A stretch of DNA of 64,000 nt, taken from contig OZ038526.1 of NCBI GenBank assembly GCA_964036665.1, forward strand, positions 33,046,001-33,110,000, in the 5' to 3' direction. The first letter of the stretch is position 1. Each line of letters begins with the position of its first letter. Positions 1 to 64,000 of this stretch are shown here, one piece after another. This stretch comes from Gordius sp. MW1. Its lineage: Eukaryota; Nematomorpha; Gordioida; Gordea; Gordiidae. The notes below the pieces were generated by a model. That model searched no databases. It was not told where the DNA came from and saw only the letters and a program-made list of their open reading frames with translations. The position numbers were made by a program, and so were the translations under genes.

Positions 1-1210
1 TTTTATTCCATTGGTCAGCAGCCAGGACACGGTAAAGTGGATATAAATTTATAATAGTCAAAAAAAAAACGAAAAAAAATTTTCGAATCACATTTTGGCC
101 AATGGTCATTTTATTCCATTGGTCAGCAGCCAGCGGACGGCCAAAAAGTCATAATAGCAATGGTAGGAACAGGAACAATCATAATAGTCAAAAAAAAAAC
201 GAAAAAAATCGATTCACATTTTGGCCAATGGTCATTTTTTTAATCGGTCAGGAGCCAGCGGACGGCCAAAAAGTCATAATAGCAATGGTAGTAACAGGAA
301 CAATCATAATAGTCAAAAAAAACGAAAAAATAAACTTGGATTCACATTTTGGCCAATGGTCATTTTTTTCATTGGTCAGCAGCCAGCAGACGGCCAAAAA
401 GTCATAATAGCAATGGTAGTAACAGGAACAATCATAATAGTCAAAATAAAACGAAAAAATAAACTTGGATTCACATTTTGGCCAAAGGTCCTTTTTTCCA
501 TCGGTCAGGAGCCAGCGGACGGCCAAAATGTCATAATAGCAATGGTAGTAACAGGAATAAGCATAATAGTCAAAAATAAACGAAAAAATAAACTCGGATT
601 CACATTTTGGCCAATGGTCATTTTTTTCATTGGTCAGCAGCCAGCGGACGGCCAAAAAGTCTTATTATCAATGATAGTAACAAGAACAATCGTAATAGTC
701 AAAACTAAAACGAAAAAAAAACTTAGAATCACATTTTGGCCAATGGTCATTTTTTCCATCGGTCAGCAGCCAGCGGACGGCCAAAAAGTCATAATAGCAA
801 TGGTAGTAACAGGAACAATCATAATAATCAAAAAAAACGAAAAAATAAACTTGGATTCACATTTTGGCCAATGGTCATTTTTTTCTTTGGTCAGCAGCCA
901 GCAGACGGCCAAAAAGTCATAATAGCAATGGTAGTAACAGGAACAATCATAATAGTCAAAAAAAACGAAAAAATAAACTTGGATTCACATTTTGGCCAAT
1001 GGTCATTTTTTCTTTGGTCAGCAGCCAGTGGACGGCCGAAAAGTCGTATTAGCAATGGTAGTAACAGGAACAATCATAATAGTCAAAAAAAAAGAAAAAA
1101 GAAACTTGGATTCACTTGGCCAATGGTCATTTTTTTCATTGGTCAGCAGCCAGCAGACGGCCAAAATGTCTTATTATCAATGGTAGTAACAAGAACAATC
1201 ATAAGAGTCT
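1..1210. repeat. Tandem satellite array, ~128-bp unit
   Basis: About nine and a half units, marked by the motif CACATTTTGG starting near 89, 215, 343, 472, 601, 730, 858 and 986, with a shortened form at 1113. Spacing is 126-129 bp. Each unit also holds ATTGGTCAGCAGCCAGCGGA and a poly-A stretch. The apparent reading frames of 60-230 codons here are repeat translations and not genes. The array is open at the left window edge, where the units are more diverged. The same satellite occurs inverted at 62885-63860. Confidence 0.95.
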
Positions 1211-1289
1211 AAAAAAACTCCGAGATTCTAACCCAAACCATTGTAGTGGAGGGCATAGGGTAATTATAGCAATTAATATCAATGTTACC

Positions 1290-1795
1290 CAATTCAAAAA
1301 CGAATAGATATACTTATGCATTAATTTAACGTAGCAATTAAAACCCGACCCCGCCCGAAAGCGAGGGAGATAGAGATGAGGGGTGGGGCACCTCTTAATT
1401 TAAAAAATAACACAGCGAGGGAGATAGAGATGAGGGGTGGGGCACCTCTTTCTCCAATGCAAATAGATAGGGATGGACGGACGGACGGACAACAAAAAAC
1501 GAGCCCATAAATTGCATAGCAATTAATAGCTAATTTAACAAATCTTATATATAACACACCGAGGGAGATAGAGATGAGGGGTGGAGCACCTCTTATGCAT
1601 TAATTTAAAAAATAACACAGCGAGGGAGATAGAGATGAGGGGTGGGGCACCTCTTTCTTATGCATTAATTTAAAAAATCGATAACCTAATATACCCAATG
1701 CAAATAGATAGGTGGACGACGGACGGACGGACGGACGGACGGACACCAAAAAGCGAGCCCATAAATTGCATAGCAATTAATAAAAACGCGCTATA
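1290..1795. repeat. Dispersed unit with GGAC microsatellite and CT-rich minisatellite
   Basis: Two successive copies of a module that contains a ~34-bp segment (GAGGGAGATAGAGATGAGGG on this strand), a (GGAC)n tract at 1476-1490 and 1715-1742, and the short palindromic motif TTGCATAGCAATTAAT. It lies directly next to the satellite array. The same order of parts occurs inverted at 62335-62660, so satellite and module probably form one dispersed repeat. No coding content seen. Confidence 0.85.
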
Positions 1796-1796
1796 A

Positions 1797-3113
1797 CTAA
1801 ACGGATGGCATTGATCCGTGTATGGAAATCGTGTTGGATTTAACGATTTCCATTGTGATCTTTTGCCTGATAAAAAAGTATTCTTTGGGATCGTGAGTAA
1901 TGGAGGTTATATATTTTGAAATTTGTTTTAGGAATTGGCTGCCCTCGGGACCTAAGTTACCGAGGGTCGTAGCTACTACTGGTACGGAAATAATTTTGTT
2001 TAGGTATTTGTATTTATCCTCCTTCTTTCTCTCAGTAGAAGAGATGAGGTCGGGAGAGGCGTTAGATTTGGCGAATATGTCCACTGCAGTGAAGTCCCAG
2101 CGGGCGTTTAGGCCACGAGCCCACGGGATGATTGTTACTCCATCGGGTCTTTTCCCGTCGGTGGAGCTTAGGCCAGTGGGTTCTATTGTATTGGAAAAGC
2201 CGGCTTTCTTCAAAGATTGTCCGATTATTTTGTTTATTGTGGCATGACGGGGATGCCGCCCCTTGCTGTATTGGCAGTGTAGAGGATGATGGCCGTTTGC
2301 AAGAACGGGTTGGCGGCAGAGGTCGCAGTTGAATGGGGACACAATGTCGCAGCCGAGGCTTAGGCCTACAGCTATTCGGAGTTCCTCGCCCGACAGGTGT
2401 AACCCTAGGTTTTGGCTTGGTGGGGCCTCGAGCCATTCGTAACCCCCGGAGGATGCCCAATTGAAGTGGAGATTTCCCAAAGATAAATTGTTCGAAGTGA
2501 GGTAAGCTACGGAACGTGCTATCAGTGGTAAGTCCCATTCCTTTTGGGTGGTTCCATTTGGGTGAGTAGCGGAATCCAGTTTGAGGTCTTCCCACGCCTG
2601 AAGGGCGCTGTCGAGGTGCGGGTCTTGGGTTTGAGTGATTTGCCTGATTAACTCATCCGTTGATAAACGGGATGAAATGAACCCTGCTAGTGAGAGTAGA
2701 TGGGGGGGGGGGGGGGGGTCGGATGCCTATACCACCACTCTTGGAGGGAAGGGTGGCTTGGAGCCATTGGAGAGGGCTAAATTTAAGGTTTAGGCACCTT
2801 TTGACTAGCAATTGGATTTTTTTTTCCATCGCGTGGAGTAGGTTAACGGCTAGGAAGACGGGCGAAGCGTGTTATGCATAGTTAATTTTGGGTATTAGGA
2901 GGAAGTTTTTTAAGAGGAAAAAGGCATGGTGGGGAGTTAGACGCTCCAGGGTGTGGGATATGGAGTCAATGAAGTCGGAGAAATGCTCTAGAATGTTTCA
3001 GTTGTTTTGACGCCTCCAATGGGAGCGCCTAAGTAATGAAAGTCATCTTTTGATATGACTGGGAATGGGAGGAAGAGTTTGTCGATTGTGAGATCTTTGG
3101 TGAAGATCTCACA
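1797..3113 (-). pseudogene. Non-LTR retrotransposon (restriction-like-endonuclease LINE), 3' fragment
   Basis: A 5'-truncated copy of the family also seen at 14985-16860, 17696-19260 and 21138-21410. The minus-strand reading, with breaks, runs from the post-catalytic part of the reverse transcriptase (CEIFTKDLTIDK, then HYLGAPIGG) through WLQATLPSKSGGIGIR to the C-terminal endonuclease region. That region shows a C-x2-C...H-x4-C knuckle (CDLCRQPV...HHPLHC) followed by KRPDG...WDFTAVD, which fits the PD-(D/E)xK fold of LINE-encoded restriction-like endonucleases. The longest open stretch is 1797-2480. A poly-G run at 2702-2718 falls inside the coding sequence and shifts the frame. It is a dead copy. 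Confidence 0.75.
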
Positions 3114-3149
3114 TTTAATTTATTAATTTAAAAAAAATAAGCAAAATAA

Positions 3150-3262
3150 AACAAAATTATGTTGACCTCTACTGTTTGGTTACAATTTCCCACAAAATGG
3201 CGGTTTCTATACTTGCTGAAAAATTATCAGCTGTTCGGCAGTCTATGGTTTTTTAGTCTATG
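3150..3262. repeat. ~110-bp repeat, inverted relative to 3766-3880
   Basis: Shares CAGCTGTTCGGCAGTCTATG and the sequence towards CTACTGTTTGGTTAC with the reverse complement of 3766-3880. It looks like a solo end of the same MITE family that is complete at 3763-4067. The stretch 3263-3750 between them shows no gene. It contains a dispersed ~180-bp segment (about 3410-3590) that recurs at 5110-5290 and, inverted, at 14600-14770. Confidence 0.7.
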
Positions 3263-3762
3263 GAAAAACATTTGTCATGTTTAATTGTTTTAGTTGTGGA
3301 AAATAAAAGGCGCTGGACGATGAAGACCAAAAGGGGGAGGGGGAATTCAAGCATTTTTTTATTTGTGTATAATAAAGATGAGCAAAGTCGGGCCCGTTCT
3401 GCCCCGGTGTAGGGTTATTATATCCAAGCGCAATGCATTTCAAGCGCGAAATAGAACGCACTAAATGTCTTGAAGCATAAACATAAGCAGAATCATGTGA
3501 TTTATACCAAATCGCCATTGGTTAGGAACTTTATACAGAACAATTAAAACCTTAGAAAACAGTCTTTTGGAAAATAATAAACAACCGTAACCATGAAACG
3601 TAATCAAGAATAAAATTTCCACATTTTGTAAGCATTATATTTAATGCTATGCAATTTATGAGTTTTATGAAAGATTTTGCACTTGTGATATCAAAATGTT
3701 ATTTTCTATTATTTACTTTTAAATTCAATGTTATATTCTTGATTTTCAAATTAAGTTCTAAC

Positions 3763-4067
3763 CATAGACTGATAAAACCATAGACTGCCGAACAGCTGAT
3801 AATTTTTCAGCAAGTATTGAACCCCTTTTTGTGGGAAACTGTAACCAAACAGTAGAAGTCAAGTTAACATAATTTATTTTTTTATTTTACTTATTTTTTT
3901 TTAATTTAAATTAAGCTAATAGTCCTATTTATTTTCTAATAGTATATGGTGGGCAGAAATATGCTTGTGGTTGAGTTTTTCCAACAAGATGGCAGCTATA
4001 ATGGTGTTTGAATGATTTTAATAGTAAAAATCAGCTCTTCGGCAGTCTATGGTTCTATTAGTCTATG
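3763..4067. mobile_element. hAT-type MITE, 305 bp
   Basis: Terminal inverted repeats start CATAGACT...CCATAGACTGCCGA and are about 39 bp long. It is flanked by imperfect 8-bp duplications GTTCTAAC (3755-3762) and GTTGGAAC (4068-4075). It belongs to the same family as the element at 11538-11998. No internal coding sequence. Confidence 0.75.
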
Positions 4068-4154
4068 GTTGGAACATACATAAATTATATTGCTTTATTC
4101 TGATAATTTGTGTGAAGTAATCCAAAATAAAATGCCCTATTTATGAAAGTATTA

Positions 4155-5115
4155 ATAATTAGAGACCTTGCACGGGCGGCCCGAGGCCCGGCCCGGTTGT
4201 GGCTTAAAATACCCTGGCCGGGCCTAATTTATAAATTTTAGGCTCTTCTAAATTTAAAAAATTTAGAAGAGCCTAAGTAGTCTTTTATTCTGTTTAAAAC
4301 AATCTATAAAATTTCAAAAAATTAATTACAAGTTATTGAATCTGTTAAACACTCATTTATTAAATCGCGCTTATTCTAATATACAAACAATTAAGTATGA
4401 AACAAAAAAAAATCTACTGCCAATAGCTGAATAAACTCAGAAAGAATTTTATGAAGTAAAAGAAAATCTTAGAGAAAAGAGTGAAAAATGGAAAAGATTA
4501 TAAGATAATAGATTTTGTTTTTTGTAAGATTTGCAAGAATGAGTTATCCTATATAAATAGTTTTGATAATGCTTAATTTGGAACACTCATCTCCAAAAAT
4601 ATAAATGCTGTAAAGAAGTCCAGGAAAAGAATTGGACAATTACCTATGTAAGCCACTTTTAACAAAATTTACAAGCCCTGAAAAAATTAAAAAATATCTC
4701 ATATTCTCAAAAGCTTATTTATGTGGAATGGATATGGCAAAAAACTCTACTATGAAGAAAGATGTAGAGGAAAATGAAGTTGACACCAACACAAAATTTA
4801 AGATCAACGAGAAAAAAATAGAATTATCGGATTGGTGGAAAGACCACAGTGGTCATTTCCAGCGCTTAGCCCTCTTGTTTGTAAGATTTTTTCGACACCT
4901 GCTTGAGCCTCTAGTGAAAAGTGTTATTCGTCAGCGAGCCGCATTTATGAAGAGCGGAGAACAAATTTATACACGGAAATTTTTGATGCCTGTGTTTTTT
5001 TGCATCAAAATAGTTTTATTATCGATTTATAATCTTATTATGCGCGTTTTAAATTTAATAAAAAATTTTACCAAAAATAAATTTGATTAAGTTTCTGCGG
5101 CCGGGCCCGGTGTAG
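4155..5115. mobile_element. Decayed hAT element with GC-rich CGGGC termini
   Basis: The left end (TTGCACGGGCGGCCCGAGGC) and the right end (GCGGCCGGGCCCGG near 5097-5110) are GC-rich inverted sequences in an otherwise AT-rich region, like the other CGGGC-ended elements at 34645, 54670, 59948 and 60702. It carries the transposase remnant at 4632-5090. Target duplications were not recognisable, so the exact ends are uncertain. Confidence 0.55.
4632..5090 (+). pseudogene. hAT transposase remnant (C-terminal region)
   Basis: The 152-codon open frame includes ELSDWWKDHSGHFQRLALL (about 4820-4875), which resembles the segment just before the hAT dimerisation domain. The expected continuation (the PATSxxSERxFS block) is lost and is replaced by unrelated codons. 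It is therefore a fossil and not a gene. The frame before that motif is K/N-rich and uninformative. Confidence 0.5.
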
Positions 5116-6472
5116 GGTTGTCAGATTCAAGTATTGTCAGATTCAAGTGCGTAATAGAACGCACTAATTGGCTACAAGCGTAAAAGTAAACAAGATCACG
5201 GGATTTTCGCCACATCGCCTTTGGTTATGAACTTTATACAGAACAATTGAACGCGTAGAAAACACTCGTTAGGAGAATAATAACAAGTGTTGCCAGATTC
5301 AAATTTAAGTAAGAAATTTATTGATACATGCAATATAATTTATTGTTAGTTACAATTTCTTCTATAAAAGATTCAGAAATTCAGATTATTATATTTGATT
5401 TTGGAACATACAGAATTTATTACTTTTTACAAATAAAATAACATCACTTAAGAAAGTAATAAAAAGTTATTGTTAATTACAATTTCTTTTATAATATTCT
5501 TATTCAGTTATGCCTAGTCTTTTTGCAGATGACATTTATCAATACCCTGCACCTAATATCATATCTGATAAATTTGATATCCAGCAAAAATGTTATTTAA
5601 AAAGAAAGGCCAAACAAAAAATGGGCATTGTTGTAAATTAGTCATGATAAACTATTTTTTTAAATTAGTTCATGCTGTTCCAATGTGGTCACATATTGCT
5701 GTATATGACTCCCAAACTTAATATGACCTGCTGTTTATTTGGCTTCCCAAAATTAATTATAAGTTAATTGTTTTTATAGGGACTAATTAAGGTGAACTGG
5801 TACAAAGCATTGCTTCACCTCTGCCTATCACTTTCAATCTAATGGTTTAGTCAAGCAACCAATATCAATCATACCTGGGCTGTCAATTCACCCTCTTATC
5901 CAAAATTATCATTATTTGAGATATATGTTTTAGCATTATTTTATAAACAATTGTTTTTAAATATTGTATTGTTTTCTTTGTTCCAGATTGTTAATAAAGC
6001 TACTTTGCAATTCATAAACATTTGTTTAAATTGTATAAACTCTTTGTAATAATATAACATATAAAAAATAAAGCAACAATACCCTTTAATATAATAAAAC
6101 ATAATTCCTAACCTAAAAAATGATCATATCATAAAAATAAATTGGTTGAGCAATTTAATTATAAAATACACATTTTAAGAAATAGGGGTCAAAATTTGTT
6201 AATTTTTTCTAATCCATAAAAAAGGATTTATCATAAATAAGTAGCTATATATATTAGATTAAATTGATATATTTAATTCAATTTTGAATTTGTTTAAAAA
6301 ATTAAAAATGGCTGTATAACATATAAAAAATAGGGTCAAAAAATAAATTTTTAAACAAATTAATAAAAATTAAGATTCATTATAATTATGCAATTTAAAC
6401 TATTGTCTTAGTACCCTCTAATATAATAAAACATAAATAATCAAACCTAAAGAATGATCATATAAAAATAAT
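5116..6472. other. AT-rich stretch without a confident gene
   Basis: Contains a copy (5110-5290) of the dispersed repeat at 3410-3590. Two related blocks at about 6050-6150 and 6405-6475 share ATAATAAAACATAA and AATGATCATAT. The segment 6187-6310 has an inverted partner at 12180-12330. One short exon-like segment (about 5509-5641) is reported under findings. I see nothing else supportable. Confidence 0.6.
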
Positions 6473-6969
6473 TGTAATGATCTGAAACGTCGACATTTAA
6501 AAAACGACGACGCTCAGTTGAACATTCCTATTGGTTAATATGGCATAATAACGAGTTATATGCTATATCACGTGATCTTCCTAAAAGCTCAATAGGTTAG
6601 TTTTGGCACAAAAACATGTATTTTTTTTGAAGACACTAAAATGACGACACAAGACTTTCCAAATAATTACTATGCATAATTATCTAAATTATAAATTAAA
6701 TTTAGAGAATCACTAACAAACTATCAATTTAGCCATTTAAGTATATTATCAAATCTTTTTTTTCACATGTATTTTATAAATTTAGTTAAATCAAGAAAAT
6801 TATGAATATCAGTTTAGTCAAGCTCAAGCATTTGTATTTTCATCTCTAGTTTTGTATAAAAATGCACATAATCATTTGAAGCTTATTAAAAAATCTTTTA
6901 CTTTATTAGTCTAAGTTATAAACTTTACCTTAGTTTTAAGCTTATAGACAATAAAAATAATTAATAAGA

Positions 6970-7480
6970 TAGGCTTATAAACCTAGATTAGATATAATGA
7001 TCATTAGCTCAAGCTCAATGTATTCAAGTACTAACTCAGCTATTCCTTAGGTTATTATAAATGTACCAAATACAAAATTGAGTTCATCAATTAGCCCTAC
7101 CAAAATTACAATTAAAAGGATAGGCTTATAAACATAGATCAGATATATTGATCATTAGCTCAAGCTCAACAGATATCCCTTAGGTTATTATAAATATACC
7201 AAATACAAAATTGAGTTCATCAATTAGCCCTACCAAAATTACAATTAAAAGGATAGGCTTATAAACATAGATCAGATATAATGATCATTAGCTCAAGCTC
7301 AACAGATATCCCTTAGGTTATTATAAATGTACCAAATACAATATTGAGTTCATCAATTAGCTTTACAATTAAAAGGATAGGCTTATAAACATAGATCAGA
7401 TATAATGATCATTAGCTAATGTATTTAAATACTCACTCAAATATCCCTTAGGTTATTAAATGTACCAAATACAATAATGA
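6970..7480. repeat. Tandem repeat in left palindrome arm
   Basis: Four units beginning GGCTTATAAACATAGATCAG (near 6973, 7123, 7254 and 7379), period 126-150 bp, each followed by ATGATCATTAGCTCAAGCTC and ACCTAAGG-type sequence. The mirrored set lies at about 8085-8600 in the other arm. Confidence 0.8.
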
Positions 7481-8084
7481 CTTTATAAATTATATCAGCC
7501 ATTTCAAAAAAATTATAAACATAGATTAATGATCATCAGCTCAAGCTCAAAAATACATATCAAAAGAAGTAAATGCAGAATGCTAAATATGAAAAATTTT
7601 AATTACAAATATGATAAATTTTAATTAATCTTGTAAACCATGGTTGAATTATAATCAATATTTTTTGTGAATTTTATATGTTAGTAACTAAAAACATCTG
7701 TTGATTGACGTTTGTCTTAGCCCATAGAAATTTAATTTCAAATTTTAAGAAAAATTTTTGATTGGCATGTCGATTTTTTTGAGCTCAAAAAAATCGACAT
7801 GCCAATCAAAAATTGTCTTAAAATTTGAAATTAAATTTCTATGGGCTAAGACAAACGTCAATCAACAGATGTTTTTAGTTACTAACCTAAAAAATTCACA
7901 AAAAATATTGATTATAATTTACCAAGATTAATTAAAATTTATCATAAAATTTTTCATATTTAGCATTCTGCATTTACTTCTTTTGATATGTGTATTTGAG
8001 CTTGAGCTGATGATCATTGATCTATGTTTATAATTCCTTTTAAATGGCTGATATAATTTATAAAGTCAATATTGTTACATTTAA

Positions 8085-8600
8085 TAACCTAAGGGATATT
8101 TGAGTGAGTATTAAAATACATTGAGCTATAGCTAATGATCATTATATCTGATCTATGTTTATAAGCCTATCCTTTTAATTGTAATTTTGGTAAAGCTAAT
8201 TGATGAACTCAATATTGTGTTTGGTACATTTATAATAACCTAAGGGATATCTGTTGAGCTTGAGCTAATGATCATTATATCTGATCTATGTTTATAAGCC
8301 TATCCTTTTAATTGTAATTTTGGTAAAGCTAATTGAACTCAATATTGTGTTTGGTATATTTATAATAACCTAAGGGATATCTGTTGAGCTTGAGCTAATG
8401 ATCATTATATCTGATCTATGTTTATAAGCCTATCCTTTTAATTGTAATTTTGGTAAAGCTAAATGATAAACTCAATATTGTTTTTGGTACATTTATAATA
8501 ACCTAAGGAATAGCTGAGTTAGTACTTGAATACATTGAGCTTGAGCTAATAATCATTATATCTAACCTATGTTTATAAGCCTATCCTATTAATTATTTTT
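8085..8600. repeat. Tandem repeat in right palindrome arm
   Basis: Inverted counterpart of 6970-7480. The units contain GAGCTTGAGCTAATGATCAT and TATAAGCCTATCCTTTTAAT. Unit number is kept between the arms, which suggests either gene conversion or recent formation of the palindrome from a single copy. Confidence 0.8.
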
Positions 8601-9299
8601 ATTGTCTATAAGCTTAAAACCAAGGTAAAGTTTATAACTTAGACTAATAAAACAAAAGATTTTTTAATAAGCTTCAAATGATTATGTGCCTTTTTATACA
8701 AAACTAGAGACGAAAATACAAATGCTTGAGCTTGACTAAACTGATATTCATATTTTCTTGATCTAACCTAAATTTATAAAATACCTGTGAAAAAAAAGAT
8801 TTGATAATATACTTAAATGGCTAAATTGATAGTTTGTTAGTGATTCTCTAAATTTTAATTTATAATTTAAATAATTATGAATAGTAATTCTTTGAAATAT
8901 TTTGAAAGTCTTGTGTCGTCATTTTGGTGTCTTCAAAAAAAATACATGCTTTTGTGCCAAAACTAACCTATTGAGCTTTTAGGAAGATCACGTGATATGG
9001 CATATAACTCGTTATTATGCAATATTAACCAATAGGAATGTTCAACTGAGCGTCGTCGTTTTTTAAATGTCGACGTTTCAGATCATTACACCGGTGTAGC
9101 GTATGAGACGACGTAGCGTTTAAGATCGCGTAATCGTTAATCACGCCTCCACATTCGTTGAAAACACGAAAAAAGTACTTGTTTTGTCAATCACGTGATT
9201 TTTTTGAGTAACATGATTGGTTCAAATTTCGGAAAAACATACATTTTAATTTACGTAATGACATTCATTTGAGATCACGTAATTTGCAAACTTTTTTAC

Positions 9300-9850
9300 C
9301 AATATAATTTTGTATTTTGTAATAAGTAAGTTCCTAAGATTATAAATATAAACTAATGCAAAAGTTTGTTATTTACCTTTTTAGATGTATGCTTCTATAA
9401 TTGTTGAAATTGTAGTAAACTTTGTATTTTGTAATAAGTAAGTTCCTAAGATTATAAATATAAGCTAATGCAAAAATTTGTTATTTACCTTTTTAGATGT
9501 ATGCTTCTATAATTGTTGAAATTGTAGTAAACTTTGTATTTTGTAATAAGTAAGTTTTTAAGATTGTAAATATAAGCTAATGCAAAAGTTTGTTATTTAC
9601 CTTTTTAGATGTATGCCTTTATAATTGTTGAAATTGTAGTATTTTGTATTTTGTAATAAGTAAGTTCCTAAGATTATAAATATAAGCTAATGCAAAAGTT
9701 TGTTATTTACCCTTTTAAATGTATGCCTTTATAATTGTTGAAATTGTAGTATTTTGTTTGTAATAAGTAAGTTCCTAAGATTATAAATATAAGCTAATGC
9801 AAAAGTTTGTTATTTACCTTTTTAGATGTATGCCTTATAAGTCCCTAATA
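9300..9850. repeat. 111-bp tandem array, about 4.8 units
   Basis: The motif TTTGTATTTTGTAATAAGTA recurs near 9309, 9421, 9533, 9643 and 9752, with CTAAGATTATAAATATAA and TTTAGATGTATGC inside each unit. No coding content. The following stretch, 9851-10477, is AT-rich and shows nothing I can identify. Confidence 0.9.
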
Positions 9851-10477
9851 TTATAAATATTAACTACTTAATTTATGCTTTGATTAATTTAGCATTAATT
9901 TAATAGAATGGAAGAATATGGTTTTGCTGAGATTATGGATTATATGAAAAATGGGACTATTCCTGTATATTTGATAGTTGCTTATAAAATATTTTTAATT
10001 GTTACTATACTATTTTTACTTTATATTTACTTTAAATAAAATATATTATTCTTATTTCAATGTCTAATGATATTTGACAAAACATGGTTTTAATATGCCT
10101 TTTTCCAATAAAGATGATATGTATTGGCTAAAAATATATATTTATTAAAATAATAATATCAATATCATTATTTTATATTATAACAGCTTTATCAGATGCA
10201 AAATAAATTTAATAAGTTAAATTTATATAGATTGGATCACTTATAAAAGAATTAAAACCAAATATATGACACCTAAGATCATCAGGGATTATAAGATCCT
10301 TTATATAAAATAATTATTTAAGTTCCCCACTTTTTATAATAGTTTAAAAACTTAATACATATAAATTGAATTTGTTTATAATGGTTAAAATTAAATATTT
10401 AATGAAGCTTAATTTATATTATGTTAAACCTTTATTAAAAAAATATTAAATTTAATTTATATTATGTTAAACCTTTA

Positions 10478-10746
10478 CAGGCGCGTAGCCAGGATTTTCT
10501 CAAGGGGGGGGGGGAAAAATTTTCAAAAATTTTAAAAATTTCATCGGGAGTAGGAGCTAACTCCCGATGAATTGTCAATAAAGCCAATCCATTTAATCTA
10601 TTCTTAGACATGGTATTTCTAATGTCAGTTTTTAGCCTCCTCAGCGTTGAGAAGCTATAAAAAAATATTTTTAATCTTTGCCAAGGGGGGGGGGGAATTT
10701 CCCGTTTCCCCCCCCCCCCCCCCCCCCCCCCTTATTTACGCCACTG
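10478..10746. mobile_element. GCGTAGCCA/poly-G MITE, 269 bp
   Basis: Begins CAGGCGCGTAGCCAGGATTT and ends TTATTTACGCCACTG. It is flanked by a perfect 8-bp target duplication AACCTTTA (10470-10477 and 10747-10754), the hallmark of hAT insertion. Long G and C runs lie just inside the ends (10506-10515, 10686-10695, 10708-10731). It has no coding capacity. Related copies are at 12608, 19578, 19676, 26971, 54123 and 61303. Confidence 0.9.
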
Positions 10747-11537
10747 AACCTTTATTAAAAAATCTTAACAAAATTATTGTATAACAAACCACAATTTTTG
10801 ATTGACATTTATACCTGCCTATAATAATCTTTTTTTGCAATTATAGTGCAGAAATACATGATTGACGTGTTTGATTGACTTCCGCGATATCAAACGATAC
10901 GCGAATTGAACATTACACCGGCCTTGTTTTTAAAGATGCATTTTAATTTACGGGCTCCGGGCCTTAAAAAAATCGATTTTGCAGGTCTCTATTAATAATA
11001 TATGGATTTCTATGTGATCATAGAAAGTTATTTGCTGACTATACACTTATATTTTTTATGTAGTATTCTATTAGTTCTATATTATTTAGTTATGCCAAGT
11101 TATTCTGCAGAAGATATTTATCAGTATCATGCTATAAGTATTCAATATTTGATTATTATTTACACTTTTTTCTTGAAATATGTTTGAGGGTTATAAGACA
11201 TGAAGAGGAAAATAATGGTAATGAAGAGTTACGATGGCCCTACAAACTCTATTGAGGGTGGAAGTCTGGGAAGTCACATGGGGTTTAATAAAACTAGGAA
11301 CAAAATATCTTAAAAGTACATCACATTTCTAATCAATATTAATATGATTTAGGTATTGGTGGCCCAATATATCTCCAGATATAAATGATTATTTAGCATT
11401 ATCCAAAACCTGGCTACGCCCATGCATTATATATTAATTAATTTCCCTATTAGTATCTCTCAATGTATCAAATGTATACCATTTTTACAAATTAAGCACA
11501 AAATAACATAGATATATTGATGAAAGACTATTATATC

Positions 11538-11998
11538 CATAGACTACATAGACTGCCCATGTCATATGTTCCATATGGCAAATTGTGTGTGAAATTTGCC
11601 TCCATTTTGAATAACACTACCGTCCTATATCACATAATGGCATTTTGCGCTGTGCCCTTTTGTTCGAACAGGAGAGGTAAAGAAAAAAGGTTTTGATTCC
11701 ATAAATAAGTAAGATATTACTAAATATATGATATTTTTAAAAATTTTTAATATCATTACAGTTTTTAAATTTTTAATTTTTTTGAAATATGTCAATAATA
11801 AGTTTTTTAAAAATATCATATATTTAGTAATATCTTACTTATTTATGGAATCAAAACCTTTTTTCTTTACCTCTCCTGTTTGAAAAAAAGGGCACAGCGC
11901 AAAACGCCATTATGTGATATAGGACGGTAGTGTTGATCAAAATGGCGGAAAAAAACACCCACATTTTATACCGTGATGAGCAGTCTATGTAGTCTATG
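11538..11998. mobile_element. Palindromic hAT-type MITE, 461 bp
   Basis: Ends CATAGACTACATAGACTGC in inverted orientation and is flanked by the perfect 8-bp duplication ATTATATC (11530-11537 and 11999-12006). The interior is also inverted: TCACATAATGGCATTTTGCG on the left pairs with the segment near 11895-11930, and the arms meet near 11769. The 64-codon minus-strand frame inside is an artefact of the palindrome. Same terminal family as 3763-4067. Confidence 0.9.
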
Positions 11999-12607
11999 AT
12001 TATATCAACCTATAAGAACTATTATCACAATAATGAATGACACTTGATTGACACTCATGATTGACGTTACGTTAAATTTTAAGATCGCTGAATACATTAC
12101 TACACGGGTGTCTTAATCAAGCGTAGGAAAATTCAAATGTCAATCGGAATATGATTGACGCACCTTGATTGACAGTTTTTTTTTATTTGTAAACAAATTC
12201 AAAATTGAATGAAAGGAAATATATCAATTTAATATAGAAAGCGATTTTTAAATTTATCGATTTTTTATTTATGATGAATCTTTTTTATTTAGAAATAATT
12301 AATAACAAATTTTTGAACCCATTTTATATTTTAATAGTTTAACCAATATATTTTTACTAGCTGTGCCCGGCCAAGCGTTGCTTTGGCTTAGTTCTTTTTT
12401 GGCTATCAATATAAATATATTAAAGAATTTGGGTCAGCTGAAAGAGAGTTTATGATTTGAAAAATATATTTTTAAATTATGCAAATAAATATTAACTTAA
12501 AAGGGAAAGGCACAGTTATTATTAATTATAATAAATAGATTTATAACAGTTTTAAATATATTTGGTAGCGATGTTTAGCGATAATAAGTGTAATTGGGTG
12601 ATTAAAG

Positions 12608-12884
12608 CAGGTGCGTAGCCAGGATTCTCAAGGGGGAGAAAAAATTCAAAGAAATTGTCGACACTTTTATTTATAATGAAACAAAAATAAATTTCGCATA
12701 CAATATATGCGAAACTTCAAGGCGCTATATAACCAGCTTTGGAAAAATCTCTTCTATTCATTAATCACAGCATTTACTATAGCTTTTATACCTTAAAAAA
12801 GGACATGAACCTTCAAAATATTTTACAAATTTTGGTCAAGGGGGTAATAGGGTCCCGCTTTCCGCCCACTTGGCTACGCGCCTG
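12608..12884. mobile_element. GCGTAGCCA MITE with long inverted ends, 277 bp
   Basis: Begins CAGGTGCGTAGCCAGGATTC and ends TTGGCTACGCGCCTG. Flanks are GATTAAAG (12600-12607) and GATAAAAG (12885-12892), a 7-of-8 target duplication. The G run is shorter than in sister copies. Upstream, 12007-12600 is non-coding. It includes a GTGCCCGGCCAAGCGTTGCT motif at about 12360. Confidence 0.85.
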
Positions 12885-12954
12885 GATAAAAGTGTTTATT
12901 AATCACTAATATACAAAAGTCAATGATAATGTTTGACAATGGAGAGAAAAATTT

Positions 12955-14980
12955 TACCCTAATTTTAGAATATAACATTAAAGTATAAGTTCATACTTAC
13001 TTTTTATGATAACAATAAATCCATATATTGCATAGCAATAAATATATTTACTTAAATGTAAAAATTTTGCTCTTGATTACCAACACACAACTTATAGTAT
13101 CAATGTTAGCAATATCCATAGGCGTAACTAAGATTTAATTTTCAAGGTGAAATTTTTTTTGTAACTATTTTTTTATTTAAAAATGTTTTCTTCCCTAAAT
13201 GTTTAAAGTGACAATAGCGTAAAAATAATAAAATACTAAAATAAGGCCATTTTATTTTTATTAAATATACAATACAAAAACTATATATGAAAAATATCGA
13301 CGATTTTCAGATAAAAACGCATTTACAATTTTATGTTTATTATTACGTTTTTTTTTGAATTTAATTCCTTATTCTATTAATTATGTGATTCTTAAATAAA
13401 AAGTTTCTAAATTTGTATTCTAATATAAAATCATATATAGATGGCGCTTTAACTATAATATTAGATTTATAGTAAGTTATATAAAGCATTTCTTTCACAA
13501 ACTCTCAATAACTAAACACACTAATTGCTAGTGTTTGATAACCCTTTTCCTCTTCTTCTTGTCGTCTTACAGGATTAGTACTATCATTTTCATAAAAAAT
13601 TATATTCTAGAATCTAGAGTGAGTTTGAACAAATAGTAAATTACCCTGATCAGTGTTTGATAATCCTCTTTTTCTTGTACTCTTACAGAATTAGTACAAT
13701 CATTTTCTAAAAAATTAATTTTTAAAACCTATCTATATTTAGTTTATATAATTTATTTATCACCCTGGATTAATCTTTTCCCTTCTTCTCTTACTGAATT
13801 AGTACTATCATTTTTTAAAAAACCAAATTCTAAAATTTAGAATAATTAGAATTTGTTTTTAACACCCTCTAACTTTCCCTATAATAAATCTATGAAGAAG
13901 ATTGATTATGAGGGTAAAAAGCTTATAAAATCTAGAATGAGTTTGAACAAATAGTTACCCTGATCACTGATTTTTAGTGTTTGTTCATTTTTTTCTTTTG
14001 GTTCTTTTACAGACTTTAAATTGTCAAATTTTGAAATGCAAGGCCCTAGCTAGAATCTAGAGTGAATTAAAATAACCCTAGCTACTAATTGTTTGACTTG
14101 TATTAGTATCCTTCTCCTTTGCAAAGTTAATTTTTTTATGGAAGTAGTTATAAATGGAATATCGTTCCATATTAAAATTTCGGAAATGGGATGGGAGCTA
14201 TTTATCTAAAATTTAAATTCGAATAAAATTAAAATTTATAAATTTTGAACATAAAAAAATAAAACCCTAACCTTAACGCAAAACTTAATAACACTTCCAA
14301 AATAATATATATTTATCAGTAATATTTGTGAGCAATAAAAAAAACTTATCAATGGGGCGGGGGGGGGGGGGTTCTAACCCGAAAACCACCCCCTCCCTTC
14401 CTATGATAATCTAGATCTAGAATATAAGATTAAAAATATAAGTGTATGCTTAGCAAAAAACTTTTGATCACAATAAAATCCACATATTGAATAGTAATTA
14501 ATAAATTTAATAATTACCAAAAATGGAAAAAATTTCTTGATTACCTACATAAAACTTATAGTATCTATGTTAGCAATAGTAATTTTAATATACTTTCTGT
14601 GTGTTCCAACCAAATTTGAAAATGCTAAAATTTGTTTATTAATATCCTAACGAGTGTTTTCTAGGCTTTTAATTGTTCAGTCTAAAGTTAATAGCCAATG
14701 GCTATTTGGTAAAAATCATGCGATTCTGTTTATGTTTACAATTTAAGCCAATTAGTGCCTTCTAATTCTATTACACACAAATAATAAAATACTAAAAGTA
14801 ATATTCCAACAAATATTTATTTTTATTAAATATACAATACAAAAATTATATATAAAAAATATCGACGATTTTTAGATAAAAACGCATTTACAATTTTGTG
14901 TTTATTATTACGTTTTTTTTGAATTTAATTCCTTATTCTATTGATTATGTGATTTTTTTAAATAAAAAGTTCACATCAAT
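12955..14980. repeat. Direct duplication of an AT-rich segment, ~1.5 kb offset
   Basis: Block 12955-13120 recurs at 14418-14580 (shared AACTTATAGTATC and TGTTAGCAATA), and block 13219-13406 recurs at 14785-14973 (shared ATCGACGATTTT, AGATAAAAACGCATTTACAA, TTTATTATTACG). Between the blocks are three or four diverged repeats around GAATTAGTACTATCATTTT (13570, 13690, 13797). No gene found. The 14357-14371 G run belongs to an insertion in the second copy. Confidence 0.7.
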
Positions 14981-14984
14981 TAGG

Positions 14985-16860
14985 TTTTGGAATAAAGAGC
15001 TGCAAAGCCGCTAGTCATGCCGCTAGGCTAGCCCTCGAAGCCATACCATCGGATCATTGCATGGTCAAATTAGACTATGCCAACGCTTTTAATTGCATTC
15101 GTAGAGATGTCCTTATTGAAAATTTTCTCGAGAATTTTCCAGAGTTCCATAACTACATCTTATTAAGTTATGGTTCAACATCTTTTTTAAGATTTGGGGA
15201 TTTTAAAAAAATTCATCTGAAAGTAACAGGGTGACCCATTGGGTCGGCCATTATTTTGCTCAGGTATCCAAAGATTAGTTGGAAAAATGTCGCGCGAATG
15301 CGACTTAACACTAAATACTTGGTACTTGGACGATGACGCCTTTGTAGTCATCCTCGCGAAGTTTTTAAAGCTATCAAAGTTATAAAAGATTTCGAACCAA
15401 TTTTAAAACTGAAACTCAACGAGACCAAATGTGAGATCTTTCAACCCCCTGACTACTCGTTATATCCCAACATTACCCCTTTTTTAGCAATCAAGAAAGA
15501 CGCTAAGTGCCATCTTGGATCGCCTATAGGCGGTAGAGTTGGACTCGCAACTTATTTGGAGAAAAATCTCTTTATTTTAAACTCAAAATTAGATCTCTTA
15601 AAGTGTCTGCCTTCACACCACGCTTTTTATGTAATGATAAATTATTTTAATATTTCAAAAATTCAGCACTGTTTTTGCTCTTCAAGTGCTTTTTTACACT
15701 CGTAAAATTTCAAACCTTTTCGAACAGAATATTAAATCTATTTTGCAATCTATTTTAAATATAAAATTCATTACTCACAGCTGGTTACAAGCTTCCCTAC
15801 CCACCAAATCGGATGGTTTAGGGATTCGCTCACCTGCCTCAATATCTCTAGTCTCATTTATTTCATCTTTCAAATCCGTACAAGATACCATTTGTTGTAT
15901 CCGGTTAAAGAAGACCCGCTTTTACCCATTGCTTTAGCTATTAGGGAAAACAATACCAATCCCGGAACACCTTTGCCACAAACCTCACGACAAAGAGATT
16001 GGGATGCCGGACTTGTGTTGCGCTCCGTTGATTATCTAATTTCGAGTGGCGATACAAGTCAGTGTTCTAATTTAAGGTCGTTTTTGTTTGATGGCTCAGG
16101 TCACGAATGGCTATAGGTACCCACGCTGTCTCTCCGGGATGATGCTGGAGGACTTGGAACTTTCGTACTTCACAGCTCTCAAGCTAGGGGTGAATTTTTC
16201 GAAGCCATTTATTTGCCGAAATTGCAGCATACTTGTAGACAAACAAGCCAGGCATCCCTTACATTGCCTGGCAAACAAATTCATATATGTTAGACACATA
16301 AGGCCAATGCTAAATCAAAATGCTCTTAAGAGGGTAAAGATCTCATCCATCTTGGAGCCATCGGACCCCTCCTTGGAGGGAGGTATGCGTCCTGATGGAT
16401 CTTCTTTAGTCCCATGGAGCAATGGTCTTCACTTTAAATGGGACTTCACATGTATTGACCTATTTGCCCCCTCTAACTACAACAATGATTTTTTAGCTGT
16501 TGCAGAGGGGCGGAAAACAAATAAATACACCTATTATATTATCCTCAAACATTTTTATTCCATTGGTTGCTTCGTGTTCAGGCACCTTTGGCAAACAGGT
16601 CTTAGCTTTTTTTAAAGAGGTAGGAAGACGTTCTCCCCTATCTAAACATTCGGCATCCTTTTTACTGAAACAAAGACTTAGTATTCTTATAGCCAAGTAC
16701 AATTTTAAATCGTTCGCGGATTCTTGGCAAATTTTGGAAGATTTCCTCGATGATGCTATATCAGAATAGTTTATCATTTTATTTGACGCTTTTTGTCTTT
16801 TATATTTCATGTATTTATATTATATTAATGTCAACGGATTTTTAACAAATAAACTATAAA
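14985..16860 (+). pseudogene. Non-LTR retrotransposon reverse transcriptase plus endonuclease, broken copy
   Basis: This is the most complete member of the LINE family here. Conceptual translation across several frameshifts gives RT motif A (VKLDYANAFNCIRRD, about 15060-15110), a GDP-type motif B (about 15226-15240), motif C with YLDDD (about 15327-15345), then KCEIF and CHLGSPIGG (15425-15530). The C-terminal C-x2-C...H-x4-C knuckle (CRNCSILV...HPLHC, about 16220-16265) and GMRPDG...WDFTCIDLFAPSN (about 16385-16475) follow. The latter matches a PD-(D/E)xK restriction-like endonuclease. The uninterrupted open part is 16088-16615. Frame breaks in the palm and before the last ~60 codons make it inactive. 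The 5' end is missing. Confidence 0.8.
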
Positions 16861-17204
16861 AAAAATTAGTGCGTTCTATTCCACACTTGAATTGCATTAC
16901 GCTTGAATTTAATAACCCTACAATTCAAGTTCTATCAAGTAACTCGTAGTTCATGCGACATATAATCTAAAGTTAAATTAACAATTTTTTAATATAATTT
17001 AAAACAAATATAACAATTCTATCCTAGTTGAATTATACTATTTATGAAATTATTTTTGCTAAATTTGGACGAATTATCATCATTTTGCTTCTTTCATATA
17101 TGCAGTTTAATTTGAGATGAGCAACTATTCTTGATAGTATATTGGGTATCATTTTAATATAATTTCTTTTGATTTTTTGTAAGTGTCTTTGTGCAAAAAG
17201 AATT

Positions 17205-17400
17205 ATATATGTTTAACAGAGAGCAACAATAATAGGTCTTGGTGAAACTCCAACTAATTTTTTAATGAATTCTTCACATGTAGTGTTTGGAGGCTGTGTA
17301 GTTAGACAAGTACAAATTTATAATTTTTTAGTCCTGGAACAACCCTTGTCCCACGCTTAATCACAACACAACCATTAAAGCATAAAACACTATGGTAGCT
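17205..17400 (-). pseudogene. Possible coding fossil of unknown origin
   Basis: The minus strand reads GCVVIKRGTRVVPGLKNYKF, then after a one-base shift TQPPNTTCEEFIKKLVGVSP and a stop. Composition is protein-like in an otherwise non-coding stretch (16861-17690), but I do not recognise the family, and the frame break argues against a functional exon. Confidence 0.25.
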
Positions 17401-18232
17401 AAGAGATGAATAAAAAGACATGAAAAATATAATTTAAGAGAAAATAAAGGAAAACTAACCTTCTAATGTATTTACCATTTGATTTATTTTCATTAATGTG
17501 CTTATCCTACAAATTTATTATTATTTTTTTTAATTTATATATTGTTAAATTTGAACGTAAGAACATTATAAAAACGAAGTGTTAAAATTCGAAAAATATA
17601 AGAGCGGGTACAAAAAAATTATAATTAAAAACCGTCGCATGTGTCATCTAATAAAAGTGGCAAGCTGTCGGCCAGGGATTTAAAATTGTCCTTTGCTATA
17701 AAAATACCACTTTTTGTTTAAGTAAAAAATTTGTGGAATATTTAGAGGGCGGGCAGCGACGGCTGATATCTTTAAAAAACTTGATGGCGGCAGGACCAAA
17801 AGTCCTAGAACACGAGGCAACGATAGGGATAACGATATTAGAGGGTAGGAGGGCCTGGTATTGTACCGTTTTGCAGTGTTCGGCGAGGGTCAGAGCGTTG
17901 TATGGTTGGAGGGGGCGACAATGTCTATGCGGGTGAAATCCCATTTAAGGGGTAGACCATTTTGCCAAGGGATAAGGGTAGAGCCGTCTGGTCGCATCCT
18001 TCCCTCCAACGAGGGTCTGGCGGCTCTAAAACGGACGGGATATTGGCTTTTTTTAAAAGCGGCTTGGATAAGGCTATACACATTTTCGTGCCTTATGTAT
18101 TTAAATTTATTGTAAAGGCAGTGTAGGGGGTGCCTTGCATAAATGTCTATGGTCTGGGAGCAGTTGCGGTAAGAATATTCCTTTGAATAGGGAATTCCCA
18201 GTCTGAGGGCGATGGAGTATGCTAGCTCTGAG

Positions 18233-19024
18233 TAAAGTCCTGCATGGGCCGGTTTTTGCCGGCCCAACCCATGTTCAGGTCGACCCAGCCCATGCTCACA
18301 AACTTTTTTTAAGCCCAGCCCAACCCAGCCCATGCCTAACAAAACCCAGCCCAGCCCATCTTAAATATTTTTTCTTCCTAAATTAATTCACACTTTACAA
18401 TGTATAAATATATTTATTTTAATATTAGATATATATTAAAATACAATAAAATGATATAAATTAATCATCTGTGTCAATTCCATCTTTTAATAATTCAATT
18501 TCCATTGGTTCCCCTTTAAAATAATTAAAAGTATATAGCTTATAAAATTTTTAAATAACCCCAGGTTTTAAATTATTATAGATATATAGTATGGATTCTA
18601 GATTTTCCGGGCTCAACCGTGACCTCCTTTCTTCTAAAACTCGCCCGGCAGCTGAAAAAGTTCTTTCACTACTTCCAGAGGAGGCTGGGGTAGCTAAGCA
18701 TTGAGTAGCTAGCTTACTAAGATAAAAAAATTCACAGGTGTAGTTTTTCCACCATGTAAGATCATTATCATCATTTGCTTCATTTAAGGTAGAAGATGAT
18801 GATGTATATTTCAAATCAAAATATTTTTGAATTAGTATATTAATTTTAAAATTAAATTTTTATTATTCAACAATTCTCAGCCCGGCCCAACCCAGCCCAG
18901 CCCATTAAAATATATTATTTACTTAACCCAGTCCATTAAAATATTAATTTTCCTCGACCCAGCCCAGCCCAACCCATCATGGGCTGGGCTGGTTGATGGG
19001 TTTACAGGCCCATGCAAAACTCTA
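18233..19024 (-). mobile_element. Internally deleted hAT element, 792 bp
   Basis: Ends TAAAGTCCTGCATGGGCC and GGCCCATGCAAAACTCTA form inverted repeats, followed inwards by many AGCCCAGCCC-type subrepeats. It is flanked by a perfect 8-bp target duplication GCTCTGAG (18225-18232 and 19025-19032). It retains only the C-terminal transposase domain. The insertion interrupts a LINE fragment whose reading resumes on the other side, so the order of events is clear. Confidence 0.93.
18551..18814 (-). pseudogene. hAT transposase C-terminal dimerisation domain
   Basis: An 87-codon frame with LTWWKNYTCEFFYLSKLATQ, then CLATPASSGSSERTFSAAGR and RRSRLSPENLESILYI. This is the classic hAT C-terminal block (xxPASSxxSERxFSxAG...RRxxLxPxxxxxLxFI). 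The catalytic N-terminal and middle regions are absent, so the element could move only with transposase supplied in trans. Confidence 0.85.
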
Positions 19025-19575
19025 GCTCTGAGTCCTCCAACATCAATCGAGAAAGTGAACTAGGATAAGCTTCTAGCCACTCGTGACCCGATCCGTCAAA
19101 AACCAAAGATTTAAGGTTGGCGAGCGTCGCAACTCGATAAGAGGTAATCAACGGAGCGCGATACGAGGCCAGCATCCCAATCTTTTTGTCTTGGGGTTAT
19201 GGGGAAGGGGGTCCCTGGGTTGACGTTGACTGACCAAGATCTAGAGCTTGTACAAACGATGGATCCTCGTTTTTTTTTTAAATTTTTATAAAAAGTTTAT
19301 TAATATATGGCTAATTATAATACGGTAAAATGTAATGCAAATTTAGTATATTAAAAAAATTAAATAAGAGAGTTAAGTAGCTAATACATTTGACTATTTA
19401 TTTGCTTAAAAATAACAATTTAAACTTTTTATCATATCTCAAACATATATATGATGTAAGTTCATTAATAGCATACTAAATTGATAGAAATCTTTTTTAA
19501 ATTCCAAACCAACATTTCAATAGGCCTTATTAATACTTAAACTTTTATTTGATCGCAAGCCTGAATGTGGTATGT

Positions 19576-21050
19576 TCAGGCGCGTCGCCAAGATTTTCTC
19601 CCGGGGGGGGGGGAATTTCCAAAAAAATTTTATAACATTTTTATTTCAACATCAAAATTATAAAATCTGGTACAGGCGCGTAGCCAAAATTTTCTCAAGA
19701 GGGGGGGGGGGGAAGCTGGCAAATTTTTTTTCACACTTTATTTGTAATTAAAAATCAAAATTAAACAACCAAAGAGTCGGGCTCGCTGCTGGGCCCACTC
19801 GGCTGAGAGGTCGTGCAGGCTACCGTTCTAAATTGAGATTTTCAAGTTGACCTGGGCGGGCACCATAATGAGATTTTTTATATAGTTTACTATTTTTTTG
19901 TCACCTTTCTATTTATACAAATTCTAGAAATACATCAAAATTTTTTGAAAATAAGACAAAATTAATTCTTGAAATTTAAAATTGTCATTTTGGGCCCGGC
20001 TGATCGGACCAGAGGTCAGATTTGTTTGGAATTTTCTGCCCGAACCAGGCCCGATTCAATTTTGTAATTTTCTTGTCCGCCCGGGCCCGCCTGAATCGTT
20101 AAAGCTGCCCGAATTGCCCGGCCCGAAATTTGCCCGTTAAGCCCGAATTTATGCGATCCTAAACAGAGGTTAAATTTGTTTAAATATTTCTGCCCGAACC
20201 CGGCCCGATTCAAATTCTTAACTAAATTGCCCGCCTGAACCCTTCTAAGTTTCCGCTCGGTGATGCCTGAACCATTAGAGCTGCCCAAACTGCCTAGCCA
20301 GATTAATAGGTCACAAAATTTTAATAGATTAATTTCTAATGCATTTAAGTTAATAAAAAATAATTTCAATTATAGTAATACTTAGTTTTTTGGATAAAAG
20401 AACTATATTTAATCATTAAATCACCTTCTTGCTAAAGAATATAATGGAGAAAATTTTTATTTGAAGCACAAAAATGGTATAGGAATTAATTATGTATTAC
20501 AAAAATAAGTAATAGCGTAGATAAGGGAATAAAAAGGGTGAATTGCGAAATGGGGCAAAAAAGAGTGATGTGGAAATTATTATCATAGAAATTAGAAATA
20601 AGTAATAGCGTAGATTTCTGAATAAAAAGGCGAATTGCAAAATGGAGAAGCTTTGTTAAATCAAATTTTATTTGTTAAAAGAATTAAATGAAGAATAATT
20701 AAATTTAGCACTTATTTGTTTTAAGTTTAGACGGCACAGGAGAACAATGAAAGGGCACATAAATATTTCAGTCCTTCATAAGCGTAGCTAGGGATCTGAA
20801 AGAAATGGAGTCGGGCAAAGATTATAAAAATAACTTGGGAAGGGGTGGCAAAATTATGCTATTTTAGCATTTTAAGCATTCTCGATATATATCCTAATAA
20901 AAAAGGTAACAAAATAATATACTATGTTTTAATATGCCCGAATCTTATCAGCGTGCCCGCCCGAAATTTAAAATTTAAGACAGTTACCCGGCCCGGCCCA
21001 CGGGCCGGGCAGGTTTAAGCAGCAAGCCGGGCAATCTATCTCTGGTTCAG
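19576..21050. mobile_element. Mosaic of nested MITE fragments
   Basis: Two starts of the GCGTAGCCA/poly-G family lie at about 19578 and 19676. Pieces of the CGGGC-ended hAT MITE family follow: CAGAGGTCAGATTTGTTTGG at 20009, a second start at 20164, and an inner GGCCCGGCCCACGGGCCGGG block near 20990. The family's complete copies are 27959-28369 and 60702-61160. Ends and target duplications could not be paired here, so I report it as one unresolved mosaic. The 117-codon minus-strand frame inside (20016-20369) is repeat translation. Confidence 0.5.
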
Positions 21051-21137
21051 ACAGCATTAGTGAATTGGGCAATTAAAGGGTTTTGGCAGGCAATTTGGTT
21101 ATCAAACCGTGATGGGTTCTAGCAGAATTTTTTTTTT

Positions 21138-21410
21138 TTAAAAAAATTTTATTAGGTAAAATCTATATATGAAAAAATATAAAACACGATCAATAAATAA
21201 ATAAAAAGCGTGACTACTCGTCATCGTCATCGAGGGCCAGGTGTCGGAAAATGCCTTATAATTGTATTTGGCTATTAAAATTCCTATTTTTTGGCGCAAA
21301 AGAAAACTTGCTGAGTATTTTCCTTCGGGAGATCTCTTTCCCATCATTTTAAAGAAGCCTAATGCCTGTTTGCCAAAACTGGCAGAACAAGAAGCCACGG
21401 TAGGGATAAA
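21138..21410 (-). pseudogene. Fourth LINE fragment (extreme C-terminus)
   Basis: The minus strand reads VASCSASFGKQALGFFKMMG, then GKYSASFLLRQKIGILIAKY and NYKAFSDTWPSM. It matches the C-terminal 60-70 residues of the copies at 16560-16760 and 17700-17830. Only the 3' tip was retained, as expected for 5' truncation on insertion. Confidence 0.7.
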
Positions 21411-22173
21411 ATATGATAAAAAATATTAATATTATATAGAATGAGGAACATTATAATAATCGCCTAGTTATTTACTTCCTGGGGCGGTCTGGTGCTTTCA
21501 CGGGAAATAAATGTTCAAACAAGTTTTTTTTTTCATAGCAATTTTCACAATCAAATTCGGTAATTTTTCAATGCTTGTCAAAAATTAAATCAAAAAAATT
21601 AAATGTATATACTATGTTTCTAGGTTTTTATAAGTGTCTTAAAGTCTATGATTTAACTATCGATACTCTTAATTCATTTGATAATTTATCTAATCAAAAA
21701 ACACTTTTTAATTTTTTGCAGGGCGGGGGGTGCAAAATGGCTACGCCACAGATTCTAGGCGATAGCAATTATCAGGGACATATGATCCGTTTGTGTGGCA
21801 TTATCGTTATCCAAATTTATCCCCAAAATCATATAAGTAAAGTGGTATCTATATTATTCTGAATAAAACCTTAAGTGGTTAGCACATACTTCGATGACTA
21901 TAAGACGAGCTACATAAATTTAAATTGTTAAAAAAAAAAGTTGGGTGTAAAACAACCCTAAAATTTATCGAAAAATATATAAGTCAATCCATTTCTTATA
22001 TGATATGTTCTAACAAATGTTGATTCAATAGCCATCAACTTACATTTCACGAGAAACTAATTTTAATCTTAGTAGTAAATATTCAAATTCATGTGTGATT
22101 TGTGTTAAATTAATAATTTATAGAAATGTTTATCTTACCTCTTCCTTCAAATTTTAAAGTTTCTTATACAGAG

Positions 22174-22635
22174 TAGTGTTGTAAAAACAATTGGGTTTTG
22201 TTTGGTCGACCTTTGGTTTTAGTCGACTAAACATAAACAGACCAAAAGTTTAACCAAAAAAACTTAGTCTTTTTATGCGACCAAGAAAAATAGGAATCGG
22301 GGTCAAAATAGCAGAAAAAAACAGCAGAATTGGTCAGAACTGGTCAGAACAAGATTTTAAATAATCAATATATTAGAATTAAATCTCAAATGGGGAGGGA
22401 ATTTGATGTGCATCTAATCCTAACCCTAACCTAAAACGCTGACCTAAAACACTAACCCAAACCTTAACCCTCCTGACCAATCTTGATCTGACCATTTCTG
22501 ACCAATTCTGCTGTTTTTTTCTGCTATTTTGACCCGGTCCCGAAAAATAGACCAAATAACCTTTGGTTTGTTTATATTTAGTTGACTAAAATCAAAAGTC
22601 GGCCAAACAAAACCCAGGCATTTTTACAACAATAA
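22174..22635. mobile_element. TAGTGTTGTAAAAAC-family hAT MITE
   Basis: Ends TAGTGTTGTAAAAACAATTG and AACCCAGGCATTTTTACAAC are inverted repeats of about 90 bp, with GTCGACCTTTGGTTTTAGTC inside. Homology with the flank of gene copy 2 continues on both sides of this element but not in it, so it inserted after the segmental duplication. Related copies are at 27711, 29593 and 42006. Confidence 0.8.
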
Positions 22636-22757
22636 GAGTATGGCCAATAATTATGCAAAAGACCACTCATAGACTAAAGGGAAAAGCTGTATTTTTACAG
22701 TAATTTAAAGAAGGTATGTGGTAGCAATAAGTTGTTTATATTTTCGGATAGTGAGTT

Positions 22758-22763
22758 TTTATT
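22758..22763 (-). promoter_or_regulatory. Polyadenylation signal AATAAA of gene copy 1
   Basis: AATAAA on the minus strand, 92 nt after the stop codon of exon 9. A hexamer at almost the same distance (91 nt) follows gene copy 2, which supports the assignment. Confidence 0.55.
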
Positions 22764-22854
22764 TTGAAGCATATATAAATATAACAATAGTATGCAGTAA
22801 AATAAAGTCATGATAGATAATTTAATCTCTGTCAAAAAATCAATTTAACATATG

Positions 22855-23197
22855 TTAAGTGCTTCGTAATTTAACGGCTTTGCGAATTTCATTGATTATG
22901 CGATATTGATTATTGGGATTATTACCCAATGCTTCTATAAGTTTTTGCAATTTAATACTCTCGATGCTTTTAAACTTATCAGCACCTATAGTTTGCCGAC
23001 AATCATCTTTCATCTCGCAAATATCGTCCGAATCTTCAATAGTTATGACTAAATGTTTCTTCGCATTATCGCGCGTTACGTTTATTTTTGGCGGAGATAG
23101 TATTTGAATCGGTTCATCTTCACTTACATTATTTTCAGTTTTTGTAAATGCACTTGGTTCAACCCTTTTCTGCGAGTCAGATTCAAACTTGCCTTTA
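22855..23197 (-). CDS. Gene copy 1, terminal exon 9
   Basis: 343 nt, the same as copy 2. It encodes KINVTRDNAKKHLVITIEDS and LQKLIEALGNNPNNQYRIIN, then EIRKAVKLRST and TAA. The segment HLVITIEDSDDI (hydrophobic core followed by acidic residues) resembles a SUMO-interaction motif and is identical in both copies. The acceptor chosen is CTAGTAG at 23198; the nearer AG at 23193 would break the frame. Confidence 0.75.
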
Positions 23198-26100
23198 CTA
23201 CTAGAAATGGATTTAAAAATTATTTATAGACCTGGTAAGCCATGTGTACATTTTAAAATAAATATTAATATAAAGCAAAGCAAGATAAGCCAGTCAAAAA
23301 GAAGTCATTTAATTAAGAATACAAGTCCACAAATAATGACCTCATAATATCATCCTTAGAGAATTTTGAGCAAAACAGTAATGTTTTGCGATTTTTCTAT
23401 AACCTGGAGATTTGAAAATAATGAGGTTAAAGGTGTATAAAATGGTCTTTTTAACGTCTTTGAAGCTAAATTCCCATACCGTTTTTTATTTATTTAATTT
23501 GTATTATGTAGACCTATAAGTCATTGATTAATCTAAAAAGCTAAAATAGTATTTTATTTGTTTCATTATATTTCATCGGTGTTAATCTAAACCACTAACT
23601 CTAGTCAAAATTCCTCTTTATCTGAGATAACAAAGTGTAGCATTTCACTCTTTCCCTATACATTTACCTTCAAAAAACAATGACTTTACCTTTATCCAAA
23701 TTAATTTAAATCTAAAAAACAAAAAAAAACTATTCCTTACTCAGCGTTAATTTATTTATAATAATTAATAGTCAGTACAAGGGATGGCTTTTTTGCAGGC
23801 TTATATTATATAACTCGCTTCACTAACCTTAAATCAAGCAACAAAATTTATAAATAAAATCCTAAGTGCAACATTAAGAGCCCATTAATGTTAGCCATCA
23901 TAAATTTACCTTTTTGGGGACGTTTTTAAAACCTCTTGAAAGGGTTTAAGATCTTTTGGACTTGAGGATTTTTGTTCCGTGGTTTCTAGAGAGGCTTTAA
24001 CCTTTTTATCACGTTTCTTAATTTTGGTCGTGGTTTCCTGACAATCGTAATTCATTTCCACTATTTTCTTGGACTTTTTCTTGCGAGGTAATTCAACTAC
24101 GCTTTCGTTATTGGGGTTATCAATGAGTGTTCGTTCTTTCTTTTTAGGTTTGCTTATTACGAAAACATTACTTTCATCTTGATCAACATCTAGGTTAAAC
24201 ATCGGCGCATCTACATTATGTAAGCTCTCTGCCTTTTTAACTTTGCTTTTTTTGACTTTAATCAATACATCTTTATTCTCATCGTTAACGTTATGGACGA
24301 CCTTGACCTTGTGTTTCTTTTTAGGCGAAGAGGGTTCTAAATTTAAACTCGTTTCTTGGTTATCGACCTCACTGATTGACGCCTTTTTAGATTTTTTTAG
24401 CTTTTTTGTGGCGTGTTTAGTCAACTCTTCGTGTATAAAACCAGTCGATTCAAATTCTAATTTTTTGCAAATAGTTATTTCCTTTGTTTCAGACTTTACC
24501 TCTTTTTGGTTATCGTCCCTATTAAGTTCCTGAGCTTCAATCTTTTCCTTTTTGCGGCTTTTCTTTTTTTCGGTAGGAAAATCTTTAGCTTCTCGTTTCT
24601 TAGATTTTACCGTTTTTTTCGAAGGTGTTTCGCTAAGCTCATTTATTATCTCTTCATCTTTACACCTTTCTATAATACAATCAGACTTTATATCAGCAAA
24701 TTCTATTATTTCGGGTGTTTTAAATTTTGACGATTTTTGTTTTAAAGACTTTCGATCACACACCTTCAACTTATTTTCTACTATTTGGCTTTTAACGGTG
24801 GAATCCGTTATATTTTTATGCTTCTTTTTAACCGGCATAGAGTCATGTAATTCCAGAACCTTATCCTCTAATTCGATATTTTCCGCTTTTATATCTTTTA
24901 ATTTCTTGCGTTTTTTTACTTTTACCGGAATATTATCATCAACACCGTGCTGTTCTTTAGCTTCGGAATGGGTATTTATATTATGCTCTTGTTTACAAGA
25001 TTTGGACGTGGGGTCAGTTTTGATCCGGTCCAAGATCCCTTCATCATACGATGAAACTAAAGATGATTCGTAGATGCGCAATTGTTCGGGCTTTAAACTC
25101 GTTCGGTTTTTTCTTATAATCTTCTCTATTTTTCGAAAATTCTTAACTACCGATGGTGGCCCCATGTCTGACAATTCCTGATCAGTCAAACTTTCATTTA
25201 GTTGGTTGTAGCTTTTCAAGGATTCAGATTTTGGCTTAGGAATGCAATTTTCTTTAAATATCATTTTATCTTTCTCCCTTAATTTTGTATCAGATTCGTA
25301 ATAAGCTCTCGCAATTTTACCGCCGTCAGAGTTATCAACTTCTTTCTTGATTTTCAAAAGAGTCTCGGGTTCCAGGGGCATAGCTTCGCTTTCAATTTCC
25401 TTGTGTCTGAGAATTTCGCTTAAATGGCTTCTCTCCTTTGCACGGCAAACCTCCTCCTCGCCTTGTTTCATCTTCCTTTTTGGAGTTGAACTCTGTGAAT
25501 CATTTTGCGAGTGTTTGGATATGTATGCATTATCAACCGGCTCCTGTTTTCCCACTATTTCGTTTTCATCCTTAATTTCAACAAAGGTGGAATCATTCTG
25601 CTCATCACAGTAATTTGCCAAGCGTTCTGAGCCGCGAACTTTGGCTTTGGGAAAACACTCATATTTGCCTTGATTTTTACTTTTTTTAAGTAGATTACCT
25701 TGGTATTCACAAATAAATATATGTTATAAATTGCATAAAGATTTAAATTATGGATGTCTAACATAATTTAAATTTGACAACTAAAAATTTTGAGGTCGAT
25801 AAAATGTTACCGGTTATGATAAAATGAAGGACTTTAATCATCCTCTTTTCATTCATATTTCCATGTAGGGGTAGATAAGTTTGTTTCATATCATCGAACC
25901 TAAAGTATACATGATTTACTTATGATAGTTTAAGGAAAAGCCATATAAAACGCTTGATTCTTGCAAAGGGAAAAAACAAGAGTATTACATTTAACAAACT
26001 AACCATAATAATATTTAAAAAACTTTTAAAATAAAGAAAAAGAGTTCCATCGCTTTAATTTAAGTAACTTAAAATCAGTAATTTTAAAGTTGAGCCGTCT

Positions 26101-29100
26101 TATAACATCCAAATGGTGATGTTCCATAATGTTGATGTTCCATGCAATTAAGACCATAAATCGTTAATTTGCTAAACTATTATTATAAATTGTACCTATT
26201 TTGATGTTAAACAAGAAAGATTTAGGTTAGTCTCTTTAAATTCAATAAAAGTTAGTATCAAAAATTTAATCAAATTTTTATTTCAATCTTGAGAGGTAAT
26301 GAGAGTCATTAGAATTTGAAGTGGCTTCAAGTACACAGGTCTACAAAAAAATCCCGCAATCGTACCAATATTTCTGATGAAAAATTTTAGACTGAACAAT
26401 ATTGTGTTTTTAGTTTTTTTCTAGTAGTCTAAATTATGTGATAAATGAGGTTAAAATCAAAAAAGACCTTTTTAAAGTTTTTGAAGCTATATTTACATGT
26501 TTTAAATTTATTTTTAACTATATTTATCTTATAGAGCAATTATTTATCTACAGGACCGTAATTTTTTTTTGTTTCACCCGTACTTTTAGTTAATGATCCC
26601 TAGGCCCCCAATAAGACACTGTCCCCCAGCAGTGAATCCAACAGTCCTGCTGATTAATAAATGGTCTTATAAATATTACAAAAAACAAATTTAAATGGCG
26701 TAGGTACGGCCTTGGAAAACGTTAATATGGCCATTTGTTGCACCTTTAACCTCACTAAATACAAAATCTAGACGATTAGAGAAAAAAACTATTCACCGTA
26801 AAATTATCTATCAGAATTATTTTTCATATTACGGGATTTAATCACAAAGTTAATATTTGTAGACCTGTGTTATTTTTGAAAAACAATTATATTCACTAAA
26901 TTATGTGACAAGATTTATACAATTACGTCCATATTATGGCTGTTAAATCAACTACTTTAACAACAAAGTATGCCTGGGCGTAGCCAGGAGAGCGGCTACC
27001 CCTCTCTAAATCCATAAATTAGTTATTAAAATTATGGCACAAATTTCAAAAACAGATCATTTAGCCCCTACCTAAAACATTATAGCCCCCCCCCCCCCTA
27101 AAATTCCAATGCTGGCTACGCCCATTAAAATATGTAAACCGTAAATTACCCAATGTAACAATTAACTCATAAATTTTGAAAGCAAATAAAGTACAAGCCA
27201 TTTAAGAGGCTCTACATTTTTTTGAGCTGCTCTTCGGGCATGTGAGCAGTGTCGTTAGATGCGGCGTTATAAAGTCGAGTGACTTTATGCCAGTCCATAG
27301 GCGATTCGGGGGTACCCTTAGAGCGTAACATAGCGGTAATGAGTAGAGCGTGCGCCACCTTTTCCGGCTTTTTTAACGCGACGAAAACGCGCAGTTTCGC
27401 GAAGAAGCTGTTCAAATAAGCCCGTTCGTAATAGACAGGCTGGGCGTTGATAACCTTCTTTTTATTTGTGAGGTTGACGAAAAGCAATCGTCTCAATTTG
27501 TGTGTCCTAAAACCCGGTACAAAAAGTAAGAGTTCACACATGAGATTAAAAATTAAATAAACACCGGTTGCCCGAGAGCAAGTTTAAATTTAAGAGGAGC
27601 AAAAAGTTTAGCTTTTTGCATTAAAAAAGGCCATATCATAATTTTATAAACATAAGGAGGTTTTTTCGATTTAAGTAGGAGAGGCAGGTGGTTCTTTCTG
27701 CCTTTTGACTGGTGTTGTAAAAACGGCTAGATTTTGTTTTGTCGATATTTGGTTTCAGTCGACTTAACATAAAGAGACAAAAGGTTTAAAAACAGACCAC
27801 AAAATCTTTGGTTTGCTGGTGTATAGTCCACTTAAACCAAAGATCGACCAAACAAAACCCAGCCGTTTTTATAACACTACTTCTGACTATATTCACTAAT
27901 ATTTTATAATTGTGGTCAACTCGTGCTTAGTAAATAGTCCGGGTCGTAGGGTGTACACCAGAGACCAGAAAAGCTCAGCCGGGCCGAACAACTGTCGTTA
28001 ATTCAGATTTTCGGGCCGGCCCAGACGGGCACTATATAGGATCGGAGAAATTCGGGTTCAATGAAATTTTTAAATAGTGTATTATTTTGTTTTCGCGTAG
28101 AATTGTCACTTTTTTATCTGCTGGTATAATATTTATAAATGGTATTATTTGTCGCAAAAAATCGAGATTTAAATTTAAAACACTTGGAAAATATAAGGAT
28201 CTACGGCTAAAAATTTGAAAAATTATAATTTCGGGCGAAGAAGTTCGACCAGCTTTTATGATTCGGGCATGGTCGAGCGGACACTTAGAAGGGTTCGGAC
28301 GGGCAATATAGTTATAAAAGCGGTCTGGGCGGGGTTCGGGCAAAAATATATAAACAAATCTGACCTCTGGTGTACACAATCGGTAGGCTTGTGCTTGGGA
28401 AGATCAACCAAAATGATAATCTGCAGATGGAAAGTTTGCAAACCTTAGCGGGCCTCTAAAATCCATTAAAACATGTATTTTCACGTTTAAATGAAGTCAT
28501 CATAGCAAATTCGCAGTTACGATGGTATCTCTCTACAAACAATACCACCTTCCCCCCCCCCCCTCCCAATAAAGCAATTCAATATTAAAAATGGTTAAGC
28601 ATATGTAGCACTCTCTTAGCCGAATCCCCGTTCTCCGAAGCCAGTATATACATACGGGTAGCACTAAAGTTCTTAAATTTCTCGCGTGAGCAATGCTCAC
28701 TATGTGCTATGCTCGAGCGCGCACACTGAGTTGTTTACTATGCGCGTTAGAACAATGAGTCTTGCTGCTATCTGCTCGAGTTTTTGCTGGGGCAATCTGC
28801 TCAATTCTTGAACATATTTTGCTGTTTCGACTCGCTGCTCGAGTATTTTTATATGCTACTGTTCTGCCTAGTGCAGCGAACAGCGAGCACTCATCGTGCT
28901 AACGAGCATAAACAGCTCAGTGTGCGTGCTCGCGTTTGGAGTTGAAGCAAGTTAGCAATTTAACAACTATAGGTAGCACATCCCAAAACTCACCAGTATT
29001 GACCGAAAATTTCTACGCAGGGGTCTAGGTGACAGGGGGGCAGGTCAGTACAGCTTTTGATCAGAGTCCTAACTATGCTTATCCAATCCACGTGAAGGCA

Positions 29101-31899
29101 ACATATGATAGAACGCAAAACTAGGGGCTCCACTTGCTGGGCCAAAGCCTCAAAATCGAAGTCCAACTTGTGATTGTAATGCCACTTTATAACTTGCACA
29201 AGCACGTCGTTGACCTTGGCAGGCCACCTAGAGCATTTGATGCCGTGCGTGAAGGCAGTTTTACATTTGAGCGATTCATAAGGATTCCCCGGGCCAACAG
29301 TATCCAACTCCACTAAGTTAAGGCTGGGCAAGAACGTCGGGGCTTCTAAATCTACGACCTGGATCTCAGGCCCGACGACTGGCTCTGAAATTGGCAGTGG
29401 TTCGTTCGGGATTGGGCAGGCCATGGGATTGTTGAACGACTTGCTTGCGAATGGGACCGAAAGGGTAGCGTTGGACACTGAATAGCGTAAAAACGTAAAA
29501 ACTATAGCTTAGTAGGGAGCGTGTTGTTAAAATGGAAATAGATTTAAAAGCAGAATTTCAATTTTCGAAATACATATATACTATGATAGCTGTAGTGTTG
29601 TAAAAACGGCTGGGTTTTGTACAAATTTTGACAAAGCCTAGAAGTCAACTAAAAAAACAGCCCAAAAAACCTTTGGTTTGTTTATGTTTAGTCGACTAAA
29701 AGCAAGGGTGGGCCAAACAAAACCCAGCCGTTTTTACGACACTAGATGGCAGCCATACATTTAACACGTGCACACACAATTTTCAAAGACGTTTACGTCA
29801 AATTATAGAGAGCTAAATCGATAGCTAATTAAACAAAAGACTGTAGCCGGGTTTAATAACAGTAGGGCGGGGGGGGGGAGAGAGGTTGAAGTGTTTAAAA
29901 AGTAATAAATTAGGATAAATTTCATCATTCACTCCGGTTAAACAAGGAAGGTTATAAAGTTTAAGGCAGATACCCTTCCACCTACCCCTATAGAGCCCCC
30001 TGTATACTCCTCTACTAAAGCCTATCAAAAATTGGCTTGGTTTTGTAAAATAATTCCCTTAAAGCACATATAAACTATCCAAATTTATTGCACGCACAAA
30101 AAAAAACAGATTAGCAATTACCAGAATTAAGGGTATTAGTTGTATTTTTGGGGGGTGAGCAGGGTATTTTTGGTATGGAGTTTCCTTTGATTTGTTCCAA
30201 AGTTTCCAAAAACAAGGCAATAAGTTGTGGGGGTCTATTCAAACTTTTCCCAATCTGTTCGCACACATAGTCTAATGTGTGGTTGGGATTTAGCTGGAGC
30301 GATTTGTACAAATTGTAACATAACTGAGCTTCGGGCTCTGAGAAGGGTCCAGTCACTTGAGGATTACTACTACCAACTAGCAATAGTTTAGCCCTGTAAT
30401 AGCAACTGTTCAAGCACCGACATATTCCCTTTCCTAAAATCATTAAAAAATATGATTGTCCAACAATATGGTTTAAAACATGACTTTTAAATGTAAAATT
30501 CAGGAACCTTTTAAACCCAGTCTTAATATAAGGTTTAATCAGGCGAGCCTGGCATGGCATGTAACTTTTAGTAAAATTTAAAACTTATTTAACACTATGT
30601 ATGTTAAAAAAGTTAATTGCAATTAATAGTCAATGGATAAGTATGATTAATGAAAGATTAATCCAAATTAACCTTATACAACTTACTAAATTTGTGTAGT
30701 AAATCTAGTTAATCCTGAATTTAGAGTAGAGGTTGAAAAAAGGATTACATTTTTTTAATTTTAATAAGTGCTATAGATGCAAAATATTATATTAATTATA
30801 ATTGATTTATAACACATTCAAATATTCCAGATAAAAAAATTATAAAATATTCTTAATGGGGGTTAAAAACTGAAATTACAATATTTATTTTGATCTAGTA
30901 ATTGTGGATATAATGAGTACCCATGTTGAGAAAACTAAGATTGCATTATAGGACTTTCAATAGTTGGAAAACTATTTAAAATGAGTTTGGGAAGAAAAAT
31001 AACTTTAAAATGTTTTAAAATGATTATTTGATGCATAATTTGTTATATTAAATATTATTAAATTAGTAAATAAATAAATGGCCATTATAAAATCAAGCGA
31101 TTATTTGTGCGATTTAATTGACCAAAAAATTATCAGATATAATTTAAAAATGTAGTTACTAAATCATAATTTAACTATCTTTTTATAAATTATTCAAAAT
31201 GTATTATAGTTATATAGATATGATTATAAAAGTTATAAAGATAAAATAAAATTTAACCTCACCTAATCTAGCATATAGTTTTGTCATTCTGTTGTAATCA
31301 ATAATCAACTGCTTCAATTTAATTGTGCCACACAGTGAAGAGTTATTGCCTTTACCAGTGTCGTTATAACTTAGTGTATCAGTAAGAATGTTGTAGCTAC
31401 AAGGCTTTTTCAATAGTATAGCAGATAATCTTTTGAACTGAGGTGGCTGATCTGCTAAAAAGGTACTCCAATTATTCAATAAAGTCATATTTTCAAATGC
31501 AACCCATTTTTTTGACCTCTGAGGTACATTTATTGCCACAGAATCCCCAACAAGAGGCTCAACTGATATAAGTAATATAAAAAATACAATAAAAAGCTTT
31601 ATAATATAGAAATAAGTTACTATACAAATAATCAACAATAAATATAAAAATTCAAAAGCTGTAATAATTAAATCCAGTGCTTCATACCTAGTTCATCTGG
31701 ATGATAAGGGTATGAAGAATATTCGGATTTATCGGGATTGATATAGAAACCTAGTGACATTATTAATAAAAGAATCATATATTATACTTTTAGCTATTAA
31801 ATATTGTATAAATTCAGTCATCACTTTTCGATTAATATTAGATACAATATCATTGGCCTTTTCCAACTCATTTTTTAATATTTCTAAGTTTTCGCCCAT
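22855..31899 (-). CDS. Nine-exon gene, copy 1; unknown lysine-rich protein (~1,260 aa)
   Basis: Exons (high to low coordinate): 31899-31788, 31750-31688, 31562-31263, 30433-30122, 29477-28994, 27506-27216, 25899-25811, 25698-23910, 23197-22855. The sum is 3,783 nt (1,261 codons with stop). Every junction has GT and AG, and exon phases agree with the paralogue at 38047-53704. Start: ATG in MGENLEILKNELEKAND, conserved in both copies. Residues ~1-550 are mixed, probably helical, and well conserved. They include a Cys-rich CRCLNSCYY at the start of exon 4 and VKVNDVLVQVIKWHY-like helices in exon 5. Residues ~551-1146 are Lys/Glu-rich and probably disordered, which suggests a nuclear protein. The last ~114 residues are conserved again. 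I do not recognise the family. The exon 6 donor (AT|GTAGAG) is the least certain junction. Confidence 0.75.
23910..25698 (-). CDS. Gene copy 1, exon 8: long lysine-rich region
   Basis: 1,789 nt, about 596 residues. Composition is dominated by K, E, D and S, with many basic clusters such as KVKKRKKLK, KKHK, KKSKKASISE and PRKKKSKKI, any of which could act as nuclear localisation signals. The exon has no ATG near its 5' end and begins directly after AAG at 25698, so it is not a separate intronless gene. The donor is AAAAAG|GTAAAT. Copy 2 is shorter by 29 codons, and phase is kept at both ends. No globular domain is evident. Confidence 0.75.
25811..25899 (-). CDS. Gene copy 1, exon 7 (short, found by comparison)
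   Basis: 89 nt between acceptor TTTAG and donor CG|GTAACA. It reads FDDMKQTYLPLHGNMNEKRM and on to HFIITG. The paralogous exon (40824-40912) is also 89 nt, in the same phase (one base in, one base out), and starts FDDLKQTYMPIPGTMSERR. It joins exons 6 and 8 in frame. Confidence 0.7.
26334..26869. mobile_element. CACAGGTCTACAAA-family foldback MITE in intron 6 of copy 1
   Basis: Ends CACAGGTCTACAAAAAAATC and TTTGTAGACCTGTG are inverted, with further inverted similarity inside (GAGGTTAAAATC near 26448 against CTTTAACCTCACTAAAT near 26742). A related but much diverged copy lies in intron 8 of both genes (about 23330-23490 and 38490-38640), and another is split in intron 5 of copy 2 (41678...50622). 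Confidence 0.7.
26971..27126. mobile_element. GCGTAGCCA MITE, short copy
   Basis: Ends TGGGCGTAGCCAGG and TGGCTACGCCCA are inverted. A C run (27086-27097) precedes the right end. No clear target duplication. Inserted in intron 6 of gene copy 1. Confidence 0.65.
27216..27506 (-). CDS. Gene copy 1, exon 6
   Basis: 291 nt encoding LRRLLFVNLTNKKKVINAQP, AYLNSFFAKLRVFVALKKPE and YNAASNDTAHMPEEQLKK. If read on past AT|GTAGAG it meets a TAG at once. In copy 2 the same read-through runs 28 codons further with no similarity. Homology stops exactly at the AT|GT, so I treat it as a donor and not as the gene end. Confidence 0.75.
27711..27880. mobile_element. TAGTGTTGTAAAAAC-family MITE in intron 5 of copy 1
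   Basis: Almost entirely inverted repeat: GGTGTTGTAAAAACGGCTAG against CAGCCGTTTTTATAACACTA. Flanks are TTTTGACT (27703-27710) and TTCTGACT (27881-27888), a 7-of-8 duplication. Confidence 0.85.
27959..28369. mobile_element. CGGGC-ended hAT MITE, 411 bp
   Basis: Begins CAGAGACCAGAAAAGCTCAG and ends AACAAATCTGACCTCTG. It is flanked by a perfect 8-bp duplication GTGTACAC (27951-27958 and 28370-28377). Lies in intron 5 of gene copy 1. The ~100-codon frames inside are not genes. Confidence 0.92.
28665..28971. mobile_element. Foldback hAT-type MITE, 307 bp, next to the exon 5 donor
   Basis: Ends TAAAGTTCTTAAATT and AATTTAACAACTATA are inverted. The interior pairs GCGCACACTGAGTTGTTTAC with GCATAAACAGCTCAGTGTGC. 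It is flanked by a perfect 8-bp duplication GGTAGCAC (28657-28664 and 28972-28979). A related copy is at about 36540-36785. Confidence 0.9.
28994..29477 (-). CDS. Gene copy 1, exon 5
   Basis: 484 nt. A Pro-rich first third is followed by a conserved block: KCKTAFTHGIKCSRWPAKVN, VLVQVIKWHYNHKLDFDFEA and SIVRTLIKSCTDLPPCHLDP. The donor is TG|GTGAGT. A MITE (28665-28971) sits only 14 nt beyond the donor but leaves it intact. Confidence 0.8.
29593..29744. mobile_element. TAGTGTTGTAAAAAC-family MITE in intron 4 of copy 1
   Basis: Ends TAGTGTTGTAAAAACGGCTG and CAGCCGTTTTTACGACACTA. Flanks are GATAGCTG and GATGGCAG (6 of 8). Absent from intron 4 of copy 2, so it inserted after the duplication. Confidence 0.8.
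30122..30433 (-). CDS. Gene copy 1, exon 4
   Basis: 312 nt, the same length as in copy 2. It encodes GKGICRCLNSCYYRAKLLLV, then GPFSEPEAQLCYNLYKSLQL and LDYVCEQIGKSLNRPPQLIA. The acceptor is TTTTAG and the donor G|GTAATT. Cysteine clustering at the exon start is kept in both copies. Confidence 0.8.
31263..31562 (-). CDS. Gene copy 1, exon 3
   Basis: 300 nt. It encodes EPLVGDSVAINVPQRSKKWV, a segment with FLADQPPQFKRLSAILLKKP, and LCGTIKLKQLIIDYNRMTKL. The acceptor is ATATCAG and the donor G|GTGAGG. Copy 2 has one extra codon in an Asn/Gly-rich loop. Confidence 0.8.
31688..31750 (-). CDS. Gene copy 1, exon 2
   Basis: 63 nt encoding SFYINPDKSEYSSYPYHPDE. The acceptor is CACTAG and the donor G|GTATGA. 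Only one substitution in the first 20 residues separates it from exon 2 of copy 2 (53489-53551). Confidence 0.75.
   Translation of the reverse strand, partial: VSISIPINPNILHTLIIQMN
31788..31899 (-). CDS. Gene copy 1, exon 1
   Basis: 112 nt, 37 codons plus one base, starting MGENLEILKNELEKANDIVS. The donor is AAAA|GTATAA. Exon 1 of copy 2 (53593-53704) has exactly the same length. The sequence predicts an amphipathic helix. Confidence 0.7.
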
Positions 31900-32035
31900 A
31901 TCTAATCAGTTATTTAGATGATGGTTAACATAAATATCTAACATACCTAATCAAAAAAGTTTACACACCAAAAACCAGTACCATGCGGTTTAGACAATTA
32001 GGTACACAAAAAATTAAAAAATGCGAACATAGACT
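31900..32035 (-). promoter_or_regulatory. Conserved 5' flank of gene copy 1 (promoter/5' UTR candidate)
   Basis: About 130 bp upstream of the start codon are conserved with 53705-53825, including the minus-strand complements of ACCTAATCAAAAAAGTT and ACAATTAGGTACACAAA. Beyond this, similarity falls. This is the most plausible place for the 5' UTR and core promoter. No TATA box is obvious. Confidence 0.4.
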
Positions 32036-33029
32036 GAATCAATAAATATATATAACTTCTTAGAAAATTTACACAAATGAGCAGTTTGAGTTAATGATTG
32101 CAAAACGTTTGACATATCCAATTAATTTTAGTGACGAGAGAATAAAAGTTTTGTAAACAATCCCGGGGTCGAGCTTTTTAATAATTAGAAAATTGCATCA
32201 TTTATTATGGACCTGGATCCTGCCCAGGGTTTATATATTTCTAACGCGTGGACAGATTGACCTAAAGAGGTCTATTACATGTCTCTAATATCGCATTCGT
32301 GTGTAATTAGAAGGTAAACAAAAGAGGTCAGATCAAAAATGGAAGAATCAAATATAACCTTAACAAGGTACGAGTTCAAGTGAATTTTAAAATGAAAGTA
32401 CATAAAGGAATAGCTGATTATTAAGTTTAACGAATGGCTAAGAAATATTTTGTAAAATTTAAGTTTGCCCCCCCCCCAAGATAGAATGCTAATTGCGCCA
32501 CTGTTTACCATTACTCCCCCATTAAGCTGTAATTTTTGAGAGACAGAGATACAAAATGGATTATTGGTCTAATTTAGTGTGAGAATGCTCAGGAGAGCAA
32601 GCTCATGAAAGGTTAGCCAGTAAGGTAGCAACATCAGGTGCAAACAAAGAAGGCGTATCAGCGGTAGGGCGCAGGGACGAAGCCAAGAAGTTCTTAATGT
32701 TTTACCAGCTTTTAATGTATAAACAATTGATGTGTTTAGTAGTATAGATTGTGTGAACTCATTTGTAACATGGATTCTAATGCGTTCAATGCCCACCAGA
32801 TTATGGAAACAACGAATACTGCTACTGATGGAGATCTAACCCTCTTTGATTGGTTAACAAAGAGGTCATAATGTCTACCACGTTTACGTTAAGATATGGC
32901 TGTCAGAGACGAAGAAAAACTTGCCAGTATTCCTAACCGACGTAAGGTGGCTGTTTTGAATCGAATTAAAGAGTATGAAGACTTTGTGTTGTTAAACATA
33001 GGCTAAACAGGCCAAAGACGGAGTGGTTT
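32036..33029. other. Intergenic stretch with pol-like fossil and a poly-C MITE end
   Basis: A C run at 32467-32476 followed by GCGCCACTG (near 32496) marks the end of a GCGTAGCCA-family element. From about 32770 the plus strand shows short peptide-like pieces (AVRDEEKLASIPNRRKVAVL) interrupted by stops, which may be the upstream part of the retroelement relic that follows. I see no intact gene. Confidence 0.4.
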
Positions 33030-34660
33030 AAAGTAAAATATGTGGCTGTCGAAACTTATAAGGGAGTTAAATGCGATTAATGAAGGGACAAGGGGCATCG
33101 AGTGCCAATGGACTTGGAACATCTTCTGTTTTTTCTCCAATAAAAAAGTGCCGCTAGCACGGCTAGAAGGTGAATTAAACAAATGGTGCGAGGATGGTAT
33201 CAACAGCTCAAATTCTCGTTTAGCGTGCTCTTGATGTCAGTTAAAAAGAGCGTTGGCACCCCTTGACTGTATATTGAATACCGCTCTACAGTTAACATAT
33301 ACCTAGGGACCTTGGTACCCTCTACCAAAAATAGGTGACTTGTTAGTAGTGTTTCGATCTCGTCTCGTCTCGGTCTCGAAAACAAAATCTCATCTCGTCT
33401 CGGGAGCGATTGAGAAAATCTCGATCTCGTCTCGTCTCGGTCTAGAAAAATCTCGGTCTCGTCTCGTCTCGACGAGAATTCTCGTCTTGTCTCGACTTTT
33501 AAAAAAAATATATTCGGAATAAAAATTTCTCCTGTTTTATTAAAAATATAAATAAGTGTTCAAAAATCCAAATGGCAAGTTTTATATTTTTCGAAAAACT
33601 TTAATACACAAACTTTTTAAAGATTTAGCGGGACACGACATCTCATTGACAATATAAAGATATGAATTAACTCATAAAGATAACATTTTCTATAAAAAGT
33701 GCAGACTAAAAAAACTATAAATAAATTTGAAATATAAAAAATTAAATTTTATTGTTCTAGCAAATTATAATATTTGTATTAAATTCACTGTGTCTGTCAA
33801 CTATAAATGGACTTCAAAAATTATAAGTTCGCTTATAGTTGATTTAGTTGCATAATTGAGCAAAATGAGACCCTTTATTTACCTTTGCTAATGCTTCAAA
33901 GTAGACCTTAACATATTTAAGGCAAATGTTTAAGTCCATTAATATAACCATCATTAATTTAGCCCATAGTGTTTATTGCATGTTTACTATAGCGCTATAA
34001 ACCACAAAGTGCGAGTGACATTTAATGATGTTATTATTATTTACAGAATTGATAACTAGTTGCACAAATTAAAACGTTGTAAAAACAACAATAAAAGCAG
34101 CATTATTATAGAATTAAGAACATAAAATTTAAACTTTAAATTAATAAATACGTATTTAAATGTATGACAAAAATCAACCATACTTAGGTAAATGATTGCC
34201 AAATTTTAATTTTTTTTGCAAAAATATATAATATTAACTACACTTGGGATTTTTTTTAATATCAAATATATTCCATACATATTGATTTACACTTAATACC
34301 TTAAATGTAAATTAAAGTACACAATAATTTGCTAAAATCTAACGATCAATAAAAAGTCGAGATCTCGCCGAGAAAATCTCGTATCGTCTCGTCTCGACCT
34401 CAAAATTCTCGTCTCGATCTCGACTCCATTTTTCAAATTCTCGTCTCGTCTCGTCTCGGTTTTTCGAGACGAGACGAGACCGAGATTTTTCTCGGTTTTT
34501 CCGCATCACTACTTGTTAGATAAACTCGACAGAGCATGTTGCCTTGTAAAGATAGGTTTAGCTGAAACTTACATGCAGCTTAGAGCAAGTTTAGGCACGA
34601 GCCAATGCCTTACGACGCACAATGATTTCTTTAATGTCATATGCACTAGAAACTTGCACG
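33030..34660 (+). pseudogene. Ty3/gypsy-like pol fragment, split by a hAT element
   Basis: The plus strand reads KKVPLARLEGELNKWCEDGI and YPLPKIGDLL (33140-33346). After the 33347-34511 insertion it resumes with DKLDRACCLVKIGLAETYMQ (34520-34590). This follows the N-terminal reverse-transcriptase region of Ty3-type elements. Stops and frameshifts make it a relic. A paralogous relic without the hAT insertion lies at 54285-54665, so the retroelement predates the segmental duplication. Confidence 0.65.
33347..34511. mobile_element. GTCTCG-rich hAT element, non-autonomous, 1,165 bp
   Basis: Starts TAGTGTTTCGATCTCGTCTC and ends with its inverted counterpart ...CCGCATCACTA, both with many TCTCG/CGAGA subrepeats. 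It is flanked by a perfect 8-bp duplication CTTGTTAG (33339-33346 and 34512-34519). No transposase frame remains. A 2.1-kb relative lies at 55858-57948, and part of the interior is repeated inverted at 36888-37200. Confidence 0.92.
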
Positions 34661-35490
34661 GGTCGCCTGAGGCCCGACTAAACCTAAACTAATTGTTGTT
34701 GATTAAATGAATCTTACTCTCTATAAAATAAATTTTATACAGCATACAAAATATACTTTAAAACTTTAGCCCTTTGCCTATTTATAATATCATAAACATT
34801 GCACACTATTAAGAACTTAAGAAATAAATAAGTAAATTAATCAAAAGGCACATTTGTTTTAAATCTTATATATAAATTAGTTAACTAATCTAAAAAATAC
34901 ATCTAAAAATAAAAAAAGTTAAGTTCTAAATGTTTAAAAATTGCAAAAAAAAGATTTGCGATTATCAAAAGAAAATAAGTATATTTTTTCAAAATAATCT
35001 AAGGCTTGAGGGCCAAAGGTTTGAGTACTTGTCGCAAAGCGACATAAAATTACCGAATCGTGAAGTTTCGAGTATTTTAAAATTTATAGTGCTTCTCCCG
35101 CAGAGAGTGGATCTTTGTTTTGGTTAAAAGACAAATACATCGGTACATGTAACCGAGCTTATAGAGTACTTGGGCTATCTGATCTTTTGCTATATTTACA
35201 GAGGCCTGTGGGTTCGATAATGGAAGGGAGACCAGTTATTAAATAAAGCTTATTCTATATAAATTTGATTTTTGAATTAAAATAATTTTTTGAAAAGTGA
35301 TAGCAAAAAAAATGATTTCTCATTATTCCAAACTTATTATTCTTTAATGTTTTGATAGAAGCTAATTCCTTTTATATCTACATGGACAAACTTCAAATGA
35401 TAGATTAGCCTTTAAATTTTATTTCAGTTATTAGGACAGGCTCGGGTTGAGAAAATATTTTCTGTCGGGCTCTAACTCTACACACTCAAA
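34645..35490. mobile_element. Old CGGGC-ended hAT relic (copy 1 side)
   Basis: Starts CTTGCACGGGTCGCCTGAGG and ends near GGCTCGGGTTGAG / TGTCGGGCTC (35440-35470). The same element, at the same place relative to the Ty3-like relic, begins at about 54675 in copy 2, so it was inserted before the duplication. A 65-codon frame (34930-35127) is too degraded to assign. Confidence 0.55.
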
Positions 35491-36529
35491 CTTAATTGCA
35501 TAGCCGCCATATTCCAAAAGACCATAAACAAAATATATTTTTCCCACAGCCATAAACTTCTTTATAGTCAATAGCGAAAGAAAGTTTATTGGCCTGGAAA
35601 AGAGTCACATAATTAGAATTGTTAAAAATGTTAGCAGTTTGTTTCACTATTTTAAAAATTTATTGTAAAAGTTATAGGTCAAAATACATCTCTGACTAAA
35701 TAAAGAATGCGTCAACCTGAAATTTTCAAGAACGAGTAATTTAATTCTAATAGTAAATATTTAAAAAACGTATGACACTTAATACTATGTATATTTACTT
35801 AGATTTTCAACATTTCCATCTATAATTTATCTTAAGAATCTAGCTTTTCTAACAGTGATCAACAATGACAAAATGATTCTAGGTTAATAATTATTAATAC
35901 AACTAACCTTAGATCTTTATTAGAAATTGGGAGCAAAAAAAAATATTGGTGAACAATGATAACAAATGTAATTTATGCATTATAAATATTAATAAATATA
36001 ATCGTAATAAACTATCATTAATAAAATTTGATGTATCCAATAACTCCCCATTCTATAAAATGATTCGCTATCCCAGCAGGTGGCTTTCTTAAGATATCAC
36101 AACTTTTGGGGTAACCAAAGGGTTCCTTGCTCACCATTGTCACAGACTGGCTTATGTGAACACTCGTTGTAATTGGTAAACCATTTTATAGTGTTATAAA
36201 ACAGGCTCGTTTTTCCAAGCCTATTGCTAAGCCTGGTTGTTGGTGTATATTTTCACCCAGCCCTTTTAAAGTTGGGTGAAATTTATTGAGAGATCTTTGC
36301 CATTTGGCGTTTTTGTAAAAACACCGAAAGGGTTTGGGTGAATTTTTTGAGCGACCTTTGGCGCTTACGCCTTTTACCCCGTCCCGGTGGGTGATAGGGT
36401 AATAACACCCCCCCGGGTGAATAAGAGGGTAAAAAGGGGGGTGGGGTGCAAACAAATGGGACAAAAAAAGGGAGGGGGCAAAGTTCTTAGTTTATTTATG
36501 ATATATAATATGAGCAAATATTTAAAGTT
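35491..36529. other. Conserved flank of the segmental duplication, then a GC-skewed repeat
   Basis: 35600-36200 aligns with 55240-55800. One block (36070-36160 with 55650-55735) is conserved enough to suggest a minus-strand coding exon (see findings). 36230-36475 contains repeated GGGTGAA and GACCTTTGGCG-like pieces and runs of C and G. No gene is recognised there. Confidence 0.5.
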
Positions 36530-36539
36530 ACTAACTCGT

Positions 36540-36785
36540 AGCAATTGCTTCTATTAAATTTGCTACCTGCTCGAGTTTACTGCTCGGGCAATCTGCTCAA
36601 TGCTTGAACAGATTTTGCTGTATCGACTCGCCTCATGAGCATTTTTATATGCTACTATTCTGCTTAGTGCACCCAACAGTAGCACTCATTATGTTAACGA
36701 GCATATTAAACAGCTAAGTGTGCGTGCTCGAGCAAAGCACATGGTGGGCATTGCTCACGCGAGCAATTTAACAAGAAAAATTAGT
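36540..36785. mobile_element. Diverged copy of the 28665 MITE family
   Basis: Shares CTGCTCGGGCAATCTGCTCA-like sequence, TTTTTATATGCTACT, AACAGCTAAGTGTGCGTGCT and GCTCACGCGAGCAATTTAAC with 28665-28971. Its 5' portion is replaced. No target duplication recognised. Confidence 0.65.
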
Positions 36786-36887
36786 CGAAAATGGAAGGTG
36801 ATCATAGTTTTCTTTTTTGTTATAATAATTTTTGTTATAAAATGATATAAGAATTTAAATAAAAACTTTAAACCAGATTTTCTTGAC

Positions 36888-37200
36888 TTTTTACAACGTC
36901 TAATATGTGCAACTCGCACTTTGTGGCTGGCTATGCTTGATAAGGGTAATATCTAGGGACTAAAACTTTTGTTATATTAGTTAAACAATGGGCTTCTTTT
37001 GAGTATTAAGCTGCTTTATACCATGTTAATAAAGGGTCTCAATTAGCACAATGTTATAACCAAATCAAACATAGGTGAACTTATAAATTTCTATGTCTTT
37101 TTATATTTGACGACCACAGTGGCTTAAATATAAATGTTATATAATGAATTAATTATTTCGGAGTATATTTAACAGACATTTGGTCAAGGTAAGAAAGCTT
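36888..37200. repeat. Inverted copy of the interior of the GTCTCG hAT element
   Basis: Aligns with the reverse complement of about 33750-34090: CTCGCACTTTGTGG, TAAAGGGTCTCA and GAACTTATAA are shared. It is probably a fragment of another copy of that element family. Confidence 0.55.
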
Positions 37201-37261
37201 TCTATAATTTTATTACTAGTTTATATAATGGATTGATAAGTTTTGAGTATATAGAAATAGA

Positions 37262-37520
37262 AACCCCCCTGGCTAATTAGGGGGGGGGGGCAGGGTGTCC
37301 GGCTGCCCCCCCCCCCTCTGGCTAATTAGGGGGGGGGGCAAAACATATTTTTTTTTAATTTCTAAGAGTTTTTGTATTGAAATTTTTTCCCCCCTCTGGC
37401 TAATTAGGGGGGGGGGGGAGCAAAACATATTTTTTTTAATTTCTAAGGGTTTTTGTATTGAAATTTTTTTTTTTAATTAGGGGGGGGGGCAGCCGCCCCC
37501 CCCCCCTGCGTACGCCCATG
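37262..37520. repeat. Tandem G/C-run repeat, ~80-100-bp unit
   Basis: Units of CCCCTCTGGCTAATTAGGGG followed by CAAAACATATTTTTTTTAAT and TTTTTGTATTGAAATTTTTT, repeated about three times, ending with TGCGTACGCCCATG. The last motif resembles the GCGTAGCCA-family end, so this is probably an internally expanded member. The 61-codon frame is an artefact. Confidence 0.75.
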
Positions 37521-37950
37521 CGTCAAGGATTATCTTTGTGAAATGGGGGAACTTTAGAGGATATACTTGATTCAACTTAACCATTGCCTATGCGCTCAAA
37601 AATTTAAATATTAAGCTAATCGGTTTCAAAGTCAAAATACATCCCTGACATCCTATATTTTTTAACAAATGTTGATCAAAAAAAACCTTAGATTTATCGA
37701 TGTGTAATTTGTGTTACGGGTATGATTACAATAATTCCTATTCAAAACCATATAAAATTTTTTTAATTATATTTAAAAATCTTCATTTTTGTAAGAAATG
37801 CTTATTCCAGTTCTACCCTAGTTTCCTGCACACATTAAGGCCTAAAAAATGTGCAAAAGAAAACTTATAAATCAAAGGAATAAATTCTTTTTACATTGTT
37901 TTAAAGAAGGTATGACAGCTATTTGATCGTTAACCTCAAACATGACGTGA

Positions 37951-37956
37951 TTTATT
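37951..37956 (-). promoter_or_regulatory. Polyadenylation signal AATAAA of gene copy 2
   Basis: AATAAA on the minus strand, 91 nt downstream of the stop codon, at the same relative place as in copy 1. Confidence 0.55.
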
Positions 37957-38046
37957 ATTTTATAGCATTTAATATAAATAATACAATCGAGTATGTCGTA
38001 AAATAAAATCCTGAACAAAAAAGTCTTCTTATTTTTTAAACATATG

Positions 38047-38389
38047 TCAGGTGCTTCGTAATTTGACTGTTTTGCGTATTTCATTGATTATGCGATATTG
38101 GTTATTCGGGTTATCACCCAATGCTTCTATAAGTTTTTGCAATTTAATACTTTCGTTCACCTTATCAGAACCTAGAGTTTGGACACGGTCATCTTCCATC
38201 TCGCATATATCGTCCGAATCTTCGATGGTTATGACCAAATGTTTCTTCACATTATCACGCGTTACGTTTATTTTTGCCGGAGAGAGTAATTGAATCAATT
38301 CATCATCGCTTAAATTCGTATTATCAGTTTTTGCAAATGCACTTGATTCACCCTTTTTCAGCGAATAAGATTCGCACTTGATTTTTCGC
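38047..38389 (-). CDS. Gene copy 2, terminal exon 9
   Basis: 343 nt. It encodes ELIQLLSPAKINVTRDNVKK, HLVITIEDSDDICEM, LQKLIEALGDNPNNQYRIIN and EIRKTVKLRST, then TGA. The acidic, SUMO-interaction-like motif is identical to copy 1. Confidence 0.75.
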
Positions 38390-41300
38390 CTAAAATTTGA
38401 TTTAAAAAAAGTAGATTTTGAAACAATTCCTTTCGTGCAAAACAAGATATATGAAAAATTAACAAAACGATTTTAATATCACACAGATTCCCAAAAAAAG
38501 ACTTTGTGATATCATATCGTAAACTGACATATAATTAAATATTTTAAAAGCAGAACCATAATATGCTATGCGTTTTTTCTAAAACCTAGATGTTAAGATA
38601 ATGAAATTAAAGGCGTGGAAAATAGCCTTTTTAACGTTTAATTTATTTTTTATTAGTCTTATACAATCTTATAGGTCATTGATTAATCTAGAGAGCTATT
38701 ATGCTATTATTTTAATTGTTGCGCATTCAAATTCATCATGTTATTTAAACCCCTTATCCATGTAAATATTCCTGCGATCTACAAAAAACGTATGACTACA
38801 TTTCTTAAACCTTTATCCGAATTTATCTAAATCTATAGCTTGTGAAAGATAAACGTTGTTCAAAATAATAATAGTCAGAGAAATGGGTTATTTATTTTTA
38901 AATCTATATTATTTAAACTGGCCTCACTAGACTTTAACTTATCAACAAAATTCATAAGATTCAAATGCAATAACTGCTGGAAGTCCATTAATAAAAACCT
39001 ACGATACCTTTTTTTGGAGTTTTTGATAGAGTTTTGAGGGAGTTGATGATCTGTTGGACTTAGAGATAAGTGTTCGACGGTTTCCGAAGGTGATTTAGAT
39101 TTTTTATCACGTTTCTTTATTTTAGGTATCGCTTCCTGACAGTTTTCATTCAAATCTATAATTTTCTTGGGCTTCTTCTTGCGAGGTAATTCATTTAAAC
39201 TTTGGTTATTTAAGGAGACACTAAGTACATCTTGGTCAGCATTAATATCGAAGATTGGACCCTCTACAATATTTAAGGCGTTTTCCTCTTTAACTTTGTC
39301 TTTTTTAATTTTAATCAAAACATTTTTATCTTCATCGTTAACGTGATGACCTACCTTCATCTTGTGTTTCCTCTCATGTGAAGAAGGTGCTAATTCTAAT
39401 ATCGTTCCTTGATCAATCTGATTGATTGACGACTTTTTAGATTTTGTTCGCTTTTTTGGCTCTTCTTCGATGATATCTTCAAGGACAGGCATATTACAAG
39501 CTTCGTTTGTACATTTTAACGATTCAAAATCTACTTTTTTGCAAATAGTCATTTCCTTTATTTCGGGCTTTATTATTTTGGGGTTATCGTCCATATTTAG
39601 CTCCTGAGCTTCGGTCTTTTTCTTTTTGCGTCTAATCTTTTTTCCCGTAGATGACTCCTTTGTTTCACGTTTCTTAGATTTCATTAATTTTTTCGAAGGT
39701 GTTTCGCTAGGCTTATTTACTATCTCTTCATCTTGACACCTTTCTTTAATACGACCAGAATTTAATTCAGTCGCGAATTCTATTATTTCGGGTGTTTTAG
39801 ATTTCGACAATTTTTGTTTCAAAGTCTTTTGATCAAATAACTCCAGCTTATTTTCCACATTTTGACGCGACTTCTTCTTAACGGTGAAATCAGTTGTATT
39901 TTTATGCTTCTCCTTAACAGGCTTTGAATCGCGCACTTCCAAAATATTATCCTCTAATTCTATAGTTTCCGCTTTTGTATCTTTTAATTTTTTGATTTTT
40001 TTAAGTTTTATCGGGATGTTCTCATCAACGTCGTGCTGCCCTTTCGCTTCGAAGTGGGTATTTATATTCTGCTCTTGTTCACAAATTTCGGGCGTGAGGT
40101 CCGTTTTGATCCGGTCCAAAATCCCTTTATCATACAACGGAACTAACGTTAATTCGTATAGGCGCAATTGTTCGGGCGTTAAATTCATTCGGTTTCTCCA
40201 TATAATCCTCTCAATTTTTCGATTATTTCTAACTCCCGATTGCCTCATATCTGTCAATTCTTGATCAGCCTTATCTTTCCCCATCAATTCGGTATGAAAT
40301 TTAAAATCAGCTCTTTCAAAAATAGTATTGCCGTCAGAGTTACCATCTTCTTTCTTAATTTTTGAAAGAATGTCAAGTTCCTGAGCCATCAAAGGCACGT
40401 TTTCGATTTTTTTGTGCCCAAGATTGTCGCTTAAATGGCTTCTCTCCTGTGTGAGGCAAACTTTCTCCTCAGCTTTTAGATCTTTTTTCAGCGTTTTTGG
40501 AGTTGAATTAGTTGAATCTTTCTGCAGGGGTACAGATTCGTGCCCGTTACCAACCGCCGATTGTTTTTTTACGATTTTATATTCATCCTCGATACCAACA
40601 ATTTTGGGAACATTCGGCCGATCTTTTAAGGTGTGATTTAAGTCGAGGGATTTGATCTTGTCATAACACTTAAATCTGCCTCCATTTTCAGTTACTTGAT
40701 CTTTCTTACCTTTACAAATACACATAAATTTATGTTTAAAATTGCATCCTAATTTAATTATTTTACTACATTCATAATTCACAGTGTAAAACAAAATTTG
40801 ATGTCAATTATATGATTGTTTACCAGTTAAAGTGAAACTAAGGCAATTGATTATTCTCCTTTCGGACATAGTTCCTGGTATGGGCATATAAGTTTGTTTC
40901 AAATCATCGAACCTAATAATTGATATTAATTATATCTTTTTGAAAGGCAATGTTCTATGCATCATAAATTAAACCTTTTGACATTCCCATTTATAGAAAA
41001 CCATGAGAAGAAATTTGTGAGTGGCTGTAATTATTGTTGAAAGAAAATTATAAATACTAATCAAATAACGGTATTTATATAGAAATTGAAATATTTAGCT
41101 TTTTTTATCAAATTGAGACCAGGTCATAGCTAATAATTTTAACCTAAACCCGAAACGCTGGAGTCACTGCCAAATATCCAATGTAGTATTTAGATGATTA
41201 AAAAAACTTTTAGTAATCTTAATAGTAATAATGTCTGACATTTTTTTGAGTTGCTCTCCGGTCATGTGAGGGCTGTCGTTTGATTCGGCGTTATAAAGTG

Positions 41301-44300
41301 GAGTGACTTTATCCCACTCCAAGGGCGCTTTGGGCGTGGCATTAGATCGTAATATAGAGCTAATGAGTAGAGCGTGCTGCACTTTTTCAGGCTTTTTTAA
41401 CGCGACAAAAACGCGCAGTCTCGTGAAGAAGCTGTCCAAATAAGCCGGTTTGTAATAGACAGGTTGGGACTGGGCGTTGTTGAGCGTTTTTTCATCCGTT
41501 AGGTTAAGGTAAAACAATTGCATTAATTTTTTTCTCCTAAAACCCAGAAGAAATGTAAGAGAACGCTAATCAGTAAATTAAATATACAATGGCTGACCCG
41601 CGCGAGACTATAATATAACTCATGGACATAACTAGGATTTAAATTTTTAGGTAAACAATCTAGAGTAGGATCATAACACAGGTCTACAAATATTGACTTT
41701 GTGATTACATCCCGTAATCTGACAAATAATTATGATAGAGAGTTTTACGCTGACAATAATATGTTTTGAGTTTTCCCTAGTCGTCCAGATTTTGCGATAA
41801 TAAAGGTGCAAAAAATGGCCTTTTTAACCTTTTTTGAGGCTATATCCAGGCCATTATAAAATTATTATTCATCATTTATCGTTCTACAGGATAACAATAT
41901 TATTTTTTTAACCTCTAATCGTAGTTTTATCCGCGCTTATCTGAACCTCCTCCATAATATTTCTCCTACTATTCTGGAAAATAGAGTACATACTACATAG
42001 GCGCAGTGGTAAAACGGCTAGGCTTTTGTTTGGGCGACCTTTGGTTTTGGCCAACTAAACATTTTCTTAGTCGCATTATAGGTTTGTTTTTCTTAGTCGC
42101 ATAAAGAGATAAAGGTTTTATGGCAAAATATTTGGTCTGTTTATGTATAGTCGACTAAAGTCAAAGGTCGACCAAACAAAATCCAGCCGTTTTCACAACA
42201 CTATATACGCAATGTATATTAACTAGGGCTGCACCGATATCAAATTTTTAACCGATACCGATATTTAAATAAATATACCGATACCGATATTTTACATCTT
42301 ATAAAAATGACACCTGTTAATATTTATAAAGCTTTATTTAAAATATTCCAAAATTTTTTTCATAAATAGTAATTTTTCAATAGTCTCCGGTAGAAGAGAT
42401 CTTCTATGTGGACTATCAATATCACCAGTTATACTAAAAATAGATTCAGAAGGGATAGATGTGGCGGGTGACGACAGATAGAAGGGATAGATGTGGCGGG
42501 TGACGACAGATATTTTCTGGCCAGTGTTGCTAATATTGGCAAATCGGAACTATTTGTTGCCCAATATTCTAATGGATTTACATATGATCCCATTGATGTT
42601 TCGTTTATGATTCTATTACCCTTGTAAATTGGTGTTTTGAGATATAGGTCTAATTCCAATAAACACGGATCACCTTAAAATTAAAATTAATATTAGCTAA
42701 GTAAATATACCTATGATGATGTTTGTATCAATGTTCCAGCCATTGAATCCACTGTTTCATTATATGTATCCCATATATTAAATTTCTTTGTTTTCGTAAG
42801 TTGTTTCACAGGTAGTAATGGTTCGTCGTTCTCTTAATAATTATTTTAGAAGTACAATTATATACCTTACCTGGCAAAATAGGTGTAGATGAGGACGCCA
42901 CATTACTTTCAATATCCTTATATGCTTCAACTAACCGTGATCTATACTCAACAGATCCAGGCAAGAAAATATTTTTAAATCTTGGATCCAAAATTGTTGC
43001 TATGACAAAATTGTCATTTTGGTATATGTATGAAAACATAATTATAATTAAGCTATTACAAAGCCTTGGTAAATATATAAATTACCTTTCAACTAATTCA
43101 TTTGTCATGGTTGTTCTAAATTGTTATAAACACATATCAGAAATATTATCATATGTAGCTAATTCTTTCTTTAAAATTTCAACAAAAGGTATAGTCACAC
43201 TTATTAAACAATTGGTGTAACTCAATTCCTTTGTAACTCTAAAGAAAGGTTCCAAGGCCAACATCAATTTCTCCATGAGGATCCATTCATTAGTATCTAT
43301 AAACACAGGAACAGTGTTTTGTAGAGTATACAGAGTTAAAGCCTCCTTCTGTTCCAATAACCTTTCAATCATTAGATAGGATGAGTTCCAGCGTGTGGCT
43401 CATCTTGAATTAATTTGTGTTGGGGTAGGTTAAATTTCATTTGAATTTTATCCAATTTAAAATTTGATAGGGAGGAATGTTTAAAATGGGTCACTAATCT
43501 TCTTGACTTTGTTAGAAGATTAGGTATATTCTCTTGCCCTAACAGGCATTTTTGTATAACTAATTGAAGGGAGTGAGCCAAACAGGATATACTTTCATGA
43601 TTTGATAGTCTACAGCCTGCTGCTATATTCCTACGATTATCTCTAACGATAAGATGAACAGAATTTTTCTTTATTCCCCAATAGGTAAATAAATCTGCTA
43701 TCAATGAAGAAATATTGATAGCAGTGTGGTTATCAGTATTTAATGTCCTCTGTTTAAAATGATATTTGTTGTCTATATAATGTGAAGTTAGACAAAACAA
43801 AGAATCTTGACCAGAATCACGGGTCCATATGTCAATTGTAAAGCTTAGGTGCTTTTCAACACTCAGCTCTTCTTTAATTTTTTGTGATAAATCTTCATAA
43901 GATATATGTAATAAATTGGTGAAATACTTCCTACTGGGGATTGTATATTGGGGAGGTAAATGATTTATTAAATTAGCAAATCCTTTGTCAGACACTACAG
44001 ATAGTGGTTGGTTGTCTTTACAGATCATCTCTAATAATAATTTTGGAATTGTGATTATTAATATCCCACTTTTTTACATTGTTGAAAAGGGCTTTAATTT
44101 TTGGTTGAACTAATTTGGAATCAGATTTGAAGTTATTATCAGTCAATGTCTTTGATTTCTCCTCTAATAATAATTGTTTATATTTTATTGGATGATTATT
44201 AAGGATATGTTTTCTAAGATTTGTGGTGTTAAAATTAATTGATGTCTTGCCACCTCTTAAAACTTTTTTATTGCAGTTATCAATTGTACAGGCTGCAATA

Positions 44301-47300
44301 TGTGCTGAGATTAAGGCTGCACCGATATCGGTATCGGTATCACGATTTTTTAACGATATCGGTATCGGTTATTAATCGACCGATACCGATACCGATACTT
44401 GAAACTTTTTTTTTACAAATATTTTATATTTGTTAGAGCTGTATATCTATATACTTTTTAAATTAAATTTTACTTAATTGCTGTTAAATCTAATTTATTT
44501 TTTCATTGATTCATTCATTCAAATTTCTATCACCACTTATTTATATTATTATGTGTTGTAGGTGTGAAATTATTTGCATAAAAGATATACCAATGGTTCT
44601 GTTGTAGGTATGATTTAGTTAATGTTTACAAACTAATGAAGGCGCTTACGCAAATGAGATAGCGTGCTAACTAAAATTAAAAGTAAAACGAATATGCTAA
44701 TGGCAGTCTCAAGTTAGTGGAGACGTGCAATATATCCAACTGTCTGGAAGCATTCTCTATTCAAATGAGAGGCGCTTCGACAGGGTTTTAAATAGCGAGA
44801 TGTTGACCACGAAAGATCAGTTATTTTATTCAGTTATTATATTTAGTTATTTTATTTAGTTATTTTGTTTAGTTATTTTTTAGTCCTGCAGGAGGAGGTT
44901 GTTAGTTTTTTAATCAGGACACGTTTAGTCCTGTGGGTGGGGGGTTGTTTATTTCTCATTGTAGACACGTGGTTCCAGCGGCAATAATCCATCAAGAGCC
45001 AGACCAGATACCTGCCCTTCTCCCTTACTACAATTATCAACCACAAGCTAAACATCCCGCAATTAAATACCTCCGATTACACTTAGTTGACACTCATCCT
45101 ACCGGACCGATTCCACGACGATCTCTCAAGGCCATCATCCTAACACTTACATATTCACTTATATTTATTGATTGACTGGAAAAACATTATTCAATCGATT
45201 GATCGTGATTTGTCGTTATTACACTTGTTGTACTTATTGATTGGCTGGAAATAAAGATTACGAAATGCTTGACATATTAATTGGTAGCACGAGATTAGGA
45301 GATGCTTGACATATTAATTGGTAGCACGAGGAGAAAGAAACCCACGAGCGGACGCCAGCAACAAGCCGAAGAACCGTCATAGCACGAGATTCGTGACGTT
45401 AGACGTTCGAAGTGCATACAAAAGAAAAGGAAAGAAGGACCACGTTGTCTCAACTGTGTTAGTACAATTGTAAGGAGAACCCCCGAAGGACAAACGAATT
45501 TGGTAGGACGAGCAAAAGTAATCCGAAGAACCGTCAGAGGTATAATTTGTTTTTGATAGAAAAATCTTCGTTAATCTTAATTATTTTAATTTTTGTAGTG
45601 TCACTTGATAATTAGAATATTTTTGAGGTTAAATTATTGATTCTTACGTTGTATTTTCAATTAGTCTGCTATATTTTACATATTATTGATATATTCTGCT
45701 ATAGTGTACATATTATTAATATATTCTTACGTAATATTTTGCTTTATTGTTTTTTCATTTTAAATAAAAAATGGACTCGATAATTTAACTCATTTGATTG
45801 TGGGTTATATTTTTGCCAAAAGAGGCGTTTTCATTTTTTTTAATGTAATTTTTATCGACAAGTTGTTTGTCTTATCATTAATGATCTTGGTCTTTTGAGT
45901 ATAGATTACCTCCTGTAGAGGGACTTTAATTAAATTGTGGGTGTCAACGCTATAAATTTATTTTCTTCATTTTTGTTCGATCACTTATCGAATTTTTATT
46001 ATCATGTGTAATTTTATTAATTGTGGCCATAAGTGAAAAGATGTTTTCTCATGGTTTTAGCACAGATAATAATTGTATATTTTTGGTAACTAAAATCGCT
46101 TATGCAAATGAGTAGGGTGAATAATTTTTAAAGTAACACAGCTCACTATAGACAATATATAGGCGACAGAGTAGCAACGTTCTAACGGTATGCAAGATAA
46201 TAATGATAATTTTGTTGTCAGGGGCACACAGGAAAATTCTCTAGATCCTGGCCCCCGTAACTTAACGCTCATTTATGGTTTTTCACAAACTCCGGTGGTT
46301 TATTTAAATATTGAAGGTAAGCAAATAAATTTTTTGGTAGATTCTGGGGTCTCAATTTATGTTATAAGTAAATGTAATTTTGTTAAAATGATGACCTTTT
46401 AAAAGCATAAATAAATAAAAGGCATGTTTTAGTAGAACAATTAGACGGTTCGAAGATTAAACTTGTCGGGAATACTAAAGTTCGAGTATGTGCAAACGAG
46501 GAAGTTTTAGAATTAAAGTAATTCGTTATCGATGAGAAATTAGATAATATTATGGGTCCTATGGTTAATTGGCGGGACATTGGTTAAAACTATAGTGGTA
46601 GAAATATGAAAATCAATTGTTCAATTAATAATGCTGATGGCCATGCAACACCCGGTTTCAAGGTAGCATCTATGCATAAATCCTTGGTTGTTATTAATGA
46701 GGCAATGGATTCTGTTAATGAGCCAACCTCGGTGTTAGGGGCAAGGGTTTTCGATAATAAGCCTACGACCCCTGTTGGGTTGATTGTGATGGTCAGTACG
46801 TCGGGAGACTGTGGCATTAGAACATTGATAGAATTAACGTGGAATATAGTTGATTTTTTCGTGAGAAACTAGGTTGTTTGAATGATAACGTTTTGTCGAT
46901 AAGGGTTCACTCAGATGCAAGTCCTCGTTCTACCCGTCTAATACCTTTTATTTGGGTTGATAAGGTCAATGACATTATAAATGTTTGATAGATTTTTAAT
47001 AACCCCTACTTAGAATCGCAATAATTTTAGCTAATTTAAAAAGTTCTCAAATCTTTTCAAAGATGGATCTTAGGAAGGCTTACTTTCAGTTACGTGTAGA
47101 CGTTAAGACATCTAATATTTCAACAAAAAACACCGATAGAGGTGTGGTACGGAGTTCCTGCAGCAGCTTTACCTTGGCCCTAGATGGGAGGTGCAGTAAA
47201 AGGTAAAAGGGGAAGGTGTTGTAGGTGTGAAATTATTTGCATAAAAGATATACCAATGGTTCTGTTGTAGGTATGATTTAGTTAATGTTTACAAACTAAT

Positions 47301-50300
47301 GAAGGCGCTTACGCAAATGAGATAGCGTGCTAACTAAAATTAAAAGTAAAACGAATATGCTAATGGCAGTCTCAAGTTAGTGGAGACGTGCAATATATCC
47401 AACTGTCTGGAAGCATTCTCTATTCAAATGAGAGGCGCTTCGACAGGGTTTTAAATAGCGAGATGTTGACCACGAAAGATCAGTTATTTTATTCAGTTAT
47501 TATATTTAGTTATTTTATTTAGTTATTTTGTTTAGTTATTTTTTAGTCCTGCAGGAGGAGGTTGTTAGTTTTTTAATCAGGACACGTTTAGTCCTGTGGG
47601 TGGGGGGTTGTTTATTTCTCATTGTAGACACGTGGTTCCAGCGGCAATAATCCATCAAGAGCCAGACCAGATACCTGCCCTTCTCCCTTACTACAATTAT
47701 CAACCACAAGCTAAACATCCCGCAATTAAATACCTCCGATTACACTTAGTTGACACTCATCCTACCGGACCGATTCCACGACGATCTCTCAAGGCCATCA
47801 TCCTAACACTTACATATTCACTTATATTTATTGATTGACTGGAAAAACATTATTCAATCGATTGATCGTGATTTGTCGTTATTACACTTGTTGTACTTAT
47901 TGATTGGCTGGAAATAAAGATTACGAAATGCTTGACATATTAATTGGTAGCACGAGATTAGGAGATGCTTGACATATTATTATGTAAGTTAGTTTATATT
48001 TAAAATTTATAATATAATGTATTTATTTTTATATTATATATTGTATATACGATTTTTAATATATATATTATATAATATTTATCAACAAAGCATTTAAAAT
48101 ATTTTAAATTAGAATAACATTCTATGTTGTGTATTATTAATTCAAATGGCCTTACATTGACTTTATTTAAATTAAATTATATTTAGGTCTAAAAGCAAGT
48201 CATTAATTTGGAATTATTTTATAATTGATGAGAACTCAGCACATAATGCAGCCTGTACAATTGATAACTGCAATAAAAAAGTTTTAAGAGGTGGCAAGAC
48301 ATCAATTAATTTTAACACCACAAATCTTAGAAAACATATCCTTAATAATCATCCAATAAAATATAAACAATTATTATTAGAGGAGAAATCAAAGACATTG
48401 ACTGATAATAACTTCAAATCTGATTCCAAATTAGTTCAACCAAAAATTAAAGACCTTTTCAACAATGTAAAAAAGTGGGATATTAATAATCACAATTCCA
48501 AAATTATTATTAGAGATGATCTGTAAAGACAACCAACCACTATCTGTAGTGTCTGACAAAGGATTTGTTAATTTAATAAATCATTTACCTCCCCAATATA
48601 CAATCCCCAGTAGGAAGTATTTCACCAGTTTATTAAATATATCTTATGAAGATTTATCACAAAAAATTAAAGAAGAGCTGAGTGTTGAAAAACACCTAAG
48701 CTTTACAATTGATATATGGACCCGTGATTCTGGTCAAGATTCTTTGTTTTGTCTAACTTCACATTATATAGACAACAAATATCATTTTAAACAGAGGACA
48801 TTAAATACTGATAACCACACTGCTATCAATATTTCTTCATTGATAGCAGATTTATTTACCTATTGGGGAATAAAGAAAAATTCTGTTCATCTTATCGTTA
48901 GAGATAATGGTAGGAATATAGCAGCAGGCTGTAGACTATCAAATCATGAAAGTATATCCTGTTTGGCTCATTCCCTTCAATTAGTTATACAAAAATGCCT
49001 GTTAGGGCAAGAGAATATACCTAATCTTCTAACAAAGTCAAGAAGATTAGTGACCCATTTTAAACATTCCTCCCTATCAAATTTTAAATTGGATAAAATT
49101 CAAATGAAATTTAACCTACCCCAACACAAATTAATTCAAGATGAGCCCACACGCTGGAACTCATCCTATCTAATGATTGAAAGGTTATTGGAACAGAAGG
49201 AGGCTTTAACTCTGTATACTCTACAAAACACTGTTCCTGTGTTTATAGATACTAATGAATGGATCCTCATGGAGAAATTGATGTTGGCATTGGAACCTTT
49301 CTTTAGAGTTACAAAGGAATTGAGTTACACCAATTGTTTAATAAGTGTGACTATACCTTTTGTTGAAATTTTAAAGAAAGAATTAGCTACATATGATAAT
49401 ATTTCTGATATGTGTTTATAACAATTTAGAACAACCATGACAAATGAATTAGTTGAAAGGTAATTTATATATTTACCAAGGATTTGTAATAGCTTAATTA
49501 TAATTATGTTTTCATACATATACCAAAATGACAATTTTGTCATAGCAACAATTTTGGATCCAAGATTTAAAAATATTTTCTTGCCTGGATCTGTTGAGTA
49601 TAGATCACGGTTAGTTAAAGCATATAAGGATATTGAAAGTAATGTGGCGTCCTCATCTACACCTATTTTGCCAGGTAGGATATATAATTGTACTTCTAAA
49701 ATAATTATTAAGAGAACGACGAACCATTACTCTGAAACAACTTACGAAAACAAAGAAATTTAATATATGGGATACATATAATGAAACAGTGGATTCAATG
49801 GCTGGAACTATTGATACAAACATCATCATAGGTATATTTACTTAGCTAATATTAATTTTCATTTTAAGGTGATCCGTGTTTATTGGAATTAGACCTATAT
49901 CTCAAAACACCAATTTACAAGGGTAATAGAATCATAAACGAAACATCAATGGGATCATATGTAAATCCATTAGAATATTGGGCAACAAATAGTTCCGATT
50001 TGCCAATATTAGCAACACTGGCCAGAAAATATCTGTCGTCACCCGCCACATCTATCCCTTCTGAATTTATTTTTAGTATAACTGGTGATATTGATAGTCC
50101 ACATAGAAGATCTCTTCTACCGGAGACTATTGAAAAATTACTATTTATGAAAAAATTTTTGGAATATTTTAAATAAAGCTTTATAAATATTAACAGGTGT
50201 CATTTTTATAAGATGTAAAATATCGGTATCGGTATATTTATTTAAATATCGGTAGTATCGGTATCGGTTAAAAATTTGATATCGGTGCAGCCCTAATATA

Positions 50301-53300
50301 GATATACAGCTCTAACAAATATAAAATATTTGTAAAAAAAGTTTCAAGTATCGGTATCGGTCGATTAATAACCGATACCGATATCGTTAAAAAATCGTGA
50401 TATCGGTACCGATACCGATATCGGTGCACCCTATATTAACACATCTCTCTCCCCCCCCTCCCTTTCTCCTTCTCTTCCACACCACTCCCATATCTAGCTA
50501 AATACATTAAAAGGGGGCGGGAGTAGAGATGTATAATTGTTCAACCTAAAATTCTCTATCAAAATTAATCCGATTGCGAAATGTTTATTCTTGTAAACCT
50601 GTGAAATTTTCTCAAACAAAACTTGGTTTTTTGGATAGGCAAGATGTGCGGATACTTCTCTCCACCTCCAATAGCTATGCCCATGATAAGATTATTTAGG
50701 TCTAACAAAATTAAAGCTTAATAATTGTGTTCAAACGTGGGCTTGATAGATAGTTCGTATCATAAGATAAACACAACATTGGTAGACACGTACTTGGCAA
50801 AATTGATATTAGAAAAATAGGCGGATTTAGAGGTTGCAAACTCCATGCAGCGAAACTTAACAAACTCATAAAATCCATCAAAAAAGTATATTCACCTTAA
50901 AATAAAATCATCTTAGCATTTAGTAATAAGCGGCACCACCATAGACCAGTTCCCGTTACCCACTAAACATTTAGTTAAACACATCACGCGCCTCACCAGT
51001 AATGGGCGAACATTTGTAAGCAAGGATCGAGGTAACGGAGGGGCAGATTGGTACAACTTTTGATCAGGGTTCTGACTATGCTTTGCCAATCCACCTCAAA
51101 GCAGGATAAGATGGAACGCAAAATTCCGGGCGTCACTTGTTGGGCTAATGCTTCAAAATCGAAACCCAACTCGTATTTGTAATGCCACTTTATAACTTGC
51201 ACGAGCACGACGGTGACCTTGGAAGGCCACTTGGAACATAGGATGCCTTGGGTGAAGGCAGCTCTGCATTTATGGGAATCATATGGATTCCCAGAATTCC
51301 CAGGGCCAGCACTAACCAAAGCCACTAAGCGAAGGCTGGAGGACATCGGGGGGTTTGAAACTCTAACCTGGCTGTCGAACTCGACAGGAATTGAGAATGA
51401 TTGTTGTGGTAGGGTCGGGATCGGGCAGGACAGCTCACCAAAAGACGACTGGCTTGCGAATGGGACGGAGGGGATGATGTTGGACACTGAGTACGGTAAA
51501 AACGTAAAAAAAACACAGTTTAGTAGGATTATATGCAAAAGGAGAATTTGTGGCTAAAATGTATTTGAAAAGGCGAGGACTCGTTTTTTAAAAGGTTTTC
51601 CTCTATGGTAGTAAACGATACATTATGATGTATAATTTAAGCTATACACAACATTTATTTTGCAATATAGAGAGATACATTTGTATTTAATTTATACAAA
51701 AATTGCAGCCCCAAGGGGGTGGGGGGTTAAAGGGTTTAAAGTAATCATTTAGGAAGGGACAGTTTATATCACCCACACTACCGTTAAAAACGAAAGGTTA
51801 GGCAACTAACCTTCCATCTTCCCCACATCCTTTACTAAAGCTTATTAAAAAATGACTTAGTTTTTGTAAATCATTCTTTTTTAACACATACAAACTATAC
51901 ATATTTATCAGACACAAAACAAATTAGCATATTACCAGTGTTAAGAATATTAGTTGTATTTTTGGGTGGTGAGCAGGCTATTTTTGGTATGGAGTTTTCT
52001 TTAATTTGTTCTAAAGTTTCCAAAAATAAGTCAATAAGTTGTGGGGGTCTATTCAAACTTTTCCCAATCTGTTCGCACACGTAGTCTAACGTGTGGTTGG
52101 GATTCAGATGGAGCGATTTGTACAAATTGTAACACAAATGAGCTTCGGGTTCCGAGAAGGGTCCAGTTACTTGGGGATTACCACTACCAACTAGCACCAG
52201 TTTAGCTCTGTAATAGCAACTGTTTAAGCACCGACATATTCCCTTTCCTAAAATTATAAAGAAAATTTTAATAAATAATTGGGTTTAAAAATTCGATAAA
52301 ATTTCCAATCTAGGCTGACCTTATGAAATATGTGCAAAATCTTATGTTTATATATATTAAGATTAAAGCCTTGCAAAATTGTTATTAATTGGCCAGAGCC
52401 CTGTCTGACATGTAACTCGTGCTAAAAATTAGATCTTACATATATTAATAAAGTTAATTGCAATTAATACTCAATAAATAAGTAAGATTAAAGAATGATT
52501 AATCCAAATTAACTTTTACAATTTGATATATTTGTGTTATAAATCAAACTTTAATCATGAATTTTGATTAGCAAAAAATGATCACATTATTTTTTATAAA
52601 TTTCAATATGTGCCAAGATGCAAAATATTATATTAATTATAATTAATTTTTAACACATTCAAATATTTCCAATAATAGATCCTTAGAAATATTCTTTACA
52701 AAAATTAAAATCTGATGTAATAATACTTATTATGATTTAGTAATTATGTATAAAATGTGTACAGGAATTTGTATTTTACCAAAAAACTGAAAAAAAATTT
52801 CTGGAAGGAAAAAAATTCCTTTAAAAATTATTAAATTAATTATTTGATGCATGATTCACATCAAGTTACTTTAGAAATTGATAGGACACCATTATATAAT
52901 CAAGCAATTATTTGTGTAATTTAATTGATCAAAAAATTATCAAATTTGTTTAAAAAATGTAGTTATCAAATCATATTTAACTATTTTTTATAAGTTGTTC
53001 AAAATATATTATTATATTTAGATATGATTATAGCATTTATAAAAGAGATAATTAAATCTAACCTAATCTAGCATATAGTTTTGTGATCCTATTGTAATCA
53101 ATGATCAACTGTTTTAATTTAATTGTGCCACAGAGAGATGAGTTATTGCCTTTACCAGTGCCATTGTTAAAATTTAATGTATCAGTTAGAATGTTGTAGC
53201 TACAAGGCTTTTTCAATAGTATTGCAGATAATCTTTTGAAATGAGGTGGCTGATCTGCTAAAAAAGTATTCCAATTATGCAATAAAGTCATATCTTCAAA

Positions 53301-53704
53301 TGCAACCCATTTTTTTGACCTCTGAGGTACATTTATTGCCACAGAATCCCCAACAAGAGACTCAACTGAAATAAGTATTATAAAAAATAAAAACTTTATA
53401 ATGCAGAAATAAGTTATTAACCAAATAGACAAGAATAAAGAAAAAAATTCAAACTGCTATAATAATAATTAAATCCAGTGCTGCATACCTATTTCATCTG
53501 GATGATAAGGGTATGAAGAATATTGGGATTTATCGGGATTGATGTAGAAACCTTATGACATTATTTATAAAAAAAGATTAGATAGATTATACTTTTAGCC
53601 ATTAAATATTGTATAAAATCCGTCATTAATTTTTGATTAAAATTAGATAAAATATTATTTGCCTTTTCCAGCTCATTTCTTGATATCTCTAAGTTTTCGC
53701 CCAT
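38047..53704 (-). CDS. Nine-exon gene, copy 2; unknown lysine-rich protein (~1,236 aa)
   Basis: Exons (high to low): 53704-53593, 53551-53489, 53365-53063, 52247-51936, 51486-50997, 41536-41240, 40912-40824, 40709-39008, 38389-38047. The sum is 3,711 nt (1,237 codons with stop). All introns have GT...AG, and phases equal those of copy 1. The protein keeps the same layout: conserved N-terminal half, Lys-rich exon 8, conserved C-terminus ending LRST. Both copies keep the frame despite clear amino-acid divergence, which argues that both are under constraint. Intron 5 is 9.5 kb because of nested transposons (41678-50622), yet its splice sites are intact. Weakest junction: the exon 6 donor AT|GTCAGA. 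Function unknown. Confidence 0.75.
39008..40709 (-). CDS. Gene copy 2, exon 8: long lysine-rich region
   Basis: 1,702 nt, about 567 residues. It is Lys/Glu-rich with basic clusters (KLKKIKKLK, RRKKKKTEAQ, PRKKKPKKI) and is alignable with copy 1 through anchors such as RIKTDLTPEICEQEQNIN and KTPEIIEFA. The frame is open throughout and begins after AAAG at 40709. The open frame continues past the donor (AAAAAAAG|GTATCG at 39008) into intron sequence. Confidence 0.75.
40824..40912 (-). CDS. Gene copy 2, exon 7
   Basis: 89 nt encoding FDDLKQTYMPIPGTMSERRI and on to FTLTG. Acceptor ATTAG, donor TG|GTAAAC. Same length and phase as 25811-25899. Confidence 0.7.
41240..41536 (-). CDS. Gene copy 2, exon 6
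   Basis: 297 nt encoding LMQLFYLNLTDEKTLNNAQS, AYLDSFFTRLRVFVALKKPE and ESNDSPHMTGEQLKK. The open frame runs on 28 codons past AT|GTCAGA without similarity to copy 1. I take the AT|GT as donor because it joins exon 7 in frame. Confidence 0.72.
42006..42203. mobile_element. TAGTGTTGTAAAAAC-family MITE in intron 5 of copy 2
   Basis: Ends GTGGTAAAACGGCTAGGC and CAGCCGTTTTCACAACACTA. Flanks are TAGGCGCA (41998-42005) and TATACGCA (42204-42211), 6 of 8. The target differs from that of the copy 1 intron 5 element, so the two inserted independently. Confidence 0.75.
42361..44311 (-). pseudogene. hAT transposase, copy A (truncated and frameshifted)
   Basis: From 44311 downwards the minus strand holds the BED-type zinc-finger region, then MICKDNQPLSVVSDKGFANL (44028), FTIDIWTRDS and LIVRDNRRNI. 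The central part follows, then LEYWATNSSDLPILATLARK and PATSIPS. A one-base deletion near 43384 and a 32-bp tandem duplication at 42448-42511 (AGAAGGGATAGATGTGGCGG...) destroy the reading frame. The N-terminus is cut off by the insertion of copy B. Nearly identical to copy B, so it decayed recently. Confidence 0.85.
44554..45316 (+). repeat. 5' LTR (763 bp)
   Basis: Begins TGTTGTAGGTGTGAAATTAT and ends GATGCTTGACATATTA. Near its end (45267-45293) it contains a copy of its own LTR/primer-site junction, CTTGACATATTAATTGGTAG, which is present in both LTRs. The small frames in it are identical in the 3' LTR and are not genes. Confidence 0.9.
45317..45335 (+). promoter_or_regulatory. Probable primer-binding site
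   Basis: ATTGGTAGCACGAGGAGAA lies directly after the 5' LTR. TGGTAGCA matches the CCA-containing 3' end expected of an initiator-Met-type tRNA over 8 nt and then diverges, so the primer identity is tentative. Confidence 0.45.
46190..47216 (+). pseudogene. Degenerate pol of the LTR element (protease and start of RT)
   Basis: 46190-46402 includes VYLNIEGKQINFLVDSGVS, with LVDSG matching the active-site pattern of retroelement aspartic proteases (D-S/T-G). Near 47060 the frame reads KMDLRKAYFQLRV, which is the motif A region of Ty3-type reverse transcriptase. The sequence breaks off there and goes straight to the polypurine tract. Catalytic motif C, RNase H and integrase are missing. No gag is recognisable in 45336-46189. 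Confidence 0.7.
47217..47979 (+). repeat. 3' LTR (763 bp)
   Basis: Same length and ends as the 5' LTR, followed by TTATG and the resumed leader of hAT copy B. I found no mismatch to the 5' LTR on visual comparison. Confidence 0.9.
48194..50176 (+). pseudogene. hAT transposase, copy B (nearly complete, broken)
   Basis: A BED-type zinc finger CTIDNC...HILNNH (about 48253-48350) opens the protein, probably after an acceptor TTATATTTAG. The frame slips by one base near 48500, and MICKDNQPLSVVSDKGFVNL then runs 301 codons to a stop at 49419. It includes FTIDIWTRDS, LIVRDNGRNI and SCLAHSLQLVIQKCLLG, typical of the hAT catalytic region. After further stops come NFVIATILDPRFKNIF and the C-terminal dimerisation block LEYWATNSSDLPILATLARK...PATSIPSEFIFSITG. 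The usual SER is SEF here. The near-48500 slip is shared with copy A, so the parent was already damaged or uses an unseen intron or shift. Confidence 0.85.
50299..50432 (-). repeat. 5' terminus of hAT copy A
   Basis: Reverse complement of 44318-44450: CAGCTCTAACAAATATAAAA and AAGTTTCAAGTATCGGTATC are shared. It ends GGTGCACCCT next to ATATTAAC. Together with 42224 it defines the original insertion of copy A. Confidence 0.85.
50997..51486 (-). CDS. Gene copy 2, exon 5
   Basis: 490 nt, two codons longer than copy 1. The Pro/Ser-rich first third has diverged. KCRAAFTQGILCSKWPSKVT, VLVQVIKWHYKYELGFDFEA and SIVRTLIKSCTNLPLRYLDP are conserved. Donor TG|GTGAGG. Confidence 0.8.
51936..52247 (-). CDS. 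Gene copy 2, exon 4
   Basis: 312 nt. From GPFSEPEAHLCYNLYKSLHL to LDYVCEQIGKSLNRPPQLID it is nearly identical to copy 1, making this one of the best-conserved parts of the protein. Donor G|GTAATA. Confidence 0.8.
53063..53365 (-). CDS. Gene copy 2, exon 3
   Basis: 303 nt, one codon longer than copy 1 within FNNGTGKGNNSS. VPQRSKKWVAFEDMTLLHNW and the FLADQPPHFKRLSAILLKKP block are almost unchanged. Donor G|GTTAGA. Confidence 0.8.
53489..53551 (-). CDS. Gene copy 2, exon 2
   Basis: 63 nt encoding SFYINPDKSQYSSYPYHPDE. Acceptor CATAAG, donor G|GTATGC. Confidence 0.75.
   Translation of the reverse strand, partial: VSTSIPINPNILHTLIIQMK
53593..53704 (-). CDS. Gene copy 2, exon 1
   Basis: 112 nt encoding MGENLEISRNELEKANNILS and on to YLMAK, with donor AAAA|GTATAA as in copy 1. 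Confidence 0.7.
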
Positions 53705-54122
53705 ATCTAATGAGGCGTTTTGATGGTTAACACAAATATACTAAAAACCTAATCAAAAAAGTTAGACCTAAAGTGTGAACCATGTGTTTTAAACAATTAG
53801 GTACACAAATAAATTATAAATTGTAGGAAGAATCGAAGGTAAAATAAGATTGAGGATTATTTTAGACCCATTACTCCTACCCGAACACCCCATTAAAGGC
53901 AGGATAGTCTCATGGGAGATTTTCAAGAATTTAAAATTATCTTAGTTCTAAAAAAACATAGTACAAGAACCGAAACAGGTATTAAAAGAATTATTTTGAA
54001 GCGCACATCCCTCGTTATTTAAAAAGAATAATCTACTGACTACCCCAAGGTGAGGGAAACCTACATCATTATTCGTTCAGAGGCTTAAAATGGCCTCCTA
54101 TAGCTATAATTTTAGCGGTAAG

Positions 54123-54285
54123 GTCATGGGCGTAGCCAGGTTTTGGATTAGGGGGGGGGGGAACGTTTAAAAGTTCAATTAAAGGGGGGGGGGGCAAAAC
54201 GTAAATTTTTTTAATTTTTAAAGGTTTTTGCATTGAAAATTTTTTTTTTCGCCATTTAGGGGGGGGGGGGTGGGTAAGGTGTATC
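54123..54285. mobile_element. GCGTAGCCA/poly-G MITE fragment
   Basis: Starts ATGGGCGTAGCCAGGTTTTG, then repeated G runs (54152, 54186, 54260), each followed by AT-rich sequence that resembles the unit at 37262-37520. The right end is unclear. 53830-54120 shows nothing identifiable. Confidence 0.6.
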
Positions 54286-54665
54286 AAAGTCGACGTTCCA
54301 GTGGACTTTGAACAACCAGTGTTCTATCTTTGCAGGAGAGATGCCGTTAGCACAAATAAAATGAGCATAAGATGAATTAAACAAATGGTTTAAGAATAGT
54401 ATCATTGAACAGAAATTCCAGTTTTGCGAACTCTTTGGTGCCAGTTAAAAGTAGCGATGGCATCCCTTGATTGTGTATGGAATATTGCTGTACAGTTATA
54501 AAAGATGCCAAGGGACCTCTGTACTCTTTCCAATAATATATAATTTATTAAATAAACGTTACAGAGAATATTGTTTTTAGAAGATAGATTCCGTGAATCC
54601 ATCTTAGAGCAAATCCGGTTATGAACTGATGTTTTAAGACGCACAAAGATTTATTTAATATCAGC
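54285..54665 (+). pseudogene. Ty3/gypsy-like pol relic, copy 2 partner
   Basis: Aligns with 33100-33346 plus 34512-34640 (shared GATGAATTAAACAAATGGTT-like, TGATTGTGTATGGAATA and AAGATTTATTTAATATC-like pieces) with no hAT element between. Too decayed for confident residues beyond IYNLLNKRYREYCF. Confidence 0.5.
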
Positions 54666-54669
54666 CGCA

Positions 54670-55200
54670 CGGGGAGATCTGCACGGGTCGCCAGAAGTAT
54701 TAGGTCCGACCCGAATTTAACCGAAACTAACCAGTTATTAAATATGATTTTAAAAATTAAATTCTATATAAACCAAATTTATTGATTCAGCATGCAATAT
54801 AAAGCTTATTTCTGCCCCCTCCCTTTTAATAATTTTATATATTGCACACTTTATTCTAGTTTTATTTGAAAACGTGGCTATTAATATATTTTATCCATAA
54901 AATAAGTAAAAAATGAAAAGGCTAATTAGTTTTAAACTGTTTGAAAAAAAATATCTTGTTTAAATTAAATTTTTGAGTTAAAATGTTTAAGAAAGTGTGA
55001 CGAGAAAAATATTCTATTTATTCCAAACTTAACCTTCTCTAAAATTTTCGTAACAGGGAAGAATATCAATTTTGCAAGGCTCTGGCGGCACGCATTAGAT
55101 TTTAATGGCGCGGCGCCGTCTTCCATAAGTTCATAAATCCATGAAACATCTATCCCCACAATTATTATAAATTATGATCAATATTAATAAAATAAGGATT
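54670..55200. mobile_element. Old CGGGC-ended hAT relic (copy 2 side)
   Basis: Starts ATCTGCACGGGTCGCCAGAA in the same position as 34645 in copy 1. The right part around 55080-55125 (GGCGGCACGC, GCGCGGCGCCG) is GC-rich. No transposase recognised. Confidence 0.45.
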
Positions 55201-55857
55201 TATCGGTTTTTTATTCGAAGCCAAACTCATTGGCTTTAAGAAGTTTCATGATTTTGAATTGCTTAAGATATTAAGAATTTGTTTAAATACTTAAAAAATT
55301 TATTGCATAAATTATAGGTCAAAACACATCTCTGATATATATACATATATTGTAGTACAAATGCTAATCAGAAGGGCATCAACTTGAAATTCGTTAAAAA
55401 AAGTTATATCATTTTAGTAATTAATATTTAAAAAAAACCAGGGTAAATAATATTATGTATATTGGCTTCAAATTTTCAGAATTTCATTTATATCTAAAAT
55501 TTATTTTACGAATTTAATTTGTCGGGCACATGAAAAATAATGCGTGATCAACAATAATACATTTAGCATTTAATTATTATTAATAACTATAATCGCGTAA
55601 ATTATAAGTAATGGAATTTAAAATCGGCCTTAAATTCTCTTTTAGAAACTTATTCTTACCCTCGGGTCGCTTTCCAGGGACATCAGAGCCTAAGGGGTCA
55701 CCAAAATATTCTCCCCTGTCGGTCCAAAGCGGCTTAATCTCTATCTTAAAAGTTAGAATGGGATGTCTGTCTACACATTGGTAAACAATTTTAACGCTTA
55801 TTTTAATTTTGGTATTTTCGAGACATTAAAGGTGTTGTAAAAGTGTGTACCCGAGAC

Positions 55858-57948
55858 TGATGTTTCGATCTCGTCTAGGCTTAGAAAAGTATCGGTCTAG
55901 TCTCGACGGAAATCTAGACATGTCTGGACTTAGATTTTTTGATTTATAACATTTTTTCTTTATTTATTTAAATTATTAAATGAAAATTTAAGATAAAATA
56001 AATGGGCAAATTATTTATTTTATTCAAAAAACCTGTCATTAACATCGCTTTTACACTATTTAACCCGAAAGTTTATAGTAATTACCAATTAATAAAAAGC
56101 GCACTTTCTATAAAATGTGCAACTTTTTTTAAAATATTAAATTTTTACATTTGTATTAAAGTTATAATTTATTTATATTTAGCTTAGTTACATATTTGAA
56201 TAAGCAAAAATCCATGGTTAGCATTGGAAAAAAATAATGACATTCGATGAACAATTTTAGAAGAGTTTTAGCTCCCCTATAATAACCATCATCAGTTCGT
56301 TCCTGTATTGCATGTTTAAGATTTTTTCACAGAGACGAGGAGATATTCCCTATCATTATTCATACACCGTTGCAAAGGCACTAATAAAGAATCAGTGTTA
56401 CTTAATAGGATCGTTTCAGATTCAATAAATTACACCTATTTAATTTCTGAGAAATATTTTACATTCAAAAAGTTAACGCGATTATATTTTAATGTAGGAC
56501 CTTGTTTAAATAACTTCGCCATAAAATATTTTTTAATTATAATAAAGCTTAAGCCTATGTATGTTAGTGTATTGCAAAATCGCCACATTTGCAGAAAATA
56601 CAGTGGGTTATGCACCCGCCATGTATAGCTTTGTGAAAGGCAATGTATCTGAATGGCAGAACAAATGCATAATATGATTAATGTCATGTGAATTTTTATA
56701 GCCTGAGTTCATTAGAAATTCTTGCCAGATTCAATTTTATCTATTCTGGTCTTAACGAATAGTGATAAATGCTTTTTAAACAATTGCTCAGTACGACAGG
56801 CACAGAAATCGCTAGGGCGCTCTAAACATTTAGCCAAAGTCATATAAATATTTTCTTAAATTAACCACCGACAATATTTTCACATTATAGAGGATGGTGT
56901 AATCATTGCAAAATTTGAAGATGTTTTAGTTATGAATGTCATTGTTTAAAATCGGTGGGTTTGGATTGATAACGTAGGGAGATTATACAATGACATTCAC
57001 ATTATTGGATTGAATATTTAATATTATAGGTTTTAGTTATATATTCTATTTTATCAAAACTCATTAAGTTTGTATGTTTATATCATATATTATCGCTAGG
57101 TTATTGTGAATTATGTAAATTTAAAAAGAATTAATGTTTAATTATTAGATTTTATTATTATTCTTTATTATTAAATGGAATTTTCAATCTTACCTTAAAT
57201 CTCCGTTTAGTATTCATTTATCCTTTACTTAAATATACGATGCCCAAGAATCGGCGAATAAGATAATACTCGAAAGAATCTTAATTAATATAAGAACAAA
57301 AAGAAAGATGAGTATCAAGCGCGGATTGACATCATATGATTAATATGAACAAAAGAATCCCATAAAGAAAAGAAACGCGTTTGTATTACTACGCGTCTAT
57401 AAATAAATCCGAGCTAAATAATGATGGTTATAATATATCGCGTAAAGAGCAATGGGGGGAGAGAGACTACGCGTATACATAAAGATGCATATACATTAGA
57501 CACTAATAAATAAGAGAGAGAGATGAGAGGGGAGTGCAGCTAGTCTTGCTGCGTAGATGGATGAGAGGGAGTCGTGTAGTAAGACTACAACAGTTATAAA
57601 TATGTATAAAATATTACCTATTAATGTGTGCTCTTAGGGCCACTCATATTTTGTAAACAAGCTAAATTTATTAAATCGGAAATTTACGGGGAAGTAGATC
57701 TAATATTATTCAATGTATCATATTATAATAATTTGCCTATAACATTCTAAATGTGCATCTTACAAAATACAAATAACTGACTTTATATTATGATAGTCGA
57801 TAGAAAAAATTTTAAGTCGAGATCTCGCCTGTATTCCGCCTCGAAGCCAAAACTCTCGTGTCAATCTCGGCTTAAATTTACAAATTCTCATCTTAATTTT
57901 TCGAGACGAGACAAGGCGAGACCAAGATTTTCGCCGGAATTATCACTA
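55858..57948. mobile_element. GTCTCG-type hAT element, 2.1 kb, decayed
   Basis: Starts TGATGTTTCGATCTCGTCTA and ends with the inverted TTTTCGCCGGAATTATCACTA. Flanks CCCGAGAC and ACCGAAAC agree at 6 of 8 positions. Same family as 33347-34511 but with a longer, AT-rich interior and a purine-rich GAGAGAGAGATGAGAGGGGA stretch near 57515. No transposase frame is recognisable. Confidence 0.7.
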
Positions 57949-58336
57949 ACCGAAACAATGCAAAAATATCAAGCGATGTCATTAAGTTGACATGTGTCGC
58001 AGAGGTATTACTTGGCGGAATTGTATGCAATTGTAGTGTATGCTTAATACAATGTTCACAGTTTATCTAATTTGAATACACCCGATAGTTTAACAACAGT
58101 TTGTCATTTTGAATTCTTTGTTGCCAATTTGATTACAATATTATGTAACTTTTGTTATTATAAACACTTGAATATTTTCTATATGTGTTAGTCATTAGTC
58201 TTGTGTTTTGTCCCTGCGAATACGTTACAATAATTAATAATAGTGTGGAAAATACAAACGGCGGAATTGGATCAGGGTTGATCTTATTATATATTAATGG
58301 AATATATTGAGGATTTATAATTTCACATTAAATTAC

Positions 58337-59265
58337 ACAGGTCAACAAAAAAAATAACCGGAAAACGGTCAACATATTCCGATAGAGTTTTTTGTGGTGA
58401 ACATAAATATGTTTTTCGTTTTTTTCCTATACGCCAAGTTTTTTAGATATTTCGATTCTAAGTTGCGAAAATGACCGTTTTTGACCCTTTTCGATGCTCA
58501 ATAGAGCGATATTGAATGGCTAAATTTTTTTTTAACCTCTAAGTGGTAGAACCAACTTAGGGAAAAACATTGAAAAAAAATTTTCCCTATTGTTTTTAAT
58601 TTTTCCATTATATCGAAATTCAATTAGTCCCTATGCGAAGCGGCATCATTTGAGCCTCCCTCCCTCTCTATCTAATTGGGTTTATAATACTTTACTCTTG
58701 GTGCATGTGAGTGATTGATGGAAGATGTGGGGGTGTGGGTGTGTAAGAGTACTCCCGTAATACGAGCTATTCCTCTAGTAGAGAGGGGGGATGACAGGCG
58801 TAGTAGTAGGAATAGTTCGTATTAACCCACTACTCTTGCACCCACCACACTCATTAGTCACTTACATGCACTAAGGGTATAGTGTTATATAAGCACATAA
58901 GCCTATTAGAGAGAGAGGGAGGGAGGCTCAAAGGAAGCCGCGATTTCGCATAGGGACCAATTGCATTTTTGATATATATTAAAAAGTAAAAACAATAGGG
59001 AAAAAATCATATTTCAATGTTTTACCCTAAGTTGGTTCTACCACTTAGAGGTTAAAAAAAATGTTTTTAGCTATTCAATATCGCTCTATTGAGCATCAAA
59101 AAGGGTCAAAAACGATCATTTTCGCAACTTTGAATCGAAATATCTAAAAAACTTAACGTATAGGAAAAAAACAAAAAACATATTTGTGTTCATCACAAAA
59201 AACTCTATCGGAATATGTTGACCGTTTCCCGGTTATTTACACAAGATCATTATTTGTTGACTAGT
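58337..59265. mobile_element. Foldback element, ~0.93 kb
   Basis: Ends CACAGGTCAACAAAAAAAAT and TTTGTTGACTAGTG. The arms pair over ~430 bp (GGTCAACATATTCCGATAGA with TCTATCGGAATATGTTGACC), with the centre near 58800. The middle is a CT/GA-rich inverted pair (CCTCCCTCCCTCTCTATCTA and its complement). The terminal motif resembles the CACAGGTCTACAAA family. Confidence 0.85.
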
Positions 59266-60701
59266 GTTATCAATGTTCCTATAACTTGTCAAAGGCAATT
59301 AAATTTGTAAAAAAATTTAAGAGCCGGGTCTAACAGTTATATCTAAGTAAGGGCGGGCTTAAAGAGCATGAAGAATGCAGACGGGCTCGGGTCGGCCTGT
59401 AAGTTTATAAACCAGATACGGGGAGCAAGCCTTCTAGAAAGTGCCCATTGCAGACGTTACATAAGGAAAACGAATTTATTTAAACGATTTGGTTTTCATT
59501 CATGTGATGTGCTCAAATGACTATTTGTTTCATATTTCTTAGATTGAAAACTGATATAACAAGTCAGCTTAGGTATTGTCGAGTGCAAATGACATGCACT
59601 TGCCCATAAATGTTAAGTTCCAGTAGCACAAACATAGCTTAAATTTTGATTATCACTAATTCATATTTAAGTGAACATGTAATTTGATTTAACTCCTTTG
59701 ACCACCTACTACTAAAAAATATATATTGAAATTATTTAGTCTCGTTCCGAACATATTGCAATATATAATGCCTTATATAATACCCTATATAATAGCGCCT
59801 ATTATTTATCCAGACTTTCTATTTTTGGGTTTATTTTTTTATCCCTGTTTGAAACTTAAATGTCTTAATCTCATTGCAATTTCGTTTAATTCATCTTAAG
59901 GTTGGAAAAAGGGTAGTAAACAAATTATAAGCAATGCACAGAAGGGAGGCCTGCACGGGTGAGCTGTACCTGACTCGACCCCAGGTCGGGTCGGGTCTTG
60001 ATCGGGAAATTTAAAATGCTTTCGTGTCAGGTTCGTGTTTAAAACGCTTTTGAGTTGGGTTCGGGTTAAAAATTTATAAAAGCTTTCAGGTCGGGTCTGA
60101 CTGGGGTTAAAATTTCAAAATGCTTACAGGTCGGGTTGAAAGTTATGAATTTCATAGGAACGCTTACAAAATAGGCAAAAGATATTTATTCACCCACTAT
60201 CTTATTAAATAACTAGAGTCAATATCAAAACAATGCTTAGTTTTAATCCTACTTTTTTCACTTAATTTTATTGTTTGAACACTAATTTTAAATTTAATTT
60301 TGACTTAAGTTACACAATAAAGTATTAATTTAAGATTAAAAAATAAAGAGAATCTACCAAATAATTAAACTATTTAACATTGACAAATTATTTATAATTT
60401 TACTTACGCCCTTATAATTAATATAAATTTTAAAATTCGTAAATTCCGAAACGAAAAATATTTCATACATAAAATAGGGTAATAAAAATCACGCGAAGAA
60501 TAAAATTAAAATTACGACTACTAAATTATATATCGAGGAACTAAAGAAAATATATATAAACGCATGTTTGCTGGATCATTCTAATTCACCATCTGGTTTC
60601 CATACGAACTTACAACGCGATGTAATTAAACAAACGCGATTAATGGGGAGGGGGCCAAGTACAAAGAAAATAGGTATTTTGTTTATACACGAGAAACTGA
60701 T

Positions 60702-61160
60702 CAGAGACCAGATTTGCCCGGCCCGGCCCGCTGCCCGCCCGGCCCACGGGGCCGGGCCAGGCCGGGCAAAGGCCCTAAATTTTAACTTTCGGGCGGGCCC
60801 GTGCTGGCACCTTAACAAGATTCGGGCAATTCGGGCTCAATTTTGTTTTTAAAATAATTTATTATATTGTTTTTGTGTATAGTTTGCCACTTTTTTAATT
60901 GATTTCATAATGTTTGTTAATCCTAGTTCTAATTTATAAAAAATCCAAAATTAAGATAAAATTTTTAAAAAATATAACGATTTTAGTGCTAAAAATTTTA
61001 AAACACACAATTTCGGGCCGGGCAGTTCGGGCAGCTGGGATGATTCGGGCATTGCCGGGCGGACACATAGAAGGGTTCGGGCGGGCTCGGGCTGGCAGAT
61101 TAATTATAAAATCGGGCCGGGCCGGGTTCGGGCAGAAAAATTCTAACAAATCTGACCTCT
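60702..61160. mobile_element. CGGGC-ended hAT MITE, ~459 bp
   Basis: Begins CAGAGACCAGATTTGCCCGG and ends CAAATCTGACCTCT. Flanks AAACTGAT (60694-60701) and AACTGAT (61161-61167) match over 7 bp. Same family as 27959-28369. The terminal CCCGGCCCGGCCCGC blocks are among the most GC-rich DNA in the window. Confidence 0.88.
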
Positions 61161-61302
61161 AACTGATAATGTCAAGCGGCATTTTACAGAGAGGGGGGGG
61201 GGGAGTGGCAATAAACCAACGATAACAGATAAGTAAAATACATCAACAATTAATATTTTAATGTTCTGATAAGCATGCTACTTTTAAAATTCATTTTACT
61301 TT

Positions 61303-61504
61303 CAGGCGCGTAGCCAAGATTTTCACAAGGGGGGGGGGGGGGGAATCTGGCAAAAAAAAATTTTACAACGCCTTTTGTCAAAAATTAAATCAGATGTATA
61401 TACATGTTTCTAGGTTTTTATAAGTGTCTTAAAGTCTTTGATGTAACTAAATTATAATATTTTAACCCATATAATTTAGTTATAAATCCTTATTTATGCC
61501 ACTG
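61303..61504. mobile_element. GCGTAGCCA/poly-G MITE, 202 bp
   Basis: Begins CAGGCGCGTAGCCAAGATTT and ends TTATTTATGCCACTG. It is flanked by a perfect 8-bp duplication TTTACTTT (61295-61302 and 61505-61512). A G run lies at 61330-61345. The interior TTTCTAGGTTTTTATAAGTG is shared with 21612-21640. Confidence 0.9.
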
Positions 61505-62205
61505 TTTACTTTTAATATATAGTATTCAAGTTTTATACGCATACAATTTTATAATTCTATATGAAGAGTTGAGGTGGAGTTGTTATACTTTCTTATTAAA
61601 AATTTTAGGTTTATGACATTTGAGAAATTCGGAGAGTCTCTTTCTGTCAATATTCCCTTTAGCGCTATAAGCTCGTAGATTTCTGGCTTTCCCTCCTTCT
61701 TCTTCAATTATAACGAGAGGCCGAATTTGCGACCCAATAATAAATCGTTCTTATTAATTTAGTTCTCAAAATATGCAGTACCAATTTGGATCTTAAAGCT
61801 GGCACTTTAATTTAACAAATAAATTATACACACAGCAGTTTCTCAACTCTTGGGTAGGATCGGGTGGGTATAAAGTATAAAACGCTTTCGTGTCGTGTCT
61901 GGTTCGGGTTAAAAAATGTGGCAAGGCTCTAATCCTCTGCTACCTTTCATATTTTTTTATTAATTGTGGTCCCTCAATTTATGGAATCTTATAAAAGTGG
62001 CCTGAGATGCAACGCATAGCAAAAACTGAGGTTTAATTCGAATTTAAATAATACTGACCACAAAATAACTATAATTAATGATTTGGATAGATTATGCTAT
62101 TCAAATAAATAAAGTATGACAAGTTATTTAATCATAAATTGACCAGTGACTTATACGACATAGGATGAGCAGCTGACAAGTAGTGACAACTGCAGTGTCA
62201 GCATG

Positions 62206-62319
62206 CCCTGAATCTAATCGATATTCTTGGAAACGAAATTCCATTCATTCCATTCTAAGATTCCCTGAATTAAATCGATCTTCTTGGAAACTAAATTCCA
62301 TTCATTCCATTCTAAGATC
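62206..62319. repeat. 57-bp tandem duplication
   Basis: Two copies of a unit containing TTCTTGGAAAC and ATTCCATTCATTCCATTCTA, starting at 62206 and 62263. It lies next to the GGAC-type module. 61931-62205 shows no gene. Confidence 0.8.
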
Positions 62320-62334
62320 TTCCAAGAAGATTAT

Positions 62335-62660
62335 CGATTTTTCCAAAAAGAATGATCATGTATTTTATTATAGCTTTATTAATTGCTATGCAATTTATGG
62401 GCTCGTTTTTTGTTGTCCGTCCGTCCGTCCGTCCGTCTGTCTGTCCGTCTGTCTGTCCGTCTGTCTGTCTGTCCGTCCATCCCTATCTATTTGCATTGGG
62501 TATATTAGGTTATCGATTTTTTAAATTAATCCATGAGAAAGAGGTGCCCCACCCCTCATCTCTATCTCCCTCGCTGTGTTATTTTTTAAATTAATGCATA
62601 AGAGGTGCCCCACCCCTCATCTCTATCTCCCTCGGTGTGTTATATATAAGATTTGTTAAA
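62335..62660. repeat. Inverted copy of the left-edge GGAC/CT-rich module
   Basis: Contains AATTGCTATGCAATTTATGG, a GTCC/GTCT microsatellite (62416-62476), TTTGCATTGGGTATATTAGG and two copies of the CCCTCATCTCTATCTCCCTC minisatellite. Same order as 1290-1795 read on the opposite strand. Confidence 0.85.
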
Positions 62661-62885
62661 TTATCTATTATATAATAAACATAAATATAGTTATATAATA
62701 AACATAAATAAAAGTTGTTTACTTTTACTTTTAATTGCTATGCAATTTAACTAGTTTTTGTTATATAATAAACATAGATAAAAGTTGTTTACTTTTAATG
62801 CTATGCAATTTAACTAGTTATATAATAAACATAAATAAAAGTTGTTTACTTTTTAATTGCTATGCAATTTAACTAGTTTTGGGGT
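62661..62885. repeat. ~62-bp tandem repeat
   Basis: About three and a half units of ATATAATAAACATAAATAAA, GTTGTTTACTTTTAA and TTGCTATGCAATTTAACTAG. One more unit is inserted inside the satellite array at 63108-63166. Confidence 0.85.
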
Positions 62886-63860
62886 TAGAATCCCGGAGTT
62901 TTTTAGACTCTTATGATTGTTCTTGTTACTATCATTGATAATAAGAATTTTTGGCCGTCCGCTGGCTGCTGACCAATGAAAAAATGACCATTGGCCAAAA
63001 TGTGAATCGAAATTATTTTTTTCGTTTTTTTTTGACTATTATGATTGTTCCTGTTTCTACCATTGCTATTATGACTTTTTGGCCGTCCGCTGGCTGCTGA
63101 CCAATGTTATATAATAAACATAAATAAAAGTTGTTTACTTTTAATTGCTATGCAATTTAACTAGTTTTTGGGTTAGAATCCCGGAGTTTTTTTGACTCTT
63201 ATGATTGTTCTTGTTACTATCATTGATAATAAGACTTTTTGGCCGTCCGATGGCTGCTGACCAATGAAAAAAGACCATTGGCCAAAATGTGAATCCGAGT
63301 TTATTTTTTCGTTTTTTTTGACTATTATGATTGTTCCTGTTACTACCATTGCTATTATGACTTTTTGGCCGTCCGCTGGCTCCTGACCGATTGAAAAAAT
63401 GACCATATGTGAATCGAAATTATTTTTTTCGTTTTTTTTTGACTATTATGATTGTTCCTGTTCCTACCATTGCTATTATGACTTTTTGGCCGTCCGCTGG
63501 CTGCTGACCAATGGAATAAAATGACCATTGGCCAAAATGTGATTCGAAAACTTTTTTTTCGTTTTTTTTTGACTATTATGAATTTATATCCACTTTTACC
63601 GTGTCCTGGCTGCTGACCAATGGAAAAAATGACCATTGGCCAAAATGTGATTCGAAAATACTTTTTTCGTTTTTTTTTTACTCTTATGAATTTATATCCA
63701 CTTTTACCGTGTGCTGGCTGCTGACCAATGGAAAAAAATGACCATTGGCCAAAGTGAGCATCAAAATTTTTTTTCCGTTTTTTTGGCTATCATTGACTTA
63801 TAGAGTATCTGTTGGTACTGACCAATAGAGAAATAGTGACCATTGGCCAAATTTTTGATT
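62885..63860. repeat. Inverted ~128-bp satellite array
   Basis: About seven units of the reverse complement of the 1-1210 satellite (GGCCGTCCGCTGGCTGCTGA, then ACCATTGGCCAAAATGTGA), interrupted at 63108-63166. Units become diverged towards the right, as they do towards the left edge in the other array. 63861-64000 shows nothing identifiable. Confidence 0.92.
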
Positions 63861-64000
63861 TTTTTAATTAAAAATTGTTCAAATTCAACAAAAAATTTCT
63901 CCCAACAATTCTGCAAATTCTTAACATTGTGTTGTTTTATAATATAATGTTTATTAGACCCATAATCACTAAAGGCCATAAAAACTAATGTAATACGCAA

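Follow-up and report, generated by a model that had tools for sequence, protein, structure and literature searches.

TTF1 binds the terminators of the rDNA and carries a lysine-rich partner region N-terminal to its DNA-binding part. DMTF1 resembles TTF1 in general architecture, and tandem duplicates of ttf1 exist in zebrafish. A literature search for publications on TTF1 paralogues found no relevant one. One published account (PMC11358750) describes TTF1 as acting in initiation and termination by Pol I and in polar arrest of the replication fork, places the regulatory region of the mouse protein at the N-terminus, and gives two MybADs and two MybRs for Reb1. In this study we analyze a 64,000-nucleotide stretch of DNA from Gordius sp. 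MW1 (the window), in which two neighboring genes, A and B, belong to a family of which five copies were found in the genome. We propose, at about even confidence, that A and B are members, without a visible lesion, of a TTF1-like family of DNA-binding nuclear proteins whose lysine-rich part is C-terminal, and that they are not a transposon. If the relation to TTF1 is true, the family would be a diverged invertebrate TTF1-type factor with a reversed layout and a tandem expansion, and would allow the joint evolution of rDNA terminator proteins and their sites to be tested in nature; if it is false, we are left with a protein family that is under constraint, is not known to Pfam and was found in five copies in a single genome. 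In both cases, the reconstruction of the exons from raw sequence is upheld.

That reconstruction began with an initial annotation, made from the letters of the DNA, which described a tandem pair of nine-exon genes. We rebuilt both by a splice-site search in which the exon lengths of the annotation were fixed and the exon starts were limited to ranges drawn from open stretches (Table 1). The search returned a single solution for gene A (31899-22855) and three solutions for gene B (53704-38047), all alike save for the acceptor and donor of the 1,702-nt exon 8. As had been claimed, all borders are of the GT...AG type (16/16 introns) and the intron phases of A and B are identical (1,1,1,1,2,2,1,2); the claimed totals were likewise obtained, with a coding sequence of 3,783 nt in A (1,260 amino acids plus stop) and 3,711 nt in B (1,236 amino acids plus stop). 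Both reading frames are open throughout, and a lesion is seen in neither. The splice junctions are predictions from conservation between the copies. The two proteins are 74% identical over residues 1-550, 56% in the middle part and 78% in the tail. Lysine makes up 17-19% of the middle part (19% in A, from residue 551 to the last 114), and the conserved tail of A, B and a further copy, C, contains LVITIEDSDD, which we take to be a SUMO-interaction-like motif (SIM).

The pair is part of a larger family. When the N-terminal 551 residues were searched against the 211.8-Mb genome (E<=0.1), 30 exon matches were obtained, which group in five loci (A-E). Four of these lie in the order D-A-B-C inside 95 kb of contig C8, and the divergent copy E lies on contig C6; C, D and E are all outside the window. 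The description as a tandem pair is therefore accurate in that A and B are neighbors with the same structure, but too narrow with regard to copy number. With copy E as the query against the whole genome there was no sixth locus at E<=1, a search that more diverged copies could escape, and the conserved tail as a query against the whole genome matched A, B, C and D only. For C, D and E we picked models by likeness to the exons of A with the phase preserved, and in these models introns 1-6 lie at places corresponding to those of A and are all GT...AG. The first intron is short in every copy: 37 nt in A, 41 nt in B, 35 nt in the model of C and 37 nt in those of D and E. Over the N-terminal half, copy E shares 39-42% identity with the other copies, with dS saturated; it has a lysine-rich frame downstream of that half. 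In C, exon 8 contains an insert of ~0.7 kb between 9-bp direct repeats; in D, exons 1-8 are open and several stops fall in the last exon (exon 9). Within the cluster, only A and B read without a visible lesion. The best explanation for the cluster of A, B, C and D is expansion through local duplication. Scans of viral and prokaryotic sequence collections, with two short peptide patterns per collection, confirmed no relatives there.

Table 1. Features of the family. Positions of the blocks and of genes A and B are those of the window; copies C, D and E are given by contig.
Feature	Position	Strand	Remarks
Duplicated block, copy A	22639..36029		upstream limit from scattered matches
Duplicated block, copy B	37836..55619		upstream limit from scattered matches
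Gene A exon 1	31788..31899	-	start ATG at 31899
Gene A exon 2	31688..31750	-	
Gene A exon 3	31263..31562	-	with start of exon 4, segment F1 (LGKGIxRCLNSCYYRAK); matches first Myb-associated part of reconstructed TTF1
Gene A exon 4	30122..30433	-	segment F2 (~30186-30356), putatively Myb/SANT-like in fold
Gene A exon 5	28994..29477	-	variable linker followed by segment F3, which has no significant match to TTF1
Gene A exon 6	27216..27506	-	segment F4 begins (DW motif)
Gene A exon 7	25811..25899	-	segment F4 ends
Gene A exon 8	23910..25698	-	lysine-rich
Gene A exon 9	22855..23197	-	conserved tail, SIM-like LVITIEDSDD, stop at 22855
Gene B exon 1	53593..53704	-	
Gene B exon 2	53489..53551	-	
Gene B exon 3	53063..53365	-	
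Gene B exon 4	51936..52247	-	putative Myb/SANT-like segment
Gene B exon 5	50997..51486	-	
Gene B intron 5	41537..50996		9,460 nt (1,487 nt in A); mostly mobile-element sequence
Gene B exon 6	41240..41536	-	
Gene B exon 7	40824..40912	-	
Gene B exon 8	39008..40709	-	lysine-rich; equal-length alternatives 40700-38999 and 40679-38978
Gene B exon 9	38047..38389	-	conserved tail, SIM-like motif
Copy D	C8:33034076-33044469	minus	N-half search
Copy C	C8:33118993-33128943	plus	N-half search
Copy E	C6: about 22738552-22742218	minus	N-half search; divergent, alone on C6

The initial annotation held that the protein matches no recognized family, and in searches of domain and structure databases this stood. 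Pfam, searched with single exons, with the spliced N-terminal halves of A and B and with the N-terminal halves of all five copies, gave nothing above the curated cut-offs; the sub-threshold matches differ between copies, and the strongest of them is to FNIP_M, in copy E (E 0.0047; 17.5 bits vs a cut-off of 25). The Myb models of Pfam (PF13921 or PF00249) matched none of the five copies at a setting of E<=10, at which the filters discard most weak matches. In the PDB, searched by sequence and by profile with the N-terminal half, there was no meaningful chain: the matches at E 0.69-0.76 were to two chains of one kinase (BRI1-like 2) and were dismissed, and a five-row profile found no match at E<=10. 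The absence of a family match may reflect divergence, and the claim has to be amended in one respect, an apparent weak colinear resemblance to TTF1 in parts of exons 3-4 and 6-7.

Our reference for human TTF1 was a reconstructed sequence, not a database record, in fragments of 225 and 321 residues. The 225-residue fragment matches PF13921 at 4.7e-16 and reaches S. pombe Reb1 (5eyb) at E 0.018 only, from which it follows that the TTF1/Reb1 family diverges fast. Comparison with copy E brings out the pattern KLxARLGKGIxRCLNSCYYRA in exon 3 and early exon 4, GPFxExExxxC...CEQIGxxLNR in exon 4 and, in exons 6-7, a DW present in four of the five copies and followed by K...Y; to our eye these are reminiscent of the two Myb-associated parts and the first Myb repeat of TTF1. 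Aligned by hhalign to the reconstructed 321-residue fragment, the five-copy profile gave a best local score of 24.9, which none of 300 shuffles reached (maximum 23.0), and a colinear sum of 45.5, which none of 200 shuffles reached (maximum 41.9); hhalign's own probability for the best alignment is 2.4% (E 0.02). The window and the loci (without L035) contain 99 open frames with a length of 180 aa or more, and after removal of the five family members the other 94 served as decoys. None of these 94 frames, which are shorter on average (266 aa), reached 24.9 or 45.5, the closest being two near misses at 23.8 and 43.1. In global mode the 225-residue piece scored 8.1 vs a maximum of 8.8 in 60 shuffles. 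When four segments of the family (F1-F4) and four of TTF1 (T1-T4) were delimited by eye after reading the sequences, the colinear pairs gave z of 4.6 for F1-T1, 3.2 for F2-T2, -0.75 for F3-T3 and 6.5 for F4-T4 (0, 1, 44 and 0 of 60 shuffles, respectively, at or above the score), and the 12 off-diagonal pairs gave z from -0.26 to 4.2. F2 is closer to T1 (z 4.2) than to T2, and T4, T2 and T1 are all better partners for F3 than T3 is. We treat the apparent resemblance in three of the four segments as a lead and not as proof of membership. A search for a canonical TTF1 gene in the genome with the reconstructed fragments did not find one, a negative of little weight since the same searches also missed E and the cluster; a locus at C1:11217007 that the reconstructed TTF1 matched was rejected, as it reads as retrotransposon DNA.

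Set beside TTF1, the family shows what may be a weak colinear similarity to the reconstructed sequence in both Myb-associated parts and, less clearly, in the first Myb repeat, and in both a lysine-rich region accompanies the DNA-binding or DNA-binding-like part. Unlike TTF1, the family has no Pfam Myb domain and no match to the second Myb repeat, has a linker of variable sequence where exons 4 and 5 meet, shows a SIM-like motif in the tail and has four of its copies in a cluster. The layout differs as well: mouse TTF1 has its regulatory region at the N-terminus, whereas the lysine-rich exon 8 is C-terminal in A and B, and in E the lysine-rich frame lies downstream. The proposed MybAD-Myb-Myb-MybAD order is that of the DNA-binding domain of S. 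pombe Reb1 (5eyb), but a match in sequence is absent, since the score of the Reb1 fragment does not leave the range spanned by 8 shuffles and the profile has no PDB match.

Much of the above could also be read as describing a genuinely new, lineage-restricted, lysine-rich nuclear family unrelated to TTF1, the profile match being due to chance or to a convergent helical pattern. The lack of any significant Pfam or PDB match even with the five-copy profile, the hhalign probability of 2-3%, the failure of F3 to match, the better fit of F2 to T1 and the near-miss decoys are all consistent with this explanation, to which we give a substantial chance, though one short of even; what counts against it is that the two local matches follow the order of TTF1's two Myb-associated parts and that no shuffle (0/300 and 0/200) attains the scores.

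A different Myb/SANT chromatin protein (of the SNAPC4, DMTF1 or GON4L/FLASH class) in place of TTF1 would account for exon 4, which appears from its sequence to resemble a trihelical SANT-type segment, and further Myb-type genes are present elsewhere in the genome. This is improbable, however, given that DMTF1, which aligns strongly with TTF1 when both are reconstructed sequences (130.8), scores only 13.0 against the five-copy profile, a value reached by 160 of 200 shuffles; c-Myb, like the Reb1 fragment, falls inside the range of 8 shuffles. Two Myb loci, on contigs C2 and C5, look by reading like a telomere-type Myb gene and a SNAPC4-like gene and are separate from the family. NELF-A, FLASH/GON4L and TIMELESS also came up as candidate identities and were set aside.

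Whatever their affinity, A and B are constrained. Over 1,212 aligned codons, dN/dS between them is 0.466 by the method of Nei and Gojobori (NG86; bootstrap 0.39-0.56), which is not near 1. By exon, the ratio is 0.165 in exon 3, 0.124 in exon 4, 0.53 in exon 5, 0.52 in exon 6, 0.54 in exon 8 and 0.288 in exon 9, with intervals that extend above 1 for exons 1, 2, 6 and 7. With C as the outgroup and 537 codons of exons 1-7, branch omega is 0.34 (0.23-0.53) for A and 0.48 (0.32-0.84) for B, and reaches 1 in 0% (A) and 1% (B) of the usable bootstraps (400 drawn). These rates show that both A and B evolve under purifying selection, in agreement with the earlier view that both probably are under selection. 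That view had been drawn from the equal phases, which are insufficient as proof because copies inherit their phases, and it is the rate test that carries the argument. The idea that A and B are degenerating duplicates or a gene borne by a mobile element, and not functional proteins, draws on the interruption of C in exon 8, the stops of D in exon 9 and the mobile-element sequence inside intron 5 of B, but is very improbable in view of frames open over 1,260 and 1,236 codons, a dN/dS of 0.47 overall and 0.12-0.17 in exons 3-4, and five copies found in the genome with no Pfam TE domain. Transposable element genes have a high copy number and a transposase or RT domain, whereas the present search yielded five copies, whose introns occupy corresponding places, and Pfam gave no TE domain in the exons searched; the block does not look like a transposable element.

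The genes themselves have the extent first described, but the duplicated DNA reaches beyond them. Regional homology between A and B begins ~200 nt beyond the stop codons, takes in the introns and ends near 36.0 kb on the A side and 55.6 kb on the B side, its upstream portion consisting of scattered weaker matches. Because the homology spans introns and flanks, A and B are a product of tandem DNA duplication and not of retroposition. Divergence is uneven along the genes: each of the six pairwise comparisons of A, B, C and D gives a dS of 0.23-0.33 for exons 1-4 and a higher value, 0.44-0.99, for exons 5-7. The bootstrap interval of the difference excludes zero in each of the six, by a small margin in two cases (lower ends of 0.01 and 0.02). 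Among the six introns compared between A and B (all but 5 and 6), divergence is 0.18-0.34 in introns 1-3 and 0.44-0.58 in introns 4, 7 and 8. The simplest reading of the lower dS in exons 1-4 is that it suggests gene conversion among the copies over the 5' half, with regional differences in mutation rate a possible alternative source of the contrast.

Taking the TTF1-like reading as a guide, the product would be a nuclear protein of about 1,240-1,260 residues, the N-terminal 550 of which would be folded into a helical block with its closest likeness in TTF1's DNA-binding part, in the order Myb-associated, Myb, Myb, Myb-associated. Diverged Myb-like repeats in the front half are predicted to bind DNA, the lysine-rich stretch, presumably disordered, would add charge and nuclear or nucleolar retention, and the conserved tail is predicted to hold a likely SUMO-interaction motif. 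By analogy with TTF1 at rDNA terminators, the most likely role for such a protein would be that of a roadblock or organizer at the rDNA. A bolder version, which we think unlikely, is that of a TTF1-type family expanded in this lineage and reversed in domain order, with a DNA-binding front kept similar by gene conversion and a fast-diverging rear; its paralogues could serve different rDNA variants, or germline and somatic classes of rDNA, co-evolving with the terminators.

Intron 5 of B holds several mobile elements. An LTR retrotransposon at window positions 44554-47979 has two repeats of ~764 bp that are 100% identical, TTATG flanks, a polypurine run before the 3' repeat and a protease-like frame (by reading), and is probably a recent insertion. 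It is enclosed by an inverted hAT-like pair (42213-44452 and 48235-50432), the members of which are about 97% alike over 2.1 kb; the hAT label is a reading of the frames, in a region where Pfam gave no match. Elsewhere in the window, a minisatellite with units of about 108-129 bp lies, by reading, at both ends in opposite orientation (51-1218 and 63187-63784), and a 2.6-kb palindrome at 6473-9090, 92% over its whole span, contains internal tandem repeats of about 130 bp.

Some features of other parts of the assembly were also observed. Contig C8 starts with (CCCTAA)n. The start of contig C9 (1.37 Mb) is repetitive and GC-rich over C9:1-10000 (57%, where 4-kb steps of the window have 27-40% GC), and Rfam at the gathering threshold gave no match in that interval. 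Contig C12 (14,798 bp) reads as the mitochondrial genome: its cox1 frame matches PDB chains of cytochrome c oxidase subunit 1 over nearly the whole length, a short tandem repeat array lies upstream of cox1, nad1 and nad2 are on the minus strand, and nad3-nad4L-nad4-nad5 follow cox3 on the plus strand (gene names by reading). Compared with the best PDB chain, four of the eight AGR codons of cox1 coincide with serines, and AAA coincides with a conserved lysine (positions by eye). Such features fit a bilaterian invertebrate which, judged by its code, is neither a flatworm nor a tunicate. The ascidian mitochondrial code was rejected for C12 on the same four serines and on the lack, by reading, of any cox1 AGR codon at a glycine, and codon usage on this contig appears compatible with mitochondrial code 5.
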